From Agelas oroides (lineage: Eukaryota; Porifera; Demospongiae; Agelasida; Agelasidae): a stretch of 64,000 bases of DNA. The notes beneath the pieces were generated by a model. The model ran no database searches, was not told the DNA's origin, and was given only the letters and a program-made list of their open reading frames with translations. Position numbers and translations under genes: made by a program. The DNA is taken from contig OX422185.1 in the NCBI GenBank assembly GCA_949130485.1, positions 7,975,127 through 8,039,126 on the forward strand, in the 5' to 3' direction. Positions 1 to 64,000 of this stretch are shown in pieces (position 1 is the stretch's first letter; each line of letters begins with the position of its first letter).

Positions 1-192
1 ATAACAGCACACGAACTTCGGAAAGCTGTCACTGAAAAGGGAGCCCTCCAGATGCCCCTTCAGAGTTCAGACCCACTGATGCTAGTCTCGTTCCCAGACT
101 ACACGGAGGAAGGTGGCTTGCCAAGCATCAAACTTGCAGTGTACATGCAGCATCCAGTTAAAGGAGTGTCAGCTGTGAACTATTATCAGTAA
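1..192 (+). CDS. Possible 3'-terminal coding exon, product not recognised
   Basis: Reading frame 1 is open from the first base of the window to a TAA at 190-192, giving 63 residues that end in VNYYQ. No domain is recognised. If real, it is the last exon of a + strand gene that starts outside the window. One caution is strong: bases 81-125 form one arm of an inverted repeat whose other arm is at 651-695, so more than half of this frame lies inside a repeat element. It could therefore be a transposon-derived C-terminus or a chance open frame. Confidence 0.25.
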   Translation: MTAHELRKAVTEKGALQMPLQSSDPLMLVSFPDYTEEGGLPSIKLAVYMQHPVKGVSAVNYYQ

Positions 193-695
193 ACAGAATT
201 CAACTGCTCTAAAATTTTATTGGTTGGTGAGCTTAGTGTTCTTGTAATTGAATGTTCAATGCTGCAATTCACATTATGCTCAGCCGCATGACCTGTAAGC
301 TCACCTGGTCACAGCCCTGCAGTCTCATGAGCCATAGGCTGGCTCGCAAGACAAGCCACTGTATCTTGGGAGGTGGTAAAGCCAGGAATGGAAATGGAAG
401 TACTCGCCACAGCCGTTAGTAAATTATGCAGCAGCATGTTACTGGAATCAGAGAGTATATACTAAGCTGACTGGCTAGTCTCATGCTGGCTCACTAGACT
501 GGACTGTATGTGCATGGTAAGGTGGGGATAGTGTACAGCAGATTGCAGCAATTAACGTTTGGTTACAAGAGCGCTAAGTTCACCAACTGGTGGCTTACAG
601 TTAACTGCTAACTGGACGTTGCAAGACCCTTTGGCTGCGTGCAATCCACAAACTGGTTGACTTGCCTCCCTGTGTAGTCTGGGACTGAGGCTAGC
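81..695. repeat. Fold-back (MITE-like) element with GCTAGTCTCGTTCCCAG end
   Basis: Bases 81-125 and 651-695 are imperfect inverted repeats: GCTAGTCTCGTTCCCAGACT on the left, with the reverse complement GCTAGCCTCAGTCCCAGACT on the right. The CTCGTTCCCAG core recurs in inverted pairs elsewhere (33045-33098, 42500-42550, 63669-63751), so this is one member of a dispersed non-autonomous TIR family. The interior has no convincing gene. No target duplication was identified. Confidence 0.5.
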
Positions 696-2540
696 TAAGC
701 TTCCTGTGTAGGGTAGGGCTACCTTTTTTGCCTATTCTCAAAGTGCTTTGGTACAAATTGATTGTAATTGCCTGCTCACAAATATGATGAACCACTACAT
801 GTAATTGGGTACAACCAACTTGCAAAGCTATCATCATATGCTCAGATGATGAGGCTAGTTGTTTTTACACTGGCTTTCTAAGGCTTGCGCTGGCTAAGTA
901 ATATAAATAAATAAATAGTAATATAGCAAAGGATGGGCAACGCAGACTTCTACAAATATTTACCTGGGCGCCAGCACACTGGCTGGGAGCTTGTGTGCTG
1001 CTGACAAACGATGGTAGCAGAGTCCAGGGGGGCCCGCAACCTGGTACGATGCGGCACTATGAAAGCACAAGTGCGACGATGCTGGCACTGTGCCCATGCG
1101 CGCATGTGTGGCGTAGACCATTTCCGTTTCTATTTCCATTTCCATCTCCATCGTTCCTGGTTGGATCTGGCAGTTAGTAACCACTGAGGAAGGTCACACC
1201 TGTTTGTATCAAAGAGCATGCAATAACAACCCTGATCTGGCAGATATAGTATAGTTGTAGTAACTCCTCCTGTGGGTTGTCAGTTGTAAGGTAAAATTTG
1301 GACTCAGGTTGCTTATGCAATTAGCCTCTAGTACCAAAATAAACTTCTCATAACCACAGTCTCCTCAGTTTGTCTGCAAGCACGGTAACCATTCTTTCTT
1401 TACATTGATATATAATTATATATATACCATATTTATTCGCATAAAATGCATGCAAATTAAATAATTTGAGTGGGAATGCATTAAGTCAGATCCAACCATA
1501 AATTCCAGGAATTGAATTTCTTGTGTTAGATTAGATCGTGGGTTGCAATGGATTCACGAAAAAAATTTTGGTCGAACAGAAATGCTAAGAGTGTCTGGCC
1601 TTCGGTTCTCCAGAAGTGAGGTTCTTGGTAGACAGTAGCAGCTGCAGCAACAAAAAGTCTTACAACTGCCAAAGTAGAACATTTATGGGATAACTCTTTT
1701 TCCTGGAAGTTGTTCTTGAACAGCTTCGGTGCCACAAAAGAAACTGACTGGGACAACTGAGAGGCTTCATTCCTGGTATTGCACTAAATTGGATCATCCC
1801 AAAATTAATTAGTGGCACTTGAGCTAAGTTGGATCCACCCACGAATTCCCAGAATTGAGCTAGATTGGATCATGCCTTTCATTTGAATGAATACTGTAGG
1901 CCATATAATCCTGCAGAGCAAAAAAAAACTGGGAATGAGGCATATTACAGTCGATTGAATGATAACAATGATTATAATCCAGCAGAGTGTTAAATGAGTA
2001 CTGCTCTAGTTCAGATACTTTTCTCACTACATGGTCTCTGTTGAGATCATTTTTGAACAAATGTACTACAACGTTTAGACATTATGCTGCAGTAGTGAAC
2101 AGAAGTTACTGCAAATGCAGCTGTGGCTATTATTGAACATCTTTGAAGTCCACCACACAAAAAAATCTACCAATCTAGGATATTCCAGGTACATGGTCAC
2201 TGAAGGATTCAATCAGTTTGTCTTTCATTTGCAAAGGAGATGTGAAGGTGTCAGTGACACCATGCCATGCAAGTGTTTTTGCACAGTACAAGTGTACCTT
2301 GGAGGTAGCTCAAGAATTCTACCCAAGATTGGTACCTGTCAAGCATGAAACATTGAACAAGTGAAAATTGCAGCTGTGACTAGCTATGCACACACAGCAT
2401 GTGGTAATCAGACTATATGTACAGTTTTAGTGATGTCAGAATGACATATTCACATACTTGTACATTTAATCTAATCTTTAATTGCCCCACCCTAGGGGAG
2501 AATTTTGCCCATCTCTCTCACCAGTTAGCCAGAGAACAGG
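696..2540. other. Non-coding stretch with a degenerate repeat
   Basis: No convincing gene. 1121-1152 is a pyrimidine-rich run of near-hexamer TTTCCA repeats. 1484-1543 and 1825-1874 are imperfect direct copies around the motif GATCCA..CCCAGAATTGA, beside an AT-rich end at 1425-1470 that resembles a DNA-transposon terminus. Short open frames here look like chance. Confidence 0.4.
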
Positions 2541-2550
2541 AAGGTGAAGC

Positions 2551-2937
2551 ATACCACTGATAGGTGCATACTATTGATGCGTGCATATTAAAACAGTACT
2601 GACAAAGTGGGCATCTATTAGATTCAGCTAACCCCAACGGTTCTCGTGTTTGATAACTATAGATGGTGGTCAGTCGTATGATTATTCCTGGACACACGCC
2701 ATCGATAACATACTTGAGTACGATCCATAATGCGCCTATCAATGGTATGCCCCACCTCCCTGTCCTGGGGGCTAGGTGGGGGAAGTGTGGGGATTTGCCA
2801 CACTTCCTGTTGCAAAGGCCACACCTCTGGGGCCACAACAGCATGTCAATTCCATTACCAACCCCCACTCCCCACCTGGGGTGAAGTGTTTCAAATTTCT
2901 GACCGGGGGATGAGGCATACCATTGATAGGCACATAA
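2551..2937. repeat. Inverted-repeat element with CATACCATTGATAGG motif
   Basis: The motif CATACCAYTGATAGGYRCATA occurs at about 2550-2570 (+), 2731-2750 (-) and 2915-2935 (+). The last two form an inverted pair, flanking a CCCC/GGGG-rich interior that is itself partly complementary. This fits a small fold-back element plus an adjacent partial copy. The long minus-strand open frame across it (2518-3024) is probably a by-product of the repeat. Confidence 0.45.
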
Positions 2938-3634
2938 GAGCATTAGCTGTGTTGGCAATAGGTACGGTTGAGCCATAGGGTGTGCATACACTGGATACTG
3001 TGCCATGAGTATTCTGCATACCAAATTGCCTCTCTTGGCCGCTGCTTGATGGTGGCGATGGCTCCATAGCTAGCGTAAACCGTGACAGCTACCTTTGTCT
3101 CAGTTACCAGAACTTATTCAAAGAATCACTGCAAGTGCACTAGGATGTTTTAGCACAGGAGAATTGGAAATACTGATCATACAAGGTATCAATAACTTCA
3201 AAAAGACTTCTAGAAAATGAAACTCAGTGGATAATGGGTTAATTACATCATGCATCGCTATTATGACATTTTTTTTAATATGTCATGACTAGCAGCACAA
3301 GCAGATTCCAACTGTAGAAGCTATCACTTGTTGTTATAGCTTATGTAAGTTACTCTAGTTTGAATGATTGCCTGTAACTGCCCCTATGTGATATGGTGTG
3401 ATAGTTTGCTGTATACTGTCATTACATTGAAGGATGCATACAATCCACAAATGAGTGTAGTGGCATTTTGCTTTCATATTTTGACCAGTCTGTGTCAAAC
3501 TAGTAGCGTCCCACCATTCCTTCCTGCAGCTTTTTCTGACATCCCTGGTATCTCACAAGTTGTTTCTACTCTACCACAAGTGCAACTAAAACACAACTAG
3601 TGCATGGTACTTCAATTCCTGTTCCCCAACCCAG

Positions 3635-3695
3635 TCACAGTGTGGACCTCTGATAAACATGTCTGATGTCTCAGAAGTTGATTCCACTCCACTAG
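3635..3695 (+). CDS. Possible linker exon, Ser/Asp-rich, of the Death-subtilase gene
   Basis: An AG at 3633-3634 (alternatively 3639-3640) precedes an open stretch that ends at a good donor, G|GTATGT, at 3696. It encodes a short peptide ending in SEVDSTPL, nearly the same as the end of the exon at 8652-8708. Two further degenerate look-alikes lie at about 3530-3570 and 3755-3785, so the linker exon seems to have been duplicated locally. The entry phase differs from the other exons of the gene (0 rather than 1), so this copy may be a relic or spliced differently. Confidence 0.25.
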
Positions 3696-4257
3696 GTATG
3701 TAGCTTCTTGATAAATAAGTAGTGCTCTCCACTTTCTACTCTCCCGACTCAATTTCAGTGGCCCCCTGATAATCATATCTAGGATTAGTGTTGATCCCAG
3801 AATGTAGAAAGTCCTTTCTTGGTCTTGCTGACTGTAGTCATCTAATCACAAGGCAGAACACCAAATGTTATCAGAAAAGTGTGGTCTAAAGCTAGCCTTA
3901 CTGACTACCTTTGTCACTGTCCAGCCTTTGATTGTTTACAGTGTGCAAAAACTGAGAGGATGGCCTGAGATATCTTATATGTACATGTAGGTAAACAGAA
4001 GGAAGGAGGGAATAAATCAGGGTTGTAGTAACTGAATTCTGGCATGGTTTTATTGATCACAATTACTTGTGCCTGAATCATCAATTGATATACCCATTAC
4101 AATCACCAAGGTTGCTCACGAGTAATGGTTACAATTACAGAAAAATGACAAAATTACAAATTACATCGTTAAATTACAGGTCGAACTAGTCATTTGTTTA
4201 ATGCAAATGTGCTGACAAAGCATGCTCTTTCCACATGTCTTGAACAGCAGTGGTGTA

Positions 4258-4352
4258 GGAACCGTAGCGGCCGTAGCGGCTTTGGCCGCTACACATTTTA
4301 GGCCGTAAATTAATATTCATAACGTAGCCTCGTTCTCTGGGAGCGAGGCTAT
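4258..4352. repeat. GC-rich hairpins
   Basis: 4258-4308 contains inverted GTAGCGGC/GCCGCTAC units. 4324-4350 is a short hairpin, TAGCCTCGTTC against GAGCGAGGCTA with one mismatch, of the TAGCCTCGTTC terminal-repeat type seen elsewhere in the window. These look like transposon ends or excision products. No gene is seen here. Confidence 0.4.
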
Positions 4353-4826
4353 AAGGTCGAGCATGCCTCTTCGTTGCATCAGTGTCATATGCAGTTACAT
4401 GCGTACATTTCCGATTATAAGGTGATCGAAATCTTGGCAGTGAGATGGCTCGGCACGAAGCTAATGCAGATTTTTCAAAGAGACTACTACAAGCGACGAA
4501 AGCTAGCCTGGCGGTGGTCTGCTTGGAACGACGACGAAGTCAATAATCTGTTTTCCACATAAATTGAATATTGTACTGGAGGGTTGGTAAGGTCTGTGAA
4601 CGAGGCTAGAATATTATACACCGTTGGAAAAAAGGGCTTTATTTTGCAGTCTAAAGGTGCACACTTTGAAAAATTTCGCCGCCGCGCTACGCGCGGCGAA
4701 ATTCCTTTCCCTTTTCTAGCGGCACTTCGCGCGGCTCAGCATGGCCTCTACACTTCAAATTTGCTTCCTACGCCTATGAACAGCACTTGGTCAGCTGAGT
4801 GTGCTGAGTTTACCAGTATTGTAATT

Positions 4827-5254
4827 AACCCTCGGCGCGCATGCGCAGCGAGGGTTACGGTACTTGGTCTGTGTGTCTGTCTGTCTGTGTGTCTGTGTGT
4901 CTGTTACTCAACATCTCACTTTTCACGTGATTATTCATGCCACAAACAATACTAACCTTCTCAGCAGCGGATGAAGGTCGAAAATTTTAAGCGATTTTCT
5001 CTGAAAATGCTTCGTTGCGAAGCTAGAGCGTTACCTGTTGGTACGGCTATATGATAAGTCGGCCATTTTTTACTCCGCGGAAAACGCGCATGCGTATAAA
5101 TCTGGACCACGTGGCTAACGGCCATTTTGTTCTTGGGAGAGACGTTCTTTGCAAATTCGATTATTGGCCATTGGCAGTATCGCTCCAACAAAGGTATACC
5201 CGCTGCCCTTTACTGATCAGGTTTCATCCAACTGGCACTGCTGCGCCGAGGGTT
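4827..5254. repeat. MITE with AACCCTCGGCGC ends and TGTC microsatellite
   Basis: AACCCTCGGCGC at 4827-4838 is matched by its inverted copy GCGCCGAGGGTT at 5243-5254. Just inside the left end, 4868-4905 is a (TGTC/TGTG)n run. The 428-bp length and short terminal repeats fit a MITE in an intron of the Death-subtilase gene. No coding content is credible. Confidence 0.5.
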
Positions 5255-6910
5255 TGGCACTTCAGTGCCTTTCATTGAACTTGTAATTGGTATTTTACTA
5301 TCCCCTGCAAACAATTACATGCCTTTTGTTCAGCATTACAAATTACATCAGTTGTTGTGAAGTGAAATTACAATTACAAATTACTGTGTTTGAAAACCCT
5401 GTAATCATTACGTAGTCATTACATTTGGTTTTTCAAGTACTACAACCCTGGAATAAATGAGAGATACACATTTGTATGGGTGTGTTTTTTATCCTGAACA
5501 ACAATTGGCACATCCTTTTGCTTCACAGATGTTTAGGACACTAGTGCTTGGATAGATGCATGTAGTGTAGTAAATTCAAGTTCATTTTTGACTAACCACT
5601 CAGCTGTTTAATGTAATTATGCATGTTGCTCTGCCCGTCCTGTTGCACACTCTGTTAAGTGTGCTCCTATAATTATCTACTTAACTCTTTACATGCGGAA
5701 ATTGTTTGTACGTCAGCATTTATTAACGTGGAAATTAATGTTAACAGTCTGAGGGTCAAAGTGTCAAGTGTTGGCTAACAAACCCAGGGCGTTGCCAGTG
5801 AGCTGATTTGCACAGATAGCGTGTAACTAGGTAACTAGGCTGGACTAGTTTATCTAAGTGGCTGATCAGTGCTAGGTAAGCTTTTTGCACTTGTTTGAAC
5901 CCATTATCTGCGTCTATACATCTTAGCTTACCAGTAATTCGAAACGGTGCCGATTTTCTCACTTGTTACTTACAGCCACGACCCATTCAGCCTATTTTCG
6001 AGTTATTTGCAGGTAGTACTTCAGTCTTGTGTGAAGTCTGGAGGCCATTTGCTCTTCGCATTCAAGGGAAAGTTTCGTGTTCACTAATCCTTGCCAAAAT
6101 CCACCGTCGCTCACGAAGTTGTTCCGCCCCTTCTTGCCCTTCGCTGATAATGATGTAAGTGGAAGGGTGTGGCCTAGACTTATTACTACTCAATAGGCAG
6201 GGATTTACCCTAAAGCCTCGTTAGGCTTTGCTACAGTGACCCCCGTGCATATATATACGCACTTCGCGTAGGCTGAATGAATCACGTATGCATATAAATC
6301 TGCACTTCACGTGCAAGAGTTAAGCACCTACAAGATAGCATTGTTTAAGATCGCATGATGATGTCATTCTTCTTGCGAAGGGAAGAGGAAGAGCATGTAG
6401 CTGCCAAAAATTCGAAATGGGTAGAATCTCCCTATATATACTAAAATTACAACACACCTTCTCACAAGTTTGCAGTTCCACGACCTATCGCTTCACAATG
6501 CACTGCCTCGTAGTCAACAAGATATGTGAACTGCAAACTTACCTGGCAAGTTCTAGTTACACAGGAATGGTTTTCGGCCCTTCCTGACACGACAAACTTT
6601 GTTTTACGTTACTATCTATGCCTGACAGTGGAAGAGGGCTGCGTAGCCTTTTGGTCAAACTCTTGAGTTTCTCTTTGGGTAACGTGGTTCTTATCCAGTT
6701 GATAAGCCTCCAACTCGGCTGTTTTGCTGCTACTTTTACTCATGCTTTCACCCTCACACTAGCTACAACTCAATCGGATGTGCTGTTTGTAGTACATGCA
6801 GGAGATTCTGCTTTCATCACGGCCAGAATAGGAAGTTGCACAATGTTCCTCTTCCCTCCACAATAAGAATGATGTCATCATGCACTCTTGCATTGTTCTG
6901 TTCACTCCAG
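5255..6910. other. Intron sequence, no gene seen
   Basis: Presumed intron before the first recognisable Death-domain exon. Open frames at 5756-6158 and 6618-6866 show no recognised domain and no matching phase-1 splice signals. 6470-6540 has a short inverted pair (CAAGTTTGCAGTTC / GAACTGCAAACTT... type) suggesting another small fold-back element. Confidence 0.35.
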
Positions 6911-7204
6911 GTGTTGATGATCTCTTTGATGTACAAAGTGAGCTCATAGCAGTCTCTGCAGAATGGAAGAGCATTGGTATTGCTCTGGGACTGAATCCTA
7001 ATGTACTGTCTGGCATTCAGACTGACAACAATGACCATACTACTTGCCTGCTATCTGTGGTGACAGAGTGGCTGAAGAGGAATTACGATGTGAAGAAATT
7101 TGGTGAACCAACTTGGCGGTGGTTAGTAAAGACAGTGAGTGACCCTGCAGGTGGAAAGAACAAGGCACATGCAAGAAAAGTGGCCATGAGGCACAGATCT
7201 GGAG
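6911..7204 (+). CDS. Death-domain exon 1 of a Death-Death-subtilase gene
   Basis: This internal exon is 294 nt, in phase 1 at both ends, between an acceptor (CACTCCAG) and a donor (G|GTATGT at 7205). Its 98 residues form a Death-superfamily six-helix fold. Recognisable features are an N-terminal LFDVQSELI stretch, WKSIGIALGL (helix 2, with the usual buried Trp), a middle LSGIQ, LLSVVTEWL (helix 4 to 5) and the C-terminal GEPTWRWLVKTV. Death domains mediate homotypic assembly of signalling complexes in apoptosis and innate immunity. It is about half identical to the second Death exon at 9064, pointing to exon duplication. The start of the gene was not found; it must lie upstream. Confidence 0.8.
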
Positions 7205-7934
7205 GTATGTCTAGTAGGCACATTGCGGAATATTATTGCATGCAAGGTACATATTTTTGCATTTGAATGTGAACACATGAAAATTTGTACTGGAAAAATG
7301 TGATACCATTGGCTTGATTATGGTGTGCACATATGCAGGTATTTTGACTTTCAATTTAGCTGCTGATACTATTCTAGGCATAGTTTGGAGAATGAACAAC
7401 TGAAGGTTATAACAGTACTGCCTCTATGCAAAGATGTGATGGTTTGCTACTGTACAGTGGATGTTCTTTATATGTGCATTCCAGGGTATGCATGTCAGGC
7501 ATTGGCATTTTGCTTGCACACTTTTGTGTAGCTATACTAGACCAGTAACTAGTAGGCTTCAGCATAATATGCTGACATTAGTTTGAGACATTGCTGTTTG
7601 GCATCAAGCATAGAGCAAGGATTTGTGATCAGTGTAGTATTATGTGAACCACATGGATCCAGTGCACCTACACACTATGGAATCAACGTATAATTGTGTA
7701 AGTGGTAGTGTTGTTGAATCTGCTGATCATAGTTTGAACAATTGTGAGTGATCGTTTGCAGGGAAGCAACTAAATTGCTACTAAGTAACCTTCAAGTGCC
7801 CAAGTGATCTGAAAATGATTCATCTCAAATGCTGTGCAAGCAATCATTGATTTGTTTGACTATAAATGCACAGTGAAGACATAATGAGATACTTTCAAAA
7901 GCATCTAATTAGACAGTTCCACAAGCAGGAAAGT

Positions 7935-8600
7935 TAACCCTTTTACCCCGACGCGCATGCGCAGAAATCGATCGCATGGTTACGAGAGAAGCTAATAAAA
8001 ATGGCGATTTTGTGTAGTGTTGATTCATTGCGTTATATCTTATAAAATAGCTGAGTTCAGGCAATGATAGTTAGGCTTAGCTTAGTTAAAAACAAACCTG
8101 CTTTACTCAGAACGTAATCAGAAGACCTGCATGTAGTGAAGTCCAAAGAAGCTGCAATGGTGGAAACGTGGGTACCCGCTGTGTACCTGAAAATGACCGA
8201 TAATACACGGCAAAAGTCGGCAGACAGTGTCAGCGAAGTTACGTTTCAACTGTCGCTGACACGATTAGATAGTATATAGACGATAGAACAAGTAGCGTGT
8301 GGATATAAGCTGTACTGTGGCCAACTACAATCAGCAGGCAAACTTCGAATGCGATTTTGAGCTGAAGTCCCTATAGGACACCACAGCTAATTATTATGCT
8401 TCGATTGACTTCCTGTTACTTGTAGTAACTAACTCCAAGTCCAAAAAGGCGCAGCGATCACGATAAGTAGCGGAAGCGATGTGCGGGCGCATTTTGGCCG
8501 CTATCAGGTGTAATGGACAAGAAATTTCACGGGCGCATTTGTCCACTATCGGGTGTAATGGAAATTTAAGGAGTGTAATAATTATGAATTAGCCTGGTAG
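7935..8600. repeat. Dispersed repeat, inverted relative to 39398-40110
   Basis: This intronic block shares long stretches with the reverse complement of 39398-40110, for example AGGCTTAGCTTAGTTAAAAA here against the TTTTGATTAAGCTAAGCCT region there. Part of the family reappears at 60420-60640. Ends include ACCCTTTTACCCC and a CGCATGCGC motif. No coding capacity is seen, so it is probably a non-autonomous DNA element. Confidence 0.55.
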
Positions 8601-8651
8601 ATATCCGTACATTTTTTTGTCGCCATCCATAACCAAATCTTCTTCCCCTAG

Positions 8652-8708
8652 CTCTGCAGATCTCTGCTGATGTGACTCAGTTCTCAGGAGTTGATTCTAC
8701 TCCATTAG
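8652..8708 (+). CDS. Short linker exon between the two Death domains
   Basis: A 57-nt open segment between an acceptor (CCCCTAG at 8645-8651) and a GT at 8709, in phase 1 at both ends. It encodes about 19 residues rich in Ser, Asp and Thr (QISADVTQFSGVDSTPL). It joins in frame to the Death exons on either side, and its end resembles the candidate exon at 3635-3695. The donor (G|GTCTGG) is weak, so the exon may be skipped or alternative. It is short and depends on phase logic plus the duplicate, hence the moderate confidence. Confidence 0.4.
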
Positions 8709-9063
8709 GTCTGGAACTAATATACTTAGTGTTGACCTTTTAAACTTTTCGCAGTTTTGCTGACTTAGCATTTAGAAACTACTCATGTTACATGAAGATC
8801 GAAAATACTTAGTCCAGAGGAAGTACAGTCTGGAGCTCACACTAGTTCTGGGTGTGCTTGTAAACATTGCCCAGCAGATCTACTGACATCACTATGACAT
8901 TGGTATTCTCTCTTACGGTGGTAGTCATGCATCACGTTCTGTCTCATGCCAATTAAGTAGCCCCATTCATAATTATGGTAATCACATATGCATCATTCTT
9001 GCTTGCTTAGCTGGTTATGCATTCTGCAAGTACCCACATTGTTCTGTTTTTCTGGTCACTCAG

Positions 9064-9360
9064 GCATTGGTAACCTCACTGATGTAAATAGTGAGCTCAC
9101 ACCAGTTGCCGCAAAATGGAAGAGCATTGGTACTGCTCTACGACTGAGACCTGATGTCCTTGAGAGCATTCAATCTGCGAATAAAGGTAACCCTTCTGCA
9201 TGCCTGGAGTCAGTGGTGACAAACTGGCTGAATGAGAACTACAATCTGGAGAAGTTTGGTGAGCCAACTTGGCAGTGGCTGGTTAAGGCAGTGAGCTACC
9301 CTGCAGGTGGAGCACACATGGCACTTGCAGACACAATAGCCAAGAGTCACAAGGCTGGAG
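9064..9360 (+). CDS. Death-domain exon 2 of the Death-Death-subtilase gene
   Basis: A 297-nt phase-1/phase-1 exon bounded by GGTCACTCAG and the strong donor G|GTAAGT at 9361. It encodes 99 residues with the same layout as the first Death exon: LTDVNSELTPVAAKW, WKSIGTALRL, LESIQ, CLESVVTNWL and GEPTWQWLVKAV. The two copies share symmetric phases and equivalent borders. They could be inserted or duplicated without disturbing the frame. As a tandem Death module it would be expected to form homotypic or heterotypic filaments or oligomers that bring the C-terminal protease domains together; this is inference from the family. Confidence 0.82.
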
Positions 9361-9550
9361 GTAAGTCTAGGTACATATGTACCATACAGTGGAATGTTTT
9401 TGCAAGCTAAACAATATTTGCATTCAAATACAGAGAAGATATGTTCACATACCAAAACTATCATTAACTGTCAACGCTGTTTCAAATTCTGGGGTTGTGG
9501 TTACACGTAAGAAAAAATTGTATATTATTCTTACATTTTAATAATCATCC

Positions 9551-10013
9551 TTAACCGATTATACGCGTAGTAAGCATGAGAAACCTTGTAGGTCATTGAT
9601 CGACTTGATTGTGCAAGTGACTTATTGGCCATGTTTTCTTCTCAACGCCTATAAAGAGAGACACAATGCTAGCTACAGAGGTACAGCGGACCTCAGGCTT
9701 CATACCTATCAAGACAGTTCTGAGGCTACATCTCGCTGTCAACGAGAAAAGCCAAAGATGGTACACACAGAAAGCGACAAACAAGCGCTTCGCAAAAAGC
9801 AGCTGCTGTGTACTTCACAAACACTTACCTAGGTACAAATTAAGCGATAGAAAGCTTTTAAACCCCTTTTTTAACTCTGGAAAACTATTTTCAACTTCTC
9901 TGGTGCTTATATTTTCAGATAAAAGCTTTTATAATTGTTGACCTCACGTGGCATTAAAAATTCTGCGTTGGGGGTTAATTAAATTCCAATAAACTTGCCG
10001 TATAATCGGTTAA
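9551..10013. mobile_element. piggyBac-like MITE flanked by TTAA
   Basis: TTAA at 9551-9554 is followed by CCGATTATACG. The other end reads CGTATAATCGG then TTAA at 10010-10013. Terminal repeats starting with CC, inside duplicated TTAA target sites, are the piggyBac signature. The 455-bp interior has open frames on both strands but no transposase motif, so this is a non-autonomous copy in an intron. Confidence 0.65.
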
Positions 10014-10467
10014 ACCCTATAGTGCACTTTTGGTTACATCATGCTGTGGAGTGCACAGAAAAGATAGCGGGTTCTGCATGAGCAGAAAGGGTGGGGCAGG
10101 GGGAGGTGGGTGGGGTCACCCACAGAGTGACACGCTATTGTGGCAGCCTGTAGAAATGGCTTGGTTGGGTCTGGGTGGGCCATATATCACGTTGGTTGCA
10201 CAAATGTGGTTGGAAAATGCTACTCTCACCTTCATTTCTGGCAGTGAAGGCAGTTTGAGCTCAGAACAGATGTTTGCTGGCTGAGAATGCTGACTATTGC
10301 GAGTCCAATGGGTGGGCATGGTTAAAGTCGAGAGTGTGTGTATTACATCTGCAAGTGGAGTTAGGTTAAGTTTTGAAGTCAGGGCTTGGACAGGAATGAA
10401 AATATAGTACATTGATGGCGTGTACTAAGAGTAATCTTGAATGAAAAATAAAAATTAAGGAATGACA

Positions 10468-10728
10468 TGTGGCAGTCCTGTGTAGAAATCGAAGGTTATT
10501 CTGTCGCGTATTTTGATCATATCGTTGCCTTCGAAGCGCCATATCACTGAACTTCCGTTAAGAGCAGGGCTAATATGTGCTTCGTAGATTCATGAGATAT
10601 TCATACATCTACGAAGTGCGTATCAGCCCCACCCTTAATGGAAGTTCAGTGATACGGCGCTTCAAACACAGCAATGCGATCGAAATATGCAACAGAATAA
10701 CCGTCTATTTCTACACGAGACTGCCACA
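10468..10728. mobile_element. Palindromic MITE, TGTGGCAGTCC family, copy 1
   Basis: A 261-bp near-perfect fold-back. TGTGGCAGTCC at the left is mirrored by GACTGCCACA at the right, and the arms stay complementary nearly to the centre (CCGTTAAGAGCAGGGCT / AGCCCCACCCTTAATGG). Copies 2 and 3 are at 16293-16532 and 23295-23536. All three are in presumed introns of the same gene. Confidence 0.7.
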
Positions 10729-13188
10729 CATGTTGAAAAGCTTACAAACAAGGTAGAAATGATGTTAATGTAAATATGAGGGCAAACATACGAAACTCCA
10801 TCCGTATATATATTTCACACTGCAGTTATGTAGCATGCAATGGAAAACGTTATCACAAAGTGAGTAGTTGTACACTATTATCAGAAGTGTGATCTATTGT
10901 TAATGTACCATGCGATCTATGTAAATGGGGCTTTGTATGTTAGTCTTGATGTTTATATCTTTCCTACCTTGTTTGTATACCTTGTGGCATACCAACCCTA
11001 TGAGTAGTCTATTCTTATAAGTGGATTGTTGACAAGAATGAGTTCAAAATGTTTTGGTCTGTGGACCTTCATCAGTTGAATGAACTTACACTCACACAAC
11101 TCAAGTACGGCATAGCTGGTATTTATCGCAGAACCACAATCTATTTTATTACGGAAAATTTTCGCAGACGCAAATTTTCGAATTCATTTATTCAAGCGAA
11201 AAGTAAGCTAGCTATAGTTTGTACCAGAGATGCTCAAGGAGATCCTTGTCAAGTTGTGCAGTATTATGGTTATGGACACACTCCTTAGTGGAATGCGGAC
11301 TAGTATCACTAGCAGAAGTGGGCTGGCTCGTGCGAGACTTAGGCGCACTGACAGCAGCAGGCTAAACCAAGAAAGAGAGTGGGCCCTTGGAGTTTGGTAA
11401 CTGTATTTGTGGGATGGCTATTGTAATGGTGACGTGTTTCATGGACAGAACTGTTTGTAGAACTACACGCACGTGGATATGAGTCATAAATTTTCACCGG
11501 GTGATTTTTCGCAGATCCCAATCGACCACGAAAATTGCAAAAATTACACTCCCGCGAAAAATGCCCACAATACGGTATATACAGGTAATGATGTAGAGAT
11601 GATGTGGTGATGATGTAGTCATAGTCTATAAAAATGACACTGCAGTAGGTTCTGGACAACTTTGTCAGATGACAGTAACTGTTGTTGATGTACCAACTCC
11701 TCAGTTGGGTTAAGGCAGGCTCCAAATATATTATCCATGATACGTAAGTATGCAAAGGTATCATTTGCGGAAGTTGTAATACAATTTATGGAAACTGAAG
11801 GGCTGCCGTGTGAAGGCTTCTTATAGCTTTACTAGCAGGGTTATGGTCGTTAGTCTGTACTGTATAGGTTCGTGCTATCGCTGGTTGTGAACTAGACATG
11901 TCTAGCTTGTAGCAGGGCTACGACTGGACGAAGAGTTTTGTGTTTCTGGAAGCAAGAAAGCGTCGGGAACATCTATCCGCCTCGCATTCTATGCTTGGCG
12001 ACGCCTCGCGCTTCACGCTCGGCCCCCATCCCCCCAATGTAGTGCTGAATTTTAGAGAACTCGGTGTGTAACACCGGTAAATAGGAATAGCTATCATGCA
12101 TCCTTCATAATCCGGGTGGAGTGACGGTCCCCATCGCTTCTTAAGAGCAGGAGAGTTAGTAGAATTTGTGATTACCCTGCCATTTTGGGCATATTCCAAG
12201 GCATTTTTTTTTCCGATTTACTCGTAACGTGTGAAGAGCATTGGAACGGTACCAGGGGAAAATGACAGTGGCTCAGGGAGGGACCATGTTCGCGGAAATA
12301 CTGTTAAGACAGTCTTAATTAGTGGACATTGTTTACAAGAGGGTGGGGCATTTCCATGGAAACCAATTTGTCTGTTTACATCATCAACCACAATCATGGC
12401 GTACGGTAGTACGCCATATATAGGGATGACCCCGAAAAAAATGGGGGCCACATTAAAAGTGCACAAATGACACACTCGAAATGTGTACGTTAGATTAGTC
12501 AAAGGCCTCCATGAGCCAGATCAGGCATTATCGAGCGCTTCCATGAGCAACAGGACCGTTAACTTCGCTGGAGAGCATCGTTGGAAGTACCAAACAGGCA
12601 AGTCGCTAAAACGGGCAAATCGTCTATCTTCTGACTTACTTTCTTCTTCTTCTCTCACTCTAAGTCAGGCTAGCACAAAAACGGCTGAAGCTATGGTTCG
12701 AACGCAAAAAAAAACAGCATAAATCACCGGGTATTGCACTCACTACTTATCGTTATTGTAGAACTCGAACTATTCTTCAGTGATTCTCAAGCACTCCAAT
12801 GTTAATGCTCAGTGCTATACGCCATTTTGCTAGAATAAAATTATTCATAGCAAGTACGCCCCCCCACCCCCCCAGAAGCTCAACTGAGCACGTGTTTAGA
12901 TCTAGCTTACCGTGAAAGATGAATCGGATGGCAACAGCCAAAGTCAGGTATATAGTATGACGTAAAACATAGAGAGGGGATGTGCATGTTTCCAGGAGAA
13001 GTATTATAAGGTATGTATTGCTAGAGCTGCTGTAAATGAAAGTGTATGTCTCATATAAATGTGAGGACTCCCACACTAAGCACATGTAGTTTGCAAGTGC
13101 AGCAGTTTCTACTTCCATTTAGACCATAGCTGAAGTCATTTTGTAATTTAGTCAGTTGCTAGTCATATAACCCACCTAGATATGAGGT
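10729..13188. other. Intron sequence with degenerate repeat pieces
   Basis: No convincing exon was found. 10900-10985 is a decayed copy of the TAGGGATGGCATGCC MITE family. About 11100-11580 contains TTTTCGCGG-type motifs and a TACGGTAT-like end, like an old DNA element. 12245-12290 (GACAGTGGCTCAGGGAGGG) resembles the tRNA-derived SINE at 36363. 12858-12872 is a C-rich run. Confidence 0.35.
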
Positions 13189-13190
13189 AT

Positions 13191-13264
13191 ACTTGATGGT
13201 TAAAACACTACCTGGTACTTGCCAGCTAATGTTAAGTAGCCAGCTAGTGTTTTAACCATCAAGT
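13191..13264. repeat. Short perfect hairpin
   Basis: ACTTGATGGTTAAAACACTA (13191-13210) is exactly complementary in inverted order to 13245-13264, around a 34-base centre that also contains CCAGC/GCTGG-type pairing. A compact fold-back of 74 bp, likely a minimal MITE or a transcribed hairpin in an intron. Confidence 0.6.
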
Positions 13265-13338
13265 ACTTTGTATCCGTGGATTATGTGACTTAGAACACTG
13301 GCCACTGATATTCAATTTTTAATTTCAACTTTCACATT

Positions 13339-13629
13339 TCAAATTTGCTTGTTATGGTCATTTAAAACAAAAATGCATATAGTACGCATACAATATTTAC
13401 TTAGAGCTGACGGTAGCATTTTGGCTGGTGTCTTCTTAACATCCTCCTTTTGTGTTGTGCCTGAGTCTTCATATTCCTCCAACGCAGCAATTAGCAGCCT
13501 ATTGGTAGCTTGGTCCTCAAACTGCTCTATTGCAGCTAATAGCACTGAGTCAATGGTGGCTTCATTCAAAAACTTCCACACTAAAGGAGGTAGCCGCAGA
13601 AACTGGCGGTTGTTCAGCTCCCGCTCACT
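13339..13629 (-). CDS. Unassigned acidic coding fragment on the opposite strand
   Basis: The minus strand is open for about 96 residues from 13629 to a stop at 13339. Two adjacent stretches look like imperfect internal copies of one motif (LLAAIEQFEDQ and LLIAALEEYEDS), followed by a Lys/Pro-rich tail. An in-frame stop sits immediately upstream (13630-13632), so this is either an internal exon or a broken gene piece. Composition looks protein-like, but I do not recognise the family. It lies antisense within an intron of the Death-subtilase gene, which is more typical of a transposon-derived fragment than of a host exon. Confidence 0.35.
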   Translation of the reverse strand, partial: SERELNNRQFLRLPPLVWKFLNEATIDSVLLAAIEQFEDQATNRLLIAALEEYEDSGTTQKEDVKKTPAKMLPSALSKYCMRTICIFVLNDHNKQI

Positions 13630-13778
13630 TCATGTGGACTACTATTCGGTTCACTGACAAACTCTCTGCAGACTTCGTCCCCACAGAGCTCACATACATT
13701 GTAGTATTGAGTCGTAAGACACCATTAGAGCAACAGTTTTACAGTGAGTATCTATCGGTTTGACACCACAGCGTTGGG

Positions 13779-13879
13779 ATCTATGGGATTTATAAGCCTG
13801 TGTGCAAAGCCTCATAAAACTCATGTGCTTTGCACTTGGGTTTTATAAGGCTTTGCTTGCACTTCTAAACCCCATAGAT
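13779..13879. repeat. Small palindromic element
   Basis: ATCTATGGGATTTATAAGCC at the left mirrors the right end (CTAAACCCCATAGAT), with inner GCAAAGCC/GGCTTTGC pairs. A roughly 100-bp imperfect fold-back. Confidence 0.5.
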
Positions 13880-14041
13880 AAATTTACGATTTCATTTGGA
13901 AGCATTTATGATTCTTTGTTCTTTGTGAACAACACAGTTCTATGCTTCCATACTTTACAGAGCATGAATCTTCCCCTCGCCTTCCTTTCCCACTTCTCTT
14001 CTCTCTTACTATTTCTAGAAAAATAATAACAGCAGGAACAA

Positions 14042-15705
14042 GTCACAAAAAAGGTTTCTGAATGAAAACAAGCGCATGTAGGGATGGAACCCCCAAAAAC
14101 CAGCCAAACAAGATAGGAACGACACCACAACACATTCACACCGTCCCTACATCTTGTGCCATTTTTCCCACTATGCACACACAAAAAACTCTCTACACAC
14201 TCACTCAGGCAAACTAAGGCATGGGACATGTCATTTTTACACTAGATACACAGGTATTTCAAAAATCAATAGTGTGTATTGAAATCTAAAAGACCAGATG
14301 AAACTTGATTTGTGTATATATGAAGCTCTAAGCTATAAGTCAGTACCATGGAAACCGTACTTGTGGGCGTGGCTATCAATTACCACTAATATAAATTAAG
14401 CTAATATTTGCGAATATATCGTCGAAGGCGGAGCAGAAGACGACGGTTGCCCGCTACCAAACTTGCTACAATAATTCAACTGAAGGTAGTATACATGGAA
14501 GTATCTGGAAGAACCGGCAGCCTCCTACAGTATTCTTGAATGATGCCAAAAATCATAAATTTAGGATAGCGGCGAGACACTACGCACGCTACAGAAGCAA
14601 CACCAACAACAAGCTTACCTTCTTCCAGAAAGTTTTGGTATTCTCTGATGGTAAGCAATCCTTCAATCCATGTCCAATTGTTTTGTTTGGCATTCTTCTG
14701 CTCCGCCTCGACACAAACAGTTCTCACGCGCACGGTTGACAGTACAGAGTACAAAGGTCAGTTGAAGTTGAAGCGCTCAACCGCTGAACGGCATGTAAAG
14801 ACCACCTTGTGCGTCCTACGTGCAGCCTATAGGTCGCAGAATTCATTCACGAGGATATAACAACGATATAGTCGCAGAACATGACGTAGAAAGCCAGATC
14901 GCATTTTACGGTTACGCCCACTTCTGTTAGTCACGTGAGCTTTACGTTGCGGTTATGTGAAAATTAAATCCCACACTGTAAAAAAGGAAAGGTTGTTCTG
15001 ACTCAATTTGGTTACCTCAGTTAATTTTCTTTTGATTGTCTGCATTGTTAAACACGGTGGAGTCCCACTGCCTGCTTAAGATTCCACACAGATTAAGAGC
15101 TTGATTTGGCTTTCCAGATCATTAGTAAATGTCATGGGAGAATACTTTGCTAATGAAAATGTCCAATCATGTGGAAGAGGGTGTGAAACTGAGGTAACCA
15201 AAATGGGTTAAAACTATCCACTTTTTCTTACAGTGCATGCCTTAATCGCCCTGAGCACTAAATGAACACGGTACTCAGCACTGCTCACTTCACAGCCTTC
15301 CACATAAAAGACAATCCTTATCTGCCACATTCAGCAGCAATAAAATTTCACAACATAACTTAAACTCCCAACATACCATACAGACCCAGCACTGCTCACA
15401 GTTTCCGCATACAAGACAGACTATACCTGCCATGCTCAGTAGCAACTACATTGCATCCACCCACAACATAACACACTCTCCATGCACATCAACATGCACT
15501 ACACACCCAGCAATACCCTCCCCCACTGCCTTCCACAACCCCTCCTATGCACACAACTAACAAACACGAAACATAGTTGGCAAAAATGGCACAAGATGTA
15601 GGGATGGTGTGAATGTGTTGTGGTGTCGTTCCCATCTTGTTTGGCTGGTTTTTGGGGGTTCTATCCCTACATGCGCTTGTTTTCATTCAGAAAACTTTTT
15701 GTGAC
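14042..15705. mobile_element. Long fold-back element of the TGTAGGGATGG family
   Basis: 14042-14172 and 15578-15705 are inverted copies. The outer arms begin GTCACAAAAA and run through TTCTGAATGAAAAC, CATGTAGGGATGG and GGTTTTTGGCTGG-type sequence to TGGCACAAGATG. The roughly 1.4-kb centre has no transposase signature and carries a nested CACTGTA MITE at 14974-15235. The ends share TGTAGGGATGG with elements at 24389, 32514, 33650 and 41464. Confidence 0.6.
14974..15235. mobile_element. MITE with CACTGTAAAAA ends
   Basis: CACTGTAAAAAAGGAAAGG at the left is mirrored by a CACTTTTTCTTACAGTG right end, with inner GGTTACCTCAG/CTGAGGTAACC arms. This is the same terminal family as 35824-36278. The CA..TG ends hint at hAT-type origin, but no clear target duplication is visible. 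Confidence 0.55.
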
Positions 15706-16292
15706 TTTACAATAACAGGCTACAAAACAAAAGCCACTAGTGCACTTCTTGTCTGCAAAATACACCATAACGTTACTGTGGTCATAAGTCACAACAATGC
15801 TTGTCCACAACCAGAGCCTGTCTTAACCCACCTGAGTCCGCGTTCTTGTGCTCCCTCCCTTGTTTTTCGGTTTGCTTTCAGCGCAAGACACAGAATGGAA
15901 GGGCAGCAAAACACAGGGCTAGGAACACTTATCACGTGATATCATGTGGAAGTGAGCTGGACTTAGGGGGGGTGGGGTCCACATCCAAATAACATACTTG
16001 ACTTCATCATCAGGCCCTCCAATGCTAGGCAGGATTTCAACATTCACAACATCGAAAGTACTCAACTTGACTGGTAAGAAACTTGCTCTGAGGTTTATTG
16101 TACGCAAATTTGCAGTTGGGCACCGTTCTCCTACGTCCACCTTATATCCACATCACATGATAAGTGTTTCCAAGCCTTCCCCCATTTATTGCCACTCTCC
16201 ACTTTCTTGAACACAAACCGAAAACAAAAACGAGGAAGGCCTGGAATGAGGACAGGTCATTCATGCTGCAAGAGTTATAGTTATTATACATA

Positions 16293-16532
16293 TGTGGCAG
16301 TCCCGAATAGAAATCGAATATTATTCCGTCGCATATTTCGAGCGCGTCACCAAGTTTGGCAGGCTATAGCGCTGAGCTTCCGCTAAGGGCGGGCTTCATA
16401 GACGTATCAGATATTCATGTGTTTACACGTTGCATATGAGCCCCGCCCTTAGTGGAAGCTCAGCTTCAAACTTGGTGATGCGCTCGAAATATGCGATGGA
16501 ATACTACTTGATTTCTATCCGGGACTGCCACA
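16293..16532. mobile_element. Palindromic MITE, TGTGGCAGTCC family, copy 2
   Basis: Ends TGTGGCAGTCCCGAATAG and CGGGACTGCCACA. The inner arms CTAAGGGCGGG/CCCGCCCTTAG and ACCAAGTTTG/CAAACTTGGT are complementary. It is close in sequence to copy 3 at 23295 and more diverged from copy 1 at 10468. Confidence 0.7.
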
Positions 16533-16794
16533 TATGATATTCAAAGGACTGATTAAATATGTTACAGCTGCTAAGTTCATGTTTCTTCTGATGTAATGTT
16601 TGAAAATTCACTTTAGGGAGGGTGGCTGCACAATCAATGCAGTATAGAATAACTTAGCCTTGTTCACATGTCACATGGGAGGAGAAAGATACATGCATCC
16701 CACATGGAAACAAAGCTAAAAATATTTGCCCCTTTTTTGGTCAAAGTATGGTGTGATTTGTTAGTTTCACAATCTCTGAATTTATTCTCCTCAG

Positions 16795-16869
16795 CGAATG
16801 GAGAGTCAGGTAGTATGAGGCGGCTTGCTACTGATAGTGGAGACCCAACATCAACTCGCACAGCAGCAG
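16795..16869 (+). CDS. Ser/Thr-rich linker exon before the protease
   Basis: A 75-nt open segment between a polypyrimidine acceptor (TTATTCTCCTCAG at 16782-16794) and a strong donor (G|GTAAGA at 16870), in phase 1 at both ends. It encodes 25 residues (NGESGSMRRLATDSGDPTST..). Joined to 25588 it reads through Ala-Ala-Ala-Thr-Pro into the protease exon without a stop; joined to 9360 it also stays in frame. A flexible linker between the Death module and the catalytic domain is the natural role. It is small, but both splice sites and the phases agree. Confidence 0.5.
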
Positions 16870-17496
16870 GTAAGAAAACTTCTCAGAAACTGAACTGTAC
16901 TTGATAACATTTTGACTAGATGCTCTGGTTATTTGACAAATGTGTAGATTATCTGCATGTCACTGTGAGCTTTAGGTACGTAGTATGAAATTCTTTGTAA
17001 AAGGAGCATTGATGCTCACTTCACAATGCACATGCTTGTGTACTTAACTAGGCTTTTTGAAACATCTCTCTTAAATCCCTGATGATAAGCACTATATAGT
17101 GGGGCAAAAGAAATCAACCCATTATATACTGGGTTTCATTTTCTAGAAGTCTTTTTGGGTCTAGTACTATGCTATGGCAACAAATCAGTGATGCATGTCA
17201 GTTATCTGGTATACGTATAGTGTGCTACTATGGTGATAAACATTTTATCATACAAACCTCCAATTTCATTGCACGTTCACATGACTGACAGTAGTACCAA
17301 AGTTTACACATGGATAATATATATTGTAAAAAGCTTGGTGCATGAAATTCATGATTCACGTACCACATACTAACGTGCCTAGTGTGCATAGGTGGTCCAC
17401 TTTTCATGGTTCTTAATTTTACGAATGTAGGCCAATGCACATTCATACAACAGAGTTGTAGTACATAAGTTTTTATCAATTACGAGCAAAGTAACC

Positions 17497-18043
17497 GCAC
17501 CCCAAGATGCTTAATGCTTATAAGAGGTACTGTTTGCTGGTAGGCCACTGGTACTTAGCTACAAGACCTGAAGTAGGTTTTAGAGATCAGGATTTTGTGC
17601 TGCAAATTTTCCTGAAGTGGAAAGCCTTAGAGTTCAGAGTTTGTGGTTTCTTAAAAAAGCTTTACCCTCAAGGGAGGAGCCAGACATCAGTTGTGAATAG
17701 CAAGGCACGCCTTCACCTCCTTTATACTCGCGCATTACGCGCGTAATATCAGCCCGAAGCGCGGTAGCGCGCTCAATACACGCAATGATTTTATACGTAG
17801 TATATTGAACATGTGACGTCACGTAAGCGGAAAAATCGCTTCGGGAGTCGCTATGAGGGGTGACAGTAGTGTAGCTGGTGAAGGGAGAGTTGTTGGTGTA
17901 CCAAAGTTTCATTCATGGGGTAAGTGCACCATGCCATTAACGAATATCAACTCAGATTGGATGTTCAACGCTTCCTCCGGCCTGTGTATTATATTAATTA
18001 ATTAGTTATTTACACGGGTCCTTTAAGTTGCATCTTGGGGTGT
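17497..18043. repeat. TIR element with GCACCCCAAGATGC end
   Basis: GCACCCCAAGATGC at 17497-17510 pairs with GCATCTTGGGGTGT at 18030-18043. The interior includes a CpG-rich block (17735-17860, with CGCGCATTACGCGCG) unlike its surroundings. A partial copy of the right end appears at 39195-39260 inside a LINE fragment, confirming it is dispersed. Confidence 0.5.
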
Positions 18044-18489
18044 AATCAGCTGCAAGGCTTCCCCATTGACTGCTGTGCATTCACGTGAGTTAGACTATGA
18101 CAATAATCATATCATGGAAACCATCTGATCATCATCTGACCTGCGATGGTAAAGTCCCCGGCTACATGCACATGTACATGGGTGTGTATGTAGTGAGGGT
18201 ATCTCTGTCCAGTTGACCAACTGCTATACTCTAACCCCAGAGGAGGCTGGGCACTTAAATAGATTGTTTACAGCATGTGGTTATGTGTGTAAACTCTTGT
18301 TAATGACTTCACCACAAGTATCTATAATTAGCAATGCTCACGTAATATTTTTATCAAGTGGCCAGTGTTCAGTCAGTGAGTTGTGGTGAATCGCCCAAGC
18401 TGTGGAGACAAGTTACCTACACGATTCCGCTTTCTAGAAAAACTAAAGCTTCCGAGGAACAGCAATTCACCTCATGAGAGGTAGCCAGT

Positions 18490-19898
18490 ATGACTTTGGA
18501 CGGCTTGCACCAACAGCTCAAGGCAAAGAAACTGCCTACTAGCGGGAACAAGAAGACACTGACAGCTCGTCTGAGAGCGCACCGTGATTGCTCAAGCACT
18601 AGCAACCGACCCAAGCAGATGGATAGGAATCCTCGACAGCAAAGCTCGCCAGTGCAAGCAATGCACCGAAAAAGCCGACTACAATGGCCAGATATCCCCC
18701 CGCCAGCACCAGGTCACAACCATAGCACACAAGAAGTCACGTCGACAGTGAAGCACAGCAGCAGCTCGGCAGTGTGAGCAACACTACAACAATAGTGAAC
18801 CCAGTCGCCCCCGCCGCCAGCATCAGACCAAAACCCACCAGCACGGTCCCACAAGCGAGAGCTCTCGCTCATGATCTTGTTCTCCCAACGTGACCCATTG
18901 AGGTTCTTTCCACACTCCCGCCACACTCATACTCGGCAACAGTCTACCAGCTCTCTGATAGGTTCCTCCGACACCAAAGCCCCTGATGACTCGCCATACA
19001 CACTGGGGCTATACCAATCGAGTAGCAACAGTAGACTAGTACGGTCAGACAAAGAGCTACCAGGAGCCGCCAGCACTACTCTCAGAGAAGACACACATGT
19101 CGCCAGTGCAGAACTTCGTCCAGCTGGAAGAAGAGATACCACAAGCACCCCCGACCCTCCAGCAGCAGTTCGACTACATCGACAACAAGCACCGACAGGG
19201 AGTCTTCATCGGAGTTCAGCACAGATTCAAGCTCGGGCCACGTGCATAGACACCCAAAGCGTAAACACGGAAGACTGACCAGCCGTCTGTCTTCACACAC
19301 AAAGTCCAAGTTCAAGAGACTATGAGTGCCTTGTTGCCCCCCCTCTCCCAGAAAGATATTCAGCCAGAATTGTGACAGGTGAGTATGTATCATTTGACCA
19401 ATTAACAATAACAAAAAAGGCAAGGTTTCTCCAAACAATCTTCCAAGCAGCCAAGGAAGATAGTGATGGCCTTAGCTAGCTGGTTGGAAGCTTGGAACCG
19501 ATTCGCTGGGGTAATTGTCGCTACAAAACCTGCTTTCGAGATGCTTAAATACCAGACGCTGATCATCACGGCATTCCAGAATTATCCAGCTGAGGCATGT
19601 ATCGAGTATGACCGCCGTTTCAGACAGCTTGCAGCGAAGGACAAAAAAGTCCCATGTGACAAGTACAGAGAGGACATATTTGTCTGTGTGCTTCTCTCGT
19701 AAACCAGTCAGCGCCACGGAAACACGCAACTATTTTCGCTACAGCAAACCAGCCATTCTGTCATGTCTTGGCACAGCCACAGACACCGACACACACACAT
19801 CCACAGGAGCCGAAATTTGCATCTGCTTTAACACCACCAGGGGCTGTACAAAAGGAGAGGCATGCAAGTTAAAACATATTTGCAACAAGAGAGGCTGA
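18490..19898 (+). pseudogene. Gag-like region: SAP motif, conserved Gag core, CCCH knuckle
   Basis: Several frames must be combined. 18490-18777 starts with a SAP-like helix-extended-loop-helix (LDGLHQQLKAKKLPTSGNKK), a DNA-binding motif. About 19355-19475 carries GEYVSFDQL and shifts frame into 19470-19702 (ASWLEAWNRFAGV), the usual Gag core of DIRS/Ngaro elements. 19815-19898 encodes a CCCH zinc knuckle of the form C-FNTTRGC-x4-C-x3-H. At least three frameshifts or stops separate these parts, so this copy cannot make an intact Gag. It normally would package element RNA. Confidence 0.6.
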
Positions 19899-20935
19899 AT
19901 GCAACAGCTAAAACCACCAGCACTCTCCCCAGCAACAAAACGAGCATATACCACAGGGTCAAAGTGCTACAAGGCGTTTTGCAGGAAGTATTCCGTTACT
20001 CCATTCCCAACCACACAACTAACACTGTGCTATTTTGCGGCCTACATCAGCAAGCAGGTGCAACATGCAACGTACAGTCAGACTCTACATAGCAGCACTA
20101 CGAGCAGAAGAATTGAGCCGAGGCTTGGAGGACCCACTCAAGGATACCCAGCTGTTGTCATGGCTCCTGCGTGGTGTTCAAAGACAGTCCAAGACCAGAA
20201 CCAGGCTGCCAATCCACCCAAAGCTGCTGCAGCAGCTGATCCAGTCAATCCTGAGCAATAGACTGTAAGTATGACCAATACCTTTATGCAGCAGCCATCA
20301 GCATCGCATACTTCGGATGTCTAAGAGCAGGTGAAGTCTCATATCCATCCGCACACTCCTTCCACCCTAAGCAGCACCTAATGATAAACGACATCATCAT
20401 TCACCAGACCAAAGTGCAGCTACGGCTCAAATGCTCCAAAACGGACCAATTGAGGAGAGGGGCGACTATCACTATTGGACCAAGCAAACAAGACATCTGT
20501 CCAGTGCAGATCACAAAACAGTTCCTACACCTCAGGAAGCATGCACACAAATCGGATGCAATATTCCGTCTCCAAGACAGTTCTCTGCTTACAAGACCAA
20601 GACTCCAAGTAATGATACAAAACACACTGCATTCACTCAAGCTCCCAGTGGAGCTCTTTGGTACCTGCAGCTTGCACATTGGGTCAGCCACTGCAGCAGA
20701 TCCGCAGCCAACCAATGAGCGCAAAGGATGCACAGCACCTTCTTCAAGAGATACGTGATGCTGAAGATGTGCTGGGAAAGAACAGGCAAATGGGAGTTGA
20801 AAAACAAGAGAGGGTTGAAGAGCTACAGATGCAGCAGAAGCTGGAATCCCTATGAAGATTATCAAAGCCATGGGCATATGGTCAAGCGATTGCTACCGCA
20901 GCTACATATGTACCCCACACAAGATGCCAAACCAG
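19899..20935 (+). pseudogene. Tyrosine recombinase of DIRS/Ngaro type, damaged
   Basis: The N-terminal core-binding part is read at 19899-20060 (SPATKRAYTTGSKCYKAF, then YFAAYISKQ) and shifts frame to about 20045-20265 (LYIAALRAEELSRGL, RLPIHPKLLQQLI). The catalytic part is at 20285-20720: YFGCLRAGEVSYP holds the first catalytic Arg and KCSKTDQLRRG the Lys hairpin. The usual HSFRIG box reads CSLHIG, so both the His and the second Arg are replaced. The tyrosine box (WSSDCYRSYICTP) survives near 20877-20915. Between the Arg box and the Tyr box, a Glu/Gln-rich coiled-coil-like stretch (20716-20855) is inserted. The enzyme is dead. Confidence 0.65.
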
Positions 20936-21314
20936 CAAACTCTGTGCATCATAGGACTACACGAGCAAGTTTACTGTTACTACTCTCATTAAGTTGTTAT
21001 TAAATTCATGCTATTGATGCCTTCCTACCAATAAAGGTGACCTCAAGATTAACCTAGGCACGCTTTTAAAGGTCAACAGCCTAGTAGCTAGATAGACAGG
21101 CAGCCTCAAAGGTCAAGGAACTTGCTGACCAGGCATGGTTGCAAGGATTTCAGCTGTGTTTGTTTGATAATTAAGTGACTGTGAATGAGTTATTACATAA
21201 CCATGGCAGCAGTACAAACTTCAACTGCCATATAAGTCACTACAGTTTACTGTGTTAGCGTTGAGGGGATTCTGCAGAACCTTTAGCACTCACAAGCCAC
21301 AGCCTCAAAGGACA

Positions 21315-22085
21315 AGGCCAGACAGATTCCCATGGTAGTTGGGAAGGCATCAAGAGATTGTTTACAGCATGTGGTAATGTGCAGATTCCCATGGTAGGTA
21401 TTGCTACCGCCTCAGCCCTATCACTTGGCCAAGCAATTCAATCAATATTCACAGATGAGATCATGACGAATGGAGATAGCTGCATAGCAAGATAGCTAGG
21501 AGTTGGGAAGGTATTAACACATTGTTTACAGCGTGTGGTAATGTGTGTAAAGGCCAGACAGATTCCCATGGTAGCAGTAACACCTCAATAACACAGGTGT
21601 GCAGGTTGAGAGCTTTGGCCTACAACCATCCAGGCTAGAGAAGGCTACAAATACTTTTCCCTCATGGCAATACCAAGCTTACAACCATTCTAGGTTATTG
21701 GCAGAGTCCTAGTCTAAGCTAAATCGCATTAGCACAGGCTAAGTGATGGAACTCACTCAGTGTCAGGACCAGCTAGCCCAAGTGCTTTGGCACCCATCAG
21801 ATAGCTGTAAATCAGAGTTGAGTGTTTGGCCTGTTTGGGGGGTCAACCTTGGGGCGGTCCCCAGCAGGATCCTACACATTAGGCCCAACACACAGGCTAG
21901 TCCCCAGCAGGATTTTACACACTGGGCCCAATCACACGTGCATAGGATGGCACGCCTAGTACCAGCCAGCGCAGGCACTAGGTGTTGCTGCCGGCTCAGC
22001 CCTATCACTTGGCCAAGCAATTCAATCAATATTCACAGACAAGATCATGACAAATGGAGATAGCTGCATAGCAAGATAGCTAGGT
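21315..22085. repeat. Interleaved direct repeats downstream of the recombinase
   Basis: Besides the terminal units, a block starting GCTCAGCCCTATCACTTGG and ending GCAAGATAGCTAGG is present twice, at about 21405-21500 and 21992-22083, in direct orientation with few differences. They may be terminal parts of a related retroelement or a separate tandem insertion. A short inner repeat, CCCAGCAGGATYYTACACA, lies at 21862-21920. Confidence 0.5.
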
Positions 22086-22099
22086 GTTGATAAGGCATT

Positions 22100-22152
22100 A
22101 ATAAGCTTTTAGCGTATTTGTGGTGAAGTTATACGGCTTTTGCTTAAGCATT
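22100..22152. repeat. Fragment of the large TIR element that received the LTR insertion
   Basis: This stretch (AATAAGCTTTTAGCG.. to ..CTTTTGCTTAAGCATT) matches 42917-42971 closely and the reverse complement of 32545-32605. Sequence after the LTR element (GCATTGCATATTATGCACG) continues the same family. The host repeat was therefore present before the insertion, and it supplies a paralogous empty site. Confidence 0.6.
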
Positions 22153-22349
22153 TGCAACGGACCGAGCTTAACCACTTGTGTTTGACACCAGAACAAGATA
22201 GATCCACTAACAAGTACAACAATGTGCACTTAAATACTGAACCTCTAGTAATCAAAATACCTGATAAAACACCTAATCCTAGCACCTATTAACATGTGCT
22301 AATAATTTATATTTCACACATTGACACCTAACAGTCACAGTCTGTCACA
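22153..22349 (-). repeat. 3' LTR of the compact element
   Basis: Left on the + map, 3' in the element's own orientation. TG...CA termini. Apparently identical to 23057-23253. Confidence 0.85.
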
Positions 22350-23133
22350 CTCCTCCCTCCTTCTCCTGTAGCAAATCTTGTTTGCTGCGACAGGGCAGTG
22401 TCTTCTCCGATATTCTGTCTCTGGGTCCCTGTTCTGTGGCCTCTTGTCTTCTTCTTGCAGCACCATCCAGCACTCTGCACACCTTTTGCAGCCTCTCCGT
22501 ATCCAGTCTCTCCACACTGCGGCACGTCAGTAATACGCGCGCACGCTCTGATCTCCCGGCGATCCAAGGCGACTCACTCACGCCTCTCCCGGTGATCCAC
22601 ACAGCAATAAACAGCCTTTTCACACTGAGCGACAATCCTCTGCGTCTCCTTGCCAGCCCCTCTGGCAACACGCACGATCTCTTACAAGTCTCACTTGCCT
22701 CAGCGTCTGTTGCAACCTCAGCGATCCTCGCTCTCTCTGGCAGCGATCCTGGCCCGCTCAGCGCTCCTCGCTTTCTTGCGGCGACCTTCGCTCCTAGCGA
22801 CCTTCGCTTTCCTGGTAGCTCGCGCACTCTCGGCAATAAAATATCCTCCTGCCCTCTTGGCAGTCGTTGCTCTCCCATCGACTCTGATTGGCTTGCTAGC
22901 TGTCGTTCTCTCTCTCGCAATAACTCCTGCTCTAGCTCGCACTGCACGTTCTGGCGATCTGTACCACTCGCTTGCGCACTCCTTCTGCTGTAGCTGCATC
23001 CGCTAGTGGGCCCTGCCGCCGACTGGCGGGCAGTGGATCCCACCGCTGCCACCAAATGCAACGGACCGAGCTTAACCACTTGTGTTTGACACCAGAACAA
23101 GATAGATCCACTAACAAGTACAACAATGTGCAC
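22345..23133 (-). CDS. Arg/Glu-rich ORF of the compact LTR element, function unknown
   Basis: A minus-strand frame of 262 residues crosses the whole interior and ends in the purine tract. It is rich in Arg, Glu, Ser and Ala (LEQELLRERERQLASQ, ARRRRGLSLSVKR), with a possible coiled-coil segment after residue 60. No Gag, protease or RT motif is recognised. The nominal Met (23131-23133) lies inside the 5' LTR, so translation more likely starts further in. The frame may be a remnant of a basic Gag/nucleocapsid region or a by-product of sequence composition; the antisense strand is also open for 203 codons (22382-22993), which weakens the coding case. Confidence 0.35.
   Translation of the reverse strand: MHIVVLVSGSILFWCQTQVVKLGPLHLVAAVGSTARQSAAGPTSGCSYSRRSAQASGTDRQNVQCELEQELLRERERQLASQSESMGEQRLPRGQEDILLPRVRELPGKRRSLGAKVAARKRGALSGPGSLPERARIAEVATDAEASETCKRSCVLPEGLARRRRGLSLSVKRLFIAVWITGRGVSESPWIAGRSERARVLLTCRSVERLDTERLQKVCRVLDGAARRRQEATEQGPRDRISEKTLPCRSKQDLLQEKEGGV
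22350..22370 (-). other. Polypurine tract
   Basis: Directly before the 3' LTR on the minus strand is an all-purine run, AGGAGAAGGAGGGAGGAG, the expected start site for plus-strand DNA synthesis. Confidence 0.65.
23037..23056 (-). other. Putative tRNA primer-binding site
   Basis: On the minus strand the bases right after the 5' LTR read TTTGGTGGCAGCGGTGGG, of the TGGTNNCAG form seen at primer-binding sites of LTR elements. The tRNA used cannot be named from sequence alone. Confidence 0.55.
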
Positions 23134-23253
23134 TTAAATACTGAACCTCTAGTAATCAAAATACCTGATAAAACACCTAATCCTAGCACCTATTAACATG
23201 TGCTAATAATTTATATTTCACACATTGACACCTAACAGTCACAGTCTGTCACA
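23057..23253 (-). repeat. 5' LTR of the compact element
   Basis: Begins (on the minus strand) TGTGACAGACTGTGACTG and ends at 23057 next to the putative primer-binding site. An AT-rich stretch inside (AATATAAATTATT) could serve as a promoter TATA region. Confidence 0.82.
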
Positions 23254-23294
23254 GCATTGCATATTATGCACGTTTGTACCATCCCTTAGCTACA

Positions 23295-23536
23295 TGTTGC
23301 AGTCCCGAATAGATATCGAATATTATTCCATTGCGTATTTCGAGCACATCACCAAGTTTGACGCGCTATAGCGCTGAGCTTCTGCTAAGGGCAGGGCTCA
23401 TATGTGCTTCATGTGTTTACTTATCGCATATGAGCCCCGCCCTTAGTGGAAGCTCAGCGCTACAACGCGTCAAACTTGGTGATGCGCTCGAAATACGCTA
23501 CAGAATAATATTCGATTTCTATCCGGGACTGCCACA
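23295..23536. mobile_element. Palindromic MITE, TGTGGCAGTCC family, copy 3
   Basis: Ends TGTTGCAGTCCCGAATAG and CGGGACTGCCACA, with complementary arms GCGCTATAGCGCTGAGC and CTTAGTGGAAGCTCAGC. Immediately downstream (23538-23566) is AGAGAGTCTACCAACTCTC, also found at the ends of the large inverted elements at 32494 and 43010. Confidence 0.7.
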
Positions 23537-23823
23537 CATAGAGAGTCTACCAACTCTCCGATAGCTACATCAACTCCCTGTTAGGAATGGACTCACCCAG
23601 CACTGTTAGTCAGGTAAAACAAAATTGTAGTTACTGTGTGCTTTTTGATATTGTGACAGCTAAAGAGAATGTCTGACTTCCATAATGAATTCATGTACAA
23701 GAGCTGGGGTATGAATGTATGGAGATTTTGTATACTCATCGTAATAAACACCTCTGTAACTTGTGATCAATAGTAGCTCTTTTTGATGTAAGCTTTGGAG
23801 AGAGAGAAAGAAAAATCCACTGG

Positions 23824-23887
23824 GATCCAGCTGGGAATCGAACCCAGGACCTTCCGATTACTAGTCGGACGCTCTTACCACTGGACC
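23824..23887 (-). ncRNA. tRNA-derived SINE head, tRNA-Thr(AGT)-like
   Basis: On the minus strand, a 7-bp acceptor stem (GGTCCAG/CTGGATC, one G-T pair), an anticodon arm TCCGA-CTAGTAA-TCGGA with anticodon AGT, and a T arm CTGGG-TTCGATT-CCCAG are all present. The B box GGTTCGATTCC is perfect. The 5' strand of the D stem is missing, making it only 64 nt, so a working tRNA is unlikely. A pyrimidine-rich tail follows on the minus strand. Best read as a tRNA-derived SINE or a tRNA pseudogene. Confidence 0.55.
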
Positions 23888-24388
23888 CACGGGACAGAGG
23901 AGCGAAAGCAAGTCTGCATATAACAGCCATGCTAGAGGCCTCAGCCAACTCCAGCTGTCTCTCTCTCTCTCACCGCTGGATACACTGCCTAGTTTTTGAA
24001 TGGAGATCCCCGGCGGATGGGGTTGCGGGCCTGGGGTGGATTGACTGTGGATTATTCTTTCTCTCTTACATCAAGTTGTTCCTGCCTACATAGAGCCCTC
24101 ACATCAGTAGCTCTTTTTCTATGTAATAACCACAGTAGAATGTTCTATAGACCAAATAGTTTCTAGTTGCTTCGGACATCATGCATTGTTGCTTCAACAG
24201 CTTTTGAAGTTACTCCAAGTTAGAGTCTGCATCAGAAACAGAATTCTTAGCTTGAATGGATCCTGTATAGGGTGCAGAACCCACTGTCCTGCCTGCATAC
24301 ACTCCTCCATAGTCAAGAAATATTCTTCCTCGGCTTGGGTCTAACTGGAAACATCAAAAAAGTACAGAAACAAGGAAATGAAATCATT

Positions 24389-24600
24389 AAAAATGTAAAT
24401 AGATGTAGGGATGGCATGCCAAAAAGTATGCAAAAAAGGTAGGGATGACACTGCTTCAAAATATTGTACAGTAAACCAATAAACTCAAATATGAACTGAA
24501 CCCACTAACTCTGAAGTGTAAAATAAAACTAATATAGAAACGGTACAACATAAATGATGGTAAATATACAAAGCCCTATCTCTACATCTTTTTACGCTTT
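24389..24600. mobile_element. MITE, TGTAGGGATGGCATGCC family
   Basis: AAAATGTAAATAGATGTAGG at the left is mirrored by CTCTACATCTTTTTACG at the right. Internal GCATGCCAAAAAGTATGC matches copies at 33650, 34150, 41480 and 42020. Intronic, no coding content. Confidence 0.6.
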
Positions 24601-25587
24601 TAGTTCCTTGTGATAAATGCAATGCGAGCAAAAACAAGTGATAAGCAGCTGGGCTGGAGCCTGGAAACAAGGCTAAGAACAAAGTAATAGGTGCCATGCT
24701 ATGTAGCAAGATATACGTTCATGACTTTTATGCAGTAAACAGGTAATTCTGGTTACACCCCTTGTTGGGAAGGAAAATGGCCTTACCTTCATTGAAACTT
24801 TACTGCTACCTTCCCTAAGCAAGTATGAGGGAGGTTTTAGTGGGAGAGAGCCCCTAAACATTTTCTTTTAGTGGGGTAGTTTACATGCAACTAGTGTCAT
24901 GCTGTACCAAACTACTACCGAGTTTTAACAGACTCACAGACCAGAGTTCAGTAGGCACATAATTGGTAGTTAGGCCTTTGGAAAGAAGTAGTCAGAAGAG
25001 TTGTTTGTAATCTATGAAAAACATAATGTCTACTTGTTGCAGTTTTCCACTGTGGATGAAATGATCGGATAGTAAAATAAGAATGTTGAAATCCAGCCAG
25101 TACTCAAACCAGGGTTGTTAGAACAAGCTATACTGTAGTATCACCAAATACAAACCAGGGTTGCTTATTAAGACAAGCTGTACTGTTGTATTACTAAGTA
25201 CATGATCAGGAAGTAAAAACTTCTATAAGCTGGAAATGTCTTGCTTCACTCAACTTCCAAAATAGACATAAATGATTCAAACTTCAAAATATGTAGCTGT
25301 AACAATAAATAGCCAGAAGCTATTGCGGGCATGTGCAAGTGTTGTTAGGATTTACATATGCACAATTATCAGGTGCAAGGGTACTATATATAAAGTGTAA
25401 ACGGTTATCTACCCTGATCAGAACTTCTCGTTTGCTGGGAAGAAGTTGGATAAGAATCTGCTATAAGCCACTTAAAGCCTTAATGATAAGTTGCCTTTCA
25501 TTTCAAATTTGAGGAGTGAAGTGAATTCTCAGATGTACTAGAATAACACTATCTTACACAACACCTGTCCTCTATTTTTCACTGCAG
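24601..25587. other. Intron sequence before the protease exon
   Basis: No element or exon is recognised apart from an imperfect tandem duplication at 25100-25200 (AACCAGGGTTG..AACAAGCTATACTGT). It ends with a good branch/polypyrimidine region and the acceptor TTTTTCACTGCAG. Confidence 0.4.
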
Positions 25588-26636
25588 CAACACCAATGCC
25601 AGCTCCATCCCAGTCCCAACCCAAACCAATTCCCTCCAGGGCATGTACAGATATTCAATTCGACCCAGAGATCGATGGTTTTGCTGTGACTATATGGGGA
25701 CTGAAAGGATTTCATGATATAGGTTTTAAGGGTAAAAATAGGGTGATTGCAATTATTGACTCCGGGATTGACCGTGCTCACAATGCCTTCAATCGTGCGG
25801 ACAAGATTCACCCAGACTCAAAGAGCTTCTTAGCACCTGGCGATGACATCACTGATCTTGATGATCATGGAACTCGCTGTGCTGGTATTGCTGCAGGCCT
25901 TCCTGTAGAAAATCAGTTCCAAGGAGGAGTTGCACCCGAAGCTCAGCTACTAGTGTGTCGTGTTAGTATAGAAAAGAACAAGCCACAGACAATGATTGAG
26001 GCATTGGAATACCTTGTTAGTCTTCGACAAAAAGGTAAGCAGATTGATGTTGTCTCCATATCGCTTGGATATCACCTTGACGAACAGCAGGAAACACAAA
26101 TCAAACAAGCTCTAAATAAACTGATTTCTGAATACAAGACCATAGTCATTGCAGCTGCATGCAACAATGGTCAGCGAAGAGATCCCATATGGTATCCAGC
26201 AAAGTATGGAGACACAATATCCATTGGTGCACATGACCATAACTATAACAGAGCACCTTTTTCATCAGTTGGGCAAAGGCTAGACTTTCTGGCTCCTGGA
26301 GTTAACATGGGTGCTCCAACAAAAGGCAAGCCTAAACTAGCAGGTGTATCTGACGGAACATCCCTTGCCACCCCTGCAGTAGCTGGCCTTGTCGCCCTCC
26401 TGATTCAGTGTGCTAAGGAGGTACGTGGACTTGCAGCAACCCGTATCTCGAATCACACAGTCATTAAGTATTTGCTTCAACGAATGAGTTCACATGATCA
26501 TAACAATGAAAAGGGCTTTGGAGCACTAGAACCTAACAAACTTTTAAGCACACTCACACGAAGCGGTGCTGCAGATGTGCTTCACGGGCATATTAAAAAT
26601 GCTCTTGGTGGGTGCGACTGCGATGATTGCAAATGA
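25588..26636 (+). CDS. Subtilisin-like (S8) serine protease, terminal exon of the Death-Death-subtilase gene
   Basis: The exon enters in phase 1 after CACTGCAG and runs to a TGA at 26634-26636, about 349 residues. Counting from the Met at 25596, the catalytic triad is complete: Asp55 in IAIIDSGID, His91 in DDHGTRCAG, Ser256 in DGTSLATPAVAG, with oxyanion Asn190 in AAACNNG. It cleaves peptide bonds after substrate recognition. There is no signal peptide and no inhibitor-like prodomain in the exon, and a Pro/Ser-rich stretch (PAPSQSQPKPIPS) precedes the catalytic domain; this suggests a cytosolic enzyme linked to the upstream Death modules. The C-terminus is Cys/Asp-rich (GGCDCDDCK). An internal Met could also start a stand-alone protease, the main alternative model. 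Confidence 0.88.
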
Positions 26637-27120
26637 CTATAGGATTACAAGTACATGAGAGCTGGTAGTGCTCTCAGACCCACTCCCAGAACACTGTATA
26701 TCCTTAAACATGCACAATACACACACTACATACAAACTCTTGTTTATGTATTACAAGCTCTTGAACGCACCATGTTCAGACACTAGTAATATTATGCTAA
26801 GCTTTAGTATGTGGACAAGTGTTTGAAATCTACTCAAACTATGTAATGAATTTGTTATTGTTTAATGATCTTGCATTGTTTGGTAAAACTTTTGAAATCT
26901 GTACTCAAAATCTTACTATTCAAACTGCCCCTTTTATACGCAGCTGCAGATTACAGTGTAAGGTAATGATTACGTGCTCATGCATGTATACCAATAAATT
27001 ATGGAAACTGGCACTGCATGATGTCATTTCCCTCATAAATCTCTGCTGCATGTATGTAGCACAGAAAGGGTGTGATCATTTGCACGTGGCTATATACAAT
27101 TACCAGCAGACCTGAAACCT
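26637..27120 (+). other. Probable 3' untranslated region of the protease gene
   Basis: AT-rich sequence follows the stop. A canonical AATAAA polyadenylation signal occurs at about 26993 (ACCAATAAATTATGG). No coding content is credible. Confidence 0.4.
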
Positions 27121-28056
27121 ACCACTGGTAGGTAACATTCCTGCTATGTGGAACATTGCACTGTACGTATGCCTAGCACGTGCCATCTGTATTGTTCTAT
27201 ATATACCGAGCAGTAGCACCTCAACTTGAGTCACATTCAGAAGACAACACTAAATTTTGAGCTTGTATGCAAGGGTGTAGGCAAAGGGGGGGAGTTGGGC
27301 TGGGGGGGCTGAAGCTCCCCCACATTTTAAGCTCATGTATTATGTGTACAAGTAGTTACCGCAAAAGGACGTCCAAACTTTATTATTATAGAAAAACGAG
27401 AGGAAAAAAAAACAGCTTTCAGGTTATAAGCAGTGTTTAATACACATACAAAAATCAAAGCTTAGACGTGTCCAAATACGTGCAGTCTCGTTCACAGACA
27501 AGCGGGAGGCCTCACAGGCCCGTAGCCAGGGGGGGGGTTCGAGGGGGTTCGCTCGAACCCCCTTTTGATCTTCAAAAGATTTCATATACAACGCTTAACT
27601 GTACATTTTAAGTGTCCTGCCGTTTGAAAGTGGTCCACTAGTCTCCCGCTGTTATATTGTGAATCACCGCTTCCCAAACGAGTCTGGTTGCAGCTATATG
27701 AGTTTGTTCACAGATGACCAGCGCGATACGAGCGCGTAAGCTGTTTACGCTGCTGCGATGAAAGGACGCGCGTAAATACGTGCGTAAATATGTGCGTGAA
27801 TACATCACAAGTTCAGGCGCTCGAGAGTTGTCCTTCTAGTGATGTAATGCCACCTGCTGTTCTGCCAACCTTAGACTTAGTACCTTCTCTCGTGGATATC
27901 ATTTTTGTTTTTTAAGTGAACAAATAGTCCTGCTATACGTAGGTATATATCAAAATAAGAGTGACTTGGAAAAACAAGAATAAGAGTGACTTAGAAATGA
28001 CTTAAAACCACAGAATGTACATGTAACTTCAAATAAGCTCGAATGAGTTCAAACAG
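27121..28056. repeat. Intergenic stretch with worn DNA-element ends
   Basis: 27270-27330 (GTAGGCAAAGGGGGGG, GGGGGGGCTGAAGCTCCCCC) and 27520-27565 (CCGTAGCCAGGGGGG, then GTTCGAGGGGGTTCGCTCGA) look like terminal motifs of DNA elements with G-rich ends. 27775-27800 repeats CGCGTAAATACGTGCG-type units. No gene seen. Confidence 0.35.
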
Positions 28057-28536
28057 TTAATAGGAGGGAACACGTCCCTCGGTGGCAGCAAGCGAAATGT
28101 CAGAGCTGTTAATTGGGCGATGGGAAGATGATCTGCTGCCACGTATACACATTACTGAAGATCTGAGTGAGGCAAAGGATATCCGGCACCTTAACCACCC
28201 CATTACCATTGAATAGTGATGTTGTCTTTTCTGGGCGATCATATCAGCCAGTTGTTTATAGAAAGTAGTTGCTTCTTTTCCCATTCCTCCATTTGTAGAA
28301 AGAACTAGGGGTGTGAAAACTCCACGCTCTACTTCTCGGACCCTTTGACCATACTCTCTCTTCTTGGCTTGCTCATGTCTTCTGTAGGCATCAGTGGAAT
28401 GATTACTGGGTGCGTTAGGGTAAAAAAAAACGTACATCGAAAAATGCATCCTGTGAGCCATTCCAAAAGCCTCTGGCACGGATGTCCAATCGGGCATTGT
28501 CGTCGGTGTTAGCCGAGCGTGCAGTGAGGGCCTCAC
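28057..28536 (-). pseudogene. C-terminal retroelement endonuclease-like fragment
   Basis: A 159-residue minus-strand frame. Recognisable are NPNAPSN-like FYPNAPSNHS, YRRHEQAKKREYGQRVREVE, FTPLVLSTNGGMGKEATTFYKQLA, and a C-terminal WLRCRISFASLRSSVMCIRG. This set is familiar from the C-terminal region of invertebrate retroelement-type proteins where an Asp..Glu-x-Lys-like pattern suggests a restriction-like nuclease fold; that fold assignment is tentative. Upstream RT sequence is missing, so it is a 3' fragment of a larger element or a short host relative. Confidence 0.5.
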
Positions 28537-28909
28537 CAGTTAGAGGTTGCAGTGGTGGTTCTGTTGCAACATTGTGACAAACCTCTGTGAGTAATGTGGC
28601 AGAAATGCTGCTCTTGTACTGGCTGCTGTTCTTCTGTCATGCCTGAGCATGTGGAGGTAAACTGATGGCAGATAACATTTTAATGTCACCAGTTTGGAAC
28701 TCAGAAAAAAGCACTTCAGGGAGGGAGAGATGATGTAGAAGGAAAGTGAAAAACGTCAATGCTGCTTCAGATGTTTGTGGCTGCTGGAATAGTTTGCCTC
28801 AAAGTTTTACACATTTTATGTACCTCCAGTAGCCCTACTCTCCTCTCCACTTCCCTGATCATGTAGTCAACTTTGAAACAGAAGAAAGCTGTAGCCGCAC
28901 CGACTAAAC
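28537..28909. other. Spacer upstream of the LINE
   Basis: Contains the probable 5' continuation of the endonuclease-like fragment in broken frames and the untranslated leader of the LINE. No separate gene. Confidence 0.3.
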
Positions 28910-29642
28910 ATGCCTAAGAAAACCAAGTCTCCAAAGTCCACTTGTGACCTTTGTTGTGACAACATTGAGTCTGACCAAGACCAGCTTGCCTGTGAGGGTG
29001 GCTGTGGCTGTATCGTTCACCGCTACTGTGCAGGAGTGACTACCAAACACTATGCCGAGGAACAAGACCAACAAGAACGAGCTGCTCACTACTAAGGCGG
29101 TGACTGGACCCCCTGCTCTGGCGGTTCAATCTGAAACCACCATGGGAGGTGAGTCTGTTGACTCTGTTGTAAGCAGTAATGTCAGTAAACCTAAACAATT
29201 TGAGAAGGTTTCTGGAGCAAGAAAAGTGTGGGGAACTATGAGGGAGACCACAGTCAAGGCTGTGACAGGGGTTATTTCCAAATTGTGCCCATCAACAATA
29301 GAATTCAAAATAAAACGTAAGACTCAGCCAGGGAATCACAACCATGGCCAAAAACCTAGATGGTGGTTTGTTATTCACGCTAAAGAGGAAGATCTTGCCA
29401 CACTTGAATCAGCATGGAGTGCTGTCTTTGACCACACCCAATGGAAGCTCCGCCCCTGCTACAAGCCTATCTTTGACCTCTCAACTGAACCTAATGACTC
29501 AGAACCAAATGATTTAACCCAAATCAGTCAAATGTCCCCCACGGCCAACTCAACCAACCATCTCACTGCCAGTAGCATTGCCCCAAATGAGAATCCGCCT
29601 TTTTTAGGGGCGACCCCAGGGGAAGCAACAACCCCTCCCTAA
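28910..29642 (+). pseudogene. LINE ORF1: PHD-type finger plus RRM-like/CR1 ORF1 region
   Basis: 28910-29095 starts MPKKTKSPKSTCDLC and has the Cys/His spacing of a PHD-type finger (CDLC..CEGGCG..HRYC). The frame then shifts to 29052-29642, containing VKAVTGVISKLCPSTIEFK and WWFVIHAKEEDLATLESAW, as in CR1-clade ORF1 proteins. ORF1 binds element RNA. The two frames overlap between 29052 and 29095, so one frameshift breaks the protein. Confidence 0.6.
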
Positions 29643-29650
29643 AGTGCACC

Positions 29651-30422
29651 ATGTCCCTCCTCCATTACAATGTCAGAAGTCTCCTACCTAAACTTGACAA
29701 CTTAAAAGCTGAATGCACCATTTTCAAACCTCATGTTGTGTGTATCTGTGAAACCTGGCTAGGTTCTGACATTGAAGACAATGAGCTATCTATCGTTTAG
29801 ACAGAAATAGACATGGAGGGGGAGTAGCTCTGTTCATTAGTAGTAATTTGTCACACAAAGTCATTTATTTGGGTAATGGTAGCTTTGAATGTATTATTGT
29901 TTCACTTCAATTTGGCCCTTGTAAAGTATGTGTTTGCTTATTGTACAGACCCCCTAATAGTAGTTGTGACTTTTTAGATTATCTGTATGATGTTTTATGC
30001 TCCATAGACATCTCTTTGTTCACTAACTTTTTACTTCTTGGTGACTTTAACATTGACTTTTTAGCTCAAAAACATCCTCTATTTTCAAAATTAGTTTGTA
30101 TTACATCTATTTCGCCAGGTTGTAAGTCACCCTACTCACTTTAGTTATTCAGGTGTCCCATCCATTATTGACCTTGTTTTTGTATCTTGTTCTCCCAACC
30201 TTGTCTCATGCAACACGATCTCGCCCCTGTCTACCTCAGATCACATGGGAATCCATTTAACTTACAAACTCCCAACTACTAACAAGAGACCCCGCACCCC
30301 TCGGAGGTCTGTCTGGTGTTATTCTCTCGGCGATTTCGACAAAGCTTGTGAAATATTATACGATGTTGACTGGGATACTGTTACTAACGAGTCAGATATT
30401 GACCTATGTTGGAAGAGCTGAG
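29651..30422 (+). pseudogene. LINE apurinic-type endonuclease (EEP) domain
   Basis: Begins MSLLHYNVRSLLPKLDNL (metal-binding Asn), followed by VVCICETWL (catalytic Glu), a break at about 29800 where a stop or frameshift intervenes, then RHGGGVALFIS, CLLYRPPN, LLGDFNID (catalytic Asp-x-Asn) and finally SDHMGI (catalytic Asp-His). A second frameshift lies near 30125. The domain nicks target DNA to prime reverse transcription. It stops abruptly at 30422, where the sequence switches to inverted RT sequence. Confidence 0.65.
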
Positions 30423-32015
30423 GTTGTGGATTTCCCTGAGGTAAAGCCCCATTGGTGATCTGACAGTGGCGAGAAAATGTTCAAGTGATGAGACAAGAGG
30501 TTGTGCAGGTGTTTCTCGAGAAGTTTGCTTAGAATGGATAAAATTGATATAGGTCTGTAGTTGGCTGGACTTTCAGGGTCACCTCCCTTCGGAATTGGAA
30601 CTACTCGAGCAACCTTCCAGTCAGAGGGAACTTCCCACTTCTTAGAGATTTGTTAAACAGTTTGGTGAGACTCTTGGCAATGAACAGAGCAGTGGATTTG
30701 AGCATTTTGGCGGAGACACTGTCTGCCCCTGTAGATTTGCTAGTGTCTAAAGAAGTGATTAAGGATAGCATCTTGTCCTCCGTACACAGAAATTCCTCTG
30801 GGAAGTTAGATGGATCGAGGTTGTCAAGGTTGTCAAGGTTGTTGACGGTACTTGTGTCACTATTTGATGTGGTTGTGTGATTAAAATTACTGAAAAATTG
30901 GTTGTTAAGAATGTTAGCTTTTTCCATGTCATTGCACACAAGACCGTAGTTGGGTGCTTGAAGTGCTGGGATTGAGGATTCCCTTCTAGTTAAGGTTTTA
31001 TATAGCTTCCAAAATGTTTTGTCATCTGCAGTTTGTAGATGTTTAAAGAATGCATGCTTGGCCCTTCTGAGTTCAGAAATCACCCAGTTTCTGGTGAACT
31101 TGTATTATCAACTTGACGTCTTTCGCAAGATGAGGGTCCCATACCGCGCAGGCATACTCCATGTGAGGACGAATCAGAGATTTGTATAGTTTCAAAAGTG
31201 TTGAGGGGTTCGAGAATTGATAGAAGTTTCTGTACAATAGTCCTATTAGCTTTCGAGTTTTCTTGCAAATTATATTGATGTGGTAGGACCAGGTAAGATC
31301 TGTCAAGAAGTTAACTCCAAGGTACTTAAAATGATCTCTTTTGTTGAGAGCTTGTGAATCTCCAACATAGAGTGGGGCATTTGGAAGGGTTGGATGATGT
31401 TTTCTAGAGAAGACCATGTAACAGCATTTCAAAATGTTCAAAACAAGGTGATTGTCTGCTATCCAACTGCATACTGATGTAATGTCACCTTGCAACAGAG
31501 TGTAGTCTCTAGGATTTCTAATGATTTTATAGAGAGCAATGTCGTCAGCATATAGGGTGATCTTGCTGTCTGTTACAGAGGCTGAGACACCACTGATATA
31601 TATCAAAAAGAGCAGTGGCCCAAGTACGGATCCTTGGGGCACACCAGAGACTACAGGTAAAGGGTTAGATTGAGCACCTCCCAGTACAACTGACTGTGTT
31701 CTGTCGGTTAGGTAGTTACTAACCCATCTTATGAGGAAAGGATCGACTTGGAGTTCAAAAAGTTTGAAAAGAAGTTGCTGATGGGGGACAGTATCAAACG
31801 CTTTGCTCAGGTCGAAGAACACTGAGCACAACTCGTTCCCACAGTCAAGTGCTTCTTGGCAGTCGTGTGCATATGAGATTCGGGAAAGAATGGCTTGATT
31901 GCCTGAGCGCTTGTACTTATTGAGTAGAGAGTTACGTTTTCTAATGGCTTTAAGAATGGAGAGGCTGATCCATGGGAGGTGTTTCTTGCGAGGAAGGAGT
32001 TTTTGAGGGACACAT
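30423..32015 (-). pseudogene. LINE reverse transcriptase segments, inverted and reordered
   Basis: All on the minus strand. 31890-32015 reads KKHLPWISLSILKAIRKRN (the linker after the endonuclease). 31073-31880 reads VFFDLSKAFDTVPH, GVPQGSVLGPLLF, YADDIALY (RT motifs A, B, C) to MEYACAVWDP. 30601-31083 reads ISELRRAKHAFFKHL to FPLTGR, and 30423-30600 continues PANYRPISILSILSK to SDHQWGF. In a normal LINE the last two segments come before motif A; here they follow the RT C-terminus. The catalytic YADD is intact, but no continuous RT could be made. Confidence 0.7.
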
Positions 32016-32434
32016 TGGCTGATTATACTAAGGTATGTTCTCTGCCAGTTGCAGAAGATGTACAGAAGTTTGCTGTGAGAGTTTGTTTAAAATCATGGAA
32101 CTCAAATTATGAGTCTCTTCTCAGCTACTGCCGCGTAACCACCTTATCCAACAGAAGAAAAGTCCTAAAGCTCTGTTTATTGTTTAACATCATAACTGGC
32201 AGGGTTGTTTACCCAAACAAACCTTTTGAAAGGGCAATTGCCCACTATCCCAATCGTCATGCTAACGCCACCCAGCTGTCAGTAACGTTTGCAAGAACAA
32301 ACAATTTTAAAACTCTTACTTTCCCTAGACCACTGCTCTATGGAACTCTCTAAATTTTGACACCAGCTGCATCAGCTCATTGACATCGTTCAAACATGCA
32401 CTTTTCAAAGAGTTTGAATCGCCTGACTCTTGAC
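32016..32434 (+). pseudogene. LINE RT C-terminal end, back on the + strand
   Basis: Reads QKFAVRVCLKSWNSNYESLL, then LSNRRKVLKLCLLF, and after a frameshift ALWNSLNFDTS to FESPDS and stop: the usual C-terminus of CR1-type LINEs. Its natural upstream partner (ending IIQVHQK) is the inverted segment that ends near 31083. Confidence 0.6.
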
Positions 32435-32725
32435 TCTTGTATTGTTAAGTAATTGTCTGTGTTTATACATATTCATATTGACATATTTATATCAGAGAGT
32501 CGGTAGACTCTCTATGTAGGGATGGCACCGACACGCAATATATGCAATACTTAAGCAAAAGCCGTATAACTTCACCACAAACACGCAAAAAGTTTATTTA
32601 AGCATCCAGGCTTCCTCTTTGAGTGCCTTTGTGATCAGCAAGACTCATATAAGTGGCCAAAAGCCACGCGGAAGACAGCTAAACGCAAAAGTGTGCGATA
32701 GCAAAAGTGCCATTTTTCGTATTCT

Positions 32726-32826
<101 letters not shown>

Positions 32827-33359
32827 GTTACGACTTTTGTTCAAACAACAATAACTCAAAAACGGTTCAAGCACTCACCGTAATTTTAGCACGAAACTGA
32901 TGCTTATCACAGCGCAGAGCTCTACGACCACTCAGCGTCTTCATAGCTTCAAGTTCACCCTAGTCAACAAAAGCCATTCACAACACTGAGGCTGCTGTGC
33001 GTTGCTTAGGACGCCATTTTCTAATTTTGTACGCATGCGCACACGAAGTCTCGTTCCCAGACCAAAGACCACGGTCATTGGTCTGGAAGCGAGACTAGTA
33101 CACACGCGCGAAATCGCCAGCGGGCAGTACGCTTGGCTGTCACGGTCTTTTCCTCCCGCCGGCATTGGGCAAGGCTTATGAACACTACGTAGGTAAGGCG
33201 CTGCATTCAGCTGCCTACTTGTAGCTACACTAAAAATAGCCTTTGAACTGTAAAGCTAGGATGGTCAGTTGTCAGTAGGATAGTAGTTTCTGTGCTGCAG
33301 CTGGTCAGTCGTCATGTGATTGACAACTGAAATTGGTTTCACAAAGTTTGGTAGGAAGA

Positions 33360-33530
33360 GTGGTTTGCCCTTCATCAGGTTCTAGCTGGCTATATTACAC
33401 ATAGGCCTAATTGAGTGGTTGGCCCTTCATCAGGTTCTAGCTAGCTGTATTACGCATAGGCCTAATTGAGTGGTTGGCCTTCATCAGGTTCTAGCTGGCT
33501 ATATTACACATAGGCCTAATTATTTAATAC
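33360..33530. repeat. Three tandem copies of a 58-bp unit
   Basis: Units contain CCTTCATCAGGTTCTAGCTG and ACACATAGGCCTAATT, at about 33366, 33426 and 33479. Copy B at about 42225-42270 has a single unit, so this is a local expansion. Confidence 0.85.
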
Positions 33531-34964
33531 ATGCCTGGAACCACTACTAAACTGTCAATGCCGTTTCAAGTTCTGGTGTTGTGATTACACTTACGTGTAA
33601 CTGTAACTGAGATTAACATCAAAAAAGTACAGAAACAAGACTTAAAAAACATTAAAAATGTAAAAAGATGTAGGGATGGCATGCCAAAAAGTATGCAAAC
33701 AAGGTAGGGATAATGCATGAAAGCAAAGGTTAACATATTGGCAAAGCCCCATCCCTACATCTTTTTCACACTACAGTTGATGCAATGCTGCTAGATCATA
33801 TTAGCCTCGTCCCTGAGCCAACATGTGGGAGAAGGAATGTGGCCTGGGGACGAGGTTAAAACCATGCCATGTACTTTAACGACACTATCATAAGTCTGCA
33901 GTCTACTCCAACTCACTGCTTAAGTTGTTGAAGAGGTTCTGTATAACATAATGCTACCAAGAGGGTCATACTAGCCTCATTACCAGGCCATGTGGGAGGA
34001 GGAGGTGGCCTGAGAACGAGGCTACAGCCATGAACTGCCAGTAATAAAGGTTGTGAACTTGTGGTACATTTTAGGACGACCCCCATGCACTAACTGTAGT
34101 GTGAAAAAGATGTAGGGATGGGGCTTTTCCAATATGTTAACCTTTGCTTTCATGCATTATCCCTACCTTGTTTGCATACTTTTTGGCATGCCATCCCTAC
34201 ATCTTTTTACATTTTTAATGTTTTTTAAGTCTTGTATATATATATATATAACTATTATGTAGTGTTTTTATTGTCTCTGTACTGGGTCCAAGATTAATAT
34301 TGCTATTAGTCTCTTATGTATGTAGCTATCCTCTTGTGACCTTTGCTGTTGCATAAACCTGTTTCCATAAAAAAAAAATTTTAAAAATAAAAAAAGTTGT
34401 GCATACAGTTGAGCCATTCTCATGGCCGTAGCAAGCGGTCGGGCTAGTCGGGTTTTGGCCCGACCACTTTTTCGCTGACCAAACGTGCGCGTTGCGCACT
34501 TTGAATACACGCGAAGTCGTACGTGTAAGAACTGGTGAGCCGAGCCGTCTCGGAAACCGGTTGCCCATGTTGCAACATCGTGAAAATTTCACCGACAAAA
34601 AGGTAGGCTAAGGCGTTGCGTTAGGATTTTCAGCGATTTCTGTTTACTCTATGGCCATTCCTTACTGCGACGAAACCCGTGCGCGCAGCCCCGTACCCCA
34701 GGCGCCATCCAGCTTTCCGTCGTTTGCAGCACGTACTGCCAGTGACGGAAAGGCAAAGCTGGGCGGGAGCCTAGAAACAAGAATACCCATTCAGTGCTCG
34801 ATGTGAATCAGAATCCTGCTTTCCTGTGATTACAGCTAAGAAACGATGTCCGAGCAAATTTTTGCTGCGGGGGCATGCCTTCCATATGTAGCTACTACGT
34901 GCACTAAGTTTCGCACAATCTGCGATCACAACCTCACAGAGAGTACGTATAGCAACTATTGAAA

Positions 34965-35654
34965 GGGTATTAGTAAAACCCGGAACGGAACGGAACGCCC
35001 GGGAAAATTTTACGCACGGTCTTGTGACTGTGTTCCAACTGTGTGTAGCACTCATACTGTGCCCTATAAGTTACAAAAATCGTCGATGGGTAGTCAGGAA
35101 AGTTGTTTGTAAAGAAACTTAATGACTGCATCCTGGGCAGGAAGTCAAGTGTGAGGCAATGCAGACGCGCGCCGGTAGCTAAACGCATAAGTCGACTAAC
35201 TTGCTAAACTGTTCTCTTGCTACTTGCTTTGCTGCTGGAGTCCACAGTAAATTACAACTGCTCGAGGTAAGCTTTAATGTTTTTTAAAATAAGCCTTCGT
35301 ATCCGCTAATATATGCCTACCGTTTCTGCTCCAAGTCGAGCGTCTGTTAATCTACAGCTCCGTGGTGCAGTGTTCAGCACCGAGCTTACCCTCAATATGA
35401 TTACTATCGTTTTAGACAGGAATGCCAGCAACTATGCCCCTCTAGGGAAAATGCCGCTACGTCAAAAGCGCGACGCTACGGCACAAACGAGCTACTGGAG
35501 AGGGGCATACGGTATACTGCGTGCAGCGCTAGAGTCCAGAATCAAACACAACACCTCGGAGAGTGCTTTTGTGGTACTAAAAAGCAGAAAAGAAAGCAGG
35601 GTCGTACCTTGCTCTTAGCTACGTTCCGTTCCGTTCTGGGTTTTACTAATACCC
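34965..35654. mobile_element. MULE-like TIR element with 9-bp target duplication
   Basis: The ends GGGTATTAGTAAAACCCGG and its inverted match (CGTTCTGGGTTTTACTAATACCC, right side) form terminal repeats of about 32 bp with one mismatch. The insertion is flanked by ACTATTGAA at 34955-34963 and 35655-35663. The empty site exists in the related repeat near 49515-49530 (single TCAATAGTTGC on the + strand). A 9-bp duplication with simple terminal repeats is typical of Mutator-like elements. About 690 bp, no transposase. Confidence 0.75.
35313..35618 (+). CDS. Unassigned ORF inside the MULE-like element
   Basis: A 101-residue open frame beginning MPTVSAPSRASVNLQLRG and ending RVVPCS, with balanced composition. 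About 50 bases upstream is a donor-like sequence (CTCGAG|GTAAGC at 35261-35270). MULEs are known to pick up host gene fragments, so a captured exon is plausible, but the frame could also be fortuitous. No domain recognised. Confidence 0.3.
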   Translation: MPTVSAPSRASVNLQLRGAVFSTELTLNMITIVLDRNASNYAPLGKMPLRQKRDATAQTSYWRGAYGILRAALESRIKHNTSESAFVVLKSRKESRVVPCS

Positions 35655-35823
35655 ACTATTGAAATTCTGTTTTGTTAAGAATTTCAAACATAATGAGATT
35701 TGGGGCCTAAAAATGGCCTCAGAAACGATCTCCTAGCGTCTAATTTAACAAATTTACCTTGGGGGGGGGGTGCAACGAGCGTGAGGCGCATAAGGCTCAG
35801 ATGTTTAACATGCTCCAGACCTG

Positions 35824-36278
35824 CACTGTAAAAACATTTGGGTTACTTCAACCATATTATGGTCATCTCAGTTGCATGCCTGTTGTGTACGTGACACTTT
35901 ACAAACTTCAAGGGATGCTTCCAATTTGATTGAAAGCTTTAAGTGTAGTTGAGACGCTTCTCCTTTTTGTTAACTTGGATCTTCTTGCAGAAAGCCTAGC
36001 TATTTGGCTACATTCCTGGATAACTATGCAACCAAGGAACTCCTCCAGGGGCGGATGTGTAGGATCTAAGAAACACCAAACCTTACCAGAAATGCTGATT
36101 TATAGGCTTTCTGCAAGAAGATCCTAATCTAACAAAAGGGAGAAGCTTCTCAACTACACTTTGATTCAAATTGTAAGCATCTCTTGATGACGTTCATAGC
36201 TAATGTTTCACTTACACAGCAGGCATGCAACTGAGATGACCAAAATATGGTTGAAGTAACCCAAATGTTTTCACAGTG
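35824..36278. mobile_element. MITE with CACTGTAAAAA ends inside the SINE tail
   Basis: A 455-bp fold-back: CACTGTAAAAACATTTGGG is mirrored by CCCAAATGTTTTCACAGTG. Arms are complementary further in (GGATCTTCTTGCAGAAAGCC / GGCTTTCTGCAAGAAGATCC). Compared with the intact tail at 36575-36600 (GACCTGACAGTC), it inserted at CCTG|ACAG with only TG duplicated. Same terminal family as 14974-15235. Confidence 0.7.
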
Positions 36279-36362
36279 TGACAGTCAGACCTTAGCCTAA
36301 GTCAAAGTCAGAGAACAAGGTGTGAAATAAAGACGAGAAAATAAAGAGGGCAAAAAATGACA

Positions 36363-36439
36363 GTGACTCAGGGAGGGCCTCGAACCCGCAACCTGCCAAA
36401 TGGCCTGCCATGCTCTAACCAACTGAGCTACCGAGTCAC
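36363..36439 (-). ncRNA. tRNA-like head with intact Pol III A and B boxes
   Basis: The acceptor stem GTGACTC/GAGTCAC is perfect. The D arm contains the A box TAGCTCAGTTGG and the T arm holds the B box GGTTCGAGGCC, both matching the consensus. The anticodon stem has a central mismatch and position 33 is not T, so it is unlikely to be a working tRNA. It looks like an internal promoter for SINE transcription. Confidence 0.6.
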
Positions 36440-36854
36440 CCAGCAACTCAGTGGCTGAGTTCAAGTACTTAAGGCTGAGCTGCCAGGGATCCAGCCGAAG
36501 CAGATACCAAGCTGGCATGTTCGATGCATGGGGAGGGTGTGGCGAGCACGAAGCGCAAGGCGCATAAGGCTCAGATGTATGCTCCAGACCTGACAGTCAG
36601 ACCTTAGCCTAAGTCAAAGTCAGAGAAAAAGGTGTGAAATAAAGACGAGAAAATAAAGAGGATGCATATGGTTGGCTTTCTGACAAGTGTTTATGCTAGT
36701 CCTTTGAAGCTAGATGGGATATGAGGGGGTTGATGGATGGTAATTGTGTTTGGGATTCCTTTAATTATACTACCCACTTGTTTATTGGACCCTGAAACTG
36801 CAGTAACTATGCACTTGTGGTCATTTTAACTTTTGCAGTGATATATATAATTAT

Positions 36855-36945
36855 AATGAACATCTGCAGGTAGTAACAGCTGAACATTTGCAGGTAGCAT
36901 AATCAATGAACATCTGCAGGTATTTACTGAGCATCTGTGAAAAAC
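36855..36945. repeat. Short tandem array, AACATCTGCAGGTA units
   Basis: Four imperfect copies of GAACATYTGCAGGTA spaced 20-30 bp apart. No function is evident. Confidence 0.6.
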
Positions 36946-37700
36946 TCTTCCTTATGCCAAGATGCTTGATCTTTTGAAGTGCGGTGTAAATGTTCCATAC
37001 AAATGTTCTTAACATAGCATACCCAGCAGTACAAACGTTTAGAAACACAGACATCAAAGATTCAAAATTTCCCTCATACCACGAAGAATTCCTCAAAGGT
37101 TGGCATCATGTACATAGAGGCAGAAGCTACATACCTTACAGCGCCTGTCCAGAAGAAGGTTATTTTTACATCTAAGTCTTCTATTTAATATTGTTAAAGG
37201 AGTGTACAGTCTGCCACATAACGCACCTATCAAAATAAGAGAGTATTATCACTTCTCCCGATCTCACAGTCTCACCCTGAAAGTTCCATATGCTAAGACC
37301 ACTGGATTTTACTACTCATTCTTTTGTGACACTCTTCACCATTGGAGTGCATTTCCACATTATATCATAAAAAAAAAAAACAGAGCAGGGGGCATGCAAA
37401 GAAGTGTTTAATCATGTTAAAATAAAACTGGAGGCTTGAAATGTGTGAACCACATGACCAGTTCAATGAAATTACTAGCTATAAACTATGCATGCCGTAT
37501 GTGTGGGGAGGAGATATGAGTGTGGAAATGCACATGCCAGAGAATTCAGCGATCGCTCACCAGCACTTCAAGATCAGATGTACCCTAACTTCCTAGTAGG
37601 TGTTAGTGTTGTGAGGAGTATGAAGATCATAGAGGAGGGATAGACGGTGGACGAGGGTGAATGGTGTGGAGGAAGAGTGTGGGAAGTTGTCATGTAGTTC
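36946..37700. other. Non-coding stretch
   Basis: Small open frames on the + strand (36990-37411) could be remnants of a retroelement C-terminus: phrases such as HNAPIKIREYYHFSR and DTLHHWSAFPHYI resemble the end of a LINE-type ORF. This is not firm enough to call. An A-run lies at 37369-37380. Confidence 0.3.
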
Positions 37701-37704
37701 ACAC

Positions 37705-38296
37705 TAGCCTGGTACCCGGCGCGGAGAAAAGAGCGCCTGGTACACACTGATGCGCTTCCAGTTAATTAAAAATGGTGTTGCTCACGTTTATGACGTTTAC
37801 ACTGTTTAGGGGCGTGTGCTCTGATGAAATTTAAGTCCCGACGTGGCCCAGCTAGTGAAAATGGCATCGGTGTGCCGCCTTTGCGGATCCTCTATGGCTT
37901 ATAGCCACCATAGAGTAACATTGTTTGGTAAAAAAGCTAGCCAGGAAAAACTAGCATCAAGGACAAGCGCTCTGTTGGATATATAACGTTGAACGATGAC
38001 GCAGACAGTTTACCGAATCTCATGTGTGCGAAGTGCATGCGGCGAGTTTAAAGTTTTGAGAACCATACTTGAGGCCGCAAGTCGCTGAAGGGCATGAGAA
38101 ATCGCTTGCTGAAAATTCGAACTTTCATTACACGCGATTATACTATCCTGACAAGTAATATGAACTCTGACGTCAGATGACACGGAACAATCAGAAAATA
38201 GCCCGGAGTCCCCACATCTTGGGGAGATTAAACGCATGCGCAAACAGTGTATATGAGGCGCTCCTCCGTTTTTCGCGCACGCCGGGGACGAGGCTA
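37705..38296. mobile_element. TIR element carrying a gene fragment
   Basis: Left end TAGCCTGGTACCCGGCGCG and right end CGCCGGGGACGAGGCTA are inverted, with inner GAGAAAAGAGCGCCT against AGGCGCTCCTCCGTTTTTC. These are variants of the TAGCCTCGTTCCCAG family ends seen at 33805, 41660 and 63669. The interior holds a zinc-binding protein fragment (37861-38045). Confidence 0.55.
37861..38045 (+). pseudogene. ZAD-like zinc-binding N-terminal fragment
   Basis: Starts MASVCRLCGSS (C-x2-C), continues HHRVTLFGKKASQEKLASR, and after a stop/frameshift near 37980 reads NDDADSLPNLMCAKCMRRV (C-x2-C) to a stop. Two C-x2-C pairs about 45 residues apart at the very N-terminus is the ZAD or ZAD-like pattern. 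One frameshift and an early stop break it. The Kozak-like context (GAAAATGGC) and CpG-rich upstream bases suggest a captured first exon with its promoter. Confidence 0.45.
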
Positions 38297-38439
38297 GGTT
38301 CACACATGTCAAGTCTCCAGCTTTTCTTTCGAGGAGAAGCAAGGTATTGGCAGTGACCATCAGCAGGGAGAGAAGGGTATTCTGTTCTGGAAAATCAACA
38401 ATACAGACACTTTTAAAAACTAGCTACAAATGACTGGCT

Positions 38440-39420
38440 GCAAATGATAGAGTCTGGTATAGAAGCAGCTGCTGTGTTTTTTTTTTTTGCCTTCACCAAA
38501 GCATTTGACTCAGTGCCCTACAAAGCTTTGATTGAAAAACTGCAAGCCATTGGCCTAGATGTCTATATATGTACCTTGTGCAATGGATTACTGACTATCT
38601 CACCAACCATATATATATGCAGGATGTTGTAGTGAATGGTGTATCTTCAAAGCCTCTCTGTGTCATTTCCAGTGTGCCCCAGGGGTCTGTCCTGGGGCCC
38701 CTTCTTTTCCTCATTTGCATCAATGGAATTGCTGAGCTACCATTATCACCTGAGAGCAAACTGGTTATGTATGCTGACGATATTCTGTTATACAGGCATA
38801 TTAGGCAAGCTTCTGACTATGTATCAACTTTTGCAGCAGGATATTGAAGCACTTGAACAATGGGCTGACAATAACTATCTGGCATTTTATCCTTTGAAAT
38901 CCAAAGCAATGGTATTTTCAAGAAAAAGACATCCTGTTCCAGCCCTTCCTAAATGGGTCTAGGCTGGAAGTTGCTGACAGTGTTAAGTACCTGGGCATCA
39001 TTACCCCTTCTGACTTCTCCTGGACTAAGCATATAAACATCATCAGCTCCAAAGCCTGAAAGCTCGTTGGGCTGCTGTTCCAGCAGTTCTATGGATGCAT
39101 GTGCAGACATGACATCATTCATAAGCTGTGCATTGCTATTGTAAGGCCTCAATTGGAATATGCCAACCAGGTTTGGGATTCACATCCATTATATTGGGTT
39201 ATATTAGTTATATTAATTAATTATTTACGCGGGTCCTTTAAGTTGCATCTTGGGGTGTAACTTCAACAATGTGAATCAATTGTCCATTGCTCCCATTGCT
39301 AATCTTTCCAGAGTACCACCTTTTCAATCCAGACACGTACATGATCTCTTATTTGTTCGTCCAATTGCTCGCACTAAATACAGTTTCCTAGCGAGGTTTC
39401 AAAAGTCACTTGACACTTAA
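38440..39420 (+). pseudogene. Second LINE reverse transcriptase fragment
   Basis: Reads FTKAFDSVPYKAL (motif A), SSVPQGSVLGPLLF (motif B), LVMYADDILLY (motif C), EQWADNNYLAF, YLGIITPSDFSW and RPQLEYANQVWDSH across several frameshifts, one beside a 12-T run at 38477. At about 39190-39262 it is interrupted by a right-end piece of the 17497-18043 element. The following frame (39265-39420, FVRPIARTKYSFLARFQ) may be the RT tail, though it overlaps the repeat beginning at 39398. Confidence 0.6.
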
Positions 39421-40110
39421 CCCTTTCAAGTCTAACACGAATTGACTGAAAACAGCTTAGCGGCGCGTACTATTATAGCCTGGCTTTTATGTATCTCAGA
39501 TAGATATGTGGCTCTAGCACAACAGATTTGAATTAATTGGTACACCTTCGATTTTTCCGTCGGGAGCCCTAATATGCGCCCGAGTTAGCTTCTGGCTATT
39601 AGCTGCGCGTTTTTCAAGCTAGTGCATAGTTATTACAAGCCTCAGGAAGTCGATTGAAGCATAATTAGCCCGTGTATCCCATAGGGACTTTCCCCGGAAA
39701 TCGCGTTAGGCTGCCGATCGTGTTGAACTTAGCATCGTCACCGAACAGCTTGTATCACACGCGCAACTGGTTGTACAGATATTTTTTATAGCTAATCATC
39801 TAAACAACAAAGAAAACGTACCTTCGCTGGAAGTTTGGCCACTGATTTCCAGTCATTTCCAACGGATAGCGCGTACCCGAACTTCATCCGTTGCAGCTTA
39901 GTCGAACTTGACTGTCAACTCATATGGCTACTTCCTGAGTAAAGCAGGTTTGTTTTTGATTAAGCTAAGCCTAACTACCAACTTGTGAACTCAGCTACTT
40001 TACAAGATATGACGCTATGAATTATCATGATACAAAATCGCCTCTTTTTTTTATATCTTGTCTCCTGGCTATGAGGGGATTGATTTCTGCGCATGTGCCT
40101 CAGGGTATAG
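39398..40110. repeat. Dispersed repeat A, copy 2
   Basis: Inverted relative to 7935-8600. Its left 200 bp also match the reverse complement of 60420-60640 (CTTTCAAGTC, CTTCGATTTTTYCGT, GGGAGCCCT). No coding content. Confidence 0.55.
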
Positions 40111-40114
40111 GATA

Positions 40115-40615
40115 CACAGGCAGCCAACCTGATTACACATCTCACAACTCTGGCCATCAGTCAAAGACCAATCAGTCTTGAGTTAAGTTTTGATGCAAAA
40201 TTAAGGTGCACTGCAATCCACCACCAAGGTGAGGAAATGAGGCTCGTGAATGAATGACAACAGGTAGCTTTGTTGGAAAAGCATGGAACCCAACACCAAA
40301 AAGAAAGTATACACTAGCTATAGTCTCATGTCAGACCATTTCACATGTGCAAAGAGTGTATCAAGTGACATCACCCACCGGGCCATAGCTTAACCATGGA
40401 AAATGTAGTCCAAAGTGGTACTTCGATATGCCCACGCAACATGCCACAATGTATGTTTCCTATTTCCTTGCATACCCAACACTACACCTTGCCCTTGTAT
40501 AAACCACTTGTGGGTGTTTGTGACAATCAGTCATGCGGAACTCATGCCATCTACATAGTGCCTGTCACTGTGCTGTTCAGAATGGGTTTGATTGGAACAT
40601 GAACACATGAAGTCA
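40115..40615. repeat. Dispersed repeat B, copy 1
   Basis: Direct repeat of 46985-47470, sharing CGATTACACATCTCACAACTCTGGCCAT-type sequence, AGGAAATGAGGCTCGTGA and GGGTGTTTGTGACAATCAG. Diverged by scattered changes and small indels. Confidence 0.6.
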
Positions 40616-41455
40616 CTAGACGCAATGCACTCTAAAATAGGTTCTGCATGGGCTGTTTAGTAGGTTAAGAAGTGTGGCTAGAGGCAAAATTAGTGGGTAG
40701 TTTCTCTCTTTTATAGCACAGTCTCTCTCTTTCTTTGCAAATTGTCTAGATTGCAGAATGCTCCTCTACCTTGTAGGAGCTCCATTTCTTCCACTGTAGG
40801 AAGTTTTCCATCCAGAAGAGCATTTGCTGGTTGTAGAGCCCTCACTGTTGAAAGCTGCTAACAGAGTGGGGATGTGGTTACGGCAGAGCCTAAAATAAGG
40901 ATAGATTGTAATTGGGCAGTGATAAACACAGGTTTGACATATGACTCTGTGCATTGCTGCACTGCAGCACTGCAGATTATTATGACTCGGTGATATCATT
41001 TCCTGCATTGCACATCGCTCTGACATACCTGTGACATGTGGTATGACTCAAGATTTTAATCTCACTTGAATGAAATGGGCCTCGATAAACTTCTCACATT
41101 TTAGGCACTGGGAGAAGCGATTTGATTGGTTATAGTACAAATACCTGAATCTCTTGGAGCCTTAGATTTCCTTGGAAGCCATAAACACCTTGAATTTCAT
41201 GCATGTGTGTTTACTTAGGTTTCTGCGGGGGTCTAAATCCTGTAGACCTCTTAGTTTCATTGTAGACCCTATAATATACTCTCCACATCACCTTTGTAAC
41301 AGGTCGGTATAATTTTCAAGAAACTCACAAGAGGTTGTAGATTCTGTTCATCTACCACAGAAAGTTTTAAAGTAAACATCCTTTTTTACAGTGTAAAGAA
41401 TTCATACCTCAGTCCTGAAATGCTAATACTTGCTATGACCACAATACATAATATT
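40616..41455. other. Non-coding stretch, nothing recognised
   Basis: Short open frames only (for example 40766-41026 minus). No repeat partner or domain was found. Confidence 0.3.
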
Positions 41456-41459
41456 AAAG

Positions 41460-43030
41460 ACTTAAAAAACATTAAAAATGTAAAAAGATGTAGGGATGGC
41501 ATGCCAAAAAGTATGCAAACAAGGTAGGGATAATGCATGAAAGCAAAGGTCAACATATTGGCAAAGCCCCATCCCTACATCTTTTTCACACTGCAGTTAG
41601 ACAGTGCATGGGGGTCTTCCTAAAATGTACCACAAGTACACCCCAACTTTTCATGGCTATAGCCTTGTTCTCAGGCCACTTCCTAGCTCCTCCCACATGG
41701 ACTGGGAACGAGGCTAGTATGATCCAGCATTATGTCTCGTAGCTGTCGTAGGTACCTATCAGATAGCTACTAAGTAGCTTTATTGCCATCATACTACTTG
41801 TAGTGACAGTGGCACCCTTTCTGATACAACCTTGACACTGAGCTTGAGTGGGCTGCAGACTAGTCATAGTAATCAGTGTGTAAACTCAGGTACTCATGCT
41901 AACTGCATGATGGGTACAGATTCAGCTCTCAAGCACGCTGTCTAACTGCAGTGTGAAAAAGAAGTAGGGATGGGGCTTTGCCAATATGTTGACCTTTGCT
42001 TTCATGCATTATCCCTACCTTGTTTGCATACTTTTTGGCATACCATCCCTACATCTTCTTACATTTTTAATGTTTTTTAAGTCTTGTTTCTGTACTTTTT
42101 TGAATTTAATCTCAGTTACAGTTAGACCTAAGCCTAAGAAGAATATTTCAAGTGTAACCACAACACCAGAACTTGAAACGGCATTGACAGTTTAGTAGTA
42201 GTTCCAGGCATGTAATAATAATGTGTAATATAGCCAGCTAGAACCTGATGAAGGGCCAACCGCTCTCCCTACCAAACTTTGTGAAACCAATTTCATGATT
42301 CAGTTGTCATGACGACTGACCGGCTGCAGCACAGAAAACTATCATACTGACAACTGACCATCCTAGTGGCTATTTTTAGTGTAGCTACAAGTAGGTAGCG
42401 CCTTACCTACGTGGTGTTCATAAGCCTTGCCCAATGCCGCGGGGGGAAAAGTCCGTGCTAGCCATGCGTACTGCCTGCTGGCCATTTCGCCTGTGTGCTA
42501 GTCTCGCTTCCAGACCAATGACCGTGGTCTTTGGTCTGGGAACGAGACTTCGTATGCGCATGCGTACAAAATTATAAAATGGCGTCCTAAGCAACGGACA
42601 GCAGCCTCAGAGTGTTGTGAATGGCTTTTGTTGACCAGGGTGAACTTGAAGCTATGAAGACGCTGAGTGGTTGGGAAGCTGCGCGCTGTGATGAGCATCC
42701 GTTTCGTGCTAAAATCAAGGTGAGTACTTGAGCCGTTTTCGAGTTATTGTAATTTACAAAGTGGTCGGAACAAAGAAAGAAAGAAAGAAAGAAGAATACG
42801 AAAAATGGCACTTTTGCTAGCACACACTTTTGTGTTTAGCTGTCTTCCACGTGGCTTTTGGCCACCTGTATGAGTCTTGCTGATCACAAAGGCACTCAAA
42901 GAGGAAGCCTGGGCGCTTAAATAAGCTTTTAGCGCGTTTGTGGTGAAGTTATACGGCTTTTGCTTAAGTATTGCATATATTGCGCGTCGGCGCCATCCCT
43001 ACATAGAGAGTCTACCGACTCTCTGATAGA
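41460..43030. mobile_element. Large TIR element, copy B (inverted relative to copy A)
   Basis: Read on the minus strand from 43030, it follows copy A: AGAGAGTCGGTAGACTCTC, TGTAGGGATGGCGCCGACG, the CTTAAGCAAAAGCC stretch, a short TTTC tract, the CTCGTTCCCAG hairpin, one 58-bp unit, and inverted MITE arms at 41941-42070 and 41480-41585. The interval between copies A and B is 7.2 kb. Confidence 0.65.
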
Positions 43031-43145
43031 GAGGTCTACAGGAGTTGTGTGTCGAGTGGGGGAGCACCAACACCGCTGGCACATCGATGTTCAAAATTTC
43101 ACACATACATAAAGTGTGAAGTTAAAACATAGAGGGAGATGGGGA

Positions 43146-43255
43146 TATGGGGCATTTATGGCTTAAATGGGTGGGGCATTTATGACTTAAATGGGTGTGG
43201 CATTTATGACTTAAATGGGTGGGGGCATTTATGGCTCAAATGAATGGGGCGGTTA
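43146..43255. repeat. Minisatellite, about 25-bp unit, four copies
   Basis: Unit GGGGCATTTATGRCTTAAATGG with small changes, at about 43148, 43173, 43198 and 43223. A local tandem array. Confidence 0.85.
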
Positions 43256-43494
43256 GTTACTGTTTTTGGGAGATATGCTCAAAAAAAGAAGAAAAAATAA
43301 GTACTAGTCTTCAGGGGAGTACCCTTTCCGGTCCTCGCATGACCACGGGTTTCGGTCCCTTTGAACTCCCGACCCGTATCAATCTAAATCCCATAGGCCC
43401 CAAGAGCTTCACTGTTTCATTGTATAAGGTAATATGTTCGTACTGTTTCTCTCCTAATCAATAAAATGCCTAGCAATGGCTACAGTTTGAATTC

Positions 43495-43830
43495 TCATTC
43501 AGTGATCCTGAGGTATCTTTCAAGCTGTTCACTGATATCTACCTTGCAACAATTCAACTTTCTACTCGCTGGGTGACGCTTGCTAGTACAGTAATTGGAA
43601 TTCAAATTCAGAACGTCTGAGAATGAGACCATCTCTCCAGCCCCATTAGCTACATCATGAATTTTTGGATGAGTACAAATTGTTTGAGTGAAAACTATAT
43701 AGCACTTTCTTGAACAGCTAACCACCTCTGGCTTGATTCTACTAGCTGAAACCATAGATGAACTCTGTGTGAACCAGTCAAGTTCAAGACTACTTCTACA
43801 TGTCGAGCCGAGAGCTTTCTTCACCACCAT
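43495..43830 (-). CDS. Orphan ORF, 111 residues, not recognised
   Basis: Minus-strand frame with Met at 43830 and stop at 43495. Codon choice looks protein-like. Cys-rich parts (SCSRKCYIVF, SKRHPASRKLNCCK) and a VSFSDVLNLNSNYC stretch are visible. It has no signal peptide and no recognised domain. It may be a small intronless gene, a last exon, or a transposon remnant. Nothing around it helps. Confidence 0.3.
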   Translation of the reverse strand: MVVKKALGSTCRSSLELDWFTQSSSMVSASRIKPEVVSCSRKCYIVFTQTICTHPKIHDVANGAGEMVSFSDVLNLNSNYCTSKRHPASRKLNCCKVDISEQLERYLRITE

Positions 43831-46800
43831 TTATGTCTTTAGACTGCAGCCATTATAATTGCTAACAAACTGTATGAGAACCAGCTGCTATAATATTGTG
43901 TAGCACTTCATGGTATTATTTCAGTTACAGGTTAAATTGCTCCATAAATAGTCATCAAGAAATTACTTTCCAGACACTTCCCAAATAGACACACACTTTT
44001 AGAACCTGCAAGAGCATTAGAAGACAGCTTACCGCAGAGGAATTAAAGATTGTACAAAAAATCAAGCAAGGCCTCTACCTCCTTTGTGAAACCCCAAATG
44101 CACCCCCACTAATAACAAAATGTGACAATAGCTGTACCACATGTAAAGTACCAAACCCTGTAACAGAATACTGCTAAAGGAACATACAACAACTTTGAAT
44201 CACAACTCAGCCTGATTTTGAGTCATAAATATTTAATGAGGATAGTCAACCATGTTGGCGCTATTGAAATTTATTCCATTGTCTATGTTTTCCCATGGTG
44301 GCAACTGAAATCAACAAGGGGGCGTGTGCATTTGATGTGGCTTGCAGGCTTTTGTAGTTTGGCAAGGTGGAACTTTGAAGAAACCTTCCAACATTTGTAA
44401 AGCTTGCTGGAGTGGGCTTGAATGTTTTTGAGTATGCTGGAAATGTCAAGAGCCATCCCAGATGACAGGTGTCATCACACAGTTCTCTTCCAAAGTTACT
44501 CTAGAAAGGTGACTTTTCAGCTTCTTAGGCAGGGTCTGTTTTTGGGTTAGTGGGAATGCATGTAATTTGGCTCCAGTCTGGGTGCAATGACAGGGAGTAG
44601 GTTTTGCAGCCATAACTCCCTGGCCTAGAGGTAAACAGGAAAAAGCATAATATCTAGTCTTGTGGGGTGTGAGTTGAGTTTTCTGAACTGGCCTCAGTTT
44701 TAGTTGGGTTCAGTGGGGGTGTGTCTAATTTTTAAAGCCAACATTGCCAAATTGCTGTCAACTGTGAATTTTGCCCAGTAGCTGAGACTAAAAATGGAGT
44801 TTTTTTGGCATTGTCATGTAAAAGGAGCAGTTTGGTTCATATTTTTGTCAATCATGTGTTCAGTTTGACCTTGCCCATTTAGACGTCAACATGATTCAGG
44901 GACTCATGATCCAAGGTTTTCTACTTTAAAGATACTGTACCCTATAAAACATGGAATCTGTTGTGTAAGTGTTGTGTGGGCTTTACAGGTAGTGCATGTT
45001 ATTACATTGATGACATTATAGATTCAGTATGTAGCCATTCAGAAGAACTTTAAGCAAAAGACCAGCTAGCTAACTGGCTTCAGACATGCCTTTGTAGACA
45101 CTTTCAGCGGAAGTACCACACTCTCTCCAATATGTCCAAGTCCAACCGGTGAAATGCACTGAAGACTGAAGGAGTCCGAAGAGAAGAGAGAGCACTTGGA
45201 TCAAAGCAATATGGACAGAACATCACCCCATAACCCCCAGAACTTTAGCTTTTGTGTACTTTGCCATTCCTTTTTCTACTCTCCCGCTGTACTTTCTTCA
45301 GAGTTTACTACCCCCCTCCCTCCACCCTGGCTCTTCATTTCATAGTGTACCATTCTTAAGCTAAACTTTGGGTTAGCTATCACACAGAAAAATTATTTTG
45401 TCAAACAACTATCTGATTGCCCTCACAAAATACTGCAGCATCAGATGATGTCAGAATTCACAATCAGTTATACTCATACCCTGAGATATGTCCTTTGATT
45501 TAGGGAGAACTACATCAAGCTGATTACATCTCCCCAAATGCAGGGTGATCAGCATACCAGAGCCCCAAACAGTCAATTCAGACTGGTCCTCTCAGTAACA
45601 ACATGCAAGCCCCATACCAGTTTTATAGAGCTTGTAAACCTTAGCACCTCTCCCCATACCATTTAGTCCTAGCCCTTCCTCTTTACCATTTAGCCCCACC
45701 CCTACCTCCAGCCCAGCCCATACCTTCCCCACAGAACCAGCAGCCATCCCCACACAAGATACACAATTACCTGGCCTCTACAAATTGAAATAAGGATGTG
45801 CACAGAAGTGTTGGTGCTCCCTTACCCAATATCTCAACCACAGGTGGTATGAGTTGAATTTACAGGTGATGTATTTCATACTCACCACTCAAATTGCAGT
45901 ATTTCATTTAGCTATAGTATAAACTCATTTATACTAAAATCTACACCTACTATACCATCATCTTACAAACATGATCCCACAGATAGTAACCACTGAACAT
46001 CTGTGCGACAGTCACCTGTAGTATATCGAGCATGAAAGTTTTGTCATCTTTTTGAAGTGTAGTTGCTGCGACTTCCTCACAGATGTTCTGAGAGTGATTG
46101 GTGTATTTTTATTGGACAGCTTCCTCTCTGGTTGCTTATGCAATTTGCACTACATCTCATGACTACTACTGTCTCTACAGGTTGTCTGCAACCATGGAAA
46201 CCACTTTCTGTGGTTAAAACAACCAAATACAGAGACATATGCATCATTTGGTTGCAATTAGGACCGTTCAAAATCTGAGAAAAGGGCCTGGTATCCACTG
46301 TTCGCACATGCACTTAATTAGTGCATAAAGTTCACATGAAATTATGCATGGGTTAGTCAAATGACGGTCTCTATCGTGTGGTTATGAACTATGATGTGAC
46401 ATATATTATATGGCCAAAAGAAGTTAGCTATGCTCTCCTAGCCCTTTGCCCAGGAAGCGCTTATTGCTTGAACTGCGCTGTTGATGCAGGACGATCTTCA
46501 TACCACAATTAAGTGTAAGATATAACTTCGTAACACGAACTGATGATGACTTGCAAAATCCATAAACAGCCAGGTTTCCCTTGGATAAATGCTTCCTATA
46601 TACTTTCTTTTCGAGTGTTTGTATATCATACCATGCAGTAGTCTGTATAATTAAGCCACCAAGTCTCAGATGTAAACATGCAATTATGACTCACAATAGC
46701 AGACCCTCTTTCGTGCTTGTGTGAGGGTCAAGACTAGAAAGAGGGTGTGGTGTTCTTTGTGACATTTCTTGCCAAGCGGCAGTGTCATGTTTACCGTGTG

Positions 46801-46984
46801 CATGCATGCAGAAGTGGGGTTAAGCACTTGCCATTATTCTGGCAAGTTGGGCATGAAAAGCATGATTTATAAATAACAACCTGTAAACATACAAACAGTA
46901 TTTTATAGTATATATCTAACCCTAACTTAATGGAGGTGAAACCAGCTAAATTCTTCCATTTGGCTCCATTTTTGTTCAACCTCA
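43831..46984. other. Three-kilobase stretch without recognisable genes
   Basis: Only short frames occur. 45980-46040 has an ACTGAACATCTGTG motif similar to the array at 36855. A C-rich, purine-poor run at 45300-45330 and 45640-45740 is notable but not informative. The 46791-47108 minus frame overlaps repeat B. Confidence 0.35.
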
Positions 46985-47470
46985 AAATCGTAGTTGGAGA
47001 TACACAATTAAATATACAGGCAGCCGGCCCGATTACACATCTCACAACTCTGGCCATAAGTCCAAGACCAATTTGTCTAGAGTTAAGTTTTGATGCAAGA
47101 TTAAGCAATCCATGACCAAGGCAAGGAAATGAGGCTCGTGATTGAATGACAACAGGTAGATTTGTTGGAAAGGCACGGAACCCAACAACGGAAAGGAAGT
47201 GTACACTATAATCAGTGTATCAAGTGACATCACCCACAAAACAGTCTTGTTTTGCTTTCGTTGCATGCCTGTTCCTAGCCATATATAGCTTAGCGTGGAA
47301 AATGTAGTCAAAAGTGGAACTGGATTTGCCCACGCAACATGCCACAATGCATGTTTACTTTCACTTTCTATTTCCTTGCGTGCCCAACACTACACTTGCC
47401 CTTGTATAAACCACTTGTGGGTGTTTGTGACAATCAGTCATCTGGAACTCATGCAATCCACATAGCTCGG
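46985..47470. repeat. Dispersed repeat B, copy 2
   Basis: Direct copy of 40115-40615. Both copies keep a minus-strand stretch ARVVRCVI, but frames around it differ, so it is unlikely to be coding. Confidence 0.6.
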
Positions 47471-47848
47471 TCTTCTCTCCGGCTTCAGAGTAATCCTGGC
47501 CTGTCTAGGGTTTATTAAGACTCCAGATAGCATTTAGCTACCTGTATTAAAATTTCTCCTTGCCTTCTTCCTGCCTTCCCTCCTGAAGATTCTACAGTGC
47601 TTAATTGTCCCAGGGCTTCTGATTGTCTTCGGCTTTAAGAATCTGCCTGGAGTTAGGTGCCTTTGCCATTGCTACAAAAATGCATTCTTTGTTTGTTGAG
47701 AGACACCAAGTAAAGGCTTACAATACTTAGCTACTGCCTCTTTGTGAAAGGCTGTTAATGAGATTCATGACCAAACATATCAAACTTTACCCAACTGGTT
47801 TTTAATGAAATTATGGTCCATAATCAGATTCATAAGCCTTCTGATCAG

Positions 47849-48605
47849 GGTTAAGGTGGCAGACTGGCAGTGAAGTCTTTCGGCGGAGGTTAACGAAAAC
47901 ATAAACTTGGGTTACAGTCAGGACCAGGGTTACTCCTAGTTTCAGGGTTAGGGTTTGCTTTAGGGCAATCTTGCTTTGCCTAATTTTAAAAAGGGTTTTA
48001 GTAGCTCATTAATATATTCATGAACCCAAAATTGCCACTCAATGGACGCATCTACACACTCACTGTAGATAGCGTCCTAACCACCAATGTATCTCAAACC
48101 AATCTATGCCAGCTTTTGTTCAGAGCTACTCTCAAAGTCAGGCTAGACTCATGTTTGTCAATACTCTTGGAATGGACAACTTTGACTGCACCAAAATGAA
48201 TGCACATTTCCAAAAATTCACAGCTTGTCTACGGGAGGGGCTCATTCACGAGTGGAAGCAAGCATTACTAGCCCCACCTCTCCCCCTTATGTCGCTAAAC
48301 AACTCACGGCTCTGTTCCACACACAACCACCGTTCAGCTCCCTTGGGTACCAGAGCGTAGCACCAACGATAAATTGCATATTCTAGTTAAAGCCCAGCCC
48401 AGCACTCGAAGCACCTGGCCACGGTCACCAACTAGGCTGGGCATACGGCCGCGAGACCTGGGCCTACTCAACAAATACAGCCTTGGCCACTGTGGCCTTT
48501 CTGCTGCTTCTAGACACAAGCTTGCTTTCACAAGCAGGCATTACGCACTACTTACAGCTACTGACACTACAGCACTCTACTACAGCGCGTGTCACCTGCC
48601 TGGGT
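47849..48605. repeat. Dispersed repeat C, copy 1
   Basis: Matches 53290-54015 over about 730 bp in direct orientation, at roughly 90 percent by eye. Shared pieces include TCGGCGGAGGTTAACGAAAA, GGTTTAGTAGCTCATTAATA-type sequence and CTTGCTTTCACAAGCAGG. Both copies hold an open frame of about 84 codons, but most differences between copies change the amino acid, which argues against selection on a protein. Confidence 0.65.
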
Positions 48606-49072
48606 AACCTGGCTGATGTTAATTGGTAAGCTGTTCCAGTCCTGGACCCCCCGGAAGCTGAATGATTTCTTGAAAAAGTCTGTCTTTGGTCTACTTAGTT
48701 GTAACTTGTTGTTCCCTCTTGTACCATGATTGTTCACTCTAACTCTCTCACATGACACATCACCAGCATCATCCTCGCCATGCAGCTCTGAAACCGCCAA
48801 CGGTGTACAGTGGAACCCTGCCTTACAGACACAGCCATCTATGATATTGCGGACACTTTGTTTGGCCCTGAATGTATTTACATAATTATGTTTGTGTACA
48901 AACAAACCCCCTGAAATGCGGAAACCTCCATATTCTGTAAAGTGGACAGGTTTCCCAGTCCCAATAGTACCTGAACTGTACAAAATTCACTCCATAATCC
49001 GGATGCTTGTCTACCGCTTTCGTAAAATTGTGCGCCACCTTTGGTGGGTTCAAAGGCTGGGCGTATTAGCAT
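48606..49072 (-). pseudogene. LINE C-terminal fragment interrupted by a MITE
   Basis: On the minus strand, 48805 down to 48612 reads ELHGEDDAGDVSCERVRVNN, HGTRGNNKLQLSRPKTDFF and FRGVQDWNSLPINI, the usual last residues of LINE-type RT ORFs. The upstream half is cut off by the pogo-like element that begins at 48808. Confidence 0.55.
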
Positions 49073-49269
49073 AGTTGCTCATCGTGCTAACCTTTCTCAA
49101 CATTGTACAGCAACGGAAAGGTCCAAAAATGTGGCCTCGTAGTGCTCACCTGAGTACACATTACCACCCCAACCAGAAGTATACCAGAAGCCCCTGAGAT
49201 ATGGATACCACCCTATTATGGACACACAGCGGTGGTCCCAATGGTGTCCACTTTAGAGGGGTTCCACTG
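48808..49269. mobile_element. pogo/Tigger-like MITE in a TA target
   Basis: Left end TA|CAGTGGAACCCTGCC and right end GGGGTTCCACTG|TA form inverted repeats flanked by TA. Inside, pairs such as AAAGTGGACA and TGTCCACTTT recur. CAGTGGAACC(C) ends with TA duplication are typical of Tigger/pogo MITEs. 462 bp, no transposase. Confidence 0.65.
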
Positions 49270-49424
49270 TAGTACCTAATTATTTGTTCTCCATTTAGCT
49301 ACTTCCAGAGGATACAGCTATTTATAATCATGATGTATGTGTTCTCACTTAGTAGTTACTAAGCAGGGCAGCCTACATACCACTTGTAGCTTAGCTTGTA
49401 TCAAGGGCAGTCTGGGGCCATGCA

Positions 49425-49945
49425 TCCTCAGGAAAATGTTGTTAAATTAGACGCTAGGAGATTGCTTCTGAGGCCATTTTTAGGCCCCAAATCTCGTATG
49501 TTATCAAACAGAATGTCAATAGTTGCTACACATACTCTCTGTGAGGGAGTGATTGCAGATTGTGCGTAACTTAGTGCACATAGTAGCTACATACGGAGGG
49601 CATGCCCCCACAGCAAAACATTTGCTCAGAGATCGCTTCTTAGCTGTGATCATAGGCAAGCAGGATTCAGATTCACATTGAGTACTGAATGAGTAGTCTT
49701 GTTCCCAGGCTCCCGCCCAGCTTTCCGTCACTGACACTATGTACAGCAAACGATGGAAAGCTGGACGGGGCGTGGGGAACGAGGCTAGTGATTTCAGATG
49801 CCACGTATGAACTTAGCTCCACACACTTGCCACTGGCAGCTCGAGCTTTGTCGCAGTAAGGAATGGCCATCAAGTAAACCGAAATGACTGAAAATCCTAA
49901 TACAACATTACCTTTTTTCAGTGAAATTTCCATGATGATGGGCAG
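49425..49945. repeat. Dispersed repeat D, copy 2
   Basis: Inverted relative to 34560-35765 and lacking the MULE-like insertion. It contains an inner hairpin element at 49694-49788 (CCCGCCCAGCTTTCCGTC against GATGGAAAGCTGGACGGG) with CTTGTTCCCAGG/GGGAACGAGGCTAG ends. Confidence 0.6.
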
Positions 49946-50515
49946 CCGTTTTCCTTGTTTTTATACGTACGACTTCAAAGTGCACACATGTACGTTTAGC
50001 ATGTATAGCCACTAGCTATACGTGCTACAGTCTCTTCAGCTTGTCTGAAAGCAGGGTAACCACAGTCTGGTCAAAATGATTAAGGACTCTTCTTTACAAA
50101 GTAGCTTGCACTGACAAGATGTAAGATAGGTATTTATTTTGATAGGAATAATTGCAAAAGGCAACCAAAAGCAAAGTGGCCCAGATGATCATACCTTACA
50201 AACCACTAAACATCTGTGAGGGAGTCACTAAAATTGCATTTCAATGGTTGCAGTAACAAGGTTGTAAGATGTTCCATGATAGCTTCCTTTTGAGTTGATT
50301 AGTCCCTAGACCTACTGTCTCATAAGCTTGTCAGTAACCAATTTGTTTCCCATGTTGCTGTAAAACCTCACAAAAGTAACTTTCAATAATGTAATTACCT
50401 AACATATTTTCCGAGAAAGTTAAATTGCCTGTGGCATTTACAGACATGTAGCTGAATTAAGGTTCCCAGCCTCAAGATGTAGCTGAACCACATTTGTGCC
50501 AGAGGTTCTCAGGCA
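49946..50515. other. Non-coding stretch
   Basis: Nothing recognised beyond short frames. GTCTCTTCAGCTTGTCTG at 50029 and GTCTCCTCAGTTTGTCTG at 1360 are alike, hinting at one more low-copy repeat. Confidence 0.3.
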
Positions 50516-50516
50516 T

Positions 50517-51290
50517 ATTAAGGCCTGGCTCAATAATTTTGCGTGATACGGAGAGATTACGATAATATGTCATTGGTTCACGGAAGTGACCTCGCGGTTG
50601 CAATGCGAAGTAGCTTTGTTTTGCGCTTGCTTTTGTGATTCAGCGATGAAACTAGAACGAAGTTAATAGTTGTTTGGAATCTACAGTGGATCGGTAGGTC
50701 ATGGCACAGAGAATTAGTCTTCGTCCCCCTTTAAATCTCGTGCCTAGCTCATGAGAATGGCAGAGTTGGTGTCGAGATGGCGATGGTGATACCGAGACGG
50801 AGTTCTTGCAGCTGTTGCAGGAGTCCGTTTGTACCTTCTGGAGGAAGGTACCCATGTTTACTCTACAATTTTATTTTGGGAAATCGGCAGCAGGCTGCAG
50901 TCTTTGGGCAAGCCAAAAAGCGCCTGGACCACACCCCCAAGAAGGCCTCTTTCGTCAGTTCTGAACAAACGCAGCTATGTTTCAAGTTTCCCAAAATAAA
51001 ATCAGGTAAGTGACATTGTACTTAGCCTTCATGCAAAATTTCATGCTCAAAAGTGCTCTCTAACATCTCCGGAATTGCTGCTTTAGTACCCGCAACAGAC
51101 ATATTGTCAACGACTGTACAGCATCACGTGATAAATGGGCGTGGTCAATGATGAAGCCTTATGAATTCACACTGGTGGACCTTCGCTTGAGTGCAGACTA
51201 GAACAGTATGTCACTTTTATGTGCAAAGATATAGTATCACAAAGATGACAAACATTTTTGTCAAAAACAAGTTGAGCCAGGCCTTAATAT
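50517..51290. mobile_element. TIR element carrying an exon-like ORF
   Basis: Left end TTAAGGCCTGGCTCAATAATTTTG and right end AAACAAGTTGAGCCAGGCCTTAA are inverted repeats of about 20 bp, enclosing 770 bp. The interior is GC-richer than its surroundings and contains the exon-like frame at 50777-51005. Confidence 0.6.
50777..51005 (+). CDS. Exon-like ORF with splice donor, inside a TIR element
   Basis: Starts ATGGCGATGG in a good initiation context and runs 76 codons to a strong donor, TCAG|GTAAGTGA at 51006. A CSCCRSPFVPSGG stretch and a basic segment (QAKKRLDHTPKKASF) are visible. No domain is recognised, though the Cys-rich N-terminus could be part of a zinc-binding module. Position within inverted repeats suggests a first exon captured by a transposon, or an element that supplies first exons. 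Confidence 0.4.
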
Positions 51291-53289
51291 ACCTGAGTTG
51301 TCATGATAGTTATGTGCACACACATGCATAAACACAGAAGGACAAGCATACAAACACACTGGGACAGATGCCAACAAATACCAACTTGCTAGACCAATCT
51401 TGAAATCAAACATTGTGCTCAGCACAGGTGTGCCTTGAGGCAGTAGAGTTTTTCAAGGGTGATGTTTGTGCCACAGCACAGGAAGAGTCCTCAGACAATT
51501 AAAGATGGAGGCTGCCAGCCCGATAACCAATCCAATACACACAAGCATAAGACTTCCAGTGAAGGAGCCTGTGGTTAAATCAGTACACAACACGTTTACA
51601 CCATGTGTGTATGCATTCCCCTAACCAATACTTACTGGAAGTTTCATTTTGGTACTAGAGACTATATAAAAGAAATTAAGCTATGGAGCAAATCAACCAC
51701 AATGCATTGCTGATCTTTGGAACAGATGTGCACTTTGCAAATTGAATTAATGGCTACATAGCTTTTTCAAATTCTGCGACCAGGTGTACAATAATCTGGA
51801 TCATGTTTGTTTTTGTATACAATTAGTCTCTGGTACCCAATTAAATGATTTCACCACATTCTCTTCAGCCTGTCTGCAACCATTATTATCCATAGTTGAA
51901 TCTAGAGGTTTCCAGAAAGGACAACTCTGGCTGAGCCGCCAGTGCTCTGTCACTGAGCCATGACAGCTGGACAACCACCAACCCCACAGCCGGACAACCA
52001 CCAATCCCCACAATCCTCTATATGTACTGGGTTCGACTCCCGGCAGCTGCCACCCTTTTCACTTTCTATTTTCACCTCATAACATCTCAATTCCTTTAAT
52101 TCCAGGTGAGGAAAGATGCTCTGGGCAACTTGTGTATAGTTTGCAGTGGGCATACATACATGGGATATCAAGACAAACATAACTGATCTCTGCATATTGC
52201 ACACCACTTGTTGCCTGGTATTTCTTTTCAGAGGGAGTGTTTGTGTTTGTCTTATGTTGACAGCGATTAAAATTTCATTGGCTTCTCACCTCATTCTTCA
52301 TAACAGAAAGTATGTTTCCAATCTACACATGTAACACACAATATTTTAAACTAAGAGCCAAATTGTAAGGAGAAAGTTTTCTGGAGCTAGCTTTAGTCTA
52401 CTTCTGAAGCTTCATTTATGACTTCCACAGTTTTATTTATGTCTTTTGGAGATTTGTTTGCAGCAGAGTAATGTACAAAATATGATTTCCACTTCGGCTT
52501 GGATCTAGTACTTGAAACTTAAGCCAAAGCTTATTGGACACATTCTCTGTGGGTTCATGACGTCAACCACACCCACTCATTAGTGAGCTTTGAATGGTCA
52601 GGGCTCTCTGATCAGTGAACACTCCTCCTGACTGAAAACTGCGTACAGTCCCAGAATGGTACCCAATTGTGCTAACAAGGTGAGAAATGGTTCAGCCAGT
52701 GCCGACCAAGACCCTTCTACAGCCAGCCAGGGCAGCCACCATGTACACAGCATGTCTTGAATATGCCTGCCCACCTCCCCCTATCCCACCTTTTTTGCTA
52801 GTGGTTTGCGCCAACTGATAACATGTGGCCAAAGTCAGAGATGCCAAAAGGCGTCATCAGTGGTTAAGACATTTGTAATATCACTCATACTATACTATCA
52901 CCACTCTCACTGGCCACTGCCTGCTTCACTGCTGTCATGGATACTCTGTTATCACTAATATCACAATAATACTTGTAGTACATTGTGAGGTGGGCCTGAG
53001 GCTAAGGCTTCACCATTACATTACCAAATTATAACATACAAATCATGTACATCTGTAGCTAGCAAGGATTATGTTCGACCTCCTGCTGACCTCTGTTGAC
53101 TCTGGACACGCTGCCTGGTTCGTCATGCAGAGTTCTTACACAAATAGGAGCAGTCGCTATGCAAGCCAAATACCTATTCAGTGAAATTAGCCACAGCCAT
53201 TCCTCTTGTCTATCCCCAGCTAAGTCTAAGACAGATTGCTCCCTAATTGTTGAGTGCAGCAAAGCGTAGCAAGGCTTAGTAATTGTAGC
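51291..53289. other. Non-coding stretch with a tRNA-like T arm
   Basis: 52025-52050 contains CTGGGTTCGACTCCCGG, a good B-box/T-arm, but no A box at the right distance on the same strand. 51935-51962 on the minus strand has a D-arm-like GCTCAGTGACAGAGC. 51960-52010 holds a short CGGACAACCACCAA tandem. Together these may be a broken SINE. No gene seen. Confidence 0.3.
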
Positions 53290-54015
53290 ATTAAGGTGGC
53301 GGTGGAAGTCTCTCGGCGGAGGTTAACGAAAACATAAACCTGGGTTACAGTCAGGACCAGTGTTACTCCTAGTTTTCAGGGTTAGGGTTTGGTTTAGGGC
53401 AATCTTGTTTGCATAATTTTAAAAAGGGTTTTAGTAGCTCATTAATATATTCATGAACCCAAAATTGCCACTCAATGGACGCATCTACATGCTCACATAG
53501 GTAGCGTCCTAACCACCAATGTATCTCAAATCAGTCTGTGCAAGCTTTTGTTCAGAGCTACTCTCAAAGTCAGGCTAGACTCATGTTTGTCACTACTCTT
53601 GGAATGGACAACTTTGACTGCACCAAAATGAATGCACATTTCAAAAAAATCACAGCTTGTCTACGGGAGGGGCTCATTCACAAGTGCAAGCAAGCATTAC
53701 TAGCCCCACTTCTACCCCTTATGTCGCTAAACAACTCACGGCTCTGTTCTACACACAACCACTCTTTAGCTTTCTTCTCTACGGCAACGTAGTACCAACG
53801 ATATATTGCACATTCTAGTTAAAGCCCAGCCCACCACATGAAGCACCGGGCCACGATCACCTACTAGGCTTCGCATACAATCGCAAGACCTGGGCCTGCC
53901 CAATGAGTACAGTCCTGGCCACTGTGGCCTTTCTGCTGCTTCTAGACACAAGCTTGCTTTCACAAGCAGGTACTACGTACTACTCACAGCTACTGACACT
54001 ACAGCACTCTACTAA
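53290..54015. repeat. Dispersed repeat C, copy 2
   Basis: Direct copy of 47849-48605. It lies next to a T-rich run (54020-54070) that may be the end of the element. Confidence 0.65.
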
Positions 54016-54800
54016 ACTCCTTCTTTGTTTTTGTTTTTTTGTTGTTTGGTTTTTTTCTTTTTTTTTAAAGTCGATGTAAGCTTATCTTCAAAGTTCCGAC
54101 CAGGTTCCACCAGGCCACATCTTAACTAACTTAATTATAAACTGATTATTGGATGCCAATGCTGACAGGAAATGGGGAAAATCCCCAATTTTACGGACAG
54201 TGAACGGATGAAGACTCCCAAAGCTGATGGTTTGCTACTAGTTTAACAAGACAAAGCCGTCTATCAGCTTGGATTCCAGGTTTGTCAACCTTGAAAGTAC
54301 AGGGTTCTCTGCCACCTTAATTAACATAACAGGGCTTACTTGTAGTCATGTTGTAAGCATGAGCAAGCGGTTGAGCAAGCTCATTCAACTCAATTGCTCA
54401 TGATCTTGATCCTAGATAGCACTACTAAGCCAGTGAGCAAGTTCAGAGTGAACATCCAGCTCAATTTCCTGATCTTAATCATAAATAATGGTACTGCACA
54501 AGCAAGTGAGGTCGGTATAAACATCCAGCTTCATCTATAATTATCGCTTGGCACTTTCCGGATCCCACTTATGAGGGTTGCAGTCTATCTGCCGTAATCA
54601 AACTCATATCACTCAGCAGGTCTGGACTGTATCTTGCTGAAGGAAGGCTAAGCACTGGCTTTCCACAGAGGCCTTTCAACAGCTTCTGTTCAGGGACCAT
54701 CTGGTATTGCAGTCTGTCGCTGAGTGTCTGCCTCAATCAGTGTACTTCACAACAAAATTATATAAACAGTGCACGGCCAAGCTCTTTTTTGCACACAACA
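54016..54800. other. Non-coding stretch
   Basis: A poly-T rich run, then unremarkable sequence. No gene seen. Confidence 0.3.
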
Positions 54801-54801
54801 C

Positions 54802-55369
54802 TGCAGTGGCATAGCTACACCCGGGCCCATACAGGCCCAGGCCCTGGTGAATTTCTGAGTGCCCTGGTAAATCATGTGAGGTCAACTTACCTGAACCACA
54901 ACAGCATTGCTGTATATAGAATTATGTCATGTAGCTGCCAATGCCGCTTAGGCCAGGCAAACTAGATTTGTTGTTTCGCATCAGCCACTTGCTTGATTTG
55001 CGTGCGGGCGGGCGGTGATTATTCATTATCTGTTACAAGCAAACGCTATACACGCATGGCAAATCCACCGCGCTACGGCCATTAAAAGTGGGCGTGTCAT
55101 TGCCGGGAAGGCAATAATGACAGTTGAGGCGGCAGGTCTCGAAGGAAGCGGGCGCTGATGCGAAACAATAAATCCAGTTTGCCTGGCCTTATCTACGATT
55201 TTCGCTTACCTCCTTTACCCGTCAACTTCAGCAGCAAATATGAGCGCCGAGTGCGAGCTACGCTGTCTCAGAAGGCCCCAGAATGCATCTCAGAGCACCT
55301 AAAATTTGAAAAAATTTTTACGCCCACCAAGTGCCCAGGTAATTGCTGAACTCTGGCTATGCCACTGCA
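54802..55369. mobile_element. TIR element with a nested fold-back
   Basis: Outer ends TGCAGTGGCATAGC (54802) and GCTATGCCACTGCA (55369) are perfect inverted repeats. Nested inside, 54950-55190 is a second fold-back with AGGCCAGGCAAACTAGATT and its mirror AATCCAGTTTGCCTGGCCT; GTTTCGCATCAGC/GCTGATGCGAAAC also pair. Short frames here are not credible genes. Confidence 0.6.
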
Positions 55370-55659
55370 ACACTGTCTATATGCATGTATCCTAGTTGAC
55401 TGGTTAAGCTACTTGGAATACCAAGTGGAGAAATATACCTTCACCAGTGGTGGCCTTCCCAAACTTTCTCATGTTCAAACGTGGGGACTTTTCCATGCTC
55501 ACGAATACTTCACAGGGTCAAGGGGGGTGATGCACTGTTCCAGTAAAATGAAGAATACATGGACACTTATGTTGATGGTGGCACTGTCAAGATGCTGGCA
55601 TTACTTGAAAGTATTCTCACTGTACTATTAAGGTTCCTTTTGGTAGCCTATCTATCTAC

Positions 55660-55984
55660 ATAGGCGCTGGAAGCACTTCAAATTTGGGGGGGCACAGTTG
55701 TAGCGCAGCGGCCGCTTTGTGGCCGTAGGGAGGGGTGCGGGAGGGGCGTGGTAGCTCAGAGTGTACCGTACTTGAAAAGGTCAGAATGGCCGCGAGACTA
55801 CAGGAAGCTAACCCACTTCTTCCATTCGCAACCTGGTAACGTTACAAGGTGTGTACTTTTTACCTCAGTGTCACTTGTTTTCTTAGCTGCAGGTAGCCAA
55901 GTGTCCCCCCACCCCCCCCCCCCCCCAGCCTCAAGGTTTGGGGGGCGGGCACGTGCCCCCCCGCCCCCCGGTTCCGTCGCCTAT
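55660..55984. mobile_element. MITE with ATAGGCGCTGG ends and G/C runs
   Basis: Left end ATAGGCGCTGGAAGC..GGGGGGGCAC, right end GTGCCCCCCC..TTCCGTCGCCTAT. A long C-run at 55907-55926 lies inside. About 325 bp. Confidence 0.5.
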
Positions 55985-58239
55985 GATCTACAACACTTGG
56001 ATGCAGTTCAGGCCCTTCTATAAGGGGAGGACTGAAACATACCTGAGTATATAGATGAAGTTGTGTGCCAGTTATATACAGATTATGTGTGTTCATACAA
56101 TGATATCATGACCTCTAACTACAGTTTTTTTACAGTTTTTTTTTTACAGTTTTTTTTCTTTCGTGATCCCCTTTCATGTTTTTTTTATCCAAGTGTCATA
56201 TTTCTGGTCACCAAAACATGAATAAAGATGAACAAACTAATTCAAGTGCAATTCATTTCCAATTTCTCTTTACTTTTCTATAGGTTACACCAATTGTTGT
56301 ACGGATAGTACACATAGACACATGCAACTCACCAACTGCAGAAAATTCTTTGATTGAGTTTGTAGTGGTGTAGAATTACTGTTAGTTACGCCATCTCATG
56401 ATAGGTATCACCAGACATGTTGTAGTGGTCTTTGACACAGTGACATGTTGACTACACTGTATGTCATCATCTGCAACCTGAATGTGCATAGCAATGAATC
56501 ATGTTTGTATGAGAAAGTCAACTTGCACTTTTAATTCCAGCTCATTCCCCCCATCCACCTTGGTACTTTCTCATTCACATATCAATTAAGCCAATGAACC
56601 ATGAAACTAGCAGGGGAATCTTTGGTATCTCTATCTAGCCATGCAGAGGATGTACGATGTGATCACATGGTAGTGACTATTAACTGACATTCCAATGCCA
56701 AAAAGTGTGGAGGCAAGCTAAATGAATGACTCTATGGATGAAGTCGCGATGGGCGCAACGGGCGTGCATAGTTTTCGACAAGGTTGAAGATGTTTGGCAA
56801 TTAAAATGGCGTCCTGTGACTCACCTTGTCTCATACTGGCAATTTACAAAATGCAATAACCAATTTTGACTGGCCAGATGTCTTCAGCTTAGTTGAAAAC
56901 CCTATGTGCCCGTCATGACCTGGTCCATAGAGTGATCCTTGTAGCTTGCATCCACGATTCTTGCCCTTGGAATGTCATCAGAGTGCACAAATTGTCGCTA
57001 CGATGTGACATCATGTCCTCCCTCCTTTGGTGTCTAGCTACCATTGAGATAGAAGAGCCATTTTAATTTATGTTAAGGCAGCTATACAAGTAGCTGTAGG
57101 AAATTTGTAGAGTCTGTGTAGCTAATGACTGAGTATATGCTAGACACATGCAGTCCTTACCGGGAGTAGGTGCCATAAATGCAGACAATGCAGCCACTTG
57201 TTGAGAGATTAGCTTTTACTCTTCTGGAGGAACACAACACTCAAAACTGTTTTGCAGTACAAGTAGAGAAGGGTTCAATTAACAGCTGCTTAAATGCTCC
57301 TTCTCCTGAGTCCAAAGTCTGCTGGTTATGTTTTGATTAAAAATCGTTCTTGGTATTGTGAAACACACAACAGCTAATTTCAGTTTCAGCATGCACCAGT
57401 GAGCTTGAATAGCCTAAACTGGATTATGCAATATTGTACAATAGTACATCCACAAACCACAGAACTGCCGAAACTGAAACTAGGGGGTGGATGCTTTGGC
57501 TTTGTTCTGACAACAGTTAGCTATACAGGGATAGGTACTGTGAATATACTAGCTAGACTTGTCTCGGAAGCCTGAATGAGCCTCTCACTACAAAAGCATT
57601 CGTATAGGGGATCACATATGCAGACGAGACTAAAGTGGATTCAGGAGAGAGACAAAATACAAGGTTGCTTCATGGTAGAGAAGGCTTCAAATGGTTACTC
57701 TAAGACCAAAGTTTGCTTGTTCTGTATCTATGGGGAGCATTTGTTGGCATTGTGAAACAGAAAACACAACACCTAACCCTTTTCCACAACCATCTTCATT
57801 CCCTTCAGTCACTGGTGTGGGCTGCATGAATGAAAGACTTGCCAATACCTTGGGTATGCAGGTTGCATGTGAATGAATATTGAATAAGTATTTCAATGAA
57901 CATCACATAACCCTGATCCAGGGTGTGGTACACGTACATATCAAATAGATCACAGGTTCTGAATTGAATACTTACAGAATGAAGGCATCTATGTGGTGCA
58001 GTTCTTGCAGTGAAAAGAAACACTGTACGTAAAATGCAGGTGGACAGTCCAGTTCTCCCAAATTCCTAAGCATAAACACTAGAATAGAGTTCAGCTATAC
58101 AAAGGGTTAACTTTACTTGACGGACAAGAAATTAGATCCAAGTGCACAATCCAGCCTTTAATGTAGGCTAGCCATTGAAGTCATGTAGAGGAGTAGCAAA
58201 GCTAGCCAACTTCCACATATGACTAAAGCATAGGCCAAA
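55985..58239. other. Non-coding stretch
   Basis: T-rich tract 56125-56185. Small frames only. TTGTGAAACA..AACACAACA-like motifs at 57355 and 57750 may be remnants of one repeat. No gene seen. Confidence 0.3.
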
Positions 58240-58690
58240 TTCAATGATGACCAGCTGGGCGGAGTAGTTCGGGTCAGCAAGTGGTGCCAAAACAACCACC
58301 TGCATGGTAATTCAAGTGCAGAAGAGCTTTGCACTGTTCCTACCCAGAAGAAAGCAAAGCACTTATCCAGTGGTGTATTTGGATGCAACAACTCTGGAGA
58401 CTATGCTGACTACCTAGGTGTTTGTATTGACAATCAACTTTCATGGACAGAGCAGATTAAAAAGGTTACAGGTAGGGCATGTGGCGCCCTTAAGAATTTG
58501 AGACGAGTTACACATTCTCTCCTGCAGCAGTGCACACAAGGAAGTTGCTATACAGAGTGAGCTCTACAGTGCTGCCCATCATTCATTGAATATTGTTTAG
58601 TGGTCTGGGATCCAAGTACTGCAATTCTCAATAATAATAGAGTTCCGAATTATGCAGCATGTCTGATTCTTGACAAACCACCCTGGAAAC
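58240..58690 (+). pseudogene. LINE RT C-terminal fragment
   Basis: Reads VSKWCQNNHLHGN, then YADYLGVCIDNQLSWTEQIK, GALKNLRRVTHSLL, a stop, FIEYCLVVWDPS and NYAACLILDKPPWKH. These match the region after the RT palm in LINE-type elements. Multiple frame breaks and missing 5' parts make it a fossil. It is a different lineage from the LINEs at 28.9 and 38.4 kb, judging by the motifs. Confidence 0.55.
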
Positions 58691-59325
58691 ACCCTGAACT
58701 GGAAGACACAGGTTGCCATGCACATATACATTCCCAAACTCCAACCAACTTCCCAAAGCAGTTGCTGTACGTACACGTGTATAGCCTGGGGATAGTGGAC
58801 CTTCTCCCACAACACCCCCAAAATTTATTTTGCATACCAATGACAGCCTGTCAATCATGCAATAGAATGCACTTAAAAAGGAGCACTGCTAACAGCCAGC
58901 TCCTATATATTGCCTTACCATGATCAATATCAGCAGAGTGCTCAAACTCTGCTATTCCATATCTATCCTTGGTCGGCATGTTTGATCAATTAGTCTAATT
59001 AAAGTGTACACATTCTGGACATTACAGCTTATGATGTGCCTTAGAAACATAGACGCTGGCACAATCTATCAGTAAATGTAGGGAATGTATCACAAAAGGT
59101 TTGCCACATTCTCATGCTGTGGAGCATTACCAATCATTATACATGCAGGTATTTTGCATAGCCAAACTATAACTTTCAAATAGCTACATACAAAAATGCA
59201 GGACAGTACATCTTCACAATTATGCACTCTATAGTCCTTACAATAATATTATTAGTCCATTAGTCCATATAGGTCTTACAAAGATTACTAACTAATGTTT
59301 GAGGTACTATGCTCCCAAAAACCAT
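58691..59325. other. Spacer downstream of the GIMAP-like gene
   Basis: No gene seen. The 58600-58923 + frame continues from the LINE fragment and is not independent. Confidence 0.3.
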
Positions 59326-59985
59326 TTAGACTTTATTGGAGTGATCCACATGTGTCCCGCGTCCAACAGTACAGCATCCTTTCGAACCAGGTCCACATTT
59401 GCAATATTCGCACATCTCATCGGAATTGGTAAAGCCAGGCCAGGAATCCTTGAAGGCCAACGCTATTCCAAGTGTAAAAACGTGGCCAATTCCACCCCAG
59501 AATTTCTGAGCTGTAGTGTACCTCGGCACAAACTTGGTGTGGCACTTCGAATCTTCATACTTGGTTGTCTCGCCGTTGCTATCTACCACACCAACTCGCA
59601 AGCGTTCACTCGAGCCCGGAGCTGTTGCATAGCGAGTGATCACAGCACACTTGGCACACACGTTGTCTCGAAATTTCAACTCCATTCCCTTCTTGCTCTT
59701 TACCTGCGCCGATTCTAGAGATGCCAGAATATCCCTTCCTGTGTCCTTTAGCGCAATGTAAACAATCGGTGGACAAAAAATATCCTCGTCTTTGGTAACT
59801 AACTTCAAGGCGGTATGCAATACACTCTGGGTTTCGCGTCTGTCCTCGTCGTCGAACCCATACTTTTGTTTCCTTGCGTGATTTGTAGCAACCACGACCA
59901 TATTTTCAAATATGGCGGAGCCAAAAAAGTGGTACATGACCTTTAACTCGTCCTGAAAAACTCCGTCAACCTTTTCCAGCGCGCC
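59326..59985 (-). pseudogene. AIG1/GIMAP-type GTPase, 3' part (split by a transposon)
   Basis: Second part of the gene whose 5' part is 61740-62180. Read on the minus strand it begins GALEKVDGVFQDELKVMYHFFG, a hallmark of AIG1-type domains, continues IFENMVVVATNHARKQ (G4-like region, TNH) and IVYIALKDTGRDI (the G5 region), then a C-terminal extension with Cys pairs (CAKC, CEYCKC, GCCTVG). With the 1,750-bp insert and one CCGG copy removed, the two parts give one uninterrupted 366-residue frame. AIG1/GIMAP GTPases bind GTP and scaffold on intracellular membranes; in vertebrates they control lymphocyte survival, in plants and invertebrates they respond to infection. Confidence 0.8.
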
Positions 59986-59989
59986 CCGG

Positions 59990-61739
59990 TGTCATGAAAA
60001 TATGCACACCCCGTAAATATGGGCATCCCGGGGTTCCCATTTTTACGTGATTTTAGGGACCCCGGTGTGATTATAGGAACCCCCTTTAGCACGCAAACGG
60101 CTGATGACACAGATGACGCGAACGATGCTGGCGGATACAGTCAGTTTTGATAACGTCAGGTGGCCAATTCAGGCATATAGTAGAGATCATGTGCCCGGAC
60201 AGATGGAAGGTTCGCGCTAGAAATTGAAGATCGAGGGATTAGTGAAGAGCTGCACTCTGACGAGCAAAGTGCTGATAGGAGATTCACAGCTGCCATTTAC
60301 AACTACTTGCGCTATCAAAGTGGCTGCATCAGCCCCAAGATTATAGCTAGTAGTGGAGCTAGCATAAGCTCACAGAGCAAAGGAAGAGAATCATAGCAAT
60401 TATTTTAAGTGCATCAATCTACCTTCTGATCTATAAAAGGGCTCCCAACGAAAAAATCGAAGGTGCTCCGATTTCAAATTTGTTGTGCTAGAACTAAGTA
60501 TCTATCTGAGATATATAAAAACCGGACTATAAAAGTTGGTGCTGCAAAGCTATTTTCAGTCAATTCGTCTTGGACTTGAAAGGGTTAAGTGTCAAAAATT
60601 GGACGCAATTCGGTTCAAGTGACTTTTGAAACTTCGCTACGAAACTAGCGGTATAGAGCGATTGCACGTGACGTCATTACGTTCGAGATTACGAAGGAAA
60701 TCAGAAAACAGCCGCCATTTTGGTGCACAACGAGATAGGAGCTTCTATGGCGATCTTCACGAAATGAGTGATATACTTATAATGCTTCTAATATGTGTTG
60801 AATCGGACAAAATACCATTGCTACATAAGTTAAAACAGCTATATAAACGCTTACCTGTGGGTGTTTTAATCGATATCGCATATACTGCTAATAACATACT
60901 GTACAAGTTGTGCACCAAAATGGCGGTTCATTTCTAGTATACGGAACTGTGATCACGTGCTGAAAACGCTCTATTTGATGTATCTTGTGCAAAAATGCCT
61001 GGACCACTCAAGTTTATAGCTATCAAGAGACTATATTAGCTGTTATTTAATGTTGCAATACATTTCTCCCATAGAAGAATAATGGTTTGAAGTGACTTTT
61101 GACAAGTAAATTTAGCAAGCACCAGTGCAATTGATTATTTACCATTGGTAGAGTATTAAAATAGCTGGACCACTCGCGTGGATATCTGTTAAAGGTATGT
61201 TCATATATAACCCCCCATATAAAATCAAAATCCTATAATGGCCATATTTTGGCACATAACCTTCTGTTTGCTTTATTTATTTTCGGAAGAACGAAAGTCA
61301 TAGAAATTATTGTAACTGTAGTTTACAAACAAGGTCACTTGGTTCTTGGATTTCAGCATACTTGAGTCAAGTTTGCTCGTTCTTGGATTTTTTGTTGGGA
61401 CCCCTATCTATAATATTAATGTACCTGACATACACTTAATTGGTATTGTTCAACCTGTAGCTATAGATGACGTCAAAACATCCTGGCATGTACAACAATA
61501 ATTATTGTACATGCCAGGATGTCACTTTTACATAGGGACGCCTATACTCATTGTTAAAATGGGCAAATTTCAATGTTTGCGTGGGGTGCCTATTTTCACA
61601 GCGGGATGCCCATATTTACTGTGAAAATGGACACCCGGATGCCTATATTCACATAAATATAGGCATCGGGGTGCCCATTTTTACGTGAAAATAGGCATCC
61701 GGGATGCGTATATTTGGGGATGCCTGTATTCACTTGACA
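59990..61739. mobile_element. TIR transposon inserted in the GIMAP-like gene (CCGG target duplication)
   Basis: The element starts TGTCATGAAAATA and ends ACTTGACA (TGTCA/TGACA ends), flanked by CCGG at 59986-59989 and 61740-61743. Both subterminal regions carry many copies of a TATTT..GGCATCCCGG motif in both orientations (60000-60075 and 61570-61735), able to form hairpins. Inside are a fragment of repeat A (60420-60640) and a nested MITE (60652-60975). No transposase is recognised. TGT..ACA ends with 4-bp CG-rich duplications recall Ginger-type elements, but this is only a suggestion. Confidence 0.75.
60652..60975. mobile_element. Nested MITE with TAGAGCG ends
   Basis: TAGAGCGATTGCACGTGA at the left mirrors TCACGTGCTGAAAACGCTCTA at the right. 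Inner arms GCCGCCATTTTGGTGCA / TGCACCAAAATGGCGG are complementary. The 103-codon + frame at 60626-60937 is largely a by-product. Confidence 0.55.
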
Positions 61740-62180
61740 CCGGGTCGGCAAAAAGTAAACCACTCGTTTTGTCGTTATTTTCAGGGCAGCTTGAACGCGA
61801 ACAATCCAGCGGAAAATTTGCAAATTTCCTTCATAAACGCTTACTTTTACCCCGGTTGCTTTAGTTAGTGCACCAGAATCGGAAAACCCGGGAACATCTA
61901 ATACCCGCACGTTATTTACTTTACTTGCAAGTACTTCGCACCAGCCAGTCACTGATAGACGACGTTGTTCATCATCTACTTCGTCGGCTGTGACAAATGC
62001 TTTTTTATCGTATGGCTCGTTTGCTGGCGGTCCTTTCAGAAAATGTAGAGCTTGGTTGTAATATCTTGTAATCGTGGACATTTCGTGTTCGGATCGGCCT
62101 AGCAACTTGTTTCCGGTTGTGCTCTTCCCTGATCCCGTTTTGCCAACAAGAAGAATCTCGTAATACTCGCTGTCTGCCAT
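61740..62180 (-). pseudogene. AIG1/GIMAP-type GTPase, 5' part with GTP-binding site
   Basis: Starts MADSEYYEILLVGKTGSGKST: an intact P-loop (G1) at residues 13-21, close to the N-terminus as usual for GIMAPs. Then TGNKLLGR, LSVTGWCEV, VRVLDVPGFSD (G3) and KRVVYFLPTR, where the frame meets the transposon at residue 147. The 3' part continues exactly in frame at 59985. The start at 62178-62180 is supported by the domain beginning at residue 7. If the insertion is fixed and not spliced, a truncated protein with G1 and G3 but no G4/G5 would result; if heterozygous, the other allele is likely intact. Confidence 0.85.
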
Positions 62181-62980
62181 TTCTTCAATTGTGCAAAAGT
62201 CTTGATACTATCACTGAGGAAACTGGACCACGTTTTTATAGGTAGTCGTGTCAGGAAGTGCATACAAACCGATAACGCACGTGTTTCTTGAAAATTAGCC
62301 GCATAAAGTCCGAGGTGAGGGTTCGCGACTAAAAGCTGCAAAATTTGAATTAAGATTTTGACTGGGGCCACTCGGCGTGTAACGGGGAGTTTCTCTGCCT
62401 CCCACTAGTCCTGAGCAGAAGATTCTTGACAGCGCCTGCCTCATCATATATCACAAACATTGGGGACATTTGCTCTGATTTTCTCACTAATGCAAGCGGC
62501 TAGACTATTGTAACACCCCAGAACATGAAAATTAAGCATTGATTTGGAGAGGCATAATAAAAAGTCATTTGCACGAGCTAAATTTTCTGTTGATAGATAG
62601 GATTTATAGATTTGTCATTTTGTTGTTACATAGAAGAAATAGTCCGTTCTGAGTCTTTCCCACCTCTGTTTTTTATCGACCGCTCGCATGGATTTTCTGC
62701 GATAGCATTTTTATTTGTACATATCAGCGACGTTAAATAAACGAGCGATAGGCGTCAAGCATAGCGATGAACGCAATACTAATAAACGTGTACGATTCAC
62801 GCTTGTCAACCCCTTTCGCGAGAAATATCTGTTGGCTGAATAATGGTAATACCCGCCCGCTTGCAATGTGTGCAGGGGAAGCACCTGATGAGAAACTAAA
62901 AATCAAGGAATTGGGGCCTTACTTTCAATTTTACACATACTGAAAGTAATCAAACCTGGAGACAGGGAAGGCCTGGGAAT
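62181..62980. promoter_or_regulatory. Upstream region of the GIMAP-like gene
   Basis: Expected to contain the promoter and 5' leader (minus strand). No TATA box at a convincing distance was identified. No other gene seen. Confidence 0.3.
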
Positions 62981-62982
62981 GA

Positions 62983-63505
62983 TGCTACCAAACGTAGGGT
63001 GTCCAACCTGAAATACGAAAGTGTACGCATTGGTTCCAAAACAGTGGTTTTCATAAGAGCCAACCCAGGTAAGAAAGAAACCACAGACGGATTGGGTTCG
63101 CATGTCATTTCTTTTGGGATCGGTGCACTTTTCCGGAAGTGGTGAATTCCGAAAAATGGCACGTGACCAAAAATTTAAGCTCGCCGTAACCGGTAAAATT
63201 ATTTCGTTCCTAGACCACTGACCACTGCCAGCGAGGCTACTTTAAACATGGCAGTGAGTTATACATTAGGTCTGTGAGGGTAAGTTTCTTGAGAGATAAC
63301 TAGGCCCATGGCTTGATATTGGTCACGTACCACTTTGCGGGACTTACCACTTCCGGAAAAGTGCACTGTTTCCGAATAAAATTGACATTCGAACCCGATC
63401 CTTCTGTGGTTTCTTTCTTGCCTGGGTTAGCTCTTATAAAAACCACTGTTTTGAAATCAATGCGCACACTTTCATTTTTCAGGTTGGATACCCTACCAAA
63501 CATTA
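62983..63505. mobile_element. Fold-back element, 520 bp
   Basis: 62983-63170 and 63318-63505 are inverted and similar throughout: CTACCAAACGTAGGGTGTCC against GGATACCCTACCAAAC (read in reverse), with inner AAACCACAGACGGATTGGG and ACTTTTCCGGAAGTGG arms. The open frames on both strands here are mirror products of the palindrome. Confidence 0.65.
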
Positions 63506-63668
63506 CACCACGATGCGTATTGCTCAGAACATGGTACAGTCAAGTGTGAGTGATATCTTAATTACTCAACTCGTCTTAATTGTTAGTGTATTCACTAATA
63601 ATACGTAACAGTGAATATCTGCTTTAGGTTTAAATATCTTGATGTGTATGAAAGTATATTATATGGTG

Positions 63669-63751
63669 TAGCCTCGTTCCCAGGCCGTTCCCGCCTCCAG
63701 TTTTTGATCGCTTGCAGTATAAAAACGGAGGGGAAGGATTGGGAGAACGAG
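63669..63751. repeat. TAGCCTCGTTCCCAGG hairpin-type repeat
   Basis: Left end TAGCCTCGTTCCCAGGC, with CCCGCCTCC..GGAGGGGAAGG pairing and GGAGAACGAG near the right. Another copy of the short TIR family spread through this window. Confidence 0.5.
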
Positions 63752-64000
63752 TCACGTGCGTGACGTCAGGTAGACGTGTGGGTAGACGTGAGGGGGGCGG
63801 TGCCCGACGAAGAATCTCGAGGTCCTTCTTGTAATATCTTGTCCAAGAACTTGAGACTGTAAACGTTTGAAAGACAGCATCAATACAGCTCGTTGTTTGG
63901 TAGACTCGAGCCTGATCAACGCAAAGTTTGTGAGTTACAACGATCGGGCACCGCCCCCCTCACGTCTACCCTCACGTCTACCTGACGTCACGCACGTGAC
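63752..64000. mobile_element. Fold-back element with 57-bp arms at the window edge
   Basis: 63752-63808 (GTCACGTGCGTGACGTCAGG.. to ..GGGCGGTGCCCGA) is mirrored almost perfectly by 63944-64000. The arms contain an internal repeat of GGTAGACGTG. The loop of about 135 bp has no coding content. Confidence 0.75.

Follow-up and report, generated by a model that had tools for sequence, protein, structure and literature searches.

The window (the whole stretch of 64,000 nt that was analysed) carries on its + strand six exons that may together constitute one gene, extending from a start exon at 3659 to the end of a Peptidase_S8 (S8) exon at 26636 and encoding about 602 residues. We assign this reading a probability of roughly 60%. 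The proposed exons, and one repeat lying among them, are as follows.

3659..3695, + strand: proposed start exon (ATG...CTAG/gtatgt), encoding the peptide MSDVSEVDSTPL plus the first base of the codon for G; exits in phase 1.
6911..7204, + strand: Death-like exon 1, phase 1-1; family HMM score 154.6 bits (self-inclusive, both window Death exons having been part of the training set).
8652..8708, + strand: short linker exon LQISADVTQFSGVDSTPL, phase 1-1, VDSTPL type.
9064..9360, + strand: Death-like exon 2, phase 1-1, donor GAG/GTAAGT; family HMM score 160.0 bits (self-inclusive for the same reason).
16795..16869, + strand: candidate linker exon 4, NGESGSMRRLATDSGDPTSTRTAA, of lower confidence, phase 1-1, with high generic splice scores.
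19899..20758, + strand: repeat, a mobile-element remnant inside the last proposed intron and outside the protein.
25588..26636, + strand: terminal exon with a P/S/T-rich linker, a complete Peptidase_S8 domain, a C-terminal CDCDDCK and the stop TGA.

The five exons from 6911 onward (numbered 1 to 5 below) had been proposed in a sequence-only reading of this DNA, with phase-1 borders and an open chain of about 590 residues. These particulars were borne out: all five are flanked by AG and GT and entered in phase 1, the four preceding the S8 exon also exit in phase 1, and no stop interrupts the 589 residues before the TGA. What that exon set overlooked is the start exon at 3659-3695, whose addition brings the chain to 602 residues from ATG to stop. 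The predicted protein would consist, in order, of the start peptide, a Death domain, the VDSTPL linker, another Death domain, the P/S/T-rich linker and the S8 protease, and would probably be cytosolic. In a Pfam scan of the chain, S8 was the only family to exceed its cut-off; no C14 cysteine protease domain was present, nor was NACHT or NB-ARC found at E<=1.

The peptide of the start exon is of the same VDSTPL type as the linker exons and the N-terminus of protein P0014. Its donor, TAGGTATGT, is outscored by 55 of the 3856 GT dinucleotides in the window. Elsewhere in the genome (C9:9178577-9178897), the start peptide and a Death match occur in a single open frame (query 1-107, 47% identity). 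With a generic splice matrix, 7 of 4207 AG and 34 of 3856 GT dinucleotides score better than the acceptor and donor of Death-like exon 1; the corresponding figures for Death-like exon 2 are 64/4207 and 5/3856. The linker exon at 8652-8708 has an acceptor outscored by 9/4207 AG and a weak donor, GTCTGG, to which 557/3856 GT are superior. Of 30 Death loci fetched (counting that of the window), 14 have a VDSTPL-type linker no more than 1.5 kb upstream of the Death exon, and one more has it downstream. The pairing of linker and Death exons thus recurs in the genome more than chance would produce.

Both exons are members of an extensive Death-like family in this genome, with 150 exons listed and 539 candidates. 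No further member was detected in the open frames of the window at E<0.1, and a search of proteins with just the Death half as query matched P0014 only, one among 3009 candidates. Under an even spread of Death exons of this type, some 0.6% of genes (counting the 150 listed exons) to 2.1% (counting all 539 candidates) would be expected to have one on their own strand no more than 20 kb upstream. These figures serve as a guide only, since Death exons are clustered and the listings omit weak matches (the Death exon of locus L079, for instance, is missing from the 150-exon listing).

The sequence-only reading had called these two exons Death domains. By the Pfam cut-off this does not hold: no family, PF00531 included, was found in either exon alone at E<=1, the Death score of the whole chain (12.8 bits) lies under the cut-off of 22.6, and proven membership in PF00531 was rejected. 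Evidence from the family alignment, profile-profile comparison and fold comparison leans the other way. Weak matches to PF00531 are seen in 11 of the 31 family exons (best value, 0.0081). When the window's Death family was aligned by HHalign to a broader set of 16 Death sequences, the probability was 84%; against the Death domains of the six one-frame fusion proteins described below, taken alone, it was 3.6%. The AlphaFold model of Death-like exon 2 has seven helices at a pLDDT of 58.7, the Death fold being a six-helix bundle. Its top seven Foldseek matches in the PDB are all Death domains (E 1.1-4.1), as are 17 of the 29 matches altogether, none reaching E<=0.001. The profile and fold comparisons lean towards a Death fold for these exons, and the alignments place them in a Death subfamily other than that of the one-frame relatives.

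Exon 5 matches Peptidase_S8 (PF00082) with 137.9 bits against a cut-off of 21.8. Alignment to subtilisin NAT identifies residues D311, H347, N446 and S512 of the model as the catalytic set, their codons beginning at 25758, 25866, 26163 and 26361, respectively. These residues (columns 57, 93, 192 and 258 of the exon) are invariant across the 26 sequences of alignment A3, in agreement with the earlier claim of a complete protease. The predicted structure of the exon product has a pLDDT of 87.8 and finds its best Foldseek match in subtilisin E (6pak_A, E 2.8e-20). The acceptor, tttttcactgcag, is outscored by 80/4207 AG under the generic matrix. Secreted subtilisins fold with the help of a prodomain, a point that counts against the proposed protein. 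Signal peptide and prodomain had been reported as absent here, and both statements stand, the former by a hydropathy scan only (highest Kyte-Doolittle 19-residue mean among the first 40 starts, 1.03, with no hydrophobic N-terminus) and the latter by Pfam, which finds no I9-type prodomain in the chain at E<=1. By eye, an upstream open frame of prodomain look was seen at the S8 loci L001, L002, L004 and L006. Bacterial contamination was rejected as the source of the S8 sequence: the contig that holds the exon measures 19.4 Mb in a genome of 259 Mb, and Death-S8 proteins are part of the clade of this S8. In viral contigs scanned with the S8 exon, four stretches fitted the pattern and none of the four was confirmed by tblastn.

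Proteins combining the two domains exist in relatives. Among the 120 relatives listed, out of 1695 that passed the threshold, six (P0011, P0091, P0092, P0093, P0137 and P0168) combine Pfam Death with S8 in a single open frame, and two of the six come from contigs of 0.4 and 0.75 Mb. A re-scan for Death gave 39.4 bits for P0011, 24.8 for P0137 and 27.9 for P0168 (cut-off 22.6). P0012 has half a Death domain within its S8 frame, at 20.8 bits below the cut-off. The N-terminal pieces of P0011 and P0013 had no phmmer match in the open frames of the loci. In an IQ-TREE phylogeny of 78 S8 domains, the window's S8 falls inside a clade with 100/100 support. The P0011 group and P0137 (86.6/95) form the two earliest branches of this clade, and each of these proteins has a Death domain or half of one. 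Since six proteins carry both domains in one frame and the window S8 is nested in their clade, the Death-S8 combination is not an artefact of exon chaining. The fusion claimed earlier therefore stands as a layout present in relatives; that the Death exons of this locus are spliced to its S8 exon across 16 kb is a step we infer. A neighbouring S8 lineage, joined to this clade at 94/95, is represented in the same genome by locus L077, a 1586-residue one-frame protein with NACHT (47.3 bits) and LRR (LRR_6, 42.4 bits) domains and S8 at its end.

The 16-kb interval is where exon 4 has been placed. With the generic matrix this is the best-scoring symmetric phase-1 open candidate of 30-299 bases on either strand of the entire 64 kb, with 16/4207 AG ahead of its acceptor and 7/3856 GT ahead of its donor. 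One + strand pair, open in another phase, outscored it under the same matrix. A matrix trained on Death paralogues ranks it lower: 535/4207 AG precede its acceptor, and 10 other + strand and 5 - strand candidates of the interval score as high or higher. That matrix also puts 654/4207 AG ahead of the S8 acceptor and scores the recurrent linker exon low (223/4207 AG and 316/3856 GT ahead of its acceptor and donor). We gave it less weight because it scored this recurrent exon low and its training sites are mutually homologous. The repeat at 19899..20758 recurs in four further copies, 727-785 bases long and 85-87% identical, with more fragments elsewhere.

The partly repetitive 16 kb between the Death and S8 exons could also separate two adjoining genes, a short Death-Death gene whose last exon is 3 or 4 and an S8 gene starting at the exon 5 ATG or at an unseen 5' exon. 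The S8 exon does have an early in-frame ATG and is listed by itself as P0001, and the listed frames of its nearest relatives, P0002-P0005, contain S8 only; such listings, however, are silent on upstream exons, being open frames of single exons or contigs. The two other genes of the Death-S8 clade from this genome in the tree, L005 and L061, lack a clean Death link: at L005 a same-strand Death exon about 13 kb upstream exits in the wrong phase or hits a stop, and L061 has no Death exon within about 9.6 kb upstream. Yet the S8 exon of L005, like exon 5 with its good phase-1 acceptor by the generic matrix, opens at a phase-1 acceptor, with no ATG ahead of the domain. As one-frame Death-S8 relatives also branch first in the window's S8 clade, we regard two genes as unlikely. 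Somewhat less improbable, if still doubtful, is a Death-S8 gene with another exon set, in which exon 4 is unused, more exons exist, or the Death pair has replaced an older Death domain by shuffling, which symmetric phase 1-1 exons would allow. The chain remains open without exon 4 (577 aa), the Death-trained matrix does not favour this exon, and the Death subfamily is unlike that of the relatives, whereas the top generic rank of exon 4 and the lack of any further Death-like exon in the window at E<0.1 speak for the set proposed.

Other explanations concern function. A real fusion might serve outside immunity, as a processing protease in house-keeping or development whose Death domains provide the targeting; the genome does hold a caspase set as well (32 PF00656 matches). 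Fusion to NACHT-LRR and large expanded families are usual for immune families. Both traits are present here, in the NACHT-LRR fusion of a neighbouring lineage within this S8 group and in the large, expanded family of the Death exons (150 scored out of 539 candidates), which leaves a non-immune role improbable. The idea of a decaying locus, a once functional gene broken by transposon insertions, draws on the long repeat-bearing introns and on the stops carried by the sister S8, L060; it is the least probable of these readings, given that all six exons are open, the catalytic residues are intact, and the exon 4 region is open with only a self-match in a genome-wide search.

For the single Death-S8 gene, a Death-assembled, proximity-activated serine protease is, by analogy, a plausible mode of action. 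A receptor or adaptor with a Death domain would recruit the protein through its tandem Death domains. On clustering, the subtilase, which lacks a recognised prodomain, would become locally concentrated and then cut itself in the linker, nearby substrates, or both. Assembly and activation by Death domains, an immune role and a substrate are features we infer, and they would make the protein a serine-protease counterpart of an initiator caspase. Animal initiator caspases have CARD or DED prodomains ahead of the protease. Here, too, a Death-superfamily module would precede a cytosolic protease and clustering would be the expected trigger, but the protease is an S8 serine protease rather than a C14 cysteine protease, and the genome's C14 matches are separate. 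In the usual description, death-fold signalling in animals terminates in caspases or kinases.

The papers listed in a literature search included no animal Death-S8 protein. Passages of PMC4986451 describe fungal NLRs with a Peptidase S8 effector domain. There, as may be the case here, S8 is the effector of an immune-type sensor; those proteins are fungal and bear S8 directly on the NLR, whereas the proposed gene has tandem Death-like domains and no NTPase. According to a section of PMC12881547, the gasdermin HET-Q1 of Podospora is likely cleaved by HET-Q2, a subtilisin-like serine protease; HET-Q2 is likewise a subtilisin-like protease, in that case acting in regulated cell death, and is fungal. 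Parts of PMC12909245 deal with Death-domain proteins of sponges and with Death-bearing NLRs (NLRD), and a sponge Death domain with PNP_UDP is quoted in PMC4986451; expanded Death families and effector domains on Death are shared with the present case. S8 goes unmentioned in these sponge passages, and the main text of PMC12909245 has no occurrence of "subtili", "peptidase" or "protease". Bacterial and intracellular subtilisins (PDB 6pak, 7y6m, 2xrm) have the same fold and catalytic residues but no Death domain, at 26-30% identity among the 50 fold alignments listed.

If the fusion is real, a second protease class would have been recruited to Death-assembly logic, as in fungi, a view suggested by the Death-coupled subtilase clade and its NACHT-LRR-S8 relative. 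Whether Death assembly can activate a serine protease in which no prodomain is visible, and which substrates this protease cuts, becomes testable. A more tentative reading, with the odds somewhat against it, is that some animals have a death-fold branch with a subtilisin executioner in place of a caspase, in which Death sensors would assemble Death-Death-S8 proteins and NACHT-LRR-S8 would be the direct version. Were this true, these animals would possess an inflammasome-like pathway whose protease class had been recruited independently.

The window's Death-like and S8 (Peptidase_S8, PF00082, subtilase) exons are candidate parts of one gene, and the case for joining them, drawn from relatives, phylogeny and the locus itself, is indirect. 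The five exons that the sequence-only reading had assigned to a Death-Death-subtilase fusion do lie where it placed them; each is bordered by AG and GT as required and is in phase 1, and their joined chain of 589 residues stays open to a TGA. That reading had overlooked a start exon, which encodes the peptide MSDVSEVDSTPL and exits in phase 1. The full model, with two N-terminal Death-like domains, a P/S/T-rich linker and the S8 domain, runs from ATG to stop over 602 residues (577 without exon 4).

3659-3695, + strand, proposed start exon
6911-7204, + strand, first Death-like exon
8652-8708, + strand, linker exon
9064-9360, + strand, second Death-like exon
16795-16869, + strand, candidate linker exon (exon 4)
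25588-26636, + strand, S8 protease exon

The same VDSTPL peptide occurs near the N-terminus of P0014, a protein from our searches, immediately before its Death-like domain. When 30 Death loci of the genome were fetched with 1.5 kb flanks, a VDSTPL linker exon was found before the Death exon in 14, the window's own counted, and after it in one more.

The identity of the protease exon was borne out. It scores 137.9 bits against PF00082 and aligns to subtilisins across the catalytic core, and its AlphaFold model (pLDDT 87.8) matches subtilisins with a best E of 2.8e-20. The catalytic residues D311, H347, N446 and S512 are all kept in the model. The proposed lack of a signal peptide and prodomain is consistent with an N-terminus that is not hydrophobic and with the failure to recognise a prodomain. 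A C-terminal CDCxxC motif (window 26613-26630) is common to P0002-P0007, the window's nearest S8 relatives, and absent from P0008.

The claim of two Death domains (PF00531) stood in part: neither exon exceeds the Pfam cut-off, and profile and fold comparisons indicate that both are likely Death-fold domains of a divergent subfamily. Their family comprises at least 150 exons in the genome (150 scored out of 539 candidates); its HMM, trained with both exons inside, gives them 154.6 and 160.0 bits, respectively. Weak PF00531 matches were obtained for 11 of 31 family members (best E 0.0081). HHalign returned a probability of 84% for the family against 16 Death sequences, but 3.6% when the comparison was with just the six relatives that join Death and S8 in one frame. 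A predicted structure of low confidence (58.7) shows seven helices; Death-domain entries make up its best seven PDB matches and 17 of all 29, with E values of at least 1.1. Two other loci, L040 and L041, are long single exons with a Death-like family member at the start, an unrecognised middle and, at the end, a region that by eye resembles a second Death-type domain.

A search with the S8 family alignment yielded 1695 proteins over threshold. Among the best 120 of these, six carry Pfam Death and S8 in a single open frame (P0011, P0091, P0092, P0093, P0137 and P0168); the contigs of P0137 and P0168 measure 406,769 and 750,535 bases. On re-scanning, Death scored 39.4 bits in P0011, 24.8 in P0137 and 27.9 in P0168 (cut-off 22.6), while the S8 frame of P0012 contains the second half of a Death domain at 20.8 bits, under the same cut-off. 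An IQ-TREE phylogeny built from 78 S8 domains places the window inside a clade with 100/100 support, and FastTree recovered the same group from 113 domains at 0.891. P0168 is placed outside it with weak support (47.2/73). Since the P0011 group splits off first within the clade, followed by P0137 (86.6/95), Death ahead of S8 is likely its ancestral state, as judged from these sequences. In the other members, the window included, the S8 frame has no more than about 115 residues ahead of the domain, and such frames cannot reveal upstream exons.

A second S8 clade contains L008, a locus of the same genome; its one-frame members carry 300-450 residues ahead of S8, and a Pfam scan recognised nothing in the N-terminal regions of P0013, P0103 and P0149. 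P0103, P0105, P0110, 25 other listed proteins and L008 are prodomain-less S8 proteases with 300-450 residues before S8. L072 (C5), L073 (C10), P0176 and, by eye, P0186 have two S8-type domains in an open frame some 940-1015 residues long; the first domain looks partly degenerate by eye.

Splice signals bear on the joining in both directions. Under a generic matrix the phase-1 S8 acceptor is good (80 of 4207 AGs are better), and among symmetric open candidates in phase 1 exon 4 ranks first across the 64 kb; four such candidates on the + strand, three of them in the model, and one on the - strand have scores that sum to at least 18. One + strand pair, open in another phase, outscores exon 4. A matrix trained on the borders of Death paralogues counts against joining: the acceptors of exon 4 and S8 rank low (535 and 654 of 4207 AGs better), and exon 4 is equalled or surpassed in the interval by 10 further candidates on the + strand and 5 on the - strand. 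Searched against the genome, the region of exon 4 gave no match but its own; nearby in the intron lies a repeat, of which four further copies are nearly complete. No further Death-like open frame was found in the window at E<0.1. Two other loci of this genome that belong to the window's S8 clade lend no support to a Death-S8 link. L005 has a Death exon about 13 kb upstream on the same strand (25.8 bits, over the cut-off), whose donor exits in a different phase or which terminates at a stop; L061 has no Death within about 9.6 kb upstream. The window also holds, all on the - strand, a reverse transcriptase fragment (RVT_1, 31076-32086), a tRNA match possibly from a SINE (23823-23887) and an AIG1-family GTPase domain (61599-62207; 30.5 bits, cut-off 27).

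A different architecture occurs on contig C11 of this genome, where a single frame of 1586 residues (L077:699-5456; C11:6343998-6348755) encodes NACHT (47.3 bits), LRR_6 (42.4 bits) and a C-terminal S8 (85.2 bits). By its domain content this predicted protein is NLR-like with a C-terminal subtilase; it includes a hydrophobic segment resembling a transmembrane region, and its S8 D, H, N and S motifs, read by eye, are kept. Its S8 belongs to a lineage adjoining the Death-S8 clade, joined at 94/95, with a close sister at C11:7006768 (L062). Next to it, L077:5864-7809 is a second LRR-S8 copy with the S8 part divided over two frames. The N-terminal region of P0188 resembles a P-loop NTPase by eye, Pfam recognising S8 only. 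On these predicted architectures, this S8 group is attached to death-fold or NLR-type modules more than once.

Precedents exist in fungi: passages of one paper describe NLRs in which Peptidase S8 serves as effector domain (PMC4986451), and passages of another the subtilisin-like HET-Q2 as the likely cleaver of a gasdermin (PMC12881547). No animal Death-S8 or NLR-S8 protein was found in the titles and opening lines of abstracts listed from a literature collection that lacks most subscription papers. We consider a death-fold-coupled protease as such an already known kind, and its catalytic class, unusual for animals, to be what is new here. A Death-bearing sensor would recruit the Death-Death-S8 protein through its two N-terminal docking domains; the recruited protein would cluster, and clustering would lead to local proteolysis by S8. 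The window's genome also has a caspase set (32 matches), and an S8 branch would therefore supplement caspases, not substitute for them.
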